Below, piece by piece: positions 1 through 64,000 of a stretch of DNA of 64,000 bases. This stretch comes from Saccharofermentans sp. (GTDB taxonomy: Bacteria > Bacillota > Clostridia > Saccharofermentanales > Saccharofermentanaceae): contig JAILNR010000048.1 in NCBI GenBank assembly GCA_024691325.1, forward strand, positions 62,001 through 126,000, in the 5' to 3' direction. The notes below the pieces were generated by a model. It had not been told where the DNA came from. It did no database searches and saw only the letters and a list, made by a program, of their open reading frames with translations. The translations under genes were made by a program, and so were the position numbers. The first letter of the stretch is position 1; each line of letters opens with the position of its first letter.

Positions 1-1
1 T

Positions 2-775
2 ATGCTCAAGGCCTTTATCGGCCGTGTATGTACAGGTCTTCGTGCCACATACTTCAAGCCCACTATCGTAGTTTGTGTTCCTTCGGTAATCACTCCCGTT
101 GAGCAGCAGGCCGTTGAGAATGCCTGCCGTCACGCAGGTGCGAAGGATGTATTCCTTATAAGAGAGCCTATAGCTGCTGCAATCGGTGCAGGTATCGATA
201 TCACAAAGGCAAGCGGTTCAATGGTAGTTGATATCGGAGGCGGTACGACAGATATCTCCGTTATCTCATTGTGCGAGCCTGTTGTTGATGCATCACTGAA
301 GGTTGCAGGCGATAAGTTTGATGAAGCAATCATCAAGCACGTAAGACGTAAGCATAATATCCTCATCGGTGAGAAGACGGCTGAGATGCTTAAGATACAG
401 ATCGGCTGTGCATACCCCAGAGATGAGGAGCTCACACTTGATGTAAGAGGAAGAAACCTTATCACAGGTCTTCCTGCAACAGTTACAGTATCATCTACCG
501 AGATGCTCGAGGCGCTCGAAGAGCCTGTATCATCTATCTTCGAAGCAGTTCACGTAGTTCTCGAGAAGACGCCTCCGGAATTGATGGCTGATATCTCACA
601 AAGAGGTATCGTAATGACGGGCGGCGGTGCATTGCTCTACGGTCTCGACCGTATGCTCGCAACAAAGATCGGTATCGATGTTTACATCGCTCAGGATCCT
701 ATCTCCTGCGTTGCTATCGGAACCGGTAAGGCGCTCGATATGATGGATAAGTTCGCAGCTTTGGGCGATCAGTAA
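2..775 (+). CDS. mreB: MreB/Mbl rod-shape-determining actin homologue (5' end cut by window)
   Basis: PTIVVCVPSVITPVEQQAVENACRHAGAKDVFLIREPIAAAIGAGI and VVDIGGGTTDISVISL actin-ATPase motifs; ORF begins at window edge. Confidence 0.93.
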   Translation: MLKAFIGRVCTGLRATYFKPTIVVCVPSVITPVEQQAVENACRHAGAKDVFLIREPIAAAIGAGIDITKASGSMVVDIGGGTTDISVISLCEPVVDASLKVAGDKFDEAIIKHVRRKHNILIGEKTAEMLKIQIGCAYPRDEELTLDVRGRNLITGLPATVTVSSTEMLEALEEPVSSIFEAVHVVLEKTPPELMADISQRGIVMTGGGALLYGLDRMLATKIGIDVYIAQDPISCVAIGTGKALDMMDKFAALGDQ

Positions 776-780
776 TTCTT

Positions 781-1686
781 TCAGACAAGATCGATAATCA
801 CAAGTTCAGGACGGTTGTATAACCTGGGAATCCGGGTCGATTCGCGCGCAAGACCGCGGGATACGATCATGGTTGTGTTATCAACCACATAAAGACCGCC
901 TGCGTATTCGGGGAACAGTCCCTGATTCGGAGCATAAAGACCATTTAATAATCCCGGAATTCTCCACTGACCGCCGTGCGCATGACCGCACAATGCGAGA
1001 TCATAATTGTGAGCCGCATATGTGTCTATATATTCAGGTCTGTGGGCAAGTATTATGTTATAAGACTGTGCATCAAGATCAAGATATGCATCGACGAACT
1101 GATCCTCTAAGATAAGATCCTCATCAACCAGATATCCGTCATAATCATCAACGCCTGCAAGACCTATTGAATTGCCGTTAATATCCAAAGACAAAACATC
1201 ACCTTGAAGCCTCGGGATACCCATATCTTCAAGTATCGACATCTGTTCATTATAACGGCCGACGCCTCCCCAGAATTCATGGTTTCCGGTTACATAATAA
1301 ACGGGGTATCTTCCGTTAATTCCCTGAAGGAAGTCCACGGTGTTCTCGTTACCTGATTTATCGTCGAAGATATCTCCGCCCAGAAGAATAATATCGGGAT
1401 TTTGTGAGTCGACCGCCTCTATCAATTCAGACTCGTGATCCCCGTATCTGCATGAATGAAGATCGGTAATAAGAGCGATGCGCACAGGCGTATCTATCTT
1501 GTCTGATTCGACAGTATAGTTCACGATCTTAAGCTTGTTGTAAAAGCCCGGAATGAAGAACAAAAGCAACAAGCCAATCACAACGGCTCTTCTTATTATC
1601 TGTTTACGCGTTAATTTAAATATCTTCATATTGACGATAATTATAACTAATGATAATATTTGCGCAAGGTTCAAAGACCTTAACAA
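781..1686 (-). CDS. Metallophosphoesterase, membrane-anchored (YkuE-like)
   Basis: N-terminal TM; motifs ITDLHSC, GGDIFDD, GNHEFW, GHAHGGQ. Confidence 0.88.
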   Translation of the reverse strand: MLRSLNLAQILSLVIIIVNMKIFKLTRKQIIRRAVVIGLLLLFFIPGFYNKLKIVNYTVESDKIDTPVRIALITDLHSCRYGDHESELIEAVDSQNPDIILLGGDIFDDKSGNENTVDFLQGINGRYPVYYVTGNHEFWGGVGRYNEQMSILEDMGIPRLQGDVLSLDINGNSIGLAGVDDYDGYLVDEDLILEDQFVDAYLDLDAQSYNIILAHRPEYIDTYAAHNYDLALCGHAHGGQWRIPGLLNGLYAPNQGLFPEYAGGLYVVDNTTMIVSRGLARESTRIPRLYNRPELVIIDLV

Positions 1687-1741
1687 ATTTCCCTATCGTT
1701 CATTGAGATAATTTTATCATCACGATTCAAATGAGGTATAC

Positions 1742-3634
1742 ATGTCAGAATTAGATTCTTTGATGTCAAAGTCAAAGGAAGACCTCGAGGCAATTGCTGC
1801 ACAATTTGGCGATTACACTCCTTCCGTAGCTAAGACAAAATCCAGAGAAGAACTGATCGCATCAATCACAAGAATGTCTGTAAGAGACGTTGTTGATGCG
1901 ATGGAAAAGAAGGACGCACCTGCACCCTCACAAGCACCCGCTTCCGAGCCTGTAAAGACAGAGCCTGAAAACAGCGAGTCAGCGCCGGATGCAAAAGAGG
2001 GTGAGGAAGAAGCCAAGCCCAAGAAGCGCACAGCAAAAATGAAGACTGAAAAGTCTGAGAAGACTGAGAAAGCTCCCAAAGCCCAGAAGTCCAAGAAGGC
2101 TCAAAAGGCTGAAGAATCAGAATCTTCTTCTGAAGATGGAGAGAATGCTTCAGAAGAAACAAAACCCAAGAAGAAGACAACACGTAAGACTAAGAAGAAG
2201 GCTGAGGATGAGAATCCTTCCGAACAGGTAAAGAAAGAGACTTCAAAAGAAGAGCCTCAGGCTCCTGCCGATAATAAGGCCGATAATAAGCCGGCTGAGG
2301 ATTCAGAGCAGAAGAAGGAAGCTTCAAAGGCTGAAAACACCTCCAAGAAGTCCAAGGGACGCCAGAAAAGAAGGATCGCGTTTGGTCCTGAGACCGGGAC
2401 ACACGAGATTGAGATCGATCCCAATGAAGAAGCAAAAGAAGAGAACGCAGAGCCCCAGGCTCCCGCTCAGCCCGAGATCCAGTACATCGAGATCGAGGGA
2501 ATACTCGAGATCGGCAGCGGCGATAACAAGAATGACTTTAACGGTTTTGTCCACAGGACAAACTACTTACCCGGTGAAGAGGATGCATATGTACCCGGCC
2601 AGATGATAAGAAGATTAGGTCTTCGCAAGGGTGACCACATCAAAGGTCTTGCAGTCGCTCCCCACGGTAAAGACAGATATGCTCCGCTTCGTAAAGTCCT
2701 TGAAGTAAACGGAATCGTTATTCCTGAAGACTCCGACTTCGAGATGATAAAGAAGCGTCCGAGATTTGAAAGCCTCACAGCTATCTATCCTGATTCAAGA
2801 CTGAAGCTTGAGACTAACAAGGAAGACCTGTCATGCAGGATCATCGATCTTTTCTGCCCTATCGGTAAAGGCCAGAGAGGTATGATCGTATCTCCTCCGA
2901 AGGCAGGTAAGACAGTACTTCTTAAGAAGGTTGCAAATGCAATCACCGCAAACAATCCCGAATGTAAAGTAATCGTGCTTCTGATCGACGAGCGTCCTGA
3001 GGAAGTTACGGATATGCAGCGTTCCATCAAGGGTGAGGTCGTCTATTCAACCTTCGACAAGCGTCCTGAAAACCACGTAAGAGTAACTGAGCTCGTTCTC
3101 GAAAGAGCAATGAGATTGGTTGAGCTCGGGCAGGATGTCGTTATCCTTCTCGACTCCATGACAAGACTTGCGCGTGCATACAACCTTACTATCAACCCTA
3201 CAGGAAGAACTCTCTCGGGTGGTCTCGATCCGGGTTCACTCTACGGACCTAAGAGATTCTTCGGTGCCGCTCGAAATATTGAGTTCGGAGGCTCCCTTAC
3301 CATCATCGCTTCCGCTTTGATAGAGACGGGCTCGCGAATGGATGAGGTTATTTTCGAGGAGTTTAAGGGCACAGGTAACATGGAAGTCGTACTCGACAGA
3401 AAGCTTGCCGACAGACGTGTTTACCCTGCGATTGCCGTTGATAAGTCCGGTACCCGCCGCGAGGATCTGCTTCTTACGGAAGAGCAGCTGTCTTCCGTAT
3501 GGCTTACACGTAAAGCTATCGCTGATGTTGATACTATCGCCGGAACGGAAGCCGTGCTAAACTTCTTAAAGAGAACGCCTGATAATGCAAGCTTTGTATT
3601 GTCGGCTAAGAAGTCGTTTGAAGTTAATAATTAA
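1742..3634 (+). CDS. rho: Transcription termination factor Rho with long Lys/Glu-rich N-terminal insertion
   Basis: [13 protein letters not shown] Walker [54 protein letters not shown]; low-complexity K/E/A region at about aa 58-240. Confidence 0.95.
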
Positions 3635-3655
3635 TCTTTGGAGGAGGATTAAAAA

Positions 3656-3928
3656 ATGAGTGAGAACAATGTACCTGCTGAGTACAAGCCGATTGGTATG
3701 TGGGGATACTTCGGATATGAGATCCTTTTTGCTATCCCTGTAGTAGGATTGATCTGTTTGATCATCTTCGCATTCGCACCGAGGAACAAGAATCTTAAGA
3801 ATTTTGCAAGATCCAAGTTCTGTGTACTCATTCTTTCATTTGTTATCACGGTCGTGCTTATCGCCGTCGCTTTGGCAACAGGAGCTATCGAATCTTTATC
3901 TGATATCACAGAAGCCTTTGGCATGTGA
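3656..3928 (+). CDS. Small membrane protein (two predicted TM segments)
   Basis: 90-aa ORF with RBS ggaggagg and two hydrophobic stretches. Confidence 0.7.
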   Translation: MSENNVPAEYKPIGMWGYFGYEILFAIPVVGLICLIIFAFAPRNKNLKNFARSKFCVLILSFVITVVLIAVALATGAIESLSDITEAFGM

Positions 3929-3957
3929 TTGACAAAGCTGAATAAATAATATATTAT
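3929..3957 (+). promoter_or_regulatory. Sigma-A-type promoter for rpmE
   Basis: TTGACA (3929-3934), 17-bp spacer, TATTAT (3952-3957). Confidence 0.6.
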
Positions 3958-3977
3958 TACGCGGTTACATGAAATCC

Positions 3978-4012
3978 GATATGGCATACATGCGCTTGGT
4001 ATGCGCCGTATC
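3978..4012 (+). promoter_or_regulatory. Candidate ribosomal-protein L31 leader hairpin
   Basis: GATATGGCATAC / GTATGCGCCGTATC imperfect inverted repeat directly upstream of rpmE RBS. Confidence 0.4.
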
Positions 4013-4032
4013 TTTGATTACGAGGTGAAGAA

Positions 4033-4233
4033 ATGAAGACAGACATCCATCCCAAGACTTACAACGCTGTTGTAAAGTGTGCGTGTGGAGCTACATTCGA
4101 GACAATCTCTACAAAGCCTGAGATCAGCGTCGATATCTGCTCTAACTGCCATCCGTTCTACACAGGCAAGCAGAAGCTTGTTGATACAGGCGGAAGAATT
4201 GACAAGTTCAATAAGAGAATGGGAAGATCTTAA
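4033..4233 (+). CDS. rpmE: 50S ribosomal protein L31
   Basis: [64 protein letters not shown]. Confidence 0.97.
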
Positions 4234-4248
4234 GAGAAACCCGAATGA

Positions 4249-4280
4249 GAACTGCCTTGAAACCAAGGCAGTTCTTTTTT
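4249..4280 (+). terminator. Rho-independent terminator after rpmE
   Basis: GAACTGCCTT-gaaacc-AAGGCAGTTC followed by TTTTTT. Confidence 0.85.
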
Positions 4281-4323
4281 ACAATACTTAAAGTATTATT
4301 TAATTAGAAACCGGTAAAGTTAT

Positions 4324-5307
4324 ATGTCAGAAGTAAAACCTGAAATCAAGAAGACGACCATCGGAGGTCAGGCTCTCATCGAGGGCATCATGATGGTCGG
4401 TCCCAACCGCTCCTCCATCGCCGTACGTAAGGGCGACGGTACTATCCATGTCGAAGAGGTAGGACAGAGCGAGAGGGTAACCTTCTTTGAGACGGTTCCT
4501 TTTATAAGGGGCTGCATCAGATTCTATAAGATGCTCGTTAAGGGTACGGATGCGCTCATGAAGTCAGCCGACCTGTCGGAGGAGGGTTCTCCCAAGCCCG
4601 CGGAAGAGGAAGGCAAGAAGCCTTCGGCTCTCGACCAGTATATGACGAAGCACTATAACCTCATGGTTACATTGTCTGCGATCCTCGGAATCCTTTTGAG
4701 TGTCGGACTGTTTATCCTTTTGCCCTGGCTTATCGTGTTCCTCGCGACCAAGATCATGGGCAGCGCTCTTGCCGATACACGCTGGATGCAGATCGTTCTT
4801 AACCTCGCAGAAGGTGTTTTAAGAATGATCATCTTCTTCCTGTACCTTAAGTTCTCTTCGAAGATCGAGGGCATTGACCGCGTCTGGAAGTACCACGGCG
4901 CCGAGCATAAGACTATCGCCTGCTATGAGGCGGGTGAGCCTTTGACAGTCGAGAATATCCTTAAGTATCCGAGATTCCACCCCAGATGCGGAACATCATT
5001 CATGTTCCTTGTCCTTGCCATATCGATCCTCATCTATACGGTTGCAGGTATCCTGATCGGCGACAGGGGATTCCTCATAAGTGCAGTAACAAGGATTATT
5101 CTTATCCCGATCATCTGCGGTATCTCCTTCGAGATTTTAAGATTCGTCGGAAGACACGATAAGAACCTTATCTGCCGCGGTTTAAGCAAGCCCGGCCTGT
5201 GGCTTCAGAAGATCACTACGGCTGAGCCTGATGCTCCTATCGTAGAGGTTGCGATAGCTGCCATGCAGGCGGTCATCCCCGAGGATGCGGACGCGGATGT
5301 CTGGTGA
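4324..5307 (+). CDS. DUF1385 (YqhQ-like) membrane protein
   Basis: TTIGGQALIEGIMMVGP, WKYHGAEHKTIACYEAGEPLTVEN, HPRCGTSFMFLVL. Confidence 0.9.
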   Translation: MSEVKPEIKKTTIGGQALIEGIMMVGPNRSSIAVRKGDGTIHVEEVGQSERVTFFETVPFIRGCIRFYKMLVKGTDALMKSADLSEEGSPKPAEEEGKKPSALDQYMTKHYNLMVTLSAILGILLSVGLFILLPWLIVFLATKIMGSALADTRWMQIVLNLAEGVLRMIIFFLYLKFSSKIEGIDRVWKYHGAEHKTIACYEAGEPLTVENILKYPRFHPRCGTSFMFLVLAISILIYTVAGILIGDRGFLISAVTRIILIPIICGISFEILRFVGRHDKNLICRGLSKPGLWLQKITTAEPDAPIVEVAIAAMQAVIPEDADADVW

Positions 5308-6160
5308 CACCAAAAAAGCATTTAAGATATTAACCGAAGCGGGCATCGGATCAGAAGATGCCCGTTTTGATATAAGTTTGATTTTTTCCTACTTAGGTGA
5401 CGATGATAAGGCTTTCGATGAGGCCATAGCAAAGCGCGCTGCCGGTGTGCCTGTGGCTTACATCTTGGGAAAGCAGGCTTTCTATAAGGAAGAGTACAAG
5501 GTTACGGCTGACTGCCTGATTCCCAGGGCTGATACCGAGCTTTTGGTGGAGGCGGCTCTTCGTTCCTGTGCGGCCTTAAGTTTTGCTGCAGGCAGCGTAT
5601 CCGACATTCCCGAGAGGCAGATTACGGGATCCCCCCGCATACTCGACCTTTGCACCGGAACCGGGTGCGTCGGCATCTCGGTCTATAACTCTTTGCTTCC
5701 CAAGTACCCTCAAGCCGAGGTCATAATCTCTGACATCTCGGACAAGGCTTTGGCAGTCGCACGCGAGAATATCGCTTCCCAGGCAGCGGCTCCTGCGGGA
5801 ATTAAAGCGGTAAAACTCGACGCGCTTACAGGGGAGTGTGAGGAGGATATCGGCACCTTCGATGTCATCACGGCGAACCCTCCTTACATCAATTCGGCCG
5901 ACATGTTAAAGCTTGACGACAGCGTAAAATTACATGAACCGCACCTTGCGTTAGAAGGCGGTGAAGACGGTCTTAAGTTCTATCCCGCGATAGCTTTTTC
6001 CGCCCGTAAACTTCTTAAAGAAGGCGGGGTTTTGATAGTTGAGCACGGCTACGACCAGGGAAAGACGGTCCCGCAAACCCTTGTAAATGCTGGGTTTAAC
6101 AATGTTAAAGTGTTAAAAGACTATGGTGGAAACGACAGAGTGACATACGGGGAGATCTGA
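5285..6160 (+). CDS. prmC: Peptide chain release factor N(5)-glutamine methyltransferase
   Basis: PVAYILGKQAFYKEEYKVTADCLIPRADTELLVEAAL, ILDLCTGTGCVGISV, FDVITANPPYI. Confidence 0.93.
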   Translation: MRTRMSGDTKKAFKILTEAGIGSEDARFDISLIFSYLGDDDKAFDEAIAKRAAGVPVAYILGKQAFYKEEYKVTADCLIPRADTELLVEAALRSCAALSFAAGSVSDIPERQITGSPRILDLCTGTGCVGISVYNSLLPKYPQAEVIISDISDKALAVARENIASQAAAPAGIKAVKLDALTGECEEDIGTFDVITANPPYINSADMLKLDDSVKLHEPHLALEGGEDGLKFYPAIAFSARKLLKEGGVLIVEHGYDQGKTVPQTLVNAGFNNVKVLKDYGGNDRVTYGEI

Positions 6161-6161
6161 C

Positions 6162-6371
6162 ATGCCTTCAAAGTTTTTCTTGTACAAATATGAGGTCGGC
6201 GACATCGTCAAAATGAAGAAGAAGCACCCTTGCGGAAGTTACGAGTGGACACTTACCCGCGTCGGCGCAGACTGCAAAATGACATGCAACACATGCGGAA
6301 GATTAGCGGTCATGACGAGACCTCAGCTAGAGAAATCCACAGTCGAGGTAAGAAAGCCCGAAGGGTCATAG
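6162..6371 (+). CDS. DUF951 domain protein
   Basis: YEVGDIVKMKKKHPCGSYEWTLTRVGADCKMTCNTCGRLAVMTRPQLEK. Confidence 0.85.
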   Translation: MPSKFFLYKYEVGDIVKMKKKHPCGSYEWTLTRVGADCKMTCNTCGRLAVMTRPQLEKSTVEVRKPEGS

Positions 6372-6461
6372 TTTACAAATAGTTAATGCGATAATAATAC
6401 ACGTGTTTTTCCGTGCCTCTATAATTTTATTATTGAGTTCTTTCAAAGAATAACAGGAGGC

Positions 6462-8675
6462 ATGATTATGATTAGTGCAAAAACTGTCTCAAAGAAAGAC
6501 ATAAGTATCATAGCTTTGCTTATAAGCATCGCCATGATCTTCATCATGATTCCTCAGGGCGTCGTCAGAGCTGACGGCGGAAGCTGCGGCCCCGGACTGA
6601 CCTGGAGCTTCAGCGGAGGTGTACTTACCATCTCAGGTTCAGGTGACATGTACGACTATCCCGAGCATCTTCACGGTCCCGATTCGGGCAACGAGCTCGC
6701 GCAGCCGTGGTTTCACTTAAAGCCCTCAATCACATCCATCGTTATCAACGAAGGCGTAACCTCCATCGGTGCAGGTGCATTCTGGGGCTGCAATGCCTTA
6801 ACATCAGTTTCTATCCCGGGTTCTGTCCAAAGAATCGGATTCGCGGCTTTCGCTGATGATGCGGCATTAGGCAGCGTAACCATTCCGAACGGAATCATCG
6901 GCGAGTCCGCTTTCATAAGATGCAGAGGTCTTCGCACGGTAACGATCGGCCCCGGTGTTACGGCATCCGGAATCAGCGCTTTCGAGAGCTGCACAGGTCT
7001 TAACGGCGTGTACATAAGTGATGTCGCAGCGTGGTGCAGGATCTACTTTGGCGGCAACAAGGCAAGCCCGCTCGAGTATGCTCACAACCTCTATCTTAAC
7101 GGCGCTCTTATTACGAATCTCACGATCCCGGGCGGCGTAACGAAGGTAGGCGACTACGCTTTCGAGCACTGCTACTCGATCACTTCCGTCACTATCCCCG
7201 AAGGATGCACAACGATAGGTGAGTACGCATTTAACAACTGCCGGAACATCACGACGGCCTCGCTTCCTAACTCACTTACGACTATCGGAAGCTTCGCATT
7301 TGCTTCATGTGCGCAGATGCACACGGGTATTCCTGCGGGTGTTTCCTACATCGGTGAGCGTGCCTTCAACGGTGCACCTTTGACATCGAATATCGTGGTC
7401 AATCAGGGCGTTATCGGAGAGAGGGCTTTCAATGCCTGCGGTTCTGTTATGGACCTCACGATCGGCGCGGGTGTAACTTACATCGGCTCGAATGCTTTTA
7501 ACGAGATGGGCGGACTTCGCAACATCCACTACGGAAGCACACAGGCAAACTGGAACACACTTGCTGCTAATTCCGGTTACAACAAGGTCGTTACTTATCC
7601 TTACTGGAGAGGCATCACATTCGGTTCTGCCGGCGCCTCGATCACACCTAACAGAAGCACAGTAAACTTCGGCGGAATAACATGGGATGTTCTTTCCGTA
7701 TCAGGCGGCAACGCGCTTCTTATCACTCACGATGTAATCGCATTCAAGATGTTTACTCCCAACTACTCAAGCCGCGGAAGCATGAATACAGGCTGGGAGG
7801 GAAGTGCATTAAGAGGCTGGCTTAACGGTGAGTGGATCAACACGATCCCTGCTGACCAGCAGGCTCTCATCGTACCCACATCGATCTCGACCCCGGCTAA
7901 CTCGAGGTTCGGCACAGTCGGTGCAAACGGCGGTGCGGTAACAGACCGTGTATTCGTCTTAAGTGTTGAGGAAGCAAACCAGTATTTCGCAAATGACCAG
8001 CAAAGAACGGCTGTCGCAACTGATGCCGCACTTGCAAGTGTAGGTGCAGGCCGTAACGGTTCTGCTCAAAGCGATCCTACAACGGGCAACACATACTGGT
8101 GGTTAAGGTCACCCGGTATGTTCCCGTACAGCACGGCTTATGTTAACTACACAGGTTCCGTAAGGCTTGACGGTGTCGAGTCTCCCACAGGTTCTTTGAT
8201 CGGAGTCAGACCTTGCGTATGGGTCAATGCGGGGGCATTGGGAATCACCGGAACATCAGGCGCATCTGCAGCTCCCGCACCTGCCGCGTCAGGCGCGAAC
8301 GTTGAGCAGATCAGTGCTTTTGTCGACAGGCTCTATGCACAGTTCCTGGGAAGATCTGCTGACGATGCGGGACGCCAGTACTGGGTAAACCAGATCCTTA
8401 ACGGAATGTCAGCCGTTGATGTATCAGCAGGATTCGTATTCTCGAATGAGCTTCGTGACATGCATCTGTCGAACGAGGAATTCGTAAGAAGAGCTTATAC
8501 TGTTTACCTTAACAGAACTCCTGATCCTGCAGGCATTTCTTACTGGGTAGGACTTCTCGAGCGCGGCAATGACTATGGATGCATCATCCACGGCTTCGGT
8601 GAGTCCCAGGAGTTTACGGGTATCTGTAACTCTTACGGAGTAACGAGAGGCAATTACCCTTACACCAACAGGTAA
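6462..8675 (+). CDS. Secreted BspA-like leucine-rich-repeat protein with DUF6273-like and C-terminal DUF4214-like domains
   Basis: Signal peptide; repeated SVTIPEGCTTIGEYAFNNC-type LRR_5 units; WWLRSPG...VRPCVWV; FVDRLYAQFLGRSADDAGRQYWVNQI. Confidence 0.85.
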   Translation: MIMISAKTVSKKDISIIALLISIAMIFIMIPQGVVRADGGSCGPGLTWSFSGGVLTISGSGDMYDYPEHLHGPDSGNELAQPWFHLKPSITSIVINEGVTSIGAGAFWGCNALTSVSIPGSVQRIGFAAFADDAALGSVTIPNGIIGESAFIRCRGLRTVTIGPGVTASGISAFESCTGLNGVYISDVAAWCRIYFGGNKASPLEYAHNLYLNGALITNLTIPGGVTKVGDYAFEHCYSITSVTIPEGCTTIGEYAFNNCRNITTASLPNSLTTIGSFAFASCAQMHTGIPAGVSYIGERAFNGAPLTSNIVVNQGVIGERAFNACGSVMDLTIGAGVTYIGSNAFNEMGGLRNIHYGSTQANWNTLAANSGYNKVVTYPYWRGITFGSAGASITPNRSTVNFGGITWDVLSVSGGNALLITHDVIAFKMFTPNYSSRGSMNTGWEGSALRGWLNGEWINTIPADQQALIVPTSISTPANSRFGTVGANGGAVTDRVFVLSVEEANQYFANDQQRTAVATDAALASVGAGRNGSAQSDPTTGNTYWWLRSPGMFPYSTAYVNYTGSVRLDGVESPTGSLIGVRPCVWVNAGALGITGTSGASAAPAPAASGANVEQISAFVDRLYAQFLGRSADDAGRQYWVNQILNGMSAVDVSAGFVFSNELRDMHLSNEEFVRRAYTVYLNRTPDPAGISYWVGLLERGNDYGCIIHGFGESQEFTGICNSYGVTRGNYPYTNR

Positions 8676-8678
8676 GGA

Positions 8679-9530
8679 TCAGATAATCTCGGTAGACTGC
8701 GAAACGCAGATCCTTCTGCCGTCGTTATCTTCAAAGACGAACTGTCTGTTTGACAGTTCGTTTTTTGATTCCTTCGCATCCTTTAATTCTTCGATGATCT
8801 TCACGCCTGCTGACTTTAACTCGTGGTAAAGAAGCATCGGCTCGGAAGCGTAGATTATAAGCTCGTACATGACGGGAGATGCGATCCTTACGGGGCTTTC
8901 GACCAGAGCGATTATGATGTTATCCCTTACAAGTCTTATGTGGGGCATCTTCTCGTCGTTTAAGTGCGTTGCCTTAAAGCCTAAGTTGTTCTCATAGAAC
9001 ACAGCTGTCTTAAGAGGATCCGTGCAGGCAAACACCGTCGCCTGTGCGTTCATAAGGTGAAGCTTGCCGTTTCCTTCCTCTTTTTCCTCCTGCCCGGGAA
9101 CCTGCTCGGGCTGCTTTGTTCCTGAGTTATATGAGAAACCCAGAAGCGGAGTCGCGAAGACCTTCTCATGCTCTGACAAAGAGTCCATCATCTTGTGCCT
9201 TCTCATGATCTCCTCCGTGGAGGGAAGATCCGGAAGAACCCTTAAGCACTCGACTTTCTCGAGGTAATCTGCGAGGTTTAGTAACCTGATATAAAGCGGC
9301 GTTATCTCCTTGGCATTATCGGGAAGCTCCGAGACGGGTGTACCGTTTAAAGCCATCAGTGCGTAGGAGGAAGCCTGCGGCGGCAGCGAGGCGAAAAGCT
9401 TATTTATAAAAGACAGCTCGTCTGCACAGTTATCCGATACTCCTCCCTTGTTTATCTGTTCTTCGAACATGTCGAACAATTTGTTAATATCATGTTCGGG
9501 ATAGTTTTTACCAAGCATGTATGACCTCAC
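8679..9530 (-). CDS. VOC/glyoxalase-superfamily domain protein
   Basis: C-terminal ATVFACTDPLKTAVFYENNLGFKATHLNDEKMPHIRLVRDN...; RQFVFEDNDGRRICVSQ. Confidence 0.65.
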   Translation of the reverse strand: MRSYMLGKNYPEHDINKLFDMFEEQINKGGVSDNCADELSFINKLFASLPPQASSYALMALNGTPVSELPDNAKEITPLYIRLLNLADYLEKVECLRVLPDLPSTEEIMRRHKMMDSLSEHEKVFATPLLGFSYNSGTKQPEQVPGQEEKEEGNGKLHLMNAQATVFACTDPLKTAVFYENNLGFKATHLNDEKMPHIRLVRDNIIIALVESPVRIASPVMYELIIYASEPMLLYHELKSAGVKIIEELKDAKESKNELSNRQFVFEDNDGRRICVSQSTEII

Positions 9531-9612
9531 GGTGTAGTTTTTTGTTAAATTATAACATCACCCGTTAATTGAATAATGCTCAGTATAAGAAGATAATTAG
9601 TTTCTGAAGATT

Positions 9613-10092
9613 ATGGCGGGTATTAAGAAGACAAATGCGATGAGAATGCTCGATAAGGATAAGATCCCTTACGAAGCAATGGAGTACGAGTACGACGAGA
9701 ATGATCTCGATGGTCATCACGTCGCGGAGTTCTTCGGCATTCCCTATGAGGAAGTTTTTAAGACACTGACAGCAGTAACTGATTCGGGTGAGTACCTTGT
9801 TTTCTGTCTGTCGGTCGATGATGAACTCGACCTTAAGAAGGCCGCATCTTTGGCAGGAGTAAAGCGCGTTGAGTTGATCCACGTTAAGGATCTTCTCAAG
9901 GTGACCGGATATATAAGAGGGGGATGTTCCCCGATAGGAATGAAGAAGAAATACAGAACGTTCATCGACGAGATGATCGAACTGGTAGATACGGTCCACG
10001 TAAGCGGCGGTCAGCGCGGTCTTCAGTTAAAACTTAAGCCTTCTGATCTTATAAGCTACACTGAAGCGACGGTCGGACCTATTACATTTTGA
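9613..10092 (+). CDS. ybaK: Cys-tRNA(Pro)/YbaK-type aminoacyl-tRNA deacylase
   Basis: TNAMRMLDKDKIPYEAMEYEYDEND, EEVFKTLTAV, GYIRGGCSPIGMKKKYRTFIDE. Confidence 0.9.
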   Translation: MAGIKKTNAMRMLDKDKIPYEAMEYEYDENDLDGHHVAEFFGIPYEEVFKTLTAVTDSGEYLVFCLSVDDELDLKKAASLAGVKRVELIHVKDLLKVTGYIRGGCSPIGMKKKYRTFIDEMIELVDTVHVSGGQRGLQLKLKPSDLISYTEATVGPITF

Positions 10093-10108
10093 GAGGGCGT
10101 GGATTTAC

Positions 10109-11299
10109 ATGGAGAAGTATGAAGTTTTCAGAGCGCTTGCAATAATTATCATTGCTGCCAAGCTTTTCGGGCTGGCGGCAAGAAAGCTTAAGGCACCGCA
10201 GGTTGCAGGTGAGATCGTAGCCGGTCTTATCCTGGGTCCCTCTGTGTTGGGTCTCGTCGGCTACTCGGATTTTCTGGGTCAGATGGCCGAGATCGGCGTC
10301 ATGCTCCTGATGTTTACCGCAGGACTTGAGACACGTATCTCCGATCTTCGCAAGACCGGATTCAAGGCCCTGCTTATCGCATGTGCCGGCGTGTTCGTAC
10401 CCTTAGTCTGCGGTACTGTTCTTTATATGTGCTTCTACGGCTTCGCACCCTGGGGTGACGATCAGTTTTACAAGGCTTTGTTTGTAGGTCTTATCCTTAC
10501 CGCGACTTCGGTATCAATCACGGTTCAGACACTTAAGGAATTAGGCAAGATAAATGAGCTTGTCGGAACGACGATCATAAGTGCCGCGATCATCGATGAT
10601 GTAATCGGCATCCTTGTTTTGACTCTCGTTATCGGTATGAAAGATCCTTCACAGGACATCGGAAACACTCTTCTTATGACCGGTCTGTTCTTCCTGGGTT
10701 CCGTTGTATTCGGTTACGTTTTCTACCGTGTCTTCAAGAAGATCGACAGGAAGTGGCCTCACACAAGAAGAATCCCGATCATCGGACTTGCGTTGTGCTT
10801 TGCCTTGTCTTATATCGCAGAAGAATTCTTCGGCGTTGCTGATATCACCGGTGCATATGTTGCAGGTGTTATCCTGAGCTCACTTGATGATTCCCAGTAC
10901 ATCTCACGTAAGATGGATATCAATTCCTACATGATCTTCGGACCCGTGTTCTTTGCAACGATCGGACTTCAGACAAATATCAGGGATGTCGATACGAGTA
11001 TCCTCGCGTTCTCCGTATGCTTTGTTCTTGTCGGATTGTTGTCCAAGATAATCGGCTGCGGACTTGTCTCATTCCTCTGCGGATTCAGAGGCAAGGACAA
11101 TCTTAAGATCGGCTGCGGCATGATGACCAGAGGCGAGGTTGCCCTGATCGTTGCCCAGAGAGCACTGTCCGTCGGCGCTTTAAGCGGTGCTTATTTCACG
11201 TCGGTCATTTTGCTTATAATCATCTCGTCAATCCTGACGCCGGTTATCCTAAAGCTTTTGTATTCTGAAAAAGCCCCGGCTGTTAAAAGCGAGGTCTGA
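10109..11299 (+). CDS. Cation:proton antiporter (CPA2 / Na+/H+ exchanger family)
   Basis: LKAPQVAGEIVAGLILGPSVLG; multi-TM; ITGAYVAGVIL; GMMTRGEVALIVAQ. Confidence 0.9.
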   Translation: MEKYEVFRALAIIIIAAKLFGLAARKLKAPQVAGEIVAGLILGPSVLGLVGYSDFLGQMAEIGVMLLMFTAGLETRISDLRKTGFKALLIACAGVFVPLVCGTVLYMCFYGFAPWGDDQFYKALFVGLILTATSVSITVQTLKELGKINELVGTTIISAAIIDDVIGILVLTLVIGMKDPSQDIGNTLLMTGLFFLGSVVFGYVFYRVFKKIDRKWPHTRRIPIIGLALCFALSYIAEEFFGVADITGAYVAGVILSSLDDSQYISRKMDINSYMIFGPVFFATIGLQTNIRDVDTSILAFSVCFVLVGLLSKIIGCGLVSFLCGFRGKDNLKIGCGMMTRGEVALIVAQRALSVGALSGAYFTSVILLIIISSILTPVILKLLYSEKAPAVKSEV

Positions 11300-11310
11300 T
11301 TGGCCGTTCT

Positions 11311-11503
11311 TTGTATCAGAATTGTATTTTTCTGATATTGATACAAGAATTTCAGGTGATTTAATTATCAAAAATGCATTTTATTAATAGTGATACAAGG
11401 AAAATGGAAAAACCTTGTATCACTATCGATTTTTCTTATTTTTAGTAATAGAAATTGTCCGGATTCTTGTATCAAAAAACCTGTTTTGCCAAAGTGATAC
11501 AAG
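11311..11503. repeat. Cluster of six TTGTATCA/TGATACAA octamers forming three consecutive inverted repeats
   Basis: TTGTATCA at 11311, 11415, 11467; TGATACAA at 11339, 11391, 11495; includes a perfect 14-bp stem at 11387-11400/11413-11426. Confidence 0.9.
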
Positions 11504-11575
11504 ATGCTTTAATTCATGCAGTTGCCGTACTATAATATCCCTATCATTCCGTGGAACGAATGAGGGGTAGCTAAT

Positions 11576-12382
11576 ATGAAAAAAGACATTGCTTTGGAGA
11601 GCCTTAAAGAAAGGCTTGTTTTTCTTGAGAAAGTAGTCAGCGAAGCGGACAAACAATTAAAGAAATCACCGCCGGGCAGATTAAGGATTCAAAGACAGGG
11701 GAATTCTGTTGCTTATTACTGTGTACAAAACAGTAAGGAGTTCAAGGATAATAACGGACAGCGTATCGATAATAGTAACAGAAATCTGATTGCTGCATTA
11801 GCTCAGAAAAGTTATATCAACAATGTAAGAAGATACGCGGTCGCTGAAGCCAAAGCTATAAGATGGTTGTTGGACGGTTATCCTAAGAAGACGGTTGAGA
11901 GTGCTTTGGATAATATTAAAGGCGACAGACTTAAATTACTTCAGCCCGTTGCTTTGTCAGATGAGGAATATGTTAAAAAGTGGATAGCAAAGCCCTATAC
12001 GCCAAAGGGGTTTAGTGAGACTGATCCGAATTTCAAAACGCTTAAAGGTGACAGAGTAAGATCGAAGTCAGAACAGATAATAGCCGACAGATTATTCGTT
12101 AATAATGTCCCGTACAAATACGAGTGTCCGATCATGGTCGGCAACAAGCTTTTCCATCCTGATTTTACGGTATTGAAGATCAAGGAACGGAAAGTCATTT
12201 ACTGGGAGCATTGCGGAATAATGGATAAGCAAAGTTATTCTGATTATGCCGTAAACAGGTTTAACAAGTATTCAAAGCAGGGGATCATCATAGGTGATAA
12301 TCTTATTGCCACATTCGAGACGGATAACAATCCATTAGACACCGAAACTGTCGATAATCTTATAAACGCGCATTTTAAATAA
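11576..12382 (+). CDS. Uncharacterised protein with C-terminal PD-(D/E)XK-like nuclease domain
   Basis: RSKSEQIIADRLFVNNVPYKYECPIMVGNKLFHPDFTVLKIKERKVIYWEHCGIMD; conserved N-terminal PPGRLRIQRQGN...LAQKSY region. Confidence 0.7.
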   Translation: MKKDIALESLKERLVFLEKVVSEADKQLKKSPPGRLRIQRQGNSVAYYCVQNSKEFKDNNGQRIDNSNRNLIAALAQKSYINNVRRYAVAEAKAIRWLLDGYPKKTVESALDNIKGDRLKLLQPVALSDEEYVKKWIAKPYTPKGFSETDPNFKTLKGDRVRSKSEQIIADRLFVNNVPYKYECPIMVGNKLFHPDFTVLKIKERKVIYWEHCGIMDKQSYSDYAVNRFNKYSKQGIIIGDNLIATFETDNNPLDTETVDNLINAHFK

Positions 12383-12428
12383 ATAATAAGGTATAATACT
12401 CTTTAGTGCGTTAATAGGAGTATTTACT

Positions 12429-13838
12429 ATGTCTGATCTAAGACTTGATGAACTTAAAAGTAATGCAAAGGTTTACTTCGTCGGTATCGGCGGCATCTCA
12501 ATGAGCGGACTTGCGCTGCTTACCAAGGGCTACGGATTTACCGTCGGCGGTTCCGATAACCATCCGTCAGAAAGAACACAGATGCTCGCACAAAGCGGCA
12601 TCACTATATATAACAGCCAGGAAGCAAAGAATATCGATGAATTCGAGCCTGACTACATCGTCAAGACTGCAGCCATCCTTCCTCACAACAAGGAGCTTGC
12701 ACGTGCCCTCGAGAAGGGGCTTACGGTCTTCGACAGATCCGAGTTCCTGGGCATCATGACGAATACTTATAAGAACGTTATCAACATCTCGGGTACACAC
12801 GGCAAGACGACAACCACTTCCATGACATCCATGATGCTCATAGAAGCGGGACTCGATCCCACTATCCATCTCGGCGCTCCGTTCGACGGTATCGGCGGCT
12901 CGGTTAAGATGGGCGGCAACAGGGACCTTCTCGTCTCCGAAGCATGTGAATTCAAAAGATCGTTCCTCGAGTTCAGGTCCACGACGGCGGCCATCACGAA
13001 CATCGATCACGATCACGTCGACTGCTACCCTACACTTGAAGATGTTATCGATGTTTTCGCGAAGTTTATAGACAAGGTCGATGACGGCGGCTACCTCGTC
13101 GTAACCGGCTCCGACAGGAACATAAAAGAGTCCATCGCCCGCGCGAAAAAGAACATCAAGGTCATCACGTGCGCAGCCGACGGCTCCGATGCTGACTTCA
13201 AGGCTCAGAACATTAAGTACAACGACGGTCTTCCCGCATTCGACCTTGTAGCGTCAGGGCAGAAGATCGGAAGAGTTCAGCTTAGAGTTCCCGGTGCACA
13301 CAACATAAGTAATGCCCTGATCGCATCTGCGTGTGCTTACCTTAACGGAGCATCCGCCGAGGCGATAATCAAAGCTCTTAATGAGTTCGGAGGCGCTGAC
13401 GGAAGATTTACCATCAAGGGTACTTACAAGGGCTGCGAAGTTGTTGTCGATTACGCTCATCATCCGACTGCGGCAAGAGTTACGATCGATGCGGCGATGC
13501 ACATGCCTCACAACAATCTTCTTGTCGTATTCCAGCCTCTTACTTTTAACAGAGTCGATGCGCTGTTCGAAGAATATGTAACGAGCCTTCTTCCCTGCAA
13601 GAAGATACTCTTCTCCGAGATCTTCACTGACCGCGAGGTTATCCACGAAGGAATGGTCTCGAGCAGGAATATCGCGGATGAGATAAACAAACGCGGCGGC
13701 AATGCCGAATTCTATGCGGATAAGGAAGTTCTTAAAAGAAGGATCGATGAGCTCATCAATCCCGGTGACATGATCCTTATTCTCGGCCCTGAAGACATAC
13801 GCGAACTCGGCAACGAATTGTGCCCCGGTAAGGAATAA
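12429..13838 (+). CDS. murC: UDP-N-acetylmuramate--L-alanine ligase
   Basis: VYFVGIGGISMSGLALL, ISGTHGKTTTTSM, VVDYAHHPTA. Confidence 0.95.
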   Translation: MSDLRLDELKSNAKVYFVGIGGISMSGLALLTKGYGFTVGGSDNHPSERTQMLAQSGITIYNSQEAKNIDEFEPDYIVKTAAILPHNKELARALEKGLTVFDRSEFLGIMTNTYKNVINISGTHGKTTTTSMTSMMLIEAGLDPTIHLGAPFDGIGGSVKMGGNRDLLVSEACEFKRSFLEFRSTTAAITNIDHDHVDCYPTLEDVIDVFAKFIDKVDDGGYLVVTGSDRNIKESIARAKKNIKVITCAADGSDADFKAQNIKYNDGLPAFDLVASGQKIGRVQLRVPGAHNISNALIASACAYLNGASAEAIIKALNEFGGADGRFTIKGTYKGCEVVVDYAHHPTAARVTIDAAMHMPHNNLLVVFQPLTFNRVDALFEEYVTSLLPCKKILFSEIFTDREVIHEGMVSSRNIADEINKRGGNAEFYADKEVLKRRIDELINPGDMILILGPEDIRELGNELCPGKE

Positions 13839-15349
13839 TGAATAACAATAAACGGGCACCGCAAAAACCATCAGGTAAATCATCAGGCACCCCGCTCGCT
13901 CTTAAAAGAGCGCCGATTCATTTCATAGCGCTTGCCATGATGGGCGTGGTCATTCTTACGATGATCATCATGTGCCTTGTACCGGGTGCCGGCAAGAACC
14001 CAAAGAACCCGACTTTGGTCATCTACGGCGACAAGGGCAACGTCCCGAATCTTTCGCTTACGAACACTCTTCACGCGGCAGGTTTTGAATACGTTATCGC
14101 CGACTACGGAGAAGACATCTCTTCGTACGGAACCGTTGTTCTTGCAGCGATGGGGTCTGATGCACTGTCGATAATAAACGACCACAAAGACGATCCCCAT
14201 GTTGCCGGATTCATCCTCATCTGCCCCGAGTATAACGAGACTTATATGACCGGTCTTACGAGTGGTAATCCCACATGCGATATCGCGATTTTCGCAGGGC
14301 GTAATAAATGCAAAGACACGAAGGATATGAGTGCGGCGCGTGTCATTTACGAGAGGCTCTCGGGTGATGACACACTTTACGGAATCCCTGTCAAAAGAGG
14401 CGGCCTGTTCGCATCCGAGGTTTATGTAAACAATGCGCAGAACAGGATGCTGTCGCTTTCCTGCTTCAGCGTAAGAGACCCGCAGAAGCTTTTGTTCTCG
14501 CCTTTATTCCAGAATGAGCTTGCGGGATACTTAAGCGTAACTTATATCGATGAGTCAACACGCGAGGTGTCGTTCGGCCGCATTAATACATGGTTCGTTT
14601 TCTCGTGGCTTGTCATCATGTTCTCGATAGTGAGCGTGCTTTTGTTCCTGTCTAACATCAAGCTTGATGAGTCAGGCTACGATACTAAGAAAGCTCCCGT
14701 GTCGAAGTGGGTCTTCGGATTTATCGGAGGCATCTCGATAGCGGTCGCGGTAGGCATAGTTGCATCGACTTCCGTCACACAGATACTGGATGCTCTGCTG
14801 TGGATCCTGACTCTCGTTCCCACAGTATTCATGGCGTGTCTGTTTGGCATCAACTTCAAGTGGATCTACGCGAAAGAAGGTAAATTCATCCCCCGTAAAA
14901 CAAGCCTTGTGCCCACACTGTTCATATCGGTGGTGATCGGGCTCATGATCATGTTTACCCTCGCGATGACAGCAGATCTTAAGGTGCATGCGATAAAAGA
15001 CGCAGGCCTCTCGGCAGCTATACTCGGAGTTATTCTTGTCGCAGACCTTATCGTTACTACAGGACTTATCTACGCGAGCCGCAAATCGACAGTGGCAGGG
15101 CAGGGCGCGAAGAACTGCTTCGGCAACAAGAACATATTCGGACTGATGTTCATGCCATGCATAGTAGCCCTGCTCTACGGCCTTTTGCCGGGACACTCAC
15201 AGGTGTTCTACTGCGGCCTTGCGGGACTTGCCGCGACGGGCATTCCGTTCCTTGCGGTGCTCCCGATCGTAAGGCATTCAGACAGATCATTAATAGCAGG
15301 CGTTTTACATGGTATTATTTATATATTGGTTATAGCAGCGATACTCTGA
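13838..15349 (+). CDS. Uncharacterised multi-TM membrane protein
   Basis: One N-terminal TM, about 200-aa soluble domain, then C-terminal TM cluster; stop/start overlap with murC. Confidence 0.7.
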   Translation: MNNNKRAPQKPSGKSSGTPLALKRAPIHFIALAMMGVVILTMIIMCLVPGAGKNPKNPTLVIYGDKGNVPNLSLTNTLHAAGFEYVIADYGEDISSYGTVVLAAMGSDALSIINDHKDDPHVAGFILICPEYNETYMTGLTSGNPTCDIAIFAGRNKCKDTKDMSAARVIYERLSGDDTLYGIPVKRGGLFASEVYVNNAQNRMLSLSCFSVRDPQKLLFSPLFQNELAGYLSVTYIDESTREVSFGRINTWFVFSWLVIMFSIVSVLLFLSNIKLDESGYDTKKAPVSKWVFGFIGGISIAVAVGIVASTSVTQILDALLWILTLVPTVFMACLFGINFKWIYAKEGKFIPRKTSLVPTLFISVVIGLMIMFTLAMTADLKVHAIKDAGLSAAILGVILVADLIVTTGLIYASRKSTVAGQGAKNCFGNKNIFGLMFMPCIVALLYGLLPGHSQVFYCGLAGLAATGIPFLAVLPIVRHSDRSLIAGVLHGIIYILVIAAIL

Positions 15350-15371
15350 CAGGGGATAAGGGGGAGTCAAC

Positions 15372-18300
15372 GTGATCAACTACTACAACGCATTCATCTC
15401 ATACAGACATGCACCGCTCGACTCGAAGGTTGCCGAGCATGTGCAAAGAAGTCTCGAGAGGTTCCACATACCTCACAGCATCCGTAAGAAGACGGGTGTT
15501 AAGAAGATCGAGAGGATCTTCAGAGACAAGGACGAGCTTCCTATTACGAGTGATCTTACGGAGACGATCTCGAATGCGCTTGAGAAGGCTGACTACCTGA
15601 TCGTTATCTGCTCTCCTAACACCAAGGAGTCCGCGTGGGTTCAAAGGGAGATCGAATACTTCCTTAAAAACCATACCAAGAAGCAGATCCTGACTGTCCT
15701 TGCAGACGGCGAGCCTCAGGATGTTATCCCGGAGATCCTGACCTACGAGGAGCATGATGTCTCGGAATTCTGGAAAGAAGCGCAGAAGGTAAAGATCCCG
15801 ATTGAGCCTTTGTCCTGCGACTACAGGATGCCCCTTCGAAAAGCAAAGAAAGAGGAAATCCCGAGACTCGCGTCGGCCCTCATCGGCTGCTCCTACGACG
15901 AACTCGTAAGACGCCAGAGAGCGTACAGGGTAAAGCAGGGAATCGCGATCGGTGCTGCCATCGTTGCTGCCTCACTGGGACTGACTTTCTATACTTGGCA
16001 AAGCAAGAAGAAGGTTGATGATGCACTTAATGAGTCTCTTGCAAACCGTGCGAGATATCTTGCCAATCAGTCTATCTCGATGCTCGATGAAAACAGACGT
16101 ATCGATGCACTTTATCTTGCCATGTCAGCTGTTCCTCAGGGCGAGGACGATGCCACGCCTCTTGTTCCTGAAGCTGTCAGCGCTCTTGCACAGGCCACGC
16201 TTGCTTACCGGTCATTGAACGGAAACAGCATTGATACCGTTTGGAATTACAGTCTCGGAAGTACGATAAAATGTATCGAGATAAGTCCGGAAGGAACCCA
16301 CCTTGCCGCACTTGATACAAGCGGTTCTCTAACTGTTTGGAATACTGAGACGCACGATATGCTTTTTAATATCCACAGCGTCACATCCGACAACGCTGTT
16401 TCGATTAAGTTTATAGATGATTCAAAGCTGGTAGTCCGCGATTACGCCAGGCTCTTATGCTACGATGCTGACACGGGTGAGGTCGAATGGGTCTTCGAAC
16501 CGAATAATGGTAACTTCATTGTTGATGATCCTGTTCTTTGTTCTGACGGATCTTTAGTATTAGTTGATCATGACGGAGCTATCTTCTGTCTTGATGCAGG
16601 TTCCGGAAGTGTAAGATCCCAGTACCAGATTCCTAATGATGACCTGGATGTCATGGTAACTCCGAACGCTTTCGCCGTGTCCCCTGATGAGACCAGGGTT
16701 GCCATACTTATCGAGGTAGGCGTAGATGAATACTATGTGGTCATTTACGATATGACTACAGGCAGAACGAGTCAGTCTCAGAGCGTGGAAGGTCTTGAAA
16801 AAGCGATGACATGGTCGGACGATGACCACCTTGTTGTTGCTGCTATGGAGATGAACAGCGACAATGTGAACAATGCCATGTTTAACGGTTCATTTATCAT
16901 GGGTCATGATGTGAACTATGTAACCTGCTTCGCAGGCGACAGTGCCAATATAGTATGGTCACAGGAACAGGTTGCCACAAATGTCGGTTTCAGTTCCGGC
17001 TTTATTGTTCTTCCTGCTACAGAAATGATCGCATATTACAGTGCCAATGTCTGTTGTGCTTATGACATCGATGACGGAACTGTCCGCTATGAATGGAATA
17101 CCAATGATTCGATCATCGATGTAAGTGACAGAGACGGAAACGGCTGGCCCATCATGATAACCAAAGGGGGCGGACTTGTCTCTGTTTGTCCGACTATGGC
17201 TATAGATGTTATAGATGTAACCTACGAGTTCACGGATAATCTTGCTGATGCGGTAGTTAATCACGGAGTATATACGTATCAGAATTCCGGTTCCCAGATC
17301 TTCTACTACAATGTGCATGTTTGTGACGAAGAATGGGAGTATATCGGCGATCTCGATTCGAGTGCACCCAAAAGTTATATGGCCGACGAAGCTCTTATTC
17401 TCCTTGAGCCTTGTTCTGCGGGAACTGATGTTACGGTAGTCGATCCTGTCGAAGGCGAGGTAAGGTTCAGCGTAAACTTAGGTTCGGCTTATTATTCAGA
17501 TTACAATGTTATTGGAGTTTTTGACGGAAAAGCCTACATCACTTACGGCGAAGTTCTGGAAGGATTGGAATTATTAGAACTTAATCTTACGACCGGAAGG
17601 ATCTCATCGGATCATATATCTGATTCGTACTATATTTCCGAGTTTGCAGCTTCAATGACGAATGAATTTGTTACCTGTATTGACAGAAGCGATGTGACAG
17701 ACAGAGCTGTTATTTACAATGTGATTTCTCACCGTACTGATGAATACGATATAGAGAACGGTCTTAATCTTACATACGCACCTCAATACTTCGAAGATAT
17801 CGGCATAATCTATATCGCAAGTGAAGGCGAAGACGCGATCGTGTTTACCGAGACAGACGATTATATGCAGGTTGAACTGCCTGAGTCCTGGTATAACACG
17901 GAAATCGTTGAGTTTGACGCTGAATCAAGAAGAATAATGATATCTGACAGACGATCCATTCTCTTCCTCGATGAATTAGGAGAAGAAGATCTTGTTATCT
18001 CCTGCGGCGGAAGGACCATTACAGGTTACACACTACTTCACGGAGAACAGTACGGTGAAGGCGGCCTGTTGCTCGTATCGTGCAGTGACGGATCTTTGCT
18101 GAGGTATGATGCCCTTTCGGGTGAGTTCCTCGGAAACACGGAGATCTCCTACTACACCAACTATATTCCCACTGCGGAATTCGTGTTGGATGAGCAGGCC
18201 GGTATCATGTACATACAGCAGTATATGATTACCAGTATTGTAGATCTCGAGTCGTGGATCGAACTGACATACATCGAGAATTCATTCGGTCACAATGCGC

Positions 18301-18458
18301 AGTCCGACAGATTCTTCACATTATCATATACCGAGGGTGACGAACCTCAGCTAGGATACTTCAGACACTATACCGTCGAGGAGTTGCTGGCGAAGGCTAA
18401 CGAGATCTTAGGCGGAATGCCTGTCCCTGAAGATCTTCGTGCAATGTACGGATTATAA
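15372..18458 (+). CDS. TIR domain - TM - beta-propeller (WD40/PQQ-like) protein
   Basis: NAFISYRHAPLDSKVAEHVQRSLE...IFRDKDELP...ADYLIVICSPNTKESAWVQREIEYF; TM at about aa 195-211; repeated propeller-type blades to C-terminus; GTG start. Confidence 0.8.
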   Translation: MINYYNAFISYRHAPLDSKVAEHVQRSLERFHIPHSIRKKTGVKKIERIFRDKDELPITSDLTETISNALEKADYLIVICSPNTKESAWVQREIEYFLKNHTKKQILTVLADGEPQDVIPEILTYEEHDVSEFWKEAQKVKIPIEPLSCDYRMPLRKAKKEEIPRLASALIGCSYDELVRRQRAYRVKQGIAIGAAIVAASLGLTFYTWQSKKKVDDALNESLANRARYLANQSISMLDENRRIDALYLAMSAVPQGEDDATPLVPEAVSALAQATLAYRSLNGNSIDTVWNYSLGSTIKCIEISPEGTHLAALDTSGSLTVWNTETHDMLFNIHSVTSDNAVSIKFIDDSKLVVRDYARLLCYDADTGEVEWVFEPNNGNFIVDDPVLCSDGSLVLVDHDGAIFCLDAGSGSVRSQYQIPNDDLDVMVTPNAFAVSPDETRVAILIEVGVDEYYVVIYDMTTGRTSQSQSVEGLEKAMTWSDDDHLVVAAMEMNSDNVNNAMFNGSFIMGHDVNYVTCFAGDSANIVWSQEQVATNVGFSSGFIVLPATEMIAYYSANVCCAYDIDDGTVRYEWNTNDSIIDVSDRDGNGWPIMITKGGGLVSVCPTMAIDVIDVTYEFTDNLADAVVNHGVYTYQNSGSQIFYYNVHVCDEEWEYIGDLDSSAPKSYMADEALILLEPCSAGTDVTVVDPVEGEVRFSVNLGSAYYSDYNVIGVFDGKAYITYGEVLEGLELLELNLTTGRISSDHISDSYYISEFAASMTNEFVTCIDRSDVTDRAVIYNVISHRTDEYDIENGLNLTYAPQYFEDIGIIYIASEGEDAIVFTETDDYMQVELPESWYNTEIVEFDAESRRIMISDRRSILFLDELGEEDLVISCGGRTITGYTLLHGEQYGEGGLLLVSCSDGSLLRYDALSGEFLGNTEISYYTNYIPTAEFVLDEQAGIMYIQQYMITSIVDLESWIELTYIENSFGHNAQSDRFFTLSYTEGDEPQLGYFRHYTVEELLAKANEILGGMPVPEDLRAMYGL

Positions 18459-19955
18459 AAGTCCCGGAATATTACTTGACGGTCTGTAAAGTTCATTAAA
18501 CAGATGTCCCGCAATGATATATATATCGTGCGGGTCATCGTCTCTTACGGCGATATAATCACCGATGTTGCCGGAGTAATATTTCTCATCATCCCATGCT
18601 GTAAACAGCTTGATCGGATGATCGAGAGGCAAAGCAAATATCCTCGTCGTTCCCGCAGGGCTGATTACAGTCTTTGCAAAGGGCATTACTTTCTTAACTT
18701 CTTCTGTATCAAGATTCTTGACCGAAGGCTCGTACTCGAACACACCATGGAAATCAAAACCCGTAAGCTGGTAGCTGCTCATGAGCTTGTCAAGATTGAT
18801 AGGGTAGATCTCACCTTCGATGCCTATCATGAGGTAGGTCTGATCCGTGATGATGATGTTAACATCGCCCTCGAGTGTTCTGATCTCAACAGGGGTTCCG
18901 ATGGGGAAGACATCGGCAAGGCTGATGGCGCCGAGCTTCTGTTCCTTCTTGGTGTATGCCTTCATCTTTGAAGTGTCGAGGTATGTGTTGGCAGCGTAGA
19001 TGATCTCGTATGTGCCGTAGTAATCACGGATGCGCTGCTCGATAAGTTCAGTCGCGGGAAGGTCGATCTTCTCGGGACGGATCGTGCCGCCTGCCTTAAC
19101 GATGTGGCCGCCTCCTCCGCCGATGCCGTCAGCTATAAACTCGGCAAGCTCGTTCGCATGTATCTCCTTGGTACTCGACCTTACAGAGAACTTGATCTCG
19201 ACAGGACTTATATAGTAGGCAACGCACACATCGACCTCTGCCGTCTCTATCGCGAAATCACTAACAACGCCTAAGATGTTAGGGTCGTTGGTCTCGGTCT
19301 TGATGATGAGGCATCTTAAGTCCTCGTGATACTCATAGTCGAAGATGGCCTTACCCGTTATTTTCAATTCCTCAAGCGAGATGTTCGAGTTGCTCATCTT
19401 GGTTATAAGAGACTTGTTGATGATAAGAGTATCGACCATATCCCTGTCGAGAGGGTGAGAGACCTCAGTTAATTTATTAGTATCAGTATATAAACCATAG
19501 AAAAGAGCCGTCGCGAGGTTCTTGTTCTCGTTAACGTCGTAGCCTTCCTTGCGGAGCATATCCCAGATGACCGTCGAGCACGAACCGATATTGGATCTGA
19601 CTTCTGACAGTCTCGGAAGTTCAACTGTTATCTGATGGTGATCGATGACCGCGATATTACGCGCTTCCGTCTTTGTGACATTTCGCTGGCCGTACTGGCA
19701 GTCGCAGGTGATAAGAAGCTGCGGCGATCTGTCAAAGTCGGGAGCATACTCGACCGGAATGCCGAGCTCTTCTATCATTATGTTAAGGTTGCTCTTCTTT
19801 ACAGGGTGGTTGCCTCTGTAGATGAAGGTTGATTCTTTTCCCTTCGACTTAAGAAACTCATAAATCGCAAATCCTGAAGCCAATGCATCGGCATCGGGGT
19901 TATCATGACACTGTATAACAATGTCCTGGTACTTAGCTAACTCTGATAGAAGCAT
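18453..19955 (-). CDS. DHH-family phosphoesterase (NrnA-like)
   Basis: IVIQCHDNPDADALASGFAIYEFL, AVIDHHQ, GIGGGGGHIVKAGGTI. Confidence 0.85.
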   Translation of the reverse strand: MLLSELAKYQDIVIQCHDNPDADALASGFAIYEFLKSKGKESTFIYRGNHPVKKSNLNIMIEELGIPVEYAPDFDRSPQLLITCDCQYGQRNVTKTEARNIAVIDHHQITVELPRLSEVRSNIGSCSTVIWDMLRKEGYDVNENKNLATALFYGLYTDTNKLTEVSHPLDRDMVDTLIINKSLITKMSNSNISLEELKITGKAIFDYEYHEDLRCLIIKTETNDPNILGVVSDFAIETAEVDVCVAYYISPVEIKFSVRSSTKEIHANELAEFIADGIGGGGGHIVKAGGTIRPEKIDLPATELIEQRIRDYYGTYEIIYAANTYLDTSKMKAYTKKEQKLGAISLADVFPIGTPVEIRTLEGDVNIIITDQTYLMIGIEGEIYPINLDKLMSSYQLTGFDFHGVFEYEPSVKNLDTEEVKKVMPFAKTVISPAGTTRIFALPLDHPIKLFTAWDDEKYYSGNIGDYIAVRDDDPHDIYIIAGHLFNELYRPSSNIPGLL

Positions 19956-20028
19956 ATAGAACTCTCCCGCAAGTAGATAAAGTTATTTTAACATCTTTTT
20001 GATGTCATATATATAAATAAAAGAAGAA

Positions 20029-20057
20029 TTGACACTTCAAAACAATGATGATATTAT
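20029..20057 (+). promoter_or_regulatory. Sigma-A-type promoter for the rplU operon
   Basis: TTGACA (20029-20034), 17-bp spacer, TATTAT (20052-20057). Confidence 0.65.
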
Positions 20058-20169
20058 ACCTCGGTGACCGCATGCGACGGGCTTTTAAATTTGCGTTTTT
20101 TTGAGGTAAATCAAGACTTCGCAGTGCCTTGGATGAAGCAGCGAGACTGGAAGAACAGGAGGACACAGT

Positions 20170-20472
20170 ATGTACGCAGTTATTAAGACAGGCGGCAAGC
20201 AGTACAAGGTTGCTGTCGGAGACGAGATCTTTGTTGAGAAGCTCGCAGGCGAGACCGGTGAAGCAGTTACTTTCGATGAAGTATTGGCTGTAGGCGGTGA
20301 TGACGGTATCAAGGCTGGCGCAGATGCAAAGGCTAAGGTAACGGGCGAGATCGTTAAGCAGGGCAAGAACAAGAAGATCGTTGTTCTTAAGTACAAGGCA
20401 AAGAAGGGCTACAGAAGAAAGAACGGCCACAGACAGCCTTATACAAGAGTACGTATTACAGGCATCGCTTAA
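20170..20472 (+). CDS. rplU: 50S ribosomal protein L21
   Basis: [25 protein letters not shown]...[26 protein letters not shown]. Confidence 0.97.
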
Positions 20473-20485
20473 TAGCAGCTTCGTA

Positions 20486-20857
20486 ATGATTACCGTCAGA
20501 GTCGTCAGAGACCAGAACCGTAAGGTCACAGGGCTGTTCGTTAACGGACACTCGGGATACGCCGAAGCGGGGTCCGACATAATCTGTGCAGGAGCGTCGA
20601 CACTCGTTTATACACTTGCTAATTCTCTTGAGAGAATATGCGGGATAGACACAGAGTATTCGACCAGGATCGCAGAGGATATGGGAGACGGCAATGTAAG
20701 CGCCGAGATAATCATACCGGATGGAAGATTCCGTGATGAGGGGGCGGCAGACAGAGCACAGGTGATAATGGAGACTATAGTTTTGGGATTCATCTCACTC
20801 GCCGAGTCAGCAAACCGGGACGGTAATAAGTACATTAACATCATTGAGGAAATTTGA
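20486..20857 (+). CDS. prp: Ribosomal-processing cysteine protease Prp
   Basis: [18 protein letters not shown] motif; located between rplU and rpmA; ATG at 20486 preferred over the longer ORF. Confidence 0.9.
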
Positions 20858-20877
20858 AGACACGGAGGTGTAAGATA

Positions 20878-21159
20878 ATGCTTAACATGAATTTACAGCT
20901 CTTCGCTCATAAGAAGGGAATGGGTTCCACCAAGAACGGTCGTGAGTCCCAGTCCAAGAGACTCGGAGCTAAGAAGGGCGACGGACAGAGCGTAATTGCA
21001 GGCAATATCATCTACAGACAGCGCGGAACAAAGATCCATCCCGGTAATAACGTAGGAATCGGATCTGATGATACGCTTTATGCGAAGATTGACGGACTTG
21101 TAAAGTACGAGCGCGTTGGTTCTTCCAAGAAGCAGGTCAGCGTTTATCCTGCAAACTGA
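20878..21159 (+). CDS. rpmA: 50S ribosomal protein L27 with cleavable N-terminal extension
   Basis: [40 protein letters not shown] ggaggtg. Confidence 0.96.
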
Positions 21160-21183
21160 TAAGAGCTTTTAAGAAGTTTTTAA

Positions 21184-21218
21184 CGCCTGTCGAATATCTG
21201 TTCGGCAGGCATTTTTTT
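21184..21218 (+). terminator. Rho-independent terminator after rpmA
   Basis: GCCTGTCGAA...TTCGGCAGGC followed by T-tract. Confidence 0.75.
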
Positions 21219-21231
21219 ACCAGGTGAGAAT

Positions 21232-22509
21232 ATGTTTATAGATCACGCGAAGATTTACGTGAAAGCTGGTGACGGCGGTCCCGGTGCGGTATCGTTTCAT
21301 ACCGAGAAGTACATAACCAACGGCGGACCTGACGGCGGAGACGGCGGTAAGGGCGGCGACGTTGTTTTCGTTGCTGCAGCGAAACTTACCACATTGCAGT
21401 CTTTCCGCTTCAAGCACAAGTTCGTTGCCGCTGACGGCGGCAAGGGTATGAACCGCAAGATGTACGGCAGGGGCGGAGAGGATCTTAAGATCGCAGTTCC
21501 CGTCGGTACCGTTATCAAAGATGCCGACACAGGCAAGATTCTTGCGGACTTTACCGAGGACGGTCAGGAAGAGATCATCTGCCGCGGCGGTAAGGGCGGC
21601 TCGGGTAATATGCATTTCGCGAATTCCGTAAGGCAGGCGCCCCAGTTCGCGCACTTAGGCCGTCCCGGCGAGGAGAAGAATCTCCAGGTCGAGCTTAAGC
21701 TCATCGCTGATGTCGGACTTGTCGGTTACCCGAATGCAGGAAAATCCACTTTGCTTTCCGTCATGACGCGCGCGAAACCCAAGATTGCGGACTATCCGTT
21801 TACTACGCTCGAGCCTGTTCTGGGTGTAGTGCAGAACTTTGACATGTCGTTCGTAATCGCGGATATCCCGGGACTTATCGAGGATGCGCACGAGGGTGCG
21901 GGCTTGGGACACGACTTCCTAAGACACATCGAGCGCACGAGGCTTCTTATCCATGTTGTTGATGTCTCGGCACACGACGGCCGTGACCCGGTCGATGACT
22001 TCAAGTCAATAAACAAAGAACTTACCGAGTTTAACGAGGAACTGTCGAAGCGTCCCCAGGTGGTCGTTGCCAATAAGTGCGACGATGCAACCGACGAAGA
22101 GGTCGAGTTGTTTGTTGAGGAAGTCCGCGCATTAGGTTACGAGGATATTTTCAAGATCAGTGCCGCGACAGGAGAGGGTATAAAGGAGCTTACGAATAAG
22201 GTAACAGAGCTTGTAAGCAAGCTTCCGCCGCCCGTTATTCACGACAAGATCGGTGAGGAGAACGAGAAGGTCTATAAGTATGTACCCGAACAGAAATATG
22301 AGATCAGCCGCGAGGATGACATGTTTGTTATCAGCGGTTCCTGGATCTCGAGACTTCGCGAGACCACTGATTTTGATGTTTACGACTCTGCGCAGTATTT
22401 CCAGCGGGCCCTTATAAAAGAGGGTGTTTACGACGCTTTGAAGAAGGCAGGCATCAAGGAAGGTGACTCAGTCCGCATTGATGATTTTGTTTTTGAATGG
22501 GTTGAATAA
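21232..22509 (+). CDS. obgE: GTPase Obg/CgtA
   Basis: MFIDHAKIYVKAGDGGPGAVSFHTEKY, VGYPNAGKSTLLSVMTRAKPKIADYPFTTLEP, C-terminal OCT domain. Confidence 0.96.
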   Translation: MFIDHAKIYVKAGDGGPGAVSFHTEKYITNGGPDGGDGGKGGDVVFVAAAKLTTLQSFRFKHKFVAADGGKGMNRKMYGRGGEDLKIAVPVGTVIKDADTGKILADFTEDGQEEIICRGGKGGSGNMHFANSVRQAPQFAHLGRPGEEKNLQVELKLIADVGLVGYPNAGKSTLLSVMTRAKPKIADYPFTTLEPVLGVVQNFDMSFVIADIPGLIEDAHEGAGLGHDFLRHIERTRLLIHVVDVSAHDGRDPVDDFKSINKELTEFNEELSKRPQVVVANKCDDATDEEVELFVEEVRALGYEDIFKISAATGEGIKELTNKVTELVSKLPPPVIHDKIGEENEKVYKYVPEQKYEISREDDMFVISGSWISRLRETTDFDVYDSAQYFQRALIKEGVYDALKKAGIKEGDSVRIDDFVFEWVE

Positions 22510-22621
22510 GCGAATTAACAATTTGTTAATCAATTTTCATACTCGCTTCGAAATGGATGGTTATACTTAAATCATAAAGTTATTACCTCATAGGGTGAAA
22601 GTAAGTAGAGTTTGTTCATAG

Positions 22622-22645
22622 CCTCCGGTTAATCCCGGAGGTTTT
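22622..22645 (+). terminator. Hairpin plus T-tract, likely obgE terminator
   Basis: CCTCCGG-ttaat-CCCGGAGGTTTT. Confidence 0.6.
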
Positions 22646-22680
22646 ATGTTGCACATAAAGAATGTTAGAATGTCGTTCGT

Positions 22681-23994
22681 ATGAAGGTTAAACGTATAAC
22701 AACAGTATTATTAATGTGCCTCGCGCTTTCCTCGTGCAGCATTTTGCCTGCGGCTCCTTCCGTGACGGAGCCTGTTGCTACAGCACCCGTTACTACTGCT
22801 GCGGTTGCTGCTGCTTCACAGACGACTGTGCAGACTACAGTTGTTACCGAGACTACCGTTGATCCCGAGGTTGTCAGAAGACAGTCTTACGAGACTTTCC
22901 TGTCCGGGCTTTATCTTGACCTTACAGGTCAGCAGATGCCGTCAGATTCCATGTCTTATTACGTTGACGGACTCATGAACAGTTCAGTGAATATATATGA
23001 GATCGTCTCCTCGATGATCGAGTCGTCGGATTTTTCTTCTGAAGATCTTCAGGATACGGATTTTATAAATGATTGTTTTAATACTTTCATGCGCCGCGCG
23101 CCTTCTGATAATGAGATGCGTTTTTATACTGATCTTATCGCAGGCGGTACGAGCCGTTCTGATATTGCCGGGATGATGATGGCAAGTGACGGATTTGCAC
23201 AGGTTTGTTCCGGTTACGGTCTGACGCCTGAGTTTAATAATAATCCGGAGCTTTATGCCACCGCACCTTATCAGTATCTGGCTGAACTTCCGGATGCGAA
23301 CTCTATGATGCCTATAGGAGGCTACGTGCCCTCCGATGAGGTTCTTGCTTCCCTTTATGAGAGCATGGATAACTTAACTTATAAGTTCTCGTTCCTTCTT
23401 GTTGATATCAACACAGGAGAGGGGCTTGCATATAACCTTGATGAGATCTACTACACCGCAAGTTCGATCAAAGGTCCGTTTGCCGCAAGCTTTTGTGATC
23501 TCGATCCCGAGCAGGCCGCCAACTGGACGAACAGCCTTATAAGCCTGCTTCAAAATTCCGATAACGACGCTTATGCCGCGCTCGACGAGACCTATCACAG
23601 AACTTACATCCGCCAGTGGTGTGAACAGTTAGGTCTCGACCTTGCGCCTTTTGCTTACAAGTACCCTCATATAAACTCACGCCAGATGGCTGCGCTATGG
23701 CTTAGAAGTTATGAGTTTTTCGAGTCGGGTGAGTGGGGTGCCCAGGTTGCAAGCTGGTATGAGAACCCTAACGAGTCTGCGATACACGCGATGCTGGGCG
23801 ATCAGTACGTCACACGCTCCAAGGGCGGATGGTTTGTTGATGAGGACCCGTACCGCACCTGCACGGTCGATGCCGGCATTGTCTATGCGGATAACGGCCC
23901 GTACATAATCGTTGTTATGTCCGAGGTTCCGAGCAGCATGGATTACTTAAACCCCATCGTCACTTCTTTGGATCTTGCGCATCAGGATATGTAA
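22681..23994 (+). CDS. Lipoprotein with N-terminal DUF4214-like and C-terminal serine hydrolase (beta-lactamase-related) domain
   Basis: CLALSSCSI lipobox; LDLTGQQMPSDSMSYYVDGLMN; YTASSIKGPFAAS (SxxK), SDNDAY, TRSKGGW (KGG). Confidence 0.75.
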   Translation: MKVKRITTVLLMCLALSSCSILPAAPSVTEPVATAPVTTAAVAAASQTTVQTTVVTETTVDPEVVRRQSYETFLSGLYLDLTGQQMPSDSMSYYVDGLMNSSVNIYEIVSSMIESSDFSSEDLQDTDFINDCFNTFMRRAPSDNEMRFYTDLIAGGTSRSDIAGMMMASDGFAQVCSGYGLTPEFNNNPELYATAPYQYLAELPDANSMMPIGGYVPSDEVLASLYESMDNLTYKFSFLLVDINTGEGLAYNLDEIYYTASSIKGPFAASFCDLDPEQAANWTNSLISLLQNSDNDAYAALDETYHRTYIRQWCEQLGLDLAPFAYKYPHINSRQMAALWLRSYEFFESGEWGAQVASWYENPNESAIHAMLGDQYVTRSKGGWFVDEDPYRTCTVDAGIVYADNGPYIIVVMSEVPSSMDYLNPIVTSLDLAHQDM

Positions 23995-24001
23995 GAAAAT
24001 A

Positions 24002-24041
24002 TAATCCCCCTTTGAAGCCAAACGTGGTCAAAGGGGGATTA
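24002..24041. terminator. Bidirectional terminator between convergent genes
   Basis: TAATCCCCCTTTGA / TCAAAGGGGGATTA perfect 14-bp stem. Confidence 0.85.
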
Positions 24042-24045
24042 CTAA

Positions 24046-24267
24046 TTATGCTTTCTGATACTCGAGTATATCTCCGGGCTGGCAGTCGAGTGCGTCGCAA
24101 ATTGCCTCGAGAGTCGAGAAGCGGATAGCCGAGATCTTCCCGTTCTTTATCTTCGACAAGTTTACATTCGACACCCCGACTTTCTCGGATAAGTCGTTAA
24201 GAGATATCTTACGGTCGGCCATCACTCTGTCTAATCTTAAAATTATCTGTCCCATAAGCCACCTCAC
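24046..24267 (-). CDS. Small Xre/Cro-type HTH regulator (YozG-like)
   Basis: LDRVMADRKISLNDLSEKVGVSNVNLSKIKNGKISAIRFSTLEAICDALDCQPGDILEY. Confidence 0.9.
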   Translation of the reverse strand: MRWLMGQIILRLDRVMADRKISLNDLSEKVGVSNVNLSKIKNGKISAIRFSTLEAICDALDCQPGDILEYQKA

Positions 24268-24914
24268 AATGTCTCATCAGACTGAATCTGAAGTGTTCTG
24301 CCGTAATCCATAACTGTATATATGAGCCATGTGACTACACCGGATACGACACCCAGACCTGCGCCGTTAGTAAGGAGCAACAGTACGCTGACAACGATAA
24401 GAACAGTAGTTACTCTCTTTATGATCCTGTCTGTGAAAGGATTCTCATCCTTCTCGATAAGGCCGAATGTGCTGCTTACGACTTTGATCATAATCGCCGC
24501 ACCTGCAAGTACGACGCTTATTCCCATCATATAGATTCCGTAAACAAAGCTGGCGGGATTATTCTCGAGCTTTTCCTGAATTGCAGGGATGTCGGAATCG
24601 AACTTCTCAGGATCGATAAGCTGGATGTTGATCGTCTTTGCCGAACCGATCTCATTGGTGTCTGTTGTATCCACATAACCTGCCTCGGTTGCCTCGTCAA
24701 GCATCCGGTCGAACCTCGGTCCTAAGCTGTAGATGTAGATACCGGAGATCAAGGACATTACGCATCCGACGATAGCGATAATGCACAGAATATTCGTTAC
24801 GATCTTGCCTACATGTGCGCTCTTTTTGATCTTTGCCAATTTTGCATTCATTTCATTCATTTCTTTATACCCCATTTCTTGATAATCCTCTTCGAAGATG
24901 ATTTCACTATACAT
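24264..24914 (-). CDS. DUF2975-like membrane protein paired with HTH regulator
   Basis: Four TM segments; ENPFTDRIIKRVTTVLIVV; ATGA overlap with downstream HTH gene. Confidence 0.65.
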   Translation of the reverse strand: MYSEIIFEEDYQEMGYKEMNEMNAKLAKIKKSAHVGKIVTNILCIIAIVGCVMSLISGIYIYSLGPRFDRMLDEATEAGYVDTTDTNEIGSAKTINIQLIDPEKFDSDIPAIQEKLENNPASFVYGIYMMGISVVLAGAAIMIKVVSSTFGLIEKDENPFTDRIIKRVTTVLIVVSVLLLLTNGAGLGVVSGVVTWLIYTVMDYGRTLQIQSDETL

Positions 24915-25045
24915 GAGTAGTTAATCATTGTCAATAACAATTTAACGATAAACATTAAAAATCTAACGCGAAGCGTAAAAACAAAACCGATAAACCCTAC
25001 ACAACGGATATGTATTATAATTAATAAAAAACGCCGGAGAACATC

Positions 25046-25963
25046 ATGACAATACAGCAGTTAAACTACGCGATAACAATTTCCGAAGCGGGTTCGATCA
25101 ACAAGGCATCTGAAGTCCTTTATGTCTCGCAGCCGTCGCTTACCGAGTCGGTCAAGGAGCTTGAGAAGGAGCTCGGTATCACGATATTCTTAAGAAGCGG
25201 AAGAGGTGTATCTCTAACTTCGGAAGGTGCGGATTTTATCCTCTACGCAAGACAGGTAGTTAATGACTATAACGAATTGTCAGAGCGCTTCGGCAACTCC
25301 AAGAACATAAAGAAGAAGTTCGGTGTCTCGACGCAGCACTACTCATTCGCGGTCAAGGCTTTTGTCGAGCTTGTTAAGGAACGCGATATGTCGCGCTACG
25401 AGTTCGCGATAAGAGAATCGAGAACAAGAGATGTTATATCTGACGTTGCTTCCTTAAGAAGCGAGATCGGCATCATTTACTTAAGTGAGTTTAACAAGTC
25501 CGCGATAACCAAGCTTTTAAGGGCATCCGACCTTGAGTTCCACCCGCTTATTACCTGCGACGCTTACGTTTACCTGTGGGCAGGGCACCCTCTTTCGAAG
25601 AAGAAAAAGATCACTTTCGAGCAGCTTTCAGATTACCCGTGTCTGTCGTTCGAGCAGGGAGATCAGGCAAGCTTCTACTACGCCGAGGAGATCTTGAGCA
25701 CGAAGGAGTATGTTAAGACGATAAAGGCGAATGACCGCGCGACGATGCTTAATCTGATGGTCGGTCTTAACGGCTACACTTTGTGCTCCGGCATCATCTG
25801 CGAGGAGCTTAACGGGGATGATTATGTTGCGGTCCCGTTTGACTCGAAGGGCGAGGAAGAGGCAAGCCGTATGCAGATTGGGTACATCACGCGCAAGAAC
25901 CAGCTGCTTAGTAAGACAGGCAAGCTTTATATCGAGAAGATAAACGAGTATCTCAAGGTATAG
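25046..25963 (+). CDS. LysR-family transcriptional regulator
   Basis: MTIQQLNYAITISEAGSINKASEVLYVSQPSLTESVKELEKELGITIFLRSGRGVSLTSEG. Confidence 0.93.
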   Translation: MTIQQLNYAITISEAGSINKASEVLYVSQPSLTESVKELEKELGITIFLRSGRGVSLTSEGADFILYARQVVNDYNELSERFGNSKNIKKKFGVSTQHYSFAVKAFVELVKERDMSRYEFAIRESRTRDVISDVASLRSEIGIIYLSEFNKSAITKLLRASDLEFHPLITCDAYVYLWAGHPLSKKKKITFEQLSDYPCLSFEQGDQASFYYAEEILSTKEYVKTIKANDRATMLNLMVGLNGYTLCSGIICEELNGDDYVAVPFDSKGEEEASRMQIGYITRKNQLLSKTGKLYIEKINEYLKV

Positions 25964-25975
25964 GTACAACCTATA
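25959..25975. promoter_or_regulatory. MET-box-like palindrome upstream of metN
   Basis: TATAGG-TACAA-CCTATA, 17 bp, between LysR and metN. Confidence 0.55.
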
Positions 25976-26055
25976 GCACGTTATAGATTTAACATATTAT
26001 CCCGATAAGACGCGTACCCATAAAATAACTTCCGTAAATAAAACGGAGGTGTTTT

Positions 26056-26829
26056 GTGGGCACTATAGTTGAGTTTAAAGAAGTAACCAAGATCTTCTCG
26101 TCTGCTTACGGCACGACGAAGGCACTCGATAATGTAAACCTTAAGATAGAAGAGGGCGACATATACGGCGTCATCGGCATGAGCGGCGCCGGTAAATCGA
26201 CCCTCATCCGCTGCATCAACCTGCTCGAAAAGCCGACATCAGGACAAGTCATCACTGACGGTGAGGACCTTACCAAGCTAAGTGAGAAGCAGCTGCGCGC
26301 CAAGCGTAAGCACATCGGCATGATATTCCAGCACTTTAACCTTCTTATGCAGAAGAATGTTGTTGATAACGTCGCGTTCCCGCTGACGGCCTCAGGCGTG
26401 CCCAAGAAGGAAGCGCGTGCAAAGGCGGCGGAGCTTTTGGAAGTCGTGGGACTTAAGGAGAAGATGAAGTCGTATCCCGCATCGCTGTCGGGCGGACAGA
26501 TGCAGCGTGTCGCGATTGCAAGGGCACTCGCGCAGGACCCGAAGATACTGCTTTGTGACGAGGCGACAAGTGCGCTCGACCCGGAGACGACGGCGTCGAT
26601 CCTGAACCTTTTGCAGAAGATAAACCGCGAATACAACATCACGATAATAATCATCACTCACGCGATGAGTGTGGTGCGCAGGGTCTGCAAGCATGTCGCG
26701 ATCTTAAGTGACGGACAGATTGTTGAGACAGGACTTGTAAGTGATGTGTTTGATAACCCGCAGACTGATGAGGCCAGGATACTTATATCGAAGGCAGAGC
26801 AGTCCGAGCGCCGGACGAAAGGAGAATGA
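26056..26829 (+). CDS. metN: Methionine ABC transporter ATP-binding protein
   Basis: GVIGMSGAGKSTLIRCINLLEKPTSG, LSGGQMQRVAIARAL; in metN-metI-metQ order. Confidence 0.92.
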   Translation: MGTIVEFKEVTKIFSSAYGTTKALDNVNLKIEEGDIYGVIGMSGAGKSTLIRCINLLEKPTSGQVITDGEDLTKLSEKQLRAKRKHIGMIFQHFNLLMQKNVVDNVAFPLTASGVPKKEARAKAAELLEVVGLKEKMKSYPASLSGGQMQRVAIARALAQDPKILLCDEATSALDPETTASILNLLQKINREYNITIIIITHAMSVVRRVCKHVAILSDGQIVETGLVSDVFDNPQTDEARILISKAEQSERRTKGE

Positions 26830-27494
26830 ATATGTGGACACCTGAAGTTACCAACATGATAATCCAGGGAATAGGAGAGACACTTAAGATGACTTGCTTC
26901 TCCTGTCTGTTCGGCTACCTGTTCGGGATCCCGCTCGGAGTTATCCTCTCGACTACGGATGTGAACGGACTTACGCCCAACAGGTATGTATATAAGGTTC
27001 TCGACTTTATTACCAATATCGTTCGAAGCGTGCCGTTTCTTATCCTGCTTATTCTTCTTATACCGGTAACGAGAGCGCTCGTCGGCAAAAGCTACGGAAG
27101 CACGGCAACGATAGTACCTCTTACGATCGCGGCGGTCCCGTTTATAGGAAGAATGGTCGAATCGTCTTTGAACGAAGTTGACCGCGGCGTCATCGAGGCG
27201 GCAAGAAGCATGGGCATAAGCAACTTCAAGATAATAACAAGAGTTATGCTCGTGGAGACGCGTGTATCGCTCATGACAGGAGTTACCATCGCGTTCGGAA
27301 CTATCCTCGGTTACTCCGCGATGGCGGGCACGGTCGGAGGCGGCGGCTTGGGAGATATCGCAGTGCGTTACGGCTACTACAGATACCAGACTGACATCAT
27401 GATTGTCACTGTCGTTCTTCTTATATTACTTGTACAGATATTCCAGACAGTAGGCATGCGCATCGCCGCGAAGACAGACAGGCGCATCAAGTAA
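26826..27494 (+). CDS. metI: Methionine ABC transporter permease
   Basis: GIGETLKMT, RSVPFLILLILLIPVTR, EAARSMGISNFKIITRVML, AMAGTVGGGGLGDIAVRYGY. Confidence 0.93.
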   Translation: MNMWTPEVTNMIIQGIGETLKMTCFSCLFGYLFGIPLGVILSTTDVNGLTPNRYVYKVLDFITNIVRSVPFLILLILLIPVTRALVGKSYGSTATIVPLTIAAVPFIGRMVESSLNEVDRGVIEAARSMGISNFKIITRVMLVETRVSLMTGVTIAFGTILGYSAMAGTVGGGGLGDIAVRYGYYRYQTDIMIVTVVLLILLVQIFQTVGMRIAAKTDRRIK

Positions 27495-27498
27495 GAGT

Positions 27499-27515
27499 TA
27501 TAAGTTTTGCCTATA
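27499..27515. promoter_or_regulatory. Second MET-box-like element upstream of metQ
   Basis: TATAAGTTTTGCCTATA within GTTATA...TATAAC; 17 bp. Confidence 0.4.
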
Positions 27516-27598
27516 ACTGAACATAACTTGTTGGTATTAGGCAAGGCAATCGAAAACAAATAGAATAAGCCTATTCAAAAGAGAAGGAGAAAAGGAAC

Positions 27599-28435
27599 AT
27601 GAAAGAATTGGTAAAGAAAGCAGCTGCCCTTGCAGTAACGGCAGCATTGTCAATCGGAGTTGTTGCTTGCGCCGCAGAAGGGGAGGCAGAAAGCAACGGG
27701 GATCTTGAGGTGATCAAGGTGGCAGCAAGTGCCACACCTCACGCTGAAATCCTGGAGCAGGCAAAGCCCATCCTTGCCGAGCAGGGATACGATCTTCAGA
27801 TCACGGTATTTGATGATTATGTACAGCCTAATAATGTAGTTGAGAGCCGCGAGTTTGATGCTAACTACTTCCAGCACATACCTTACCTTGACAGCTTCAA
27901 CGAAGAGCAGGGAACACACCTTGTAAATGCAGGCGGAATCCACTATGAGCCGTTCGGCATCTACGCAGGTACGAAGACAAGCCTCGATGAGCTTGCTGAA
28001 GGTGACGTAATCGCCATCCCTAACGACACAACTAACGAAGCAAGAGCTCTTCTGCTTTTGCAGGATAACGGTTATCTTACATTAGCTGACGGCGTTGGTC
28101 TTACAGCTACAGTTAACGATATCGTGGATAATCCTTACGGCATTACTTTCCAGGAATTAGAAGCAGCTCAGGTATCACGTGTAAGAGAGGAAGTTGCTTT
28201 CGTGGTTCTTAACGGTAACTACGCACTCGAGGCAGGTCTGTCCGTCGGTTCCGATGCACTCGTAACAGAGTCCCCTGACTCAGATGCAGCCCAGACTTAT
28301 GTAAACATTATCGCAGTATATGAGGGCGATGAGAATTCGGAGAAGATCCAGGCTCTTGTAAATGTACTTCAGTCACAGGAGATCGCGGATTACATCAACA
28401 ATACGTACGACGGTGCGGTTGTCCCTTTCAACTGA
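27599..28435 (+). CDS. metQ: Methionine-binding lipoprotein (NlpA/MetQ family)
   Basis: VVACAAEGE lipobox; VAASATPHAEILEQAKPILAEQGYDLQITVFDDYVQPN; FDANYFQHIPYLDSFN. Confidence 0.94.
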   Translation: MKELVKKAAALAVTAALSIGVVACAAEGEAESNGDLEVIKVAASATPHAEILEQAKPILAEQGYDLQITVFDDYVQPNNVVESREFDANYFQHIPYLDSFNEEQGTHLVNAGGIHYEPFGIYAGTKTSLDELAEGDVIAIPNDTTNEARALLLLQDNGYLTLADGVGLTATVNDIVDNPYGITFQELEAAQVSRVREEVAFVVLNGNYALEAGLSVGSDALVTESPDSDAAQTYVNIIAVYEGDENSEKIQALVNVLQSQEIADYINNTYDGAVVPFN

Positions 28436-28446
28436 TTACCGTAGAT

Positions 28447-28484
28447 AAGCCCGGGGGCTCATTCGCCCCCGGGCTTTTTATTTT
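28447..28484 (+). terminator. Rho-independent terminator after metQ
   Basis: AAGCCCGGGGGC-tcattc-GCCCCCGGGCTTTTTATTTT. Confidence 0.92.
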
Positions 28485-28612
28485 GCCTTAAGGTGTAGAA
28501 GTTGCATTAAAAAAACTATAAATTGCCTTACTTTTTATTAAATTAGGGATGCTTGGTCCCCCGGGTCTTATGCTATACTTTACGGGTATTTTTGTGAGTT
28601 ATAAGAGGGAAT

Positions 28613-29095
28613 GTGGTTTTGTCCGGTAACAAGATATTTGCACAGGATAACATAAACACGGGAAGACAGCCTGAGGTTGATATTGCCAAGGTTATAGTTA
28701 TACTTTCCCTTGCTTCTATTTATGTCTTCGTTGAGTGTACTTCAGAAGAAGGACTGTCATCGGGAATCCCGTATTTCTTTGACAGTGTGCTCGGCATATA
28801 CTTCCTGGTTTCCAAGCTTCTTCCTGACCGGGTGATCAACGCGATTTCCAGGATGAGTAAGAATGTAACGGAAGTTTATTTTATCCAGTGGGTACTCGTA
28901 TGGTGGGCAGTTGACTTCTTTACATTTATAATAAAGGGTGATGTGCTTATCGCGCCCATCCCGGCACTGATACTTGGATTAATACTGAACATCATATCAG
29001 TTATCCTCGCTGATGTATGGATCATGAGAATCGTAAGACAAAGATTTAGAAGGAGTGTAATGCGTAATGAAGATCAGAAACTGTCTTGGACTTAA
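28613..29095 (+). CDS. Short membrane protein resembling an internally deleted acyltransferase-3-type protein
   Basis: N-terminal PEVDIAKVIVILSLASIYVFVE and C-terminal SRMSKNVTEVYFIQWVLVWW resemble the two ends of acyltransferase-type membrane proteins. Confidence 0.5.
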   Translation: MVLSGNKIFAQDNINTGRQPEVDIAKVIVILSLASIYVFVECTSEEGLSSGIPYFFDSVLGIYFLVSKLLPDRVINAISRMSKNVTEVYFIQWVLVWWAVDFFTFIIKGDVLIAPIPALILGLILNIISVILADVWIMRIVRQRFRRSVMRNEDQKLSWT

Positions 29096-30716
29096 GCTGC
29101 TCATTGGTATTGTCATAATGCAGATCGTCTTCGCCGCAGGCATATCTTACATAGTTGCGTTTATGCTCCGCCGCTCCAATATGCAGAGATATGAAGACAT
29201 AGGCATATCGGTTACGAGTGCACTTGCGTCTGCTGTCGATCTCAACGGTGACAAGGTCTCATCTTACATCGAGAACATAAGTGATGATGAAGACATACGT
29301 GATAGGGTAGATGCCTACTACGAAGAAATCCAGGAAGGCCTCAACCGCTATAGAAAAGAGTTCGGTGTTACCAGTATCTATATCGCAAAACCTGAGGAGA
29401 ACGAAGACGGAGCAGGCGGAATCGTCTACATCTGGGATGCGAGTGATGAGATTGACTATTACAACATTGGCCGCTGGTCCCCTTGTTCTCCCGGTGGATT
29501 CCAATGGTCTATGGAGCGCATGAATGGCGAAGCAGAACATGGTCTCCACACCTTTGACGATGAGGTTTACGGTGAGGTTGCTACGGCGGCATCTCCTATC
29601 TATAACAGCGATGGTGATGCGGTAGCGTTGGTTTACGCTAACTTCTCCATCGAGGTAATAAACGAAACGGTACGCAATGCAATCGTGATGATCATCATCG
29701 CAATCGCTACCGTCACGGGAATATCGTCTGTTATTTTGTACTTTTACATTAAGGGCAACGTAGTAACTCCTCTTAAAAGACTCACGAGTGCTACCTCTGA
29801 CCTTACTAATAACCTCGATTCCGACCAGATATATATATCGAATATACATACCGGTGACGAGATAGAAGAATTGTCGCGGTCTTTTGAGAAGATGGATGCC
29901 GAGCTTCGTGACTACATCAGGCAGAACATGCAGATCACGGCCGACAAGCAGAAGATAAGTACCGAGCTTCAGATGGCTGCTTCCATCCAGGAAGACCAGC
30001 TGCCCCGTAATTTCCCTGCGTTCCCCGACAAGAAGGAGTTCGATATCTATGCTTCCATGGATCCCGCGAAAGCGGTCGGAGGAGACTTCTATGACTTCTT
30101 CCTCGTTGACGACGATCACCTCGCGCTGGTTATGGCTGACGTTTCCGGCAAGGGAGTTCCTGCGGCTTTGTTCATGATGATTTCCAAGATCCTCATTAAG
30201 AACCGCATTCAGGCCGGTGACAGCCCGGCACAGGCTCTCGACAGGGTTAATAAACAACTGCTCGTAAATAACGATACTAAGCATTTCGTTACGGTTTGGC
30301 TTGCGGTTATAGAGATCTCGACCGGTAAGGGCGTCGCAGCCAATGCAGGTCACGAGCATCCAGTAATTAAGAGAGCTGACGGCAAGTATGAGCTTGTAGT
30401 TTACAGACACTCGCCCCCGCTTGCCTCCATTGATATTGCTGTCTTTAAGCAGCACGAGTTCGAACTTCATCCCGGAGACAGTCTGTTCGTTTATACGGAC
30501 GGCCTTCCTGAAGCAAACAACAGGAGCGGCGAATTCTTCGGAACAGACAGAATGCTTGATGTCTTGAACTCCCACATTTCAAATGACCCGAAGGAAGTTC
30601 TTGAGAATATGACTTCAAAAGTAAATGAATTTATTGAGGGCGCAGATCAGTTCGATGATCTTACAATGCTCAACATACAGTATTACGGCCCGGACGGTAA
30701 GAAGAATAATAAATGA
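29067..30716 (+). CDS. Membrane sensor with HAMP and SpoIIE/PP2C-type phosphatase domain
   Basis: Two TMs; ELQMAASIQEDQLPRNFPAFPDKKEFDIYASMDPAKAVGGDFYDFFLVDDDHLALVMADVSGKGVPAALFM. Confidence 0.9.
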   Translation: MKIRNCLGLKLLIGIVIMQIVFAAGISYIVAFMLRRSNMQRYEDIGISVTSALASAVDLNGDKVSSYIENISDDEDIRDRVDAYYEEIQEGLNRYRKEFGVTSIYIAKPEENEDGAGGIVYIWDASDEIDYYNIGRWSPCSPGGFQWSMERMNGEAEHGLHTFDDEVYGEVATAASPIYNSDGDAVALVYANFSIEVINETVRNAIVMIIIAIATVTGISSVILYFYIKGNVVTPLKRLTSATSDLTNNLDSDQIYISNIHTGDEIEELSRSFEKMDAELRDYIRQNMQITADKQKISTELQMAASIQEDQLPRNFPAFPDKKEFDIYASMDPAKAVGGDFYDFFLVDDDHLALVMADVSGKGVPAALFMMISKILIKNRIQAGDSPAQALDRVNKQLLVNNDTKHFVTVWLAVIEISTGKGVAANAGHEHPVIKRADGKYELVVYRHSPPLASIDIAVFKQHEFELHPGDSLFVYTDGLPEANNRSGEFFGTDRMLDVLNSHISNDPKEVLENMTSKVNEFIEGADQFDDLTMLNIQYYGPDGKKNNK

Positions 30717-31777
30717 TAAACATCAATCTTATTGGCTATTACGATCACCTTGAGAATTATAAGAAGGTGGAAGATATTGCATGGCATAAGCTGCGTGATG
30801 CTATCGACGCATCAGGCATTAGGATCATGCAGGTAACGAGCCGCGTTAAGTCTGCTGAGTCCGTGATGGGCAAACTTCGAAGAAAACCCGATCACTACTC
30901 GACCATTCTTGATATGACTGATGTCGTCGGTATGCGGGTCATCTGCTACTTTGCTGATAAGATCGATGCGATAGGCGATATTATTAAAGAGTTGTTTGTT
31001 GTCGATGAAGAAAACTCCATTGACAGACGTAATGTCATCGCCGCCAATACATTCGGTTATATGTCTTTGCATAATATCTGCTCTCTTCGAAAGTCCGACG
31101 AGTATGATGACGAACTTACAAATTACAGATTCGAAGTTCAGATAAGAACGGTCCTTCAGCATACGTGGGCTGAGATCGAACATGACTTGGGATATAAGAC
31201 CGAGTTCGGTGTTCCCCGTCACATAAGACGTGAATTCTCTCGTATGGCAAGTTTGCTTGAAGTTGCCGATGAAGGCTTCATGCGTATTAAGAATGATCTT
31301 AAGGACTATACCGATTCCGTCATCAGTACTCTCGAATCCGGCGACGTCGAGAACATCACGATCGATGCTATCAGTATCGGTGAGTTTATCAAGTACAACG
31401 CAGCGTTTAACGAATTCACGAAGTCCATTGCTGCTATATCCGGTGCTGAACTTATTACGGTAAGTGCCGAGCAGTACATCAATCAGCTTGAATTTATAAA
31501 TATCCATACGTTGAAAGATATTCTTGTGCTCCTCGAGAAGCAGCGCGACCATGCGATGCTTCTTGCCAAGAACGTACTTGAGAATTCGGAGATCGATGAG
31601 CTTGCGTCGACTGTCGGATTGTACTTCCTTTGCAGGGCTCACCTTATATGGGGTGATTATAACGAGATCGAGCTTACGAAGTACTTTGATACCGAGACGC
31701 AGGATCCCCGTAAGATCGCACGTAATGTCACACGAATACTCTCGCAGCGCGAAAGGTACGTCGGAAAAGACAAATGA
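30713..31777 (+). CDS. RelA/SpoT synthetase-domain protein (putative small alarmone synthetase) with C-terminal extension
   Basis: SRVKSAESVMGKLRR, DMTDVVGMRVICYF, GYMSLHNI, FEVQIRTVLQHTWAEIEHDLGYK. Confidence 0.85.
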   Translation: MININLIGYYDHLENYKKVEDIAWHKLRDAIDASGIRIMQVTSRVKSAESVMGKLRRKPDHYSTILDMTDVVGMRVICYFADKIDAIGDIIKELFVVDEENSIDRRNVIAANTFGYMSLHNICSLRKSDEYDDELTNYRFEVQIRTVLQHTWAEIEHDLGYKTEFGVPRHIRREFSRMASLLEVADEGFMRIKNDLKDYTDSVISTLESGDVENITIDAISIGEFIKYNAAFNEFTKSIAAISGAELITVSAEQYINQLEFINIHTLKDILVLLEKQRDHAMLLAKNVLENSEIDELASTVGLYFLCRAHLIWGDYNEIELTKYFDTETQDPRKIARNVTRILSQRERYVGKDK

Positions 31778-31838
31778 CATTTGTCACATAAGATAGTGAT
31801 GCTGTTCACTTATTAATGACAATTGAATCCTCCATAAT

Positions 31839-32813
31839 ATGATCAAACATATGGAGGGTTTTATTATGAGTTCAAAAGTGATAAGCGTTGATAATCTTGT
31901 TAAGCGTTACAAGGAACTGATCGCACTGGATCATTTCAGCATGGATGTCGATGAAGGTCAGATCCTGGGACTTCTGGGCCCCAACGGTTCCGGTAAATCC
32001 ACAACGATCAACTGTATATTATCCATACTTGAGTTCGACAGTGGTGATATCAAGGTCTTCGGTAAAAAGATGACTCCGAAGTCATATGACCTTAAAAGAC
32101 TGATCGGTATCGTTCCCCAGGAAGTGGCGGTTTACGATGAGTTCACAGTATATGAGAATATAGATTTCTTTTGCGGCCTTTATATCAAGGACAAAGAAGA
32201 AAGAAAGAAACTCGTTAATGAAGCAATCGCATTTGTAGGACTGCAGGACTTCGTTAAGTTTAAGCCCGGCAAGCTCTCCGGAGGACTTCTGAGAAGACTT
32301 AACATTGCATGCGGAATCGCACATAAGCCGAAGCTGATCTTCTTCGACGAACCGACAGTAGCCGTTGATCCGCAGAGCCGCAACAACATTCTTGAAGGTA
32401 TCTTGAAGTTAAGACAGGGCGGAGCAACGATCGTGTATACATCCCACTATATGGAAGAAATCGAGCAGATCTGCGACCGCGTAATAATCATGGATAAGGG
32501 ACAGGCGATCGCATCGGGTACGGTCGATGAATTAAAGGGCATGATCAAGAAGAGTGAACTTATAAGGATCGAAGTTCCCGGACTTGATGAGGATACATTA
32601 AGTAAGATCAACGAACTTAAGAATATCTATACGGTCTCCTACGAGGACAATATTCTCAAGGTTGAGGCGGGATCCGGAAAGCATAACGTCATCGATATCA
32701 TTAATATCCTTCAGGATAGGGGACTGAGATTAAAGAAGATATTCTCCGAGCAGCCGACATTGAATGATGTATTCCTGGAATTTACAGGTAAGGAATTGAG
32801 GGACGACTTATGA
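31839..32813 (+). CDS. ABC transporter ATP-binding protein
   Basis: GLLGPNGSGKSTTINCIL, LSGGLLRRLNIACGIAHKPKLIFFDEPTVAVDPQSR; internal ATG at 31866 is an alternative start. Confidence 0.93.
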   Translation: MIKHMEGFIMSSKVISVDNLVKRYKELIALDHFSMDVDEGQILGLLGPNGSGKSTTINCILSILEFDSGDIKVFGKKMTPKSYDLKRLIGIVPQEVAVYDEFTVYENIDFFCGLYIKDKEERKKLVNEAIAFVGLQDFVKFKPGKLSGGLLRRLNIACGIAHKPKLIFFDEPTVAVDPQSRNNILEGILKLRQGGATIVYTSHYMEEIEQICDRVIIMDKGQAIASGTVDELKGMIKKSELIRIEVPGLDEDTLSKINELKNIYTVSYEDNILKVEAGSGKHNVIDIINILQDRGLRLKKIFSEQPTLNDVFLEFTGKELRDDL

Positions 32814-33949
32814 TGATGTTCAAGTACAGCCTTAAAAAGACATTAAGCAATAGGATGTTCATCTTCTGGAGCTTCGTGTTTCCCGTTACTTTGATGTTCT
32901 TCTTCCATCTTGCTTTCTCTTCTATCTATGCGGATCAGAATACAATAGAACCCAGGGATGTCGGAGTGATATACGAGGCAGACAACCCGTTCACATCCTT
33001 CTTCGGAACAGTAACAGGCAGGATAGATGTTCTGAACATAGTCGATGAAGACGAGGAAACTTTATATGATCTTCTCGGTCAGAACGAGATAGAAGGCATC
33101 TACATAGTTAAAGAGGATATTGTCGAAGTCGCGATGTGTCCAAAGTATTCGGAGACTGATTCGATGATCATAAAGACAGTCGCTGATTACTATATCAGGG
33201 AATATGATCTCGTTGAGCAGGCTCTCACGAGCGGCGACATGGATACCGTAAACAGCATGATAGATAACCTTAATTCCCAGACAGATTATGTGAGTCAAAA
33301 GACAGGTATCTATCAGGAAGAAACGAACCCTTACAACTGGTATTACTACGCAACTATCGTAATGGGAATCATGTTCCAGGCGATGGCAGGTGTTAACCTC
33401 GTAGCTGAACTTCAGGCGGATGTCGGCGAGCGTAAAGTTGCAATGAGAACATCGGTAAGTCCGGTATCCAAGACCGTGATCGTACTGACGGGATTTTTTT
33501 CGAGGCTTCTGGTGTCAATTGTCATTTCCTCCTTCTCTTTGTTCTGCATGGACAGATTCTTCGATATTCCTGTAGGCAAGAGAATGCCGCAGCTTATACT
33601 GTTCATTCTCGCTTCTAATATGTTTGCGCTAAGCATGGGTGAGATGTTCGGTCTTTTCTTCAAAGGGCCTGTACATACCAGAGGCAACAAGGGAACCGCT
33701 CTTATCATGACATCAGTCTTCCTGTCAGGTGAGATGATAGCAACACTTCCCGGTATGTTCGAGCGCTACCTGCCCATCGTAAACGATATTAATCCCGCGA
33801 CTGTTCTGAACTTCGCTTTGTACAGACTGGTCTACTACGAGGATCTTACGTCGTTCTACATAGAGATAGTAAAGATAGTTCTTCTCACAGTTCTTTTCCT
33901 TACTGTCGCGACCATGAAGTTAAGGAGGCAGAAATATGCATCTTTATAA
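32810..33949 (+). CDS. ABC-2 type permease
   Basis: N-terminal TM, extracellular loop, C-terminal multi-TM; overlaps ATPase gene. Confidence 0.85.
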   Translation: MMMFKYSLKKTLSNRMFIFWSFVFPVTLMFFFHLAFSSIYADQNTIEPRDVGVIYEADNPFTSFFGTVTGRIDVLNIVDEDEETLYDLLGQNEIEGIYIVKEDIVEVAMCPKYSETDSMIIKTVADYYIREYDLVEQALTSGDMDTVNSMIDNLNSQTDYVSQKTGIYQEETNPYNWYYYATIVMGIMFQAMAGVNLVAELQADVGERKVAMRTSVSPVSKTVIVLTGFFSRLLVSIVISSFSLFCMDRFFDIPVGKRMPQLILFILASNMFALSMGEMFGLFFKGPVHTRGNKGTALIMTSVFLSGEMIATLPGMFERYLPIVNDINPATVLNFALYRLVYYEDLTSFYIEIVKIVLLTVLFLTVATMKLRRQKYASL

Positions 33950-35132
33950 GAATTTCATAAAGATGGTCGGCAAGCATAAGACCACGCTGATTATCTATTC
34001 GATTATATTTGTTGTAATGATGATAGCGTTCATTATGAACGGCGGATACGGGAATTCCGATGAATCCCGTTCAATAACAGATGCCTCGTTTGTAATAGGA
34101 TATGAGGACGATTGCGGATCCGTTGCAAGCAAGGGTCTGCTCGAGTACTTAAATGCCAATAATGAGCTCATCGACCTTAAGGGAATGAGTGAAGACAAAG
34201 TAAAGACGATGGTGTTCTTTACGACGGTCAACGCATCGATCACAATCGATGAGAACTTCGATACGAAGATAAGTGAAGGCGACGATACGGCAGTTACATA
34301 TTCATGCGTTGCCGAGTCCGGTCCCTCCATGTATATCATCGAGTCGATGATTAACTCATACATCCGCACATACAATACTTTCTTGAGTATGGGATATACA
34401 CCCGAGCAGGCGGCCACAAGAACAACCGGTAATCTTTCTCTTTCTTCCGACAGTTATGTTTATACGCTGGAGGGACAGCAAGTTGACTCATCAGGGAAGC
34501 TGTTTACGCTTGCATATATGTCGAAGTTCTTCATCTATATAAGCTTCGGTGTTCTTACCCAGTGTATCGGAATGGTCATCATCAAGAGCAACAGCCGCAA
34601 GGTAAGCTCCAGGATCAAGGTGTCTCCTGTAAGTCCCGTCGCCCAGTCGATCGTGAATACAATCGGATTGTTCGTCTGCGGCATTGTCCTTTGGATAGCT
34701 GCAGTAGTGTTGATCCTTGCAACGGGCAGCGACCTGCAGGTAGTTAAGGATCAGGGCTATGTGATCTTCATCATCATGTTCATGGCATGCATCTGCAACT
34801 GTGCTCTCACATCATTCATCGCATCGTTTAACATCGACGTCGAGTCGCTGCCTTTGATCACGAATATAGTTGCTCTTGGCATGAGCTTCCTGTGCGGCGT
34901 GTTTGTCCCCCAGTCTGTCATGTCGACGGGTATGGTCAATGCATCAAGATTCCTTCCGTTCTACTGGTCGGTTGTCGTGCTTGATTCAGTAACGAAGATC
35001 ACGGGAAGCATCGCCGATTATTCAGACGGGCTTCTTGTAAAAAGCGTTCTTATGCTTACGCTGTTCTCGGCAGTGTTCGTTGCAGGAGGAATAGTTGTTA
35101 AGAAGACTCAGACTTATAGTAAAATTAAGTAA
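33936..35132 (+). CDS. ABC-2 type permease
   Basis: ABC-2 topology; LPLITNIVALGMSFLCGVFVPQSVM. Confidence 0.85.
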   Translation: MHLYKNFIKMVGKHKTTLIIYSIIFVVMMIAFIMNGGYGNSDESRSITDASFVIGYEDDCGSVASKGLLEYLNANNELIDLKGMSEDKVKTMVFFTTVNASITIDENFDTKISEGDDTAVTYSCVAESGPSMYIIESMINSYIRTYNTFLSMGYTPEQAATRTTGNLSLSSDSYVYTLEGQQVDSSGKLFTLAYMSKFFIYISFGVLTQCIGMVIIKSNSRKVSSRIKVSPVSPVAQSIVNTIGLFVCGIVLWIAAVVLILATGSDLQVVKDQGYVIFIIMFMACICNCALTSFIASFNIDVESLPLITNIVALGMSFLCGVFVPQSVMSTGMVNASRFLPFYWSVVVLDSVTKITGSIADYSDGLLVKSVLMLTLFSAVFVAGGIVVKKTQTYSKIK

Positions 35133-35153
35133 ATAAAAATATAAGAGGCTTCT

Positions 35154-36284
35154 ATGACAAGGTCCGTTACGGACAGGATAATAATCTTTGTGATAACGCT
35201 TCTATTGCTGGCGTCGGGAACTTCCGCCGCCGGCTTTTCGCTGACGGAGATTAATGTTGTCGCGGCACTTCTGGTGTTCTGTTTTATCCTTTGCCTCTCG
35301 CTCATATTCAAAAGTTTTATCCCCGCCGCGGGTGTGTCAGTGCTTGCGGTGATCGTTTTCGCATTAGGGATAAGGAGCATCGCGATAGCGTTCGCGGCCC
35401 TCGCATACTGGGCCATGGCGTCAAACGCGCGAAAACTTCTTTACAAGCTTACAGTACCGGCAGCGCTTACCGGGGTGAGCTTCATGCTCCCCTGGCAGCA
35501 GGCATTAGTTGTCGCGGCTTTGACAGTACTCGCGTCTTATATGGCGATCGTGACAAGCCGCGCACAGCAGGATACCACGAGGCTTCTAAAGCAGTACGAC
35601 GAAGCGCGTGAGCAGATGCTCGCGGAAAGAAGACGAAGAAGGAGCGCGACCGACAAGAGCGAGAACGACATCTACCTTGCAACCCTAAAGGAGCGTAACC
35701 GTATCGCGCGCGAAATACACGATAACGTCGGCCACATCCTTACGCGTGCCGTGGTGCAGATGAAGGCGCTCATGGTCATAAATAAGGATGAGAAATTAAC
35801 GCCGTATCTTACCTCGGTGGATGAGTCCGTCAACACGGCGATGACGTCTATCCGTAAGTCGGTCCACGAGCTTCATGATGATTCGATAGATCTGTCGCTC
35901 GGTCTTAATGATCTTATTAAGACGCTCCCCGGAAAGTTTGATGCCAAGCTTGTCACATCGATTGAGTCGCCGACGGGAAGCGAGTTTAAGAAGACAGTCC
36001 TCGGCATCGTTAAGGAGGCTCTTACCAACACCGCAAAGTACAGTAACGGAGATAAGGTGAGAGTTGAGGTAATCGAGAATAATACTTTCTGGCGCGTGTT
36101 TGTTAATGATAACGGCAAGAATGAGAATAAGGATTATACTGAGAATGATTTTAAAGGTGCCGGCATAGGCCTTGAGAACATCCGTCAGCGTGCGCTTCTG
36201 GCGGGCGGCAATGTGAGGATCTTCTCTGACGAGAAGGGCTTCACGGTTCTCGTTACTTTGCCGAAGGAGGGAAGAGATGATTAA
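35154..36284 (+). CDS. Sensor histidine kinase (NarX/DesK-type HisKA_3)
   Basis: LKERNRIAREIHDNVGHILTRAVVQMKAL; GAGIGLENIRQRALLAGGNVRI. Confidence 0.92.
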   Translation: MTRSVTDRIIIFVITLLLLASGTSAAGFSLTEINVVAALLVFCFILCLSLIFKSFIPAAGVSVLAVIVFALGIRSIAIAFAALAYWAMASNARKLLYKLTVPAALTGVSFMLPWQQALVVAALTVLASYMAIVTSRAQQDTTRLLKQYDEAREQMLAERRRRRSATDKSENDIYLATLKERNRIAREIHDNVGHILTRAVVQMKALMVINKDEKLTPYLTSVDESVNTAMTSIRKSVHELHDDSIDLSLGLNDLIKTLPGKFDAKLVTSIESPTGSEFKKTVLGIVKEALTNTAKYSNGDKVRVEVIENNTFWRVFVNDNGKNENKDYTENDFKGAGIGLENIRQRALLAGGNVRIFSDEKGFTVLVTLPKEGRDD

Positions 36285-36915
36285 GATTTTTATCGTTGAT
36301 GACGATCCGCTCGTGTCCGGAGCTTTGAAGGTTATCCTCGAGAACGATGCGGACGGCGAGAAGATAGAGGTACAAGATCAGGCAAGTAACGGCGAAGCAG
36401 CTGTTGCGGGAGCCCTTGGCAACAACTACGATGTCATACTCATGGATATACGTATGGACGGCATGGACGGACTTGAAGCGGCATCGAGGATACTTGCGGA
36501 CAAGCCTGATACGAAGATCATATTCTTAACGACTTTCCTTGATGACGAATACATCAACAAGGCTTTGAGCGTCGGTGCGAAAGGTTATATACTTAAACAG
36601 GACTGCGAAGGTATCGCGACCTGCGTAAGAGCGGTCATGGACGGTAAGACGGTGTTCGCAGGCAAGGTTGTCGAGAAGCTTCCGGAACTTCTTAACCGCA
36701 AGGAGAGATTCGACTATTCGGAGTTTGATATCGGCGCCAAGGAACAGGAGATGATCGAGCTTGTCGCGGAAGGGTTATCGAACAAGGAGATAGCCTCGAA
36801 GATGTATCTTTCCGAAGGTACGGTCCGCAACATGATGAGCTCCGTATTATCGAAGCTTGACCTGCGTGACAGGACACAGCTTGCGTGTTTTTACTATCAG
36901 AGGATAAAAGTATGA
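36277..36915 (+). CDS. LuxR/NarL-family response regulator
   Basis: IKIFIVDDDPLVSGAL, VILMDIRMDGMDGLEA, ELVAEGLSNKEIASKMYLSEGTVRNMMSSVLSKLDLRDRTQLACFYY. Confidence 0.94.
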   Translation: MIKIFIVDDDPLVSGALKVILENDADGEKIEVQDQASNGEAAVAGALGNNYDVILMDIRMDGMDGLEAASRILADKPDTKIIFLTTFLDDEYINKALSVGAKGYILKQDCEGIATCVRAVMDGKTVFAGKVVEKLPELLNRKERFDYSEFDIGAKEQEMIELVAEGLSNKEIASKMYLSEGTVRNMMSSVLSKLDLRDRTQLACFYYQRIKV

Positions 36916-38636
36916 CAGTTAACAAGATATATCAGATAAGCCTCCTTAATCCCGATAACGACGCGGTCTACAAGACTGTCAGCGAGACGACTTTGCACGA
37001 TCTCGGTATCGATGCTTTATGCAAGGTGATCACAGAGGACGCGAAGGAAGAGCAGATGATAATGCGCGTCATGGGGAAGATGACTTCGGATATAGAGACT
37101 GCAGGCTACAGACAGGATGTCTTTGACGATATTCTTACTCTTCCCGCGGTGCGCGAGAAACTCCTCGAACTTATGAATCAGATCGACTATCTTAAGGACT
37201 ACGGAACATGGCGCAAGAACGCCGATGAGAAGCCTGGTCTTTGGGACCTGATGCACAGGTTGAATGAGCTTGATACTTACATCACCTGCATCGAGGCGAT
37301 GCGCGAGTGCCTGTCCGATTCGGGCATCCGCTCGGACGGACTGAAGGCTCTTCTTAAGTATGTTGATGATCTTTATAACGACAATCACTACGAGGCTTTA
37401 AAGAAGGATATCTCAGAGCTTAAAGTCGATGCGTCGAACATACAGAGCATGACCATCGGAATCAATATTAATCCGAGGTTTGAAGTCGAGAGCTTGGGCC
37501 TTGTTTCCGTTAACGCGAAGCCGTTTAAAAAGTCAGGTGTCATCGGTAACTTCGCCGATGCGATCGCAGCTTCTAAGGACAGGATAAACAAGGATGCCGA
37601 GTGGGACGGCGATATGCACTACTATCCGGCGGAACCTGCTGACCAGGAAGGCTTCATGGACAGGCTCGATAAGCAGGCAATGATGATGGCGAAATACTCG
37701 AATCCTCTCATCGGCTCCGGCGACAGCATCGCGAAGGTGCCGGACGGTGACGGCTCATCGAATACTTCATTCTATCTTTCGAACATCGCGACCAAGCTTA
37801 CTGCACATATCGTTAAGAAACTTAAGAATACTTTGTCCGCTTATTCAGAAGTGTCGATGGTTACTTTATCGAAGCTCATCCCCGAGCTTTTGTACTACAT
37901 CCGCTTCGCCGAGTTTATTGAGAAGACAAGAGTAAAGGGATACTACTTTTGTAAGCCGCGCATCGCTTCTTCCGGCAGTGATTTCACGATGAATGCCGAG
38001 TGCTTCTATAACATCCGTCTTGCAACAACAGTTGATGATTCTAAGACCATCGTCGATAACGATCTTAAGTTTGATGAGTCACATCGCGTGTTCATGTTAA
38101 CGGGCGCCAACAGAGGCGGTAAGACGACACTGACGCAGGCGGTCGGGCTGCTTTTCGCGCTGGCGCAGGGAGGCCTTTATGTGCCGTGCCGTCAGTTCGA
38201 GTACACGCCGGTTGATATGATCTTCACGCACTATCCTGCGGATGAGGACAAGACGACGGATCTGGGGCGTTTGGGCGAGGAGTGTGTGCGCTTCAAGGAT
38301 ATCTTCGGGAACGCGACTTCTGAGAGTCTGATTCTTCTTAACGAGAGCTTCTCGACAACATCGTTTGAAGAGGGGTATTATATCGCGGAAGATGCGGTGA
38401 AGGCGATCTGTCACAAGAATGTGCGCACGATATACAACACGCACATGCATAAGCTCGCGGCAGAACTTATGGGCTTTGACGGGAAGGTGAGTTCGATCGT
38501 CATGGAAAGCGAGGGCGGCAACCGCTGCTTCAAGGTCTCCGAGATGGCACCCGAGGGCTCATCGCATGCGTCTGACATCGCCCGCAAATACGGCGTTACC
38601 TACGACATGTTAGTTGAGGGCACGCGCGAAAAATAA
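36912..38636 (+). CDS. MutS-like ATPase (MutS domain V family)
   Basis: VFMLTGANRGGKTTLTQAVGLLFALAQGGLYVPC; LILLNESFSTTSFEEGYYIAEDAVKAI; ATG at 36912 preferred. Confidence 0.8.
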   Translation: MTVNKIYQISLLNPDNDAVYKTVSETTLHDLGIDALCKVITEDAKEEQMIMRVMGKMTSDIETAGYRQDVFDDILTLPAVREKLLELMNQIDYLKDYGTWRKNADEKPGLWDLMHRLNELDTYITCIEAMRECLSDSGIRSDGLKALLKYVDDLYNDNHYEALKKDISELKVDASNIQSMTIGININPRFEVESLGLVSVNAKPFKKSGVIGNFADAIAASKDRINKDAEWDGDMHYYPAEPADQEGFMDRLDKQAMMMAKYSNPLIGSGDSIAKVPDGDGSSNTSFYLSNIATKLTAHIVKKLKNTLSAYSEVSMVTLSKLIPELLYYIRFAEFIEKTRVKGYYFCKPRIASSGSDFTMNAECFYNIRLATTVDDSKTIVDNDLKFDESHRVFMLTGANRGGKTTLTQAVGLLFALAQGGLYVPCRQFEYTPVDMIFTHYPADEDKTTDLGRLGEECVRFKDIFGNATSESLILLNESFSTTSFEEGYYIAEDAVKAICHKNVRTIYNTHMHKLAAELMGFDGKVSSIVMESEGGNRCFKVSEMAPEGSSHASDIARKYGVTYDMLVEGTREK

Positions 38637-38642
38637 TCCGGG

Positions 38643-38670
38643 TTGCATAAGATAAAATGTGTGGTATAGT
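38643..38670 (+). promoter_or_regulatory. Candidate tetR promoter
   Basis: TTGCAT-16 bp-TATAGT; -10 overlaps the palindrome. Confidence 0.5.
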
Positions 38671-38701
38671 AGTATTATTGAACGCGTTCAATAATACTAC
38701 T
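38668..38701. promoter_or_regulatory. 34-bp perfect palindrome, probable TetR operator
   Basis: AGTAGTATTATTGAACG|CGTTCAATAATACTACT. Confidence 0.85.
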
Positions 38702-38717
38702 TTTATGTTGGTGAAAA

Positions 38718-39299
38718 ATGACTAAAGAAGAAAAACTTAACATAACAAAAGATAAGCTTTTGAAGTCTACGATGCAGCTTATGAGGGAGAGGGAGGATCC
38801 GCTCTCGGTAACGACCAGGCAGATAGCGGCGAGGGCGGAAGTTAAGCCTTCCATGATCAACTACTGCTTCGGAACAAGAGACAAATTGCTGCACAAAGTC
38901 TTCGAGAAGGAGTACGAGAGTTTCCTTATCGACAAGGGTGTTAAGGAGATACTTGAGTCGGGGCAGCCGCCGAAGGAGATACTAAAGCAGCTTCATTTTG
39001 TGGTGGCGAAGTGTCTTCTTGAGAACTTTAATTTCACGCAGGTAATCACGAATTTTGTGTTGTTCAAGCGTGACCTTACGGAGCCGTCTTTCAGTTCACA
39101 GTACGTGAAGGCTCACTACAATGGTAAGAAGACTGATGAGCAGTGCAGGCTCATCGCGTATGAACTGTCTTCTATGATGCAGCTTATTATCTTCAGAAAA
39201 GAGGAGATAAAGAAGGGATTCGGAATAGATCTTGATGACGACGGTCAGCTTAAGTCTGTCATCGATTTGAGGGTTGAACTTTTACTGGGCGGAAAGTAA
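38718..39299 (+). CDS. TetR-family regulator
   Basis: TKDKLLKSTMQLMRERED...TTRQIAARAEVKPSMINYCFGTRDKLLHKVFEKEYESF. Confidence 0.88.
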   Translation: MTKEEKLNITKDKLLKSTMQLMREREDPLSVTTRQIAARAEVKPSMINYCFGTRDKLLHKVFEKEYESFLIDKGVKEILESGQPPKEILKQLHFVVAKCLLENFNFTQVITNFVLFKRDLTEPSFSSQYVKAHYNGKKTDEQCRLIAYELSSMMQLIIFRKEEIKKGFGIDLDDDGQLKSVIDLRVELLLGGK

Positions 39300-41629
39300 T
39301 GAAGTATATTTATAAGTTGGGTGAAGTGCCTGCAGGGGTTAAGGATCAGATTGGCGGCAAGGCGTATTCTCTGGATTACATGATCCGGGAATTAAAGCTT
39401 AATGTTCCTTCAGGATTCGTGGTTATCTCGCCGGCTTTTGAAGAAGGGCAAATCGGAAGTGAGGCACAAGGCGATATAGAAGCACTCGTGTCTTCACTGG
39501 ATACATCATGTACGTATGCAGTCAGGTCTTCCGCGCTGTCGGAGGATGGTCAGAATGCTTCGTATGCAGGCCAGTATGAGACCGTGACTGATGTTAAGGC
39601 TGACGGTATTACTGAAGCTGTCAGAAGTGTAGTTGCGTCGGCTGACAGCGGACGCGTCAAAGAATATAACGACAGCATCGCACACGGCGGTGAGGGGATA
39701 GCAGTTGTTATCCAGAAGTTTGTTGCACCTTTATATGCAGGTGTTGTGTTCACGTCGGATCCGTTAAACGGCAAGGATGAATATCTTACCGGTAATTATG
39801 TTAAGGGTGAAGGCGAGCAGCTCGTGTCCGGCAACGCGAATGCTTATGAGTTTAAGATCAATGCTTTGAAGTTTAATTATGAAGGACCGGATGAGATGCG
39901 TGGGTTTGCAAAGAAGCTTGGCCGTGCGTGCCTTGCTATCCGCTCATCCTACGGCATGCCGATGGATATCGAGTGGGCGGTGTCAGGCGGCTCTGTCTAT
40001 ATTCTGCAGGCGCGGCCGATCACGACTTTAAGAAGATATGATCCTTCAACGTATAAGATAAACGGAAGCTTATCGGGATATAAACTTCTTACCAAGACGA
40101 ATGTTGGCGAGATATTCATGCAGCCCGTGTCGCCCATCACATTCAGTGTGCTTGATAAGATAAGCAACATGATCGGTCTTCCCAAATGGCTTGATAGTAT
40201 CAACGGCCAGACTTACATGAACATCACGGTCATGATGAGTGCGATTGTTGCATTCGGCAAGACGCGCGAAGAAGCGTTTCTGTCTATTAAAGACCTGGTC
40301 GGCAACGTGCCTTCTGGTCTTGATATTCCGGTATCGCCTTTCTCGAAGAAGGTGTTTTTCAGTAAGATCAAGGCGTTGCTGTTTCCGAAGAATAAGTCGA
40401 AGTTAAGTAAGAAAGAAAAACTCAAGATGGTCGATGGACTCGCAGATATCGCGCGCGACCTGATCGGGCAGATACATAAGATCGATGATGCATCTTCGCT
40501 TGCTGATTTCTGGGACAATGTTCTCGTTCCTAATCTTAACGACGGACTTGCGTCTGTTCTTACAGCCTGCGGTACCGCGATGATGCCTTTGTTCTCAACA
40601 CGCAAGAAGATCGCCGCGATAGCAGGTGATAAGATGGCGGACCGTCTGTGCGGCGGGTCGTTAGGAGTTGTCGATTGCATGAAGCCCGTGCTTCTTATCG
40701 AAGATGTAATCGCCGGCCGTATTACCCGCGAGGAATATATGCGCGACTGCGGCCACAGATGTGTGAATGAGATGGAACTCATGTCGCCCCGCCCTTACGA
40801 GTCTGAAGATTATATCGACCGATTGATTGAAGAACATAAGAACAGCGGCGCAGATCTTCACGCGATGCAAAAAACACAGGCTTCATTGTTTGAATCTGCG
40901 TTGTCTGAGTTCAAGTCTTCGTATCCGAATAAAGCCAAGTGGATCGATAAGCAGATCGCATCTTTTGTTCATGCGAATCAGTTCAGGGAAGAAATACGAA
41001 GCAAGGGTGTTTGGATATTCTGCGTCTACCGTGAATATCTACTTCGTGCGGGATCTTTACTTAACATCGGTGACGATGTGTTTATGCTTTTGCACGATGA
41101 AGTAAATGATGTTCTGCGCGGCAAACTTAATGCAGATGTTTTTATTAAGGAACGAAGAAGAAATTACGATTCGTATCTTGAATATCCGCCGTTCCCCGCT
41201 GTTATCCTCGGCCGCTTCGATCCTGATAAGTGGATGAATGATCCGAACAGGCGCAATGACTTTTATTGTGATGATGTTTCGCGTGATGTTGATACTTCAG
41301 GCGACGGAGTGATCAAGGGATTCCCCGGGGCTTCAGGCGTTGTTACCGGAACGGTCCGTGTAATCAAGGATATAAGCGAGATTGAAAAGATCGAGACCGG
41401 AGATATCCTGGTGACCGTCGCGACGAATATCGGCTGGACGCTCGTATTTCCCAAAGTCTCGGCAATCATAACGGATATAGGCGCACCGCTGTCGCATGCG
41501 GCTATCGTCGCACGCGAGTTCGGCATACCTGCAGTTGTCGGCTGCGGCAATGCCACTACTTTGCTTAGGACCGGCGACCGCGTCACCGTAGACGGCGCCG
41601 CGGGAGTGGTCAAACTTATTTCCAAGTAG
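39299..41629 (+). CDS. PEP-synthase-like / rifampicin phosphotransferase-like enzyme
   Basis: GGKAYSLDYMIRE, YAVRSSALSEDGQNASYAGQYETV, VYILQARPITT, CGHRCVNEMELMSPRPYE, GAPLSHAAIVAREFGIPAVVG. Confidence 0.8.
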   Translation: MKYIYKLGEVPAGVKDQIGGKAYSLDYMIRELKLNVPSGFVVISPAFEEGQIGSEAQGDIEALVSSLDTSCTYAVRSSALSEDGQNASYAGQYETVTDVKADGITEAVRSVVASADSGRVKEYNDSIAHGGEGIAVVIQKFVAPLYAGVVFTSDPLNGKDEYLTGNYVKGEGEQLVSGNANAYEFKINALKFNYEGPDEMRGFAKKLGRACLAIRSSYGMPMDIEWAVSGGSVYILQARPITTLRRYDPSTYKINGSLSGYKLLTKTNVGEIFMQPVSPITFSVLDKISNMIGLPKWLDSINGQTYMNITVMMSAIVAFGKTREEAFLSIKDLVGNVPSGLDIPVSPFSKKVFFSKIKALLFPKNKSKLSKKEKLKMVDGLADIARDLIGQIHKIDDASSLADFWDNVLVPNLNDGLASVLTACGTAMMPLFSTRKKIAAIAGDKMADRLCGGSLGVVDCMKPVLLIEDVIAGRITREEYMRDCGHRCVNEMELMSPRPYESEDYIDRLIEEHKNSGADLHAMQKTQASLFESALSEFKSSYPNKAKWIDKQIASFVHANQFREEIRSKGVWIFCVYREYLLRAGSLLNIGDDVFMLLHDEVNDVLRGKLNADVFIKERRRNYDSYLEYPPFPAVILGRFDPDKWMNDPNRRNDFYCDDVSRDVDTSGDGVIKGFPGASGVVTGTVRVIKDISEIEKIETGDILVTVATNIGWTLVFPKVSAIITDIGAPLSHAAIVAREFGIPAVVGCGNATTLLRTGDRVTVDGAAGVVKLISK

Positions 41630-41700
41630 AGCCGCCGGGTGTTTTGACGTGTGGTAGAATATACATACTTAATAAGTACTCTTTGCAGGAGGATATCTCT

Positions 41701-42072
41701 ATGGCATGTTTTCTGGTACCGGCAGCTGAGGCTGTTGTAACGACGATTATCTCGAAGGCTATCGATAAGAAGGATCAAAGTGTTGATACAAGCCGTTTCA
41801 CACACAAAATCAAGTGGCTTAACAATATGCTGTGGGGAGGCTCAGCGCTTCTTGCATTTGAGCATCTGTGGCACGGTGAGATCGTACCGTGGTTCCCGTT
41901 CCTGACAGCTGCAGGCAATCCTGAAGATATGGCGGAGGTTATCCACGAGATGAGTACCGTCGGTGTCACGATGGCGATACTTGTCACGGCGGTCTGGGCA
42001 GGCATGGTCATTGTGACGAACATGATCGAGAAGAAGGCTGTATCTCCGGCTTTGAAAGTTGAGGAGGGCTGA
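41701..42072 (+). CDS. Small membrane protein in lar operon
   Basis: MACFLVPAAEAVVTTIISKAIDKK; TM segments with His/Trp (FEHLWHGEIVPWFPF); RBS aggagg; ATG at 41701 preferred. Confidence 0.75.
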   Translation: MACFLVPAAEAVVTTIISKAIDKKDQSVDTSRFTHKIKWLNNMLWGGSALLAFEHLWHGEIVPWFPFLTAAGNPEDMAEVIHEMSTVGVTMAILVTAVWAGMVIVTNMIEKKAVSPALKVEEG

Positions 42073-42074
42073 CC

Positions 42075-42389
42075 ATGACTTTGCTTATCACTGTTTTTGC
42101 TGCGGTCATCTCAACTGTTATCTGGTATAAGAACGCGCCTCAGAGCGAGATGCGGATCGGCACTCTTGCACTTATGTACTGGGGTGCTTCGATCATGTGG
42201 TTTGTTGATGCCATTTATGAGTTTATTGAATTGAGAGATGAGTTTTTCGCGCCGGCTGGAGCTGATATGTTAAACGACACTTTCTTAGGACTGTCTGTAG
42301 TTGCGCTCGGCCTTGTTATCTGGCTTGTCATCATCCTCATCAAGGACCCCAAGGGTGTAGTGGCTGCCGCACTTAAAAAGAATTCATGA
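42075..42389 (+). CDS. Small membrane protein in lar operon
   Basis: Three TM segments; MYWGASIMWFVDAIYEFIEL; 2-bp gap from preceding gene, overlaps larB. Confidence 0.75.
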   Translation: MTLLITVFAAVISTVIWYKNAPQSEMRIGTLALMYWGASIMWFVDAIYEFIELRDEFFAPAGADMLNDTFLGLSVVALGLVIWLVIILIKDPKGVVAAALKKNS

Positions 42390-43141
42390 GTAACGACGCG
42401 CGCAAGATCTTAGAACAGGTTAAGGACGGTTCGCTGACGGTTGAAGACGCGCTTTTGAGGCTTAAGACTGAGCCGTTCGAGGACATTGGTTTTGCGAAGG
42501 TGGATCTTCACCGGCAGGTGCGCCAGGGGATGGCGGAAGTCATTTACGGCGCAGGCAAAACTCCCTCGCAGATAACAGGGATCATCGACACGATGAAGAA
42601 GAACGGCCAGGAGCGCATCCTTATCACGCGCCTGTCGCCCGAGTCTGCTAAGAGCGTCGCTGAAGCCCACGCTATCACATATAAAGAAGACGCGCGGATC
42701 GGGTACATTGGCACTCCGCCCGCTCCTGACGGTATCGGTACTGTCGTGGTCGCAACGGGCGGCACGAGTGACATCCCGGTCGCCGAGGAGGCGGCACTTA
42801 CGGCTGAGTTCTACGGCAATAAAGTTACGCGTTTGTACGACGTCGGTGTCGCAGGTTTGCACCGGCTTTTATCCCATAATGAAGACATAATGAATGCGAG
42901 CGTCATCATAGCGATCGCGGGTATGGAGGGCGCTCTTGCAAGTGTCGTCGGCGGTCTTGCGGACTGCCCGGTTATCGCGGTGCCTACGAGCGTCGGTTAC
43001 GGTGCTTCATTCGGCGGCATCTCGGCGCTTTTGTCGATGCTCAATTCCTGCGCGAGCGGCGTGTCGGTCGTCAACATCGATAACGGCTTCGGAGCGGGGT
43101 ATCTCGCGAGCATGATCAATCACATGGAGGCTAAGTCATGA
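42386..43141 (+). CDS. larB: Nickel-pincer cofactor biosynthesis protein LarB
   Basis: AIR-carboxylase-like VVVATGGTSDIPVAEEAALTAEFYGNKVTRLYDVGVAGLHRLL; AGMEGALASVVGGL; VPTSVGYGASFGG. Confidence 0.92.
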   Translation: MSNDARKILEQVKDGSLTVEDALLRLKTEPFEDIGFAKVDLHRQVRQGMAEVIYGAGKTPSQITGIIDTMKKNGQERILITRLSPESAKSVAEAHAITYKEDARIGYIGTPPAPDGIGTVVVATGGTSDIPVAEEAALTAEFYGNKVTRLYDVGVAGLHRLLSHNEDIMNASVIIAIAGMEGALASVVGGLADCPVIAVPTSVGYGASFGGISALLSMLNSCASGVSVVNIDNGFGAGYLASMINHMEAKS

Positions 43142-44367
43142 AGACACTTTACATAGACTGCGGCATGGGCGCTGCAGGCGATATGCTCACGGCGGCTTTG
43201 CTCGAGCTGCTGCCGGACCGCGGCGCGTTTGTCGATAAGCTTAATTCCCTGGGAATTCCGGGCGTCACCTACTCTCTCGAAAAGTCGGTCAAGTGCGGCA
43301 TCACAGGCTCGCACATGACAGTTAAAGTAAATGGCGGGGAAGAGAGCGAGGAGATGCATGAGCATGAGCATCATGACCACGGGCATGAGGGTGAGCATCA
43401 TCATCATCACCACAGCGGGATGGATGATATACAAAGTATCGTATCTTCTTTAAAGATCCCGACGATGTTAAAACTCGAGATCCTCGCAGTTTATAAACTC
43501 ATCGCCGAGGCGGAGAGTCATGTTCACGGCGTGCCTGTCGAACAGATACATTTTCATGAAGTAGGATCGATGGATGCGGTCGCCGATATCACGGCGGTCT
43601 GTATGCTCATGGATGAGATCGATCCTGATGAGGTGGTCGTATCGCCGGTTCATGTCGGAAGCGGTACGGTCAAATGTGCGCACGGCGTATTGCCGGTCCC
43701 CGCGCCCGCGACGGCACATATCTTGAAAGACATTCCCATCTACAGCCACGGCATTGAAGGAGAGCTGTGCACCCCGACGGGCGCGGCGCTGCTTAAACAT
43801 TACGCTACGCGATTCGGTGATATGCCCGTCATGAAGACAAGTGCGATCGGATATGGAATGGGCAAGAAGGATTTTGAAATTGCCAACTGTGTACGCGTTA
43901 TGACAGGTGACAGGGAAACTGATGATTCTTCTGATAAGTCCGGTGAATCGGGTATCTTTGAACTCTCATGCAATGTCGATGACATGACCGCTGAAGACAT
44001 CGCGTTTGCCTGCGAGAAGATACTTGAAGAAGGTGCGCGCGAAGTTTATACGATACCAATCGGCATGAAGAAATCGCGCCCCGGGACTTTGATCCGTGTC
44101 ATGTGTACCGCTTCCGAGCGTGAGAAGATGGCGGGCCTTATATTTAAGTACACGACGACCATCGGAATACGTGAGATAGAGACAAATCGATATGTTCTTG
44201 AGCGCAGGATCGAGACCGTCGACACGAAGTTCGGTCCCGTCCGCCGCAAGGTCTCAACGGGCTACGGCGTCACGCGTATGAAGTACGAGTATGACGACAT
44301 CGCACGCATCGCCCGCGAGAATAATCTGACGCCGGGCGAAGTGCGCAGACAGATAGAAGATGCATAA
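43138..44367 (+). CDS. larC: Nickel insertion protein LarC (single continuous ORF) with His-rich linker
   Basis: LYIDCGMGAAGDMLTAALLELL; HEHEHHDHGHEGEHHHHHH; HFHEVGSMDAVADI; ELSCNVDDMTAEDIAF. Confidence 0.93.
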   Translation: MKTLYIDCGMGAAGDMLTAALLELLPDRGAFVDKLNSLGIPGVTYSLEKSVKCGITGSHMTVKVNGGEESEEMHEHEHHDHGHEGEHHHHHHSGMDDIQSIVSSLKIPTMLKLEILAVYKLIAEAESHVHGVPVEQIHFHEVGSMDAVADITAVCMLMDEIDPDEVVVSPVHVGSGTVKCAHGVLPVPAPATAHILKDIPIYSHGIEGELCTPTGAALLKHYATRFGDMPVMKTSAIGYGMGKKDFEIANCVRVMTGDRETDDSSDKSGESGIFELSCNVDDMTAEDIAFACEKILEEGAREVYTIPIGMKKSRPGTLIRVMCTASEREKMAGLIFKYTTTIGIREIETNRYVLERRIETVDTKFGPVRRKVSTGYGVTRMKYEYDDIARIARENNLTPGEVRRQIEDA

Positions 44368-45166
44368 TAAGAAACAAAAGCTCGAACAGATCTTAAGACA
44401 GATGGGAAGCGTTCTAGTCGCTTTCTCATCCGGCGTTGATTCGACATTCCTTCTTAAAGTTGCCCACGATGTGTTAGGTGATAATGCGGCCGCTGTAATT
44501 GCGAAGTCGTGCCTTATCCCGCCGCGTGATATCGATGAGGCAGTTTCGTTTTGTAGTGAGCAGGGGATAAAGCTCATCATACTTGACTACGATCCTTTAA
44601 CTGTTGAAGGCTTTGCCGCAAACCTGAAGGAGCGCTGCTATATTTGTAAGAAGTCGCTTTTCGAGAAGGTGGTGAAAAAGGCGCAGGAACTTGGAGTCAG
44701 CGCTGTCGTAGAGGGCTCGAATGAGGACGACAAGGGTGACTACCGCCCCGGAATGCGCGCGATAAAAGAGCTTAATATCAGAAGTCCGCTTCAGGAGGCG
44801 GGGCTAACAAAAAGTGAGATAAGGCATCTGTCGCGCGAGCTTGATCTTCCCACGTGGGATAAGCCTTCGTTCGCATGTCTGGCGTCGCGCATCCCTTATG
44901 GCGACGAGATCAATTTGGTCAAGCTTAAGATGGTCGATGATGCCGAGGCAGTTCTTCTCGGCGAAGGCTTTAAGCAGTTTCGTGTCCGCGTGCACGGGAA
45001 TGACGCGCGCATAGAATTACTCCCCTGCGACTTTAATAAAATGCTTGAGGAAGGGACGCGCAGCCGCGTTAATACAAAGCTTAAGGAAATCGGTTTCCGA
45101 TATGTGTCGCTCGACCTTCAGGGCTACCGCACCGGCAGCTTGAACGAGGGTGTGGCGGCAGATTAA
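44360..45166 (+). CDS. larE: ATP-dependent sacrificial sulfur transferase LarE
   Basis: VLVAFSSGVDSTFLLKVAHDVLG; RCYICKKSLF; VEGSNEDDKGDYRPGMRA; SPLQEAGLTKSEIR. Confidence 0.93.
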   Translation: MHNKKQKLEQILRQMGSVLVAFSSGVDSTFLLKVAHDVLGDNAAAVIAKSCLIPPRDIDEAVSFCSEQGIKLIILDYDPLTVEGFAANLKERCYICKKSLFEKVVKKAQELGVSAVVEGSNEDDKGDYRPGMRAIKELNIRSPLQEAGLTKSEIRHLSRELDLPTWDKPSFACLASRIPYGDEINLVKLKMVDDAEAVLLGEGFKQFRVRVHGNDARIELLPCDFNKMLEEGTRSRVNTKLKEIGFRYVSLDLQGYRTGSLNEGVAAD

Positions 45167-45507
45167 AGGCGCGGCTTAAAAAGAGGAATGTCGACGTCCG
45201 GCAGCTCGCCGTAAATGTCCTCGTTCTCGTTGATCCTCAAAGCCTCGGGAGCCTTGCTGTTATCGGGTTCGAACGGGTTCTCGTTGTATGCATGAACGAA
45301 AGCTTTGGCGGACTCCAAAGAAATGTCGATCTTCTCGGCTTGAAGTCTGATCCCGCCCGTGGGGCTGTAATCGTAAAGCTTGCCGTAGGTGTCGCCTATG
45401 TTGTTCGACTTATCAAGAAGATGTCCTATAAGGAACGTGACCAGGCTTCCCACGAACACAAGCGAGAACAAGATATAGATAATATAGTAAACATAAACGA
45501 TCCACAT
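45163..45507 (-). CDS. Uncharacterised protein with N-terminal TM
   Basis: 114-aa ORF between larE and the zinc-ribbon gene, same strand as 45516-46703. Confidence 0.6.
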   Translation of the reverse strand: MWIVYVYYIIYILFSLVFVGSLVTFLIGHLLDKSNNIGDTYGKLYDYSPTGGIRLQAEKIDISLESAKAFVHAYNENPFEPDNSKAPEALRINENEDIYGELPDVDIPLFKPRL

Positions 45508-45515
45508 AATTATGC

Positions 45516-46703
45516 CTACCTTTTCCTGACGTAAAGGAACGTCGAACTCGATTGCGTGTCACGCAGATTTCTTATAATGCGCCTAAGTTTCCTGGTTGCT
45601 ATCGTGAGCATTGCAATTCCGAATGTCATTGAGAATGACACCATCAGAGGAAAGACCGCCACAATCTCATCAAAGCGAAGTCCGATAACCGGATAAAGAG
45701 CAATGCCCGCAAGAAGCAGGAAAAGCGGCACCGCGATCGCAGCAACCTTAGCCTTGTTAAAAGGTATCGTGCCGATGGTCTTGCCGGTCTGTCCGTTAAC
45801 AAGAATAGTGTTCGGCTTGCCCTTGTATGTGCAGGTGTAAAACCATACCGGCAGCATAAGATAGATCGCGTCATCATCGATGTTGACATAGGGGTGTGAC
45901 TCCGTGACACTCAAGTTCTGTGCTTTAAGGTCCTTGATAGCCTCCTCGGAGAACATGTCGTCACAGCGCTTTAAAACTGCGGCGCGAAGGTCGGAAGGCG
46001 ACATGTCTGAAGTGTCAGAATAGAATCCGCTCAAGTAGTCTTCATCAAAGTCTTTAACGTCGTCGTAGAAGTAAGGCTCGAGCCTCTTTGCCATGTTATC
46101 GTTAAGCCTCAGGGAAGCGTCACAAGGAAGCAGCTCAAACCTGGCGCTTCCAGCCCTCGCGAAATAAGTGGTCCTCGTATTCTTTCCGCTCTTTACACTG
46201 CCTTTGATAACGACAGAGTCGTACAGATCGCAATTAACGATCCAATAGGGGACATAAATGCCTCTTATGTTATCGAGGCTTTGATTCTTGATCTGCTTAG
46301 GAATGAAGGAACCTCTGTTAAGATGCGCCTTGATAAGCTTCTTCGCTTCTTCTTCTGTAACGGAGAATGGCAGTATACCATCGGGCCTTCTCTCGTTCGC
46401 AACGCGGCTGAACACAACGGTCGGATTGCCGCAGTAAACGCAGAACGTGGAAGACTCGGAACCGTTGATAACGATGTCACCGCCGCAGTGGCTGCATGTG
46501 TAGATCTTAACCTCGTAGTCAGAAGGCTTGCGTGTGCCGTGAATATCAGCGAGTGTCTTGCCGTCATCTTGTGCGAGCAGATCCTTACCGAGAGCCGATA
46601 CGTCCTCGGGTTTAAACGTGGACCCGCATATCTTGCAGGTCATCCTATGTAATGATGGTGAATAAACAAGTGCGCCGCCGCAGTTGTTGCATAAAGTCGC
46701 CAT
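45516..46703 (-). CDS. Zinc-ribbon (TFIIB-like) membrane protein
   Basis: CNNCGGALVYSPSLHRMTCKICGS; CSHCGGDIVINGSESSTFCVYCGN; C-terminal TM pair. Confidence 0.75.
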   Translation of the reverse strand: MATLCNNCGGALVYSPSLHRMTCKICGSTFKPEDVSALGKDLLAQDDGKTLADIHGTRKPSDYEVKIYTCSHCGGDIVINGSESSTFCVYCGNPTVVFSRVANERRPDGILPFSVTEEEAKKLIKAHLNRGSFIPKQIKNQSLDNIRGIYVPYWIVNCDLYDSVVIKGSVKSGKNTRTTYFARAGSARFELLPCDASLRLNDNMAKRLEPYFYDDVKDFDEDYLSGFYSDTSDMSPSDLRAAVLKRCDDMFSEEAIKDLKAQNLSVTESHPYVNIDDDAIYLMLPVWFYTCTYKGKPNTILVNGQTGKTIGTIPFNKAKVAAIAVPLFLLLAGIALYPVIGLRFDEIVAVFPLMVSFSMTFGIAMLTIATRKLRRIIRNLRDTQSSSTFLYVRKR

Positions 46704-46742
46704 ATACTCCTCCCTGATTCCAATGTATTATACCATCTTAAA

Positions 46743-46771
46743 TGCAACTTAAGCACCGGCATGTGCAACTT
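46743..46771. promoter_or_regulatory. TGCAACTT direct repeats, 21 bp apart (candidate LytTR sites)
   Basis: TGCAACTT at 46743 and 46764 upstream of hydrolase-LytTR-DUF3021 operon. Confidence 0.5.
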
Positions 46772-46852
46772 GTGCATAAACGCCGCCGCGCCCCGTTTGT
46801 CTTTGCTATAGTGGCATCATCAAAAGCAAAACACGAAGGGGAATTTACGAAA

Positions 46853-47818
46853 ATGAAAAAGGCAGTTAAAGGTTTGATCATAGCAGCAGGAGTAATCACC
46901 ACACTCGCAGTCGGCGGATCGATAGTATTGGGAGGCGTCATCGCAGATAAGATCCTCCACCAGAATGATGGTAAGGATACAGTTGACAACAGTTTAAAGC
47001 AGCTCGAACTTTGGGGATACGATATCGATTCATTCAACAATAACTATAGTGGTGTTGAAGTAAGTGCGCCGGCGGCTGACGGGAATGTGGTGCCGGGGAC
47101 GCTTTTCGAGGAGGGAAGTGACATGTGTGCGGTGCTCGTGCACGGTGCGGGCGGTGACCGCGTGAGCATTTATCCGCTTGCCGAGCAGTACCTGATGAGG
47201 GGTTACGATGTCATCGCAATCGACCAGAGAGGCTGCGGCGCGAATCCTGATGACCGCGTCACGTTCGGTATCAATGAGAGCCTTGATGTGGCGGCGATGG
47301 TGGAGTACGCGAGAACCGAATTGGGTTACGGCAAGGTTATCGTTCACGGTCAGTCGATGGGTGCGCAGACGGCTGTTGTTTATGCAGCGAATGTGGAGCG
47401 CGGTGCTGCTGATGCTGCGGATGCCGTTATCTGCGATTCGCCCGTGCCCGGCATGGAGCTTATGCTGCGCCTGATGTTCGGCGAGAGCGTCGAGAATGCT
47501 TACTCACCCGTTACCAATTACCTTATCGGAACATCGAAGTCTTTCATGAAGGTTTTTGACCGCATCGATTACGATGATGCAGATACGATCGCACTTGCAT
47601 CCGAGATCGATATTCCCGTGATGATCGTGCTGTCAGAGCGCGATGAGGTTTGTCTGCCCGAGTATGTGCAGCAGGTTTATGATAATATTTCTGTTGACGA
47701 GAGAGCAATCTATTATGCTGACAGCGAGCACATCGAAGGCGTGATTGATGATCCTGAAGGATACATGACAAGTGTTGAGAACTTCCTCTCGTCGGTGGGA
47801 GTTAATAATGAAACTTAA
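46853..47818 (+). CDS. Alpha/beta hydrolase, membrane-anchored
   Basis: VLVHGAGGDRVSIYPLAEQY; VIVHGQSMGAQTAV (GxSxG); ATG at 46853 with RBS. Confidence 0.85.
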   Translation: MKKAVKGLIIAAGVITTLAVGGSIVLGGVIADKILHQNDGKDTVDNSLKQLELWGYDIDSFNNNYSGVEVSAPAADGNVVPGTLFEEGSDMCAVLVHGAGGDRVSIYPLAEQYLMRGYDVIAIDQRGCGANPDDRVTFGINESLDVAAMVEYARTELGYGKVIVHGQSMGAQTAVVYAANVERGAADAADAVICDSPVPGMELMLRLMFGESVENAYSPVTNYLIGTSKSFMKVFDRIDYDDADTIALASEIDIPVMIVLSERDEVCLPEYVQQVYDNISVDERAIYYADSEHIEGVIDDPEGYMTSVENFLSSVGVNNET

Positions 47819-48278
47819 TCTTTATGAGAACAAGAATGATATGAACGAACACGTGGACGTATATTACTCGAATATGCGCCCCGTTATCCGTCAGCTGATT
47901 GACACGGTAAATTCAGAGAGGCCTTCTCTTTCCGGGCGGCCCGCAGATGAGGATCTTGATGACGGTGATGAAGTGCTTCTCGACCCGCGCAACATCTATT
48001 ATCTTGATCACGTTGAACGCAAGTTATTCGCGTACACGAAGGACGGGGTGTACCGCGTGATGAATACTCTTGCGGTGTGCGAAGAGATGCTGTGGAACTA
48101 TGGGTTCGTGCGCGTGTCGAAGTCGAATCTTGTTAACATCTACAAGATCGTGCAGCTTAAGCCCGATCTTAACATGAAGGTGTACGCGTCGTTTGATAAC
48201 GGCGAGAGGATCTGCATAAACAGAAGCTATAAGAAAAGCTTCAGTGACTATCTTCAGAAGATGAGGGGGATGGTGTAA
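47808..48278 (+). CDS. LytTR-domain DNA-binding regulator
   Basis: NIYYLDHVERKLFAYTKDGVYRVMNTLAVCEEMLWNYGFVRVSKSNLVNIYKIVQLKPDLNMK. Confidence 0.9.
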   Translation: MKLNLYENKNDMNEHVDVYYSNMRPVIRQLIDTVNSERPSLSGRPADEDLDDGDEVLLDPRNIYYLDHVERKLFAYTKDGVYRVMNTLAVCEEMLWNYGFVRVSKSNLVNIYKIVQLKPDLNMKVYASFDNGERICINRSYKKSFSDYLQKMRGMV

Positions 48279-48703
48279 TGAGTACAAATGTTAAAGAATA
48301 TCTGCTCGAGCTTTGCTGCTCATACACGGTCGTCTCGGTCTTGGGAGCTGTTGTCAATATTCTTGTTGGCGGACAGACGAATAATATCAATGTGCTTGTC
48401 ATGTTCAGTTTTTGCGCGATCATAGTTTTTGTCTTGTCGCTTCACCGATTGTTTGATGCTGTCAGCCCGCTTGTCATGATCATCGTACAGTATCTGGTCG
48501 CCTGCGGAGTGTGCGCGTTGCTGGTTCTTGTATTGAGTATTCTTATCGAGCCCGTCACGCCGCGCGGCTGGTTCGAATTCTGGCGCTCATTCACGATTCC
48601 CTACATCATCGGAGCCGGTTACTACTACTACCGCGTCTTCTCCGATGCGAAGAAGCAGAACGAGCTGATCAATGAGCTCCGGGAGAAGCGGGGAGAAATG
48701 TAA
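48278..48703 (+). CDS. DUF3021 membrane protein
   Basis: Four TM segments directly downstream of LytTR gene, TAATG overlap. Confidence 0.8.
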   Translation: MSTNVKEYLLELCCSYTVVSVLGAVVNILVGGQTNNINVLVMFSFCAIIVFVLSLHRLFDAVSPLVMIIVQYLVACGVCALLVLVLSILIEPVTPRGWFEFWRSFTIPYIIGAGYYYYRVFSDAKKQNELINELREKRGEM

Positions 48704-48856
48704 ACTTTTTAAGTGGGATTTTTTGACCAAAAATGCGAAGTGCCGTGGTTATTGGCTTTGAAGGGTGATGCATCCGATGAGAGTACTATTAATAGCACTG
48801 AAAATCGGGACGGATTTTTGTTGATATTTGTTGTGTGACCGCTGTAAAGTGGTTAT

Positions 48857-49678
48857 ATGAATAAGGGAACAATATCAGTAGAGTTTTATGTAGGAAGATA
48901 CATCTATCTGAGTGGACTGCTCAGTACTATTCCTGATGTGCGTTTTGGCGGACGCGGGAGCAGAGAATCAATTTCTGTATATACGGTTAATAACAAAACC
49001 GGGCAGCGCGACAGACTTAGGATTACAAATACATCGCCAAAGTGGGATCACTATTATGAACTTGCGGTGCGGCGCGAAAGAGTTAAGGAACAATTGAATC
49101 TTTTACTATCGAGCTGGAGCGAGGATTATAAGGGTTCTCTTGCGAAGATATCGTCAGAGTACATAATTATCCCCAATGATGTTAACCGTTATGACTGCGA
49201 TTGTTGGAACCTCTTTAAGAGTAATGATTGCGATGTTCAGAATAAGTATCCTGTTCGATACAAAGATTTTATAATGCGGTCTTATTTTGAAGTGGAAGTA
49301 GCAAAGGTTCTCGACAGTCTGGGCATTGATTATAAGTATGAGGTCAGACTGCCGATCGGAGGCGGTGATGAGATCAGCCCTGATATGGCTGTTAATCTGC
49401 CCGAGTATAACCGCTGCGGATTTGTTGAGGCTCTGGGCGGACTTGATAGTTTGAAGTATGTTTCTCACAACACTTGGAAGCTTAAGGGATATATAAACTG
49501 CGGATTGTATCCCAATCGCGACGTTGCTTTGGTCAGTGCTGATTCAAAGGTTGTTCCGACCCGCGATATGATCAAACGGATGATTGGCACAATGCTGAGT
49601 TATATAGCTTCGCAGTATGTGATGAAGAAGAGTTTGTTTAATAGCGTATGTGTGGACAGTTATGTGGACAGTTTTTAA
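48857..49678 (+). CDS. Uncharacterised protein with PD-(D/E)XK-like core
   Basis: MRSYFEVEVAKVLDSLGIDYKYEVRLPIGGGDEISPDMAVNLPEYNRCGFVEALGGLDSLKY; aligns by eye with C-terminal domain of 11576-12382. Confidence 0.6.
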   Translation: MNKGTISVEFYVGRYIYLSGLLSTIPDVRFGGRGSRESISVYTVNNKTGQRDRLRITNTSPKWDHYYELAVRRERVKEQLNLLLSSWSEDYKGSLAKISSEYIIIPNDVNRYDCDCWNLFKSNDCDVQNKYPVRYKDFIMRSYFEVEVAKVLDSLGIDYKYEVRLPIGGGDEISPDMAVNLPEYNRCGFVEALGGLDSLKYVSHNTWKLKGYINCGLYPNRDVALVSADSKVVPTRDMIKRMIGTMLSYIASQYVMKKSLFNSVCVDSYVDSF

Positions 49679-49761
49679 AAAAGTCCACAGAATTGTCCAT
49701 ACAAGCCTTAAATGGACAGAAGTGTGGACAATTTCTGAAAAAGTCCACAAAACTGTCCATA
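49651..49761. repeat. Two 51-bp units in direct repeat (60-bp period), each an inverted repeat of paired TRTGGAC half-sites
   Basis: Units 49651-49701 and 49711-49761; 39-bp cores at 49663-49701 and 49723-49761 match 34/39, all five differences transitions. Confidence 0.9.
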
Positions 49762-49793
49762 TGGCCGGGCGGAGGCGGCGGCACAACAACTAA

Positions 49794-50618
49794 TCATGAA
49801 CCTGTAAAATCGTACCTCTTCACACCTCTCATCCAGAAGCGGTAGCTTAAATAGAACACCAGCACTCCGAATATCGGCGCGATGCCGGTCATCAGCGGCT
49901 CTTCATCCGGAGACAGCAAAGCAAGGCTCGGATAATACGCGATAAATGCGATCGGTATGATGAATGTGAACAGGAATCTGAACACACTGTTGAATATGCT
50001 CGCCGGGTATTTGGCAAAATCCTTAAACCTGAACATGATGACCATCACATTGCCCGATCCTTCCATCCAGAAAGCGGTGGCCGCCGCGAAGTTCATAATG
50101 GCAATCATGAACAGCGAGGCCGTGAATATGTATAAAACAAGCAGACCAATCGAACCTGCAGTCACTTTCAAACCGATGTGATACCACGCGTAGATCAGCG
50201 TGCCGAGACCGAACGCGAGCTGTCCCAACCCCTTAACATCGAACACTTCCGACATGAAGTAGAAGAATACATTGATTGGGCGGAAGCAATACTTGATAAA
50301 GTCGCCGCTTCTTACCATGAAACGCAGATTCCAGTTGTTGTCGAAGAAGCACTGCACAGGCGTCAGGGCAATCAGCGAGAATCCGTACAGGAACAGCATA
50401 TGGTGGTAATCCCAGCCGTTGATCGTCGGGAAATTTCTAAACAGGATAAGAAACGTCACGAAGCCCGACAGATTGGTAAGTATCATGCCGAACGTGGATA
50501 TCACAAAATCCGCGCGGTAGCTCATCTTGGTCTTAAGGTCCTGGATTAGGATCTTCTTATATATAGAGAGGTAGAAGCCAAGGCCCCTGCTGTTTCCAGT
50601 TTTCTCAAGCTTTGACAT
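49794..50618 (-). CDS. ABC-2 family permease
   Basis: Six-TM topology; overlaps/abuts second permease and ATPase genes. Confidence 0.85.
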   Translation of the reverse strand: MSKLEKTGNSRGLGFYLSIYKKILIQDLKTKMSYRADFVISTFGMILTNLSGFVTFLILFRNFPTINGWDYHHMLFLYGFSLIALTPVQCFFDNNWNLRFMVRSGDFIKYCFRPINVFFYFMSEVFDVKGLGQLAFGLGTLIYAWYHIGLKVTAGSIGLLVLYIFTASLFMIAIMNFAAATAFWMEGSGNVMVIMFRFKDFAKYPASIFNSVFRFLFTFIIPIAFIAYYPSLALLSPDEEPLMTGIAPIFGVLVFYLSYRFWMRGVKRYDFTGS

Positions 50619-50619
50619 A

Positions 50620-51429
50620 TTAACCTCCGTTCACTGTGATCTTGCGGACCGAGAAGTTCCAGAACAACGTGCTCACCGCGATAAGGATAACCGCCCAGAG
50701 GGTCTGGAACGCCCAGAGCGAAGCGGCACCGGACAACGTATCGGCACCGCCTTTGCCGAGCAGGACATTCAAAGGAACATCATAAACCGCTCGAAAAGGC
50801 ATCATCCCGACAACATTTCTCGCCGATTCAGGAAAGAAGGCGAGGGGGATCGAAGCGCCCGATAATAAAAGGACTATCGTCTCTTTAACAATGTTAATTC
50901 CCCAGGTTGACTCGGTGTAGAGGCATAAAGTCGCGACGAGCATCTCGATGTGGAAGTTGACCACCAAAGCGAGCACCACCGACACGATAAAGTAAACAAG
51001 ATTGATGCCCAGAGGGATCGCTCCGTGAGTTACGAACATGACGATGATGAACGTCGGGATGAACGTTAAGAAGAACAGCACGACGTGATTACCCGAGTAA
51101 CTCCAGAATGTGTAAGTCTTATACTCCATCGGCTTAAGAAGATCGAGGATGATCTTGCCCGACTGGATGTTACGGCTCATATCCCAGACGACGTACATCT
51201 CGAGAAAGTTGAACAGTGCGGTCGCAAGTATCAGGTAGATCATCGTATCCGTGAATGTCATGCCGTTGACGACATCCGTTCCTGACGATGCGTAGATCGA
51301 CTTCCAAAGAAAGTACACGAGGATCAGATAGATGATATTCGCGAACAAGGTCACGAAGGCGCCGAGTCTGAACTGCAGGGACTCCTGTATGCCGGCCTTC
51401 GTTAAAGCCAGTAATCTTTTGGGATTCAT
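50620..51429 (-). CDS. ABC-2 family permease
   Basis: MNPKRLLALTKAGIQESLQFRLGAFVTLFANIIYLILVYFLWKSIY; start trimmed to the internal ATG at 51429. Confidence 0.85.
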   Translation of the reverse strand: MNPKRLLALTKAGIQESLQFRLGAFVTLFANIIYLILVYFLWKSIYASSGTDVVNGMTFTDTMIYLILATALFNFLEMYVVWDMSRNIQSGKIILDLLKPMEYKTYTFWSYSGNHVVLFFLTFIPTFIIVMFVTHGAIPLGINLVYFIVSVVLALVVNFHIEMLVATLCLYTESTWGINIVKETIVLLLSGASIPLAFFPESARNVVGMMPFRAVYDVPLNVLLGKGGADTLSGAASLWAFQTLWAVILIAVSTLFWNFSVRKITVNGG

Positions 51430-52370
51430 CAGCCGACACCTCCTTCGTATATTTTCTTGATGACCTCCTCCGTCGAGATCTCCTGAAGCTGAATATCCTT
51501 TACGCCAAGGGACTTTTGCTTCTCCATGATTATTTGCATGATATCTTCCTTGCTCTCGTCGATAAGGTGCTCTTCCCATGTATCGTCGGCAAGGCGCAGC
51601 TTAAGCGTACGGTACGAACCGAAGTAGGACTTCAAGTGTTCAATATCGTTGTCGTAGATCTTCTGGCCTTTATCGATGATGACTATCCTTTTGCAAAGTG
51701 CATCAACGTCGCCCATATCGTGCGTCGTCAGGATAACGGTCGTATTCTTGGTCTTGTTAAGACCGGAAATAAGATCGCGGATCTTCGCCTTCATCGATAC
51801 GTCGAGACCGATAGTCGGCTCGTCGAGAAATACGATATCCGGGTTATGAAGGAAAGCCGCGAGGATGTCGCTTAAAGTACGCTGTCCCAAAGACATCTGA
51901 CGCACCGGCTTCTTGATGATCGGTTCGAGGTCAACCAAAGAACGGTACAGCTCGAGCATATCCTCGTAATCCTTCTGTTTGATCATGTAGATGTCGCGAA
52001 GAAGATTAAAGGATTCGATAAGCGGCAGCGACCACCAAAGCTGGCTTCTTTGTCCGAATACGACACCGATGCGCTCTGAATTGCGCGTCCTGTCCTTATA
52101 TGGAATATTGCCGTTAACGAGTATCTCCCCCGATGTGGGTTCGAGGACGCCGGTCATCATCTTGATGGTTGTTGATTTGCCCGCGCCGTTAGGACCTAAG
52201 TAGCCGATAATCTCGCCTTTACCAATAGTTAACGATACGTCCTTAACTGCACTGATAGTCTTGTAATCGCGCGAGAACAGATCGCGGATACTTCCCTTAA
52301 GACCTTCATGTCTGTTGAGTACTTTGAAGTCCTTGCAAAGGTCCTTCATAAGGATCGCAGCTTCACTCAT
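51429..52370 (-). CDS. ABC transporter ATP-binding protein
   Basis: GYLGPNGAGKSTTIKMMTGVLEPTSGEI; MSLGQRTLSDILAAFLHNPDIVFLDEPTIGLD. Confidence 0.94.
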   Translation of the reverse strand: MSEAAILMKDLCKDFKVLNRHEGLKGSIRDLFSRDYKTISAVKDVSLTIGKGEIIGYLGPNGAGKSTTIKMMTGVLEPTSGEILVNGNIPYKDRTRNSERIGVVFGQRSQLWWSLPLIESFNLLRDIYMIKQKDYEDMLELYRSLVDLEPIIKKPVRQMSLGQRTLSDILAAFLHNPDIVFLDEPTIGLDVSMKAKIRDLISGLNKTKNTTVILTTHDMGDVDALCKRIVIIDKGQKIYDNDIEHLKSYFGSYRTLKLRLADDTWEEHLIDESKEDIMQIIMEKQKSLGVKDIQLQEISTEEVIKKIYEGGVG

Positions 52371-52534
52371 AGTTTTCCCCTCCTTGAGCCTGTGATTACC
52401 TTGAATTCTCTTGTTACATCAAGTATATTGTTGATGAGGGGCTAAATAATCTGCAAAACAACCACAAAATCATAACTATCTTACACACTCGTGTGATATT
52501 GTTATGATATTTGCTGATTCAGAGGAATATAGTT

Positions 52535-53440
52535 ATGAATCGTGACTTGATGGGACTCATTGTCCGTAACGATGACGGTGCAGAGATCGTAAACTACGAC
52601 GATCCCGCGTTTCCGTCCTACATCTACGACGGCTGGATACAGCCGAAGGTCACCTGGGAGAAGGTTCCGCACTACCACGAGGATGTCGAGCTTGTCTCGG
52701 TCAAGTCAGGTACGATGGCATACGTCGTAAACGGCAAGACGCTGATGCTTCATGAGGGCGACACCATCTTTGTTAATTCCAATCAGATCCACTACAGCAT
52801 GAGCGTGGGCGAGGAAACCGCCAAGTATGTCATCTGCGTCATCCACCCGGGAATCCTCTCGGCATCCGTCAAAGTCGAGATGGATGCGATCAAGCCGATC
52901 ACCGAGAACCCCGACCTTCAATACTTAAGATTCAGATATATAAATGAGTACACCAGGGACATCTATAACCTGATGATGCAGATGCCCGACATAAGACATG
53001 ACGCGTTCGCCGTCACCATGCAGTTTTTTAAGATTTGGGAGATAATAAGAAAACAAAGCCAGGCATTGGGCAGGGAAGAGCCCGAGCTTATGACGGACAC
53101 CCATAAGCAGATCTTTAAATCGATGATGCTCTATATATCGCAAAACTACCAAAGTACCGTCACGCTCGACGCGATCGCGAGCAGTGCATCCGTCAGCAAG
53201 TCGATGTGCAACAATATATTCCACAAGTATGTGGGCGAGTCGCCGGTAAGCTATGTAATGCATTTTCGCGCGCGAAAAGTAGCCGAGTACCTGCGCTCGA
53301 CCGACATGAGCCTGGGACAGATAGCGGAGAAGACCGGGTTTAACGGGGTAAGCTACATGTCGGAGACTTTTAAGAAATTTTTCGAGGCGAGTCCGAGGGA
53401 TTACAGAAAGCAGTGGAGGCGTAATGATGAACAAGGATAA
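52535..53440 (+). CDS. AraC-family regulator with cupin N-domain
   Basis: HYHEDVELVSVKSGTMAYVVNGK; VTLDAIASSASVSKSMCNNIFHKYVGESPVSYVMHFRARKVAEYLRSTDMSLGQIAEKTGFNGVSYMSETFKKFFEASPRDYRK. Confidence 0.93.
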   Translation: MNRDLMGLIVRNDDGAEIVNYDDPAFPSYIYDGWIQPKVTWEKVPHYHEDVELVSVKSGTMAYVVNGKTLMLHEGDTIFVNSNQIHYSMSVGEETAKYVICVIHPGILSASVKVEMDAIKPITENPDLQYLRFRYINEYTRDIYNLMMQMPDIRHDAFAVTMQFFKIWEIIRKQSQALGREEPELMTDTHKQIFKSMMLYISQNYQSTVTLDAIASSASVSKSMCNNIFHKYVGESPVSYVMHFRARKVAEYLRSTDMSLGQIAEKTGFNGVSYMSETFKKFFEASPRDYRKQWRRNDEQG

Positions 53441-54647
53441 GAAGTTTACACACGCTACCTTCTCGATAATGGAGCAGCTTCTCGAGGTCGATAATCTTAA
53501 CGATGCGCTCGCGGGAAGCCTGGAGATTATCTTACGTGAATTGGATGCGGAAGCGGGGGCGATCTGGCTTCTCGATAAGAAGACGGACAGGCTCGCGCCG
53601 GTGTTTTATACGGGACCTGCGGACATCTCCAACATCACGATCGAGAACGGCGTCGGTATCGAGGGTGTCGTAACGAAGAGCGGAAAGTCTATTATGGTGA
53701 CAGATCCCGCGTCAGATCCGAGGTTCGACGGAAACGTCTTTGACGATAACGGGCTTGTGACGAAGACCATGATATGTGTGCCGCTTAATAACATCAATGA
53801 AGTCATCGGATGCTGTCAGATAGTAAATAAAAAAGATGGCGAGCCTTTCAATAAAGATGAGCTTGAACTCGTCGAACACATGGCGGCGCTGGCAGCGATG
53901 ACGATAGATGAGAAGGGCTTTCTCGTTGAGCTTGATGAGCAGAAGGAAGTACTTATCTCACTTCGTAACGTGACGAAGGATTATCAGACGGGTGAGACGG
54001 TAAACAAAGTTCTTAAAGGAATAAATCTTGATATTTATAAGAATGAATTCGTGGTCGTATTAGGAGAGTCCGGATGCGGCAAATCGACGATGATGAATAT
54101 AATCGGAGGCATGGACGCGTTGACGGACGGAACGGTCACGATAGAAGGGAAAGATTTCTCGCATCCGTCTGACGACGACCTTACCATGTTCAGAAGAAAC
54201 TACGTCGGTTTTATCTTCCAGCAGTATAACCTGATGCCGAACTTAACGGCGCTCGAGAATGTCGAATTCATAGCTGAGCTGGTCGACGATCCGATGAGTT
54301 CACAGGATGCGATAGACAAGGTAGGACTGACGGACCGGGCGGGCAACTATCCGGGCCAGATGTCGGGCGGCCAGCAGCAGCGTGTCTCGATCGCACGTGC
54401 ACTTGTAAAAAGGCCGAGTCTTATATTGGCTGACGAGCCGACCGCGGCGCTCGACTATACAACAAGTATCGAAGTCTTAAGAGTCATCGAAGACATCATG
54501 AAATCTAAGGGAACGACAGTCGTCATGATCACGCATAATGCCGAGATCGCGAAGATGGCGGACCGTGTGGTCAAGCTTAGAAGCGGCAAGGTCGCGAGTA
54601 TCAAGAAGAATGTTCACCCGCTGCATGCGGATGAGCTCGTCTGGTAA
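53424..54647 (+). CDS. GAF domain fused to MacB/LolD-type ABC ATPase
   Basis: [26 protein letters not shown]...[65 protein letters not shown]. Confidence 0.9.
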
Positions 54648-54665
54648 TAAGTACAGGTATAAAGG

Positions 54666-57600
54666 ATGAAGCGCACCCAACGTAAAGATGCTATAAGAAA
54701 TATCCGCAAGCAGGTAGTCTCCTACCTGTCTATCGCCATCATCGCGATGCTCGCGGTATTAGCTTATCTTGGCGTTAATTTCGGAGCGCTTGCAGTCGGT
54801 GCCGCGGGCGATAAGTTCTTCCGCGAGAATAACTTCCGTGATTTGCACGTCATGTCAACTTACATGCTCACCCCGGGCGACATCGAGGCGATCCGCCAGG
54901 TCGAAGGCGTACTCGACGTTGAGGGCGTTTACAGGACTGAAGCGAAAGTAAGAGCGGGCAACGATGTGCTCGATGTTTTCGTAATGTCGCTCACGGAGCG
55001 CATCAACACGGTGCAACTCATCGAAGGAAGACTCCCCGAGAATCCTAATGAATGCGTCGTCGAACTTGAGATGAGAAATAATCATCATATTGGTATAGGC
55101 GATCAGATATCAGCGGTGAACTCTGACGGCGGGATGCCTTCGTATCTTACAAATAACGAATATACAGTCACGGGTATCGTCATTCATCCGGATCACGCCT
55201 GCTTCACGAGATACGTTCCGGGGAAGCTTTATATCCTCGTACAGCCGCAGGTGTTCGACAGTGAGGCGCTCGAGAACTGCTTCATGACGGCTGAGATCCA
55301 GGTTGATGGAACATCGGATCTGTACAGGATGGATGAAGGATATATCGATGCTGTCGATCCCGTGTTCACGCGCCTTGAAGCACTTGCGGATGAGCGTGCG
55401 GTCATAAGATATAACGAGATAAGATCACGCTATCAGGATCAGATAGACGAAGGACAGGCGCAGCTTGACGATGCACAAGGTCAGTTAAGTGACGCGCGTA
55501 ATGAGCTTGATGTTAACTGGGACAGCTATTTCGACGGACTTGATGAGATAGAGAGGACGACGCAGGAACTTCGCGATGCACGCGATCAGCTTGTCGCCGG
55601 ATGGGATGAGCTCGAGGCGGCGCGTTTGCAGATAGAGGATGGTGAGCGGCAGCTTGCGCAGGCGAAGGTCCAACTTGATGAAGGCTGGGCGCAGCTTGTT
55701 GAGGCGAGGCTTCAGCTTGATGCGGCGAGAGTCGCACTTGAGGCGGGAGAACAGTCGCTTATCGAGGCGAGGACCGCACTTGATGCATTTAAAGTGCAGC
55801 TTGATAATGCAAATGAGCAGCTGCAGAACGGTTCTGGTCAGCTTGATAATGCCGCGGCTTTGCTCGAGGCCGGAAGGCAGCAGCTTATAACAGGTTTCGA
55901 ACTCATGGAGGATGTGAAGGAGATACTGCGTTACGGGCTTTACACCGCGATAGAACATACGCTGGGGCAGCAGACGGCGGACGCGATCCCGTGGTCACCA
56001 AGACAGACCTCGATCGATGTTAACGACCCGAATGCGGGCATCAGTATCATCAATATAACGCAGAACACGAGCTTCGATTTCAGCAAGTCTTTTACTCAAA
56101 ATCTCGTAACGCTATTAACGGCGATCGGAGTTCCAAATCCGCAGGCGGCCGCGCAGGCGATTACCGACTACACCGACATCCTCGAGAGCGGGTACAACAG
56201 TCTGGCGTCGATATTCGGTTACTGGGATCAGGCGCATCAGATGTACCTTAACGGACTTGCACTTTACAACTCGGGCCTTGCGACATACGAAGATAAACTT
56301 CAGCTTTATAACTACGCTTTGGCACAGTATCAGGCGGGCGAGGCACAGTATGCGGAGAGCAGTGCGATGCTTGAGCAGAAGCGTGCCGAATACGAAGAGG
56401 GAGAGGCGCAGTATGCGGCAGGACTTGCCGAGTATGAAGCGCGCCGTGCACAGTACGAAGAGGCGGAGGCTCAGCTTGCGGACGCTAGAGCAAGATATAA
56501 TGCGGGACTAGCGGAATATGAGGCTGGACGCGCACAGGTCGAAGAGGGCGAGATAGCAGTCGCAAGCGGCCAGACGGAATTAAGTCAGGCTTACATCGCG
56601 CTTCAAAGCGGTGAGGCGGAGTACAGCGATGGACTTGCGCAGTTTAACGAGAGCTCGGATCAGCTTAACCAGGCGATCGAAGACATGCAGCTTCTCGACG
56701 ACTGCCACTGGGTCGTTCTTGATGCTTACGGAAACGGAAGCTACCTTTTCATAAGAAGTAATGCAGAGAGTATAAGCAACCTCGGCATGACGTTCGCGTC
56801 CATCTTCATCGTGGTGGGAGCTCTTGTCATACTCGCGACGGTGGGAAGGATAATCGACGAGCAGCGCCGCCTTGTGGGTGCGACGAAGGCGTTCGGTTTC
56901 TTTAATAGAGAGATATTAAGTAAGTACCTAACCTTCGGTGTTACGGGCACGCTTATCGGCATGATCGCGGGCGCCATCGGAGGCTACTTCATAGTTCAAA
57001 GAATCGTCATCAACACATATAGTCAGTTCTATGTTTACGGCGTGCCTGCGCCGCAGTTTGATACACCGATGACAGTTTCCATTATTATCGCGGGTGTGAT
57101 ACTGTCGGCCATTACCGTCTGGTTCGCGTGCCGCACTCTTCTTAAGGAACCTGCGGTCAAACTCATGAACGATCTCGTGCCCTTCACGAAGAAGAAGGCG
57201 CGCACCGGCAAGAACTCGAGACGCACGGGCGGACTTTATGCGCGCATGATCGTCCTTAACATGCTTGCGGATAAGAAGAGGGTTATCGTCACGATAGTAA
57301 GTATCGTGGGAAGCTGCGCACTGCTCGTTACCGGTCTTACCATGAACGCGAGCATAAAGAAGTCGATCAATGCGGAGTTCGACGACATCGTTGTTTACGA
57401 CTACGAGATAATCTATGACCCGACGATATCGGAGACCGCGGAGGAAGAGATCGAGCAGGAACTTATCGAACTTGGTGTGGAGTATGTTCCCGTCCTCGAC
57501 TTCATGCAGCCGTACGACGCGAACGGAAGGCTCAGCACCTGCGAGCTAATTTGCGGTGATGTGAATGAGTTAAACAACTTCATTGTAAGGCGCGACAGAA

Positions 57601-58343
57601 GACTAAATGTTCCGATCACGGGATACACTGAAGGCATCTGGATCTATCAGAAACTTTCTGACTCGGCAGAAATCGCGCAGGGCGAGTACATCACGCTTTA
57701 CGACTCTGCAATGAATCCGAACCACGTGACTGTCACAGGCGTCTTCCGCAACTACATCGGCCTTTATACGATCATGAGCGAGGAGGAGTACACGGCGCTG
57801 TTCGAGCACGAGCCTGTTCACAACGCTTTCCTTATCAAACTTAACGGCGTTGACGGCAGTGTCCTGACGGACAGCGTGAAGGGCATTCACGGATATAAAG
57901 AGATGAGCAGCACCGGGGAGAGGCGTAATAACTCTATGGCTCTTGTCTCGGTACTTGATGTCATCTCGCTGATGTTCATCGTCATCGCCGCCATGATGGA
58001 TTATTTCGTCCTGTTGAATCTTGTAAATATGTACATCAACCAGAAGACGCGTGAGCTCACGATAATGAGGATAAACGGCTTCACCGTCGGCGAGACGATA
58101 CGCTATGTCTCGCTCGAGCTTGTGGTGAGCACTATCCTCGGCATCCTGCTCGGCTGGGCTTCGGGCATCGGCCTTGCATACCGCGTAATAAGCGTGCTTG
58201 AGCCTAATGACATCTACTTCACAAAGTCGATCCAGTTCGGCGCCATCGGCATCGCGTCGCTGATCTCCATCGTGTTCACGGCAGCGGTCGCGACCTGGGC
58301 CCTTCGAAAAGTAAAACACTTAAAGCTTACGGACCTTGAGTGA
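54666..58343 (+). CDS. FtsX/MacB-type ABC permease with very long periplasmic-side coiled coil
   Basis: FtsX-like TM blocks at both ends; about 400 aa of AQLxxARxxLxxG / AQYxxGxAEYEAxRAQ repeats. Confidence 0.88.
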   Translation: MKRTQRKDAIRNIRKQVVSYLSIAIIAMLAVLAYLGVNFGALAVGAAGDKFFRENNFRDLHVMSTYMLTPGDIEAIRQVEGVLDVEGVYRTEAKVRAGNDVLDVFVMSLTERINTVQLIEGRLPENPNECVVELEMRNNHHIGIGDQISAVNSDGGMPSYLTNNEYTVTGIVIHPDHACFTRYVPGKLYILVQPQVFDSEALENCFMTAEIQVDGTSDLYRMDEGYIDAVDPVFTRLEALADERAVIRYNEIRSRYQDQIDEGQAQLDDAQGQLSDARNELDVNWDSYFDGLDEIERTTQELRDARDQLVAGWDELEAARLQIEDGERQLAQAKVQLDEGWAQLVEARLQLDAARVALEAGEQSLIEARTALDAFKVQLDNANEQLQNGSGQLDNAAALLEAGRQQLITGFELMEDVKEILRYGLYTAIEHTLGQQTADAIPWSPRQTSIDVNDPNAGISIINITQNTSFDFSKSFTQNLVTLLTAIGVPNPQAAAQAITDYTDILESGYNSLASIFGYWDQAHQMYLNGLALYNSGLATYEDKLQLYNYALAQYQAGEAQYAESSAMLEQKRAEYEEGEAQYAAGLAEYEARRAQYEEAEAQLADARARYNAGLAEYEAGRAQVEEGEIAVASGQTELSQAYIALQSGEAEYSDGLAQFNESSDQLNQAIEDMQLLDDCHWVVLDAYGNGSYLFIRSNAESISNLGMTFASIFIVVGALVILATVGRIIDEQRRLVGATKAFGFFNREILSKYLTFGVTGTLIGMIAGAIGGYFIVQRIVINTYSQFYVYGVPAPQFDTPMTVSIIIAGVILSAITVWFACRTLLKEPAVKLMNDLVPFTKKKARTGKNSRRTGGLYARMIVLNMLADKKRVIVTIVSIVGSCALLVTGLTMNASIKKSINAEFDDIVVYDYEIIYDPTISETAEEEIEQELIELGVEYVPVLDFMQPYDANGRLSTCELICGDVNELNNFIVRRDRRLNVPITGYTEGIWIYQKLSDSAEIAQGEYITLYDSAMNPNHVTVTGVFRNYIGLYTIMSEEEYTALFEHEPVHNAFLIKLNGVDGSVLTDSVKGIHGYKEMSSTGERRNNSMALVSVLDVISLMFIVIAAMMDYFVLLNLVNMYINQKTRELTIMRINGFTVGETIRYVSLELVVSTILGILLGWASGIGLAYRVISVLEPNDIYFTKSIQFGAIGIASLISIVFTAAVATWALRKVKHLKLTDLE

Positions 58344-58414
58344 CATAAGTCCGTGTAATTGGACTCACGGGGACGGCGTGCGTGATATTATCCTACCAGA
58401 ATAATAAGGAGGAT

Positions 58415-58642
58415 ATGATTATGTTTGCTTTGATTGGTTTTATGTTTAAGTTGTGTTTCTGGTTGGCGTTTCTTCCGATTCAGATTATGTTATTGCCTTT
58501 GACTATACTTGCGGGAGGAAGTAAGAGTAAGTCTTCGGATAGAAGCCGCTATGATTCACATGCTGACGACCTTTTTATGTCGGGGGTTGTTATGAACGAG
58601 TTCCTTGATGACCTCGAAGAGGACGATTGGTGGAGGGATTGA
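58415..58642 (+). CDS. Small membrane protein, acidic C-terminus
   Basis: RBS aaggagg; ATG at 58415; one to two TM segments. Confidence 0.65.
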   Translation: MIMFALIGFMFKLCFWLAFLPIQIMLLPLTILAGGSKSKSSDRSRYDSHADDLFMSGVVMNEFLDDLEEDDWWRD

Positions 58643-58660
58643 TGAGTTTTACCTGAGTAT

Positions 58661-58693
58661 AAAAACATCCGGGGAAACCCGGATGTTTTTTAT
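58661..58693 (+). terminator. Rho-independent terminator
   Basis: AACATCCGGG-gaaa-CCCGGATGTTTTTTAT. Confidence 0.9.
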
Positions 58694-58718
58694 ACTGCTT
58701 TTTTCTTGAATTAAGATA

Positions 58719-58753
58719 GGTAATATGTTACCATAACAAAGTAATAAGTTACC
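58719..58753. promoter_or_regulatory. Tandem GGTAA-N4-TTACC-type boxes upstream of marR
   Basis: GGTAATATGTTACC (58719-58732) and AGTAATAAGTTACC (58740-58753). Confidence 0.65.
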
Positions 58754-58797
58754 TAATGTGGTTGCTGAGGCCGCAAACCCAATGGAAGAGGCACTTT

Positions 58798-59271
58798 ATG
58801 AATATTGAAGATACCATTAACAGTAAGAGAATCAACACGGAGGGGATACCTTCCGGCTACTATCTGATCGGTCTTCTGAGTGCATTCGAGAACCGCTTTC
58901 AGGCGATGGCTGACCGCGATATGAAGGAGATAAGCTGGAAGCAGTTCTTTGCAATTATTTGCATCAACATGTGTGTCGAACCGCCGACGCTTAAGGAACT
59001 GTCGGAGATACTCGGGAGTTCGCACCAGAATGCGAAGCAGCTGCTTCTTAAACTCGAGAAGAAAGGGTTCGTGGAATTTGTTTCCGATGAGAATGACAGG
59101 CGTAAGCAGCGCATCGTCTTAACGAAGTACTGCCGCCGCTTTTGCATGCGTAATGATGAACTGTCGGCGCGCATCATGACGAAGATGTTTGACGGCATTC
59201 CGGAGAAGGATATACAGACAACGATAAAGACGATAACCAGTATTGAGAAGAATTTAACAAGGGAGGATTAA
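58798..59271 (+). CDS. MarR-family regulator
   Basis: PPTLKELSEILGSSHQNAKQLLLKLEKKGFVEFVSDENDRRKQRIVLT; ATG at 58798 preferred. Confidence 0.85.
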   Translation: MNIEDTINSKRINTEGIPSGYYLIGLLSAFENRFQAMADRDMKEISWKQFFAIICINMCVEPPTLKELSEILGSSHQNAKQLLLKLEKKGFVEFVSDENDRRKQRIVLTKYCRRFCMRNDELSARIMTKMFDGIPEKDIQTTIKTITSIEKNLTRED

Positions 59272-59272
59272 C

Positions 59273-59818
59273 ATGAAGGGGATTATCATTTACAAATCAA
59301 AATACGGTGCGACGAAGAAGTATGCCGGGTGGCTTTCTGAAGCGACTGGATATGATGCTGTCAGTGTGAAGGAAATCGATGTAAAAACACTCGATCAGTA
59401 CGATGTCATCATCATGGGCGGAGGAGTGTATGCATCAGGTATCGCGTGCATGGGTTTTCTTAAGAAAGTTTATTCACACATCAAGGATAAGAAGATCATT
59501 GTTTATACCTGCGGCGCGTCACCATACGATGAGAAATTCTTCGGGCAGCTTGTTGCACGTAATATGACCGGAGAACTTAACGGGATACCGGTCTTCTACT
59601 GCCGCGGCGGGTTTGATTTTAAGAACATGACATTCGGCGACAGGACGCTTTGCAAGATGCTTCGTAAGGCTCTGTCAAAGAAAGACCCCAAGAACTACGA
59701 GGTCTGGGAGGCTGCGCTCATGGAAGTAGGTGAGGATGAGTCCGGCGATTGGACAGACAGAGCGAACCTTGCTCCGATACTTGAATATCTGAATACAAGT
59801 GAACATAATAATTCTTAA
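59273..59818 (+). CDS. Flavodoxin-domain protein
   Basis: GIIIYKSKYGATKKYAGWLSEATGYDAVSVKEID; DVIIMGGGVYASGIACMGFLKK. Confidence 0.88.
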   Translation: MKGIIIYKSKYGATKKYAGWLSEATGYDAVSVKEIDVKTLDQYDVIIMGGGVYASGIACMGFLKKVYSHIKDKKIIVYTCGASPYDEKFFGQLVARNMTGELNGIPVFYCRGGFDFKNMTFGDRTLCKMLRKALSKKDPKNYEVWEAALMEVGEDESGDWTDRANLAPILEYLNTSEHNNS

Positions 59819-59836
59819 ATAGAGAGGGGATAACTT

Positions 59837-60493
59837 ATGTTCATAGTATTACTTAACATGGCTGTAGTCTTGATCGCTTTGGGGATAGCTGCGTTCCTGA
59901 CTTTGGTTGCGATCATTCTGATCATTGTCTCATGCGTGCGTGCTGCATCTGCAAAGAAGAAGGGTAAGAAAACAATGAAGGCTGGTCTGTGGGTCGGTAT
60001 CTTCATGATTGTTATCCCCTGGATCTTAGTCGGTGTCTTAATCATCAAGGTAAAGATGAACGATAAAGCTTTCCACCGCTGGGATGTCGGCAAGGAGATA
60101 CTTGCTACGGCAGTTCTCGATGACACTTCTGATGAGCTCTACGATATGTTTGCTGACAATGTCATTGACCGTGGCGACTTAACCCAGGATGATCTGGACT
60201 CGTTCCTTGCTGAATGCAACATCGAGAACAACAGTGAACTCGACCTTGAGAACTATTCGGATTTCCATGGTCAGTACAGCCATTACAGACCATACACAAG
60301 TCACGATAACGGAAGGACGCAGTATTGCTTCCAGTATACGATGCGTGACGTCAACGATGAGGGAGGAGACCTCACTATCACCGGCATCAGCGGCGATGAA
60401 GAAGATGAGGGTGAGATCGGTATCTGGTACATGTCCTACAGTGAGGATCAGACGACGGTAACGTTCGGTGAACCCGCGCCGTCAGAAGGCTGA
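59837..60493 (+). CDS. Uncharacterised membrane protein with acidic extracytoplasmic domain
   Basis: Two TM segments, RBS gagagggga. Confidence 0.65.
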   Translation: MFIVLLNMAVVLIALGIAAFLTLVAIILIIVSCVRAASAKKKGKKTMKAGLWVGIFMIVIPWILVGVLIIKVKMNDKAFHRWDVGKEILATAVLDDTSDELYDMFADNVIDRGDLTQDDLDSFLAECNIENNSELDLENYSDFHGQYSHYRPYTSHDNGRTQYCFQYTMRDVNDEGGDLTITGISGDEEDEGEIGIWYMSYSEDQTTVTFGEPAPSEG

Positions 60494-60517
60494 TTTAAGT
60501 ACAATTCGAACACAACA

Positions 60518-60545
60518 AAGGCCGTCCTTAAGGGCGGCTTTTTAC
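60518..60545 (+). terminator. Hairpin terminator
   Basis: AAAGGCCGTCCTTAAGGGCGGCTTTTTA. Confidence 0.75.
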
Positions 60546-60674
60546 GTTTATCAACAGATTGCCCCCCGAAGTGTCGCTTAACACACAAATAAGCAAAACA
60601 TTAATTATTGAATCCGGCTACCATGCAAACGGATAATAATCGTGCAAATGAAAAACACCTTAGGAGGCACTACA

Positions 60675-60944
60675 ATGACCGAAAATAACTATAACGTAAA
60701 CGAACTACAGCTTGATGAACTTACATCGATCCGTGGCGGATATGAACTTACCAAAGTCCCCGATATCAAGATCGGCTGGCTTTTGGGCCACAACATAAGA
60801 TGCCCCTTCTGTAAAACAACAGACTCGACCATGATCGACGTCGCACTTGCGAAAAACAATAGCGACGCTCAGTGCGAATGTCACGCCTGCGGAAGACCGT
60901 TTAAGTACAGGCTCCTTGAGGACGGCATCTACATCGTAATCTGA
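60675..60944 (+). CDS. Small zinc-ribbon protein with double-glycine-type N-terminal leader
   Basis: MTENNYNVNELQLDELTSIRGG|YELTKVP...CPFC...CHAC; RBS taggagg; ATG at 60675 preferred. Confidence 0.65.
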   Translation: MTENNYNVNELQLDELTSIRGGYELTKVPDIKIGWLLGHNIRCPFCKTTDSTMIDVALAKNNSDAQCECHACGRPFKYRLLEDGIYIVI

Positions 60945-60969
60945 TACCCCAAATTACCTCACATAAACA

Positions 60970-61008
60970 CATGCAGGGGCGGTCTCCTCGGGGGCCGCTT
61001 TTGCATGT
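60970..61008 (+). terminator. Hairpin terminator (copy 1)
   Basis: CATGCAGGGGCGGTCTCCTCGGGGGCCGCTTTTGCATG. Confidence 0.6.
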
Positions 61009-61038
61009 GTTATACAGCCTTTTCTTCGTATGAATCAT

Positions 61039-61323
61039 TGCCGCGGCAGTTCTCGATGACTCATCCTACAGTGAGGATCAGACGACGGTTACATTCGGTG
61101 AGCGGGCTCCGTCAGAGAGTTAATTATGTTTGGCAACAAATCTGCCCCTAAGTGTCGCTTAATACACAAAAACAGCCAATATTGATTATTGAATCCTGAC
61201 CCCGTTAAAACGGATAATAACAGTGGAAATACAAAATCTGTTCAGGATTTTATTACCCATAATTACCTCACATAAACGCATGCAGGAACGGTCTTCACGT
61301 AAGGCCGTTTTTGCATGGGAGGT
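61039..61323. repeat. Decayed partial duplication of the 60103-61010 segment with internal deletions
   Basis: Blocks matching 60103-60124, 60434-60490, 60549-60660 and 60950-61010 in order. Confidence 0.85.
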
Positions 61324-61500
61324 GAAAATAGGAATAATCACTATCTTCAAACTAACAAATCTATTGTTTAGATAGCTATCAGGTTCTAGTTATTATCTCA
61401 TGTTGTATTTGGTGTTAAAGCCACATAAATACCGCATTCGAGATGCGAATATAGTCTAAAATACGAACAGATATTTATGTGCATATAGCGGAGGTATATT

Positions 61501-61650
61501 ATGGATTGTCCAAGATGCGGTTCAACGATGGATGGCGGTATCTGCCCGGAGTGCGGATTTCCGATAGCAAGATATGTAAATTTGTTTAACACAAATTTCT
61601 ACAAAAACATCACTGATAGAGCACAAGGCATTAAGCCGGTAAACAAATAA
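61501..61650 (+). CDS. 49-aa zinc-ribbon mini-protein (not in supplied ORF track)
   Basis: MDCPRCGSTMDGGICPECGFPIARYVNLFNTNFYKNITDRAQGIKPVNK*; RBS gcggagg; followed by hairpin ACGGATCC-ttc-GGGATCCGT. Confidence 0.7.
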   Translation: MDCPRCGSTMDGGICPECGFPIARYVNLFNTNFYKNITDRAQGIKPVNK

Positions 61651-61803
61651 ACTTCGAAGACGGATCCTTCGGGATCCGTTATTTGTGTCTGATTGGTTAA
61701 GTGTGATGGGCGGTGAATATCAGTGCCAACACATCAGATGTATAATGCAATCATAAGATTATAAATTCAAATATGATAAGGATTCTTATATGGAGGATTT
61801 AAT

Positions 61804-63027
61804 ATGGCTGAACTGAAATGCCCTCACTGCGGACAGGCTTTTACTGTTGATGATACTGAGCTTAGCTCTATAGTTAAACAAATAAGGGACGCTGAATTTG
61901 AGCGTGAACTGCAGGGGCGAGTAGGTGAATTGAAAGAACACCTTAATCGAGAGCATGAGTTGGAACTTAAATCCAAGCTTACAGAGGCTGAGGCTAAGAA
62001 GAGTGATAAATATGAATCTGAAGTCAGTAAGCTTAACCAGCAGTTGCAGAACCTCGAGGCGGAAAAGGTTAAGTTAAACGAGAAGATACTTAAGCTTGAG
62101 GCTGATCTTGAAAGCAGCGAGGATAAGAAGCATATCGCTGTTATGGAGGCTGTAAAAGAGGCTGAGGATAAGACTCATGATCTTGAGAAGGATCTCCAGA
62201 ACGAGAAAGAGAACACGAAGACTCTCTTGGCTGAGAAGGATGCACAGATAGAGTTCTACAGGGATCTTAAGACCAAGATGTCTACGAAGATGGTCGGTGA
62301 GACTTTGGAACAGCATTGTGAGATCCAGTTTAATCAGATTAGAGCGACAGCCTTCCGTAACGCATATTTTGAAAAGGACAATGATGCCCGAACCGGGAGT
62401 AAGGGTGACTATATATTCCGTGAATTAGATGAGTACGGGAATGAGATCGTTTCGATCATGTTTGAGATGAAGAACGAGAGCGATACCACAGCGACCAAGC
62501 ATAAAAACGAAGACTTCTTCAAGGAGTTAGATAAGGACAGAAAAGAGAAAAACTGTGAATATGCCGTTCTTGTATCTTTGCTTGAATCAGATAGCGAACT
62601 GTATAACGCGGGAATTGTAGATGTGTCATATAAGCATGACAAGATGTATGTAGTGCGTCCCCAGTGCTTTATACCGATTATCACATTGCTGCGAAATGCT
62701 GCGCTCAACGCTCTTTCGTATAAGCAGGAGCTGGCGGTTGTCAGGAATCAGGATATTGATATAACCAACTTCGAGAATAACTTGATGAGCTTTAAGGATG
62801 CTTTTGCCAGAAATTATGAGTTGGCTCACAGTCATTTTGATAAGGCGATTGATGAGATAGACAAGACGATCCAGCACCTTGAGAAGGTAAAGAAAGAACT
62901 TCAAGGATCGGATAATCAGCTGCGATTGGCAAATAACAAGGTGGACGATGTATCTATCAAGAAACTCACCAAGGATAATCCGACTATGCGTGCTAAGTTC
63001 GAAGAGTTGAAGAAACAGGATGATTGA
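61804..63027 (+). CDS. DUF2130 domain protein (zinc ribbon - coiled coil - nuclease-like core)
   Basis: MAELKCPHCGQAF; long coiled coil; RTGSKGDYIFRELDEYGNEIVSIMFEMKNESDTTATKHKNEDFFKELDKDR. Confidence 0.85.
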   Translation: MAELKCPHCGQAFTVDDTELSSIVKQIRDAEFERELQGRVGELKEHLNREHELELKSKLTEAEAKKSDKYESEVSKLNQQLQNLEAEKVKLNEKILKLEADLESSEDKKHIAVMEAVKEAEDKTHDLEKDLQNEKENTKTLLAEKDAQIEFYRDLKTKMSTKMVGETLEQHCEIQFNQIRATAFRNAYFEKDNDARTGSKGDYIFRELDEYGNEIVSIMFEMKNESDTTATKHKNEDFFKELDKDRKEKNCEYAVLVSLLESDSELYNAGIVDVSYKHDKMYVVRPQCFIPIITLLRNAALNALSYKQELAVVRNQDIDITNFENNLMSFKDAFARNYELAHSHFDKAIDEIDKTIQHLEKVKKELQGSDNQLRLANNKVDDVSIKKLTKDNPTMRAKFEELKKQDD

Positions 63028-63231
63028 GTAAATAGTAAGATTAACTATTCGATTAATAATGAACGTACACTATGAATCATAAGGCGGTACCCCATGCTTC
63101 TATTCTCAAAAAGACGATGCAGGAGTTGGGGATAGAGGGATAATCCTTGTAATGTCCCAATATTATCTCTCAGATTTATATGGTGATTGTTAAAATAAAA
63201 CTATCTCATATTTATCACAGGAGGATCAATT

Positions 63232-64000
63232 ATGCAGATCATTAACTTACAGAATGAGAACAGAAAATTTATATCAAGTGTTGCTAATTTCCATGTTATG
63301 GAATACGAGCAGGATGCGAGTGTATCTCCGTACAATGCTACTACAGAGTATTTCATGAGCAAGATGGGTGTTAGAAGACGTCAGCTTGTAATTGAACTTA
63401 ACGGTCAGAATACAGCTATCCTTCAGGCCGGTTCTATGCAGTGGACTGCGGGTAATGTCAAGGTTACATCGGGAGTTAAAGGCGTCGGTGATCTCCTTAG
63501 CAAGGCTGTTAAGGGCGCTGTTACAAAGGAATCTGCGGTAAAGCCTGAATATGTTGGTGCCGGAACGATCGTACTTGAGCCTACATACAAATATATTTTG
63601 CTTGAGGATGTTGCATCATGGGGACCGGGTGGCATGACTATCGAAGATGGCATGTTCCTTGCAAGCGACGGTAACGTTGTAAGTAAAGTTACTGCTCGTA
63701 AAACTCTTTCATCAGCTGTCATGGGCGGAGAAGGATTATTCAACTTAAGTCTCAGCGGCAGCGGCGTAGTTGCCCTCGAGAGCAATGTTCCTGAAAGCGA
63801 GATAATTACAATTGAACTTCAGGGTGACGAGCTTAAGATCGACGGAAATCTTGCCATGTGCTGGTCCACATCTCTCGACTTTACTGTCGAAAGAACAACC
63901 AAGACCCTTATCGGCTCTGCTGTAAGCGGAGAAGGTCTTGTCAATGTTTACCGAGGAACCGGTAAAGTAATGATGAGTCCTGTAGCTCCCACAAGCTCAC
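63232..64000 (+). CDS. AIM24-family protein (3' end cut by window)
   Basis: FHVMEYEQDASVSPYNATTEYFMSKMGVRRRQLVIELNGQNTAILQAGSMQWTAGNV; GMFLASDGNVVSKV; no stop before window end. Confidence 0.8.
   Translation, partial: MQIINLQNENRKFISSVANFHVMEYEQDASVSPYNATTEYFMSKMGVRRRQLVIELNGQNTAILQAGSMQWTAGNVKVTSGVKGVGDLLSKAVKGAVTKESAVKPEYVGAGTIVLEPTYKYILLEDVASWGPGGMTIEDGMFLASDGNVVSKVTARKTLSSAVMGGEGLFNLSLSGSGVVALESNVPESEIITIELQGDELKIDGNLAMCWSTSLDFTVERTTKTLIGSAVSGEGLVNVYRGTGKVMMSPVAPTSS

Follow-up and report, generated by a model that had tools for sequence, protein, structure and literature searches.

Two genes in a 64,000-nucleotide stretch of Saccharofermentans DNA (the window), here called A and B, encode members of one protein family with a conserved, predicted PD-(D/E)XK active site, and most family members, across many species, lie beside arrays of short sites that are private to the locus and phased on the DNA helix. 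Copies of some arrays also occur alone, away from the gene; cassettes are present or absent between species, and the site motif changes in coordination with the protein. The protein and its sites behave as if they formed a selfish or domesticated genetic system.

Two genes of one nuclease-like family

Both open reading frames (ORFs) are present at the positions given in the preliminary description of the window, with the following features.

11576-12382, plus strand: ORF A, 268 aa; predicted N-terminal helix, three-stranded sheet and long helix, then a C-terminal PD-(D/E)XK nuclease domain
11576..11890, plus strand: N-terminal domain of A (residues 1-105) from AlphaFold secondary structure, presumed DNA-binding
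12071..12208, plus strand: putative active-site residues of A, E166 (12071-12073), D196 (12161-12163) and E211 (12206-12208), invariant or nearly so in 219 relatives
48857-49678, plus strand: ORF B, 273 aa; predicted domain order as in A (helix, three strands, helix, PD-(D/E)XK)
49289..49429, plus strand: putative active-site residues of B, E145 (49289-49291), D176 (49382-49384) and E191 (49427-49429), in 69/69 B-type proteins

Pairwise identity between A and B is 19%, and direct BLASTP aligns their nuclease cores with E = 0.015. Profile comparison decisively places the two in one superfamily: the B profile gives window A 54.8 bits, the A profile gives window B 21.9 bits, and all relatives examined (140/140) match both. 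The AlphaFold model of A has a pLDDT of 95 and the predicted model of B one of 80. The motif E-x2-G-x2-D-x3-Y reads EHCGIMDKQSY in A and EALGGLDSLKY in B, and both proteins also contain PD[FM]-x-V, Y-K-Y-E and R/K-x-N/K-x-Y-x3-G; these motifs and their spacing, first noticed by eye, extend family-wide over 219 relatives.

Alignment of the 219 relatives places residues E166, D196, E211 and G214 of A in 149-150 of 150 A-type and 69 of 69 B-type proteins. The E ... D ... E acidic residues of the PD-(D/E)XK fold lie on the predicted core, and Foldseek returns restriction-like folds for family proteins, with PDB matches that are individually weak. The PD-(D/E)XK catalytic lysine, two residues past the second acidic residue, is missing from the family; the position is C, L, F or M, in stretches that read E-H-C-G or E-F-L-G. 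Closest to it among the conserved basic residues are K164 (A) and K/R181 (first strand), either of which may replace the canonical lysine in the predicted catalysis.

Saccharofermentans-type genomes carry up to 13 or more copies of the gene, with high sequence diversity, and Lachnospiraceae are among the other groups in which the family occurs. It matches no family in Pfam or NCBIfam, and no matching description was found in the open-access literature searched; as far as tested, this is a large and undescribed bacterial nuclease-like family. The two loci had been called chromosomal and stand-alone, in agreement with their position among housekeeping genes on one 143-kb contig and with the lack of any recognisable adjoining methylase or toxin-antitoxin partner. 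Neither window locus has a TnsB, TnsC or DDE partner ORF beside it. We rejected carriage by viruses (nine weak viral-contig matches, all without arrays) and by plasmids (no full-length plasmid match); one short phage-like contig gave a nearly full-length match at 28%.

Phased site arrays beside the genes

At least four exact copies of a locus-specific 8-mer lie within 350 nt of the gene at 74 of 140 loci, compared with 1 of 262 control pieces (Fisher p ~6e-24 at the flank level). Loci from named contigs, many of them belonging to other bacterial families, behave similarly (40/80 with arrays, against 8/313 control pieces). The strict test finds only background-level repeats at 26 of the 140 loci. 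The preliminary description had named beforehand what would count against it, namely no significant profile similarity between the two proteins and no repeat enrichment near homologues; both outcomes were the opposite. Across many species the arrays comprise about 70 different 8-mers, usually in one array per gene. The arrays of the window are as follows.

11310..11503, both orientations: array of gene A, sites CTTGTATCA/TGATACAAG, with paired and 52-bp spacings
11310-11318, 11414-11422 and 11466-11474, minus strand: A array sites CTTGTATCA/TGATACAAG
11339-11347, 11391-11399 and 11495-11503, plus strand: A array sites CTTGTATCA/TGATACAAG
11531..11536, plus strand: likely -10 element TATAAT of a putative promoter of gene A, ~30 bp 3' of the last array site
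49652..49760, both orientations: array of gene B, eight 7-bp sites of the [GA]TGGACA/TGTCCA[CT] type, on the 3' side of the gene
starts at 49652, 49664, 49712 and 49724: B array sites of the GTGGACA type
starts at 49682, 49694, 49742 and 49754: B array sites of the TGTCCAY type

Upstream of A, the six copies of TTGTATCA/TGATACAA (11311-11502) are separated by gaps of 28, 52, 24, 52 and 28, and none of 200 dinucleotide shuffles reached six copies. In the B array, the first two sites of which lie inside the 3' end of the ORF, the gaps alternate strictly (12, 18, 12, 18, 12, 18, 12); the strict 8-mer test against dinucleotide shuffles gives ~0.01, and both clusters are thus beyond chance. The clusters do adjoin their genes, upstream of A and downstream of B, as first described, but their designs are not unrelated: each consists of 7-9 bp sites in two orientations.

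In 93 arrays, the distances between same-orientation sites have maxima at 49-53, 59-65 and 71-75 bp, and none falls at 54-58 or 66-70 bp. The spacings of ~52, 63 and 74 bp correspond to 5, 6 or 7 helical turns, and, quantised in this way, the arrays resemble binding arrays for a protein on double-stranded DNA. We rejected an RNA hairpin or type III toxin-antitoxin repeat, since some arrays are direct-only (L071, L053) and the spacing keeps to helical turns; the tandem direct repeats 5' of the toxin in type III systems, transcribed as antitoxin RNA, also differ from sites that occur in both orientations and in arrays on either side of the gene, the side varying within the family. An autonomous array-gene-array transposon was rejected as the general form, the motif being found on both gene sides in just four loci (L208, L138, L134, L030).

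Solo arrays and coordinated motif change

TTGTATCA occurs at two places each in the window's genome (G000) and in G014, and at none in 57 other genomes. Beyond the gene A locus, G000 thus has one further array, a solo one positioned 5' of a macrodomain gene with promoter-like sequence; a solo array of G014 has shrunk to one site in G000. No solo array with the B motif of the window is found in 461 kb of G000. In G005, TCGATACA forms 42 pairs at ~17 places, one being the nuclease locus (~16 solo), compared with one in G020, one in G055 and none in 56 others. Two Eisenbergiella MAGs contain 22 and 15 pairs of AACCGTAC, and G044 has 29 pairs of TAGTCTGA. Reversed-pattern controls for these motifs gave zero throughout. 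G061, which lacks the family, has 2 irregular clusters in 400 kb; G005 has 12 clusters, and in several of these the spacing is 51/52 or 73 bp.

The G005 elements are mirror-symmetric and typically have eight sites with gaps of 31, 22, 31, 20, 31, 22 and 31, a geometry identical to that of the nuclease-linked array in this genome; the 196-bp elements carry inverted sites at their ends, and the dispersed repeats are mostly located between long ORFs. The Eisenbergiella elements are sequence-similar copies of ~500 bp at many different places, indicating that they spread. In the sister MAG, one of them is absent from the orthologous position, with an inexact boundary; we find there ~70 unrelated bases and no clean target-site duplication, and these bases make a deletion as possible as an insertion.

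Comparison of orthologous loci reveals both sites that lack the cassette and a switch of motif. G030, with a murC just as close as that of G014, has no A cassette between the antiporter gene and murC. The clear sites are CTTGTATCA in G000 and G014 and CTTGTACTC in G012, with the register kept, which we read as a coordinated switch. Motif similarity correlates with protein similarity (Mantel p < 0.005). The preliminary description had suggested a check of whether the repeat tracks the variable N-terminal region, which does no better than the C-terminal one: the partial correlations are equal (N|C 0.12, C|N 0.12) and do not single out the N-terminal domain as the sole seat of specificity.

Proposed mechanism, alternatives and related systems

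We lean narrowly towards a repeat-nuclease genetic system, in which a nuclease is paired with a private phased array and promotes the spread of array copies. Each family protein, with an N-terminal DNA-binding domain and a C-terminal PD-(D/E)XK domain, would recognise its own private 7-9 bp site. Many such sites, in both orientations in an array adjoining the gene, would lie on one helix face (5, 6 or 7 turns), so that several protein molecules could form one nucleoprotein complex. The array, usually ~200-500 bp, would be the spreading unit and yield gene-less, MITE-like intergenic copies: the assembled nuclease most likely nicks or cuts DNA at or near the array ends, promoting array copying, and new intergenic copies would arise via transposition or break-driven gene conversion. 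The gene-plus-array cassette would be copied too, rarely, with the gene itself mostly vertically inherited. Motif and protein would change together, keeping paralogous systems within one genome insulated. Binding, cooperative assembly, cutting and mobilisation, with the nuclease as driver of spread, are steps that we infer; the nuclease-array link is directly testable because the predicted target of each protein adjoins its own gene.

A bolder reading, to which we tentatively give slightly under an even chance, is that of a new kind of mobile or drive-like element in bacteria: helically phased arrays of a private site would serve as the assembly platform of a stand-alone PD-(D/E)XK nuclease and be copied by it, motif and protein would coevolve fast, and many insulated systems would coexist per genome in rumen and gut Clostridia. 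If true, it would be a second, independent bacterial solution to the task of REPIN-RAYT, with another nuclease fold and phased double-stranded arrays in place of hairpins, and would explain a large group of genes that lack annotation in rumen and gut Clostridia. The dozens of nuclease-motif pairs, and orthologous arrays with jointly changed sites, offer a natural record of change in protein-DNA specificity.

The protein could instead be mainly a DNA-binding regulator or chromosome organiser, with the array as operator or anchor before its own promoter (solo arrays before other genes), the nuclease fold vestigial or rarely used, and fast motif change keeping paralogues from cross-regulation. 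Of 77 A-type arrays, 68 precede the gene, and that of window A sits just before the putative promoter, whose TATAAT is kept in G014 and G012 in the alignment of three orthologues; the solo array before the macrodomain gene and whole-turn phasing, which suits cooperative binding, also fit. However, B-type arrays divide evenly between downstream and upstream (17:17), the window B array lies between convergent genes, the E-D-E residues are invariant in 219 proteins, unexpected of a vestigial nuclease, and the Eisenbergiella copies point to spreading. We consider this reading rather unlikely.

A nuclease that attacks foreign DNA or, once released, the host, with the array titrating, regulating or marking it, appears improbable, and we find no support here for a defence role of the family. 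High copy number and sequence diversity would suit such a role, as would a C-terminal domain of one family with the C terminus of PADLOC PDC-S68 (2e-24 for A). In 461 kb of G000, however, isolated 8-mer sites show neither depletion nor enrichment (z -0.2 and +0.2), which means that single sites are not avoided by the host; the window loci have no methylase, antitoxin or other partner gene, and private motifs and dispersed arrays are left unexplained. A restriction enzyme acting on single sites was rejected on the normal site frequency and on the lack of a recognised adjoining methylase gene.

We give still less credence to the idea that the arrays are common MITEs whose movement depends on an unrelated (DDE) transposase, with the nuclease as a neighbour or a homing-type exploiter. 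The extra outer ends of the Eisenbergiella elements, GTTACTTTTCATGGGGCGGG..., are partly inverted at the two sides and absent at the nuclease-linked array, and among viral fold matches of A the closest carries a homing endonuclease annotation. Yet the nuclease family has arrays beside it in many species, with different 8-mers, site number and phasing are conserved rather than ends, and most G005 elements terminate in an array site itself. Unrelated loci with random repeats, through chance or assembly artefact, would fit the low A-B identity and nothing else, and this negligible possibility is refuted by the control-based array enrichment, alongside the profile match and the zero-count pattern controls.

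Among known systems, PDC-S68 candidate defence proteins share the nuclease domain subfamily, which there ends a ~1200-aa protein (with ATPase/helicase annotations in plasmid relatives), whereas the proteins here are stand-alone, 265 aa long, and have an N terminus of the DNA-binding type as well as a site array. Vsr-like and phage homing endonucleases (Foldseek 6e-5 for a Bacillus phage homing endonuclease) and the R2 retrotransposon restriction-like endonuclease (3e-3 for B) resemble it in nuclease fold, but no full-length match is convincing and the context here is not that of an intron, intein or retroelement; homing enzymes are not known to have a multi-site array next to their own gene. 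The TnsA protein of Tn7-like elements is also a PD-(D/E)XK nuclease associated with several short sites (transposase-site arrays at element ends), but the window loci lack its TnsB, TnsC or DDE partners, one array per gene is usual here, and the Pfam TnsA model matched 1 of 68 members (E 0.04). Rpn proteins are likewise widespread nucleases with variable parts, at one time believed to have a link to recombination or transposition; the abstract of the Rpn study describes a toxin-antitoxin defence protein with a separately translated C-terminal antitoxin and does not mention site arrays (PMC10327210). No Rpn-type Pfam model matches our family, and these two points set the two apart. MITEs resemble the solo arrays as short, dispersed, gene-less elements with terminal inverted repeats (the 196-bp G005 and ~500-bp Eisenbergiella copies).

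REPIN-RAYT systems combine REP-associated tyrosine transposases with dispersed hairpin doublets (PMC3116915, PMC8049555). As here, a distinct gene adjoins one private short-repeat cluster, several such pairs occur per genome, gene-less copies of the repeat are dispersed between genes, and inheritance is at least partly vertical. RAYT, however, is a tyrosine (HUH) transposase and the enzyme here is of the PD-(D/E)XK type, with a fold differing from HUH and an HUH-like tripeptide in 3 of 220 family proteins; and in place of a hairpin doublet, the unit here consists of 4-16 double-strand sites at whole-turn spacing, direct-only arrays included.

Two ORFs of one nuclease-like family

Both ORFs under study are intact, and each lies beside an array, a cluster of short private DNA sites:

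11576-12382: ORF A, 268 aa
Upstream of A, between the end of a Na+/H+ antiporter-like gene and the likely promoter of A: array of six copies of TTGTATCA/TGATACAA, gaps 28, 52, 24, 52, 28
48857-49678: ORF B, 273 aa
Downstream of B, sites 1 and 2 overlapping the 3' end of the ORF: array of eight sites with a GTGGACA-type motif, gaps alternating between 12 and 18

Neither ORF has a match in Pfam or NCBIfam, and BLASTP of A against B gives an E-value of only 0.015. We scored profiles of both on 140 relatives from whole genomes, mostly MAGs. The best profile is A for 71 and B for 69, and all 140 also match the other profile, in agreement with the proposal that the two are related. The residue spacing that the preliminary description had noticed in both proteins is genuine and family-wide: the active-site residues E166, D196 and E211, together with G214 (A numbering), are conserved in 149-150/150 A-type and 69/69 B-type proteins of a joint alignment.

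AlphaFold models (pLDDT 95 for A, 80 for B) predict a helix, three strands, a helix and then a PD-(D/E)XK-type domain. To judge from its predicted secondary structure, the N-terminal part looks like a small sheet-type DNA-binding domain; Foldseek returned no confirmation of this likeness. The best matches cover the nuclease half; they are a phage homing endonuclease, R2, DrdV and PADLOC PDC-S68. The canonical PD-(D/E)XK lysine is absent from the family proteins, and a conserved first-strand K/R may replace it.

Private arrays and their helical phasing

Most family members have a private array. We took the most repeated 8-mer, on either strand, within 350 nt each side of the 140 genes, with pieces of similar length farther out in the same loci as controls. 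At least four copies are present at 74 of the 140 loci (41/71 A, 33/69 B) versus 1 of 262 control pieces. Counted by flank, the figures are 77/277 versus 1/262 (Fisher p about 6e-24, which overstates the independence of the 140 loci given their common ancestry; the motifs nonetheless vary between loci, with 70 distinct 8-mers). A partly overlapping set of 80 loci on named contigs (Saccharofermentans and Ruminococcaceae, Lachnospiraceae, Butyrivibrio, Eisenbergiella, a Treponema MAG and a Fibrobacter MAG) gives 40/80 versus 8/313, so the suggested enrichment of repeats near homologues holds in both. By the strict 8-mer test 26 of the 140 loci lack an array. Arrays of A-type genes lie mostly upstream (68 upstream, 9 downstream), as would suit a regulator, and this is a serious alternative to a protein that copies arrays.

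Same-orientation sites in the 93 arrays with both orientations are spaced in clusters at 49-53, 59-65 and 71-75 bp and further near 104, 126, 148 and 157; no distance falls at 54-58 or 66-70 bp. The preferred distances are five, six and seven turns of B-DNA and sums thereof. This whole-turn spacing, together with arrays of direct sites only (L071, L053), argues against RNA hairpins as the function of the arrays and favors binding of proteins along a single face of the DNA duplex; the protein would bind its own array cooperatively. A single-site restriction enzyme was rejected, as isolated sites occur at the expected frequency in 461 kb of the window's genome.

The strongest candidate for an autonomous array-gene-array element is L208, in a Reindeer Lachnospiraceae MAG, where long CCTATGCC arrays lie on both sides of the nuclease gene (10 and 12 copies, period 63). 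Very long AACCGTAC arrays, with 13 or more sites, lie beside their nuclease gene and also at G099:C6 (L202, L324) and differ from the 10-site dispersed form.

Dispersed arrays and coordinated motif change

Arrays also occur as dispersed copies away from any family gene (solo arrays). A pair-pattern search found a second TTGTATCA array in the window's own genome, G000, at C42:133753-133944 (L260:7753-7944), 71.7 kb from the window start and outside the window. It has four 52-bp units with the geometry of the A array and different spacers, and no family gene lies in the surrounding stretch. Among 59 genomes of the genus the A-motif pair pattern occurs only in G000 and G014, and a reversed control pattern in none. 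The G000 solo array precedes a macrodomain gene and, after it, an ADP-ribosylglycohydrolase-like ORF. At L260:14177-14266 (G000:C42:140177-140266), in a 17-kb stretch with no family gene, is a further array-like cluster, in which AAATGTAC(GTA) occurs in either orientation with gaps of 32, 30 and 20.

In genome G005 the motif of nuclease locus L115, TCGATACA, forms 42 pairs at about 17 places, one being the nuclease locus; one pair each was found in G020 and G055 and none in 56 other genomes. Typical G005 elements have eight sites with gaps of 31, 22, 31, 20, 31, 22 and 31 and inverted sites at their bounds, a geometry identical to that of the nuclease-linked array. The B-type L010 motif forms 29 pairs in G044, and two Eisenbergiella MAGs have 22 and 15 motif pairs, in dispersed elements that are sequence-similar copies and have flanks of about 90-120 bp in common. 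An unbiased search for clusters of mixed orientation counted 12 over 400 kb of G005 and 4 over 461 kb of G000. Family-negative G061 had 2, both irregular, over 400 kb. Nuclease activity would promote the copying of arrays.

Dispersed elements of about 500 bp in the Eisenbergiella MAGs (G099, G100; L324-L343) have outer ends GTTACTTTTCATGGGGCGGG, absent from the nuclease-linked array and possibly a second layer of mobility. Two G005 solo arrays (L361:9492-9674, L362:1041-1224) have motif AGTACGTAA and belong to a 73-bp, seven-turn type. A family gene at a distance of 5 kb carries its own 73/74-bp array, whose motif, AAATTACG, overlaps AGTACGTAA but differs from it. Four others (L296, L303, L304, L311) begin just past intrinsic-terminator-like sequences, a hairpin plus T-run, and an insertion preference for such sites is possible.

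Gene and array are both variably present. A lies between the antiporter gene and murC in G014 and G012; the two adjoin directly in G030, whose murC is 89% identical to that of the window, as in G014, and in six further species. The sister MAG lacks one Eisenbergiella element at the orthologous position, where the flanks are 88 and 86% identical, and one G014 solo array is reduced to a single site in G000. The Eisenbergiella boundary is inexact and one site remains in G000, and each case may therefore be a gain or a loss.

Between G000/G014 and G012 the array register is kept and spacers are poorly conserved, while the clear sites have changed from CTTGTATCA to CTTGTACTC, a switch that protein-site coevolution would produce. 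The idea that the motif follows the N-terminal domain gained no support, as motif similarity does not favor that domain.

Relation to known systems

The family is apparently undescribed, as first supposed: no account of it or of its arrays turned up in the open-access papers searched. Closest in organization is REPIN-RAYT (PMC3116915, PMC8049555), which is defined by a tyrosine (HUH) enzyme and a hairpin doublet, both absent here. Every molecular part differs from REPIN-RAYT; the two would group together if any pair of a repeat and a dedicated nuclease were counted as one kind.
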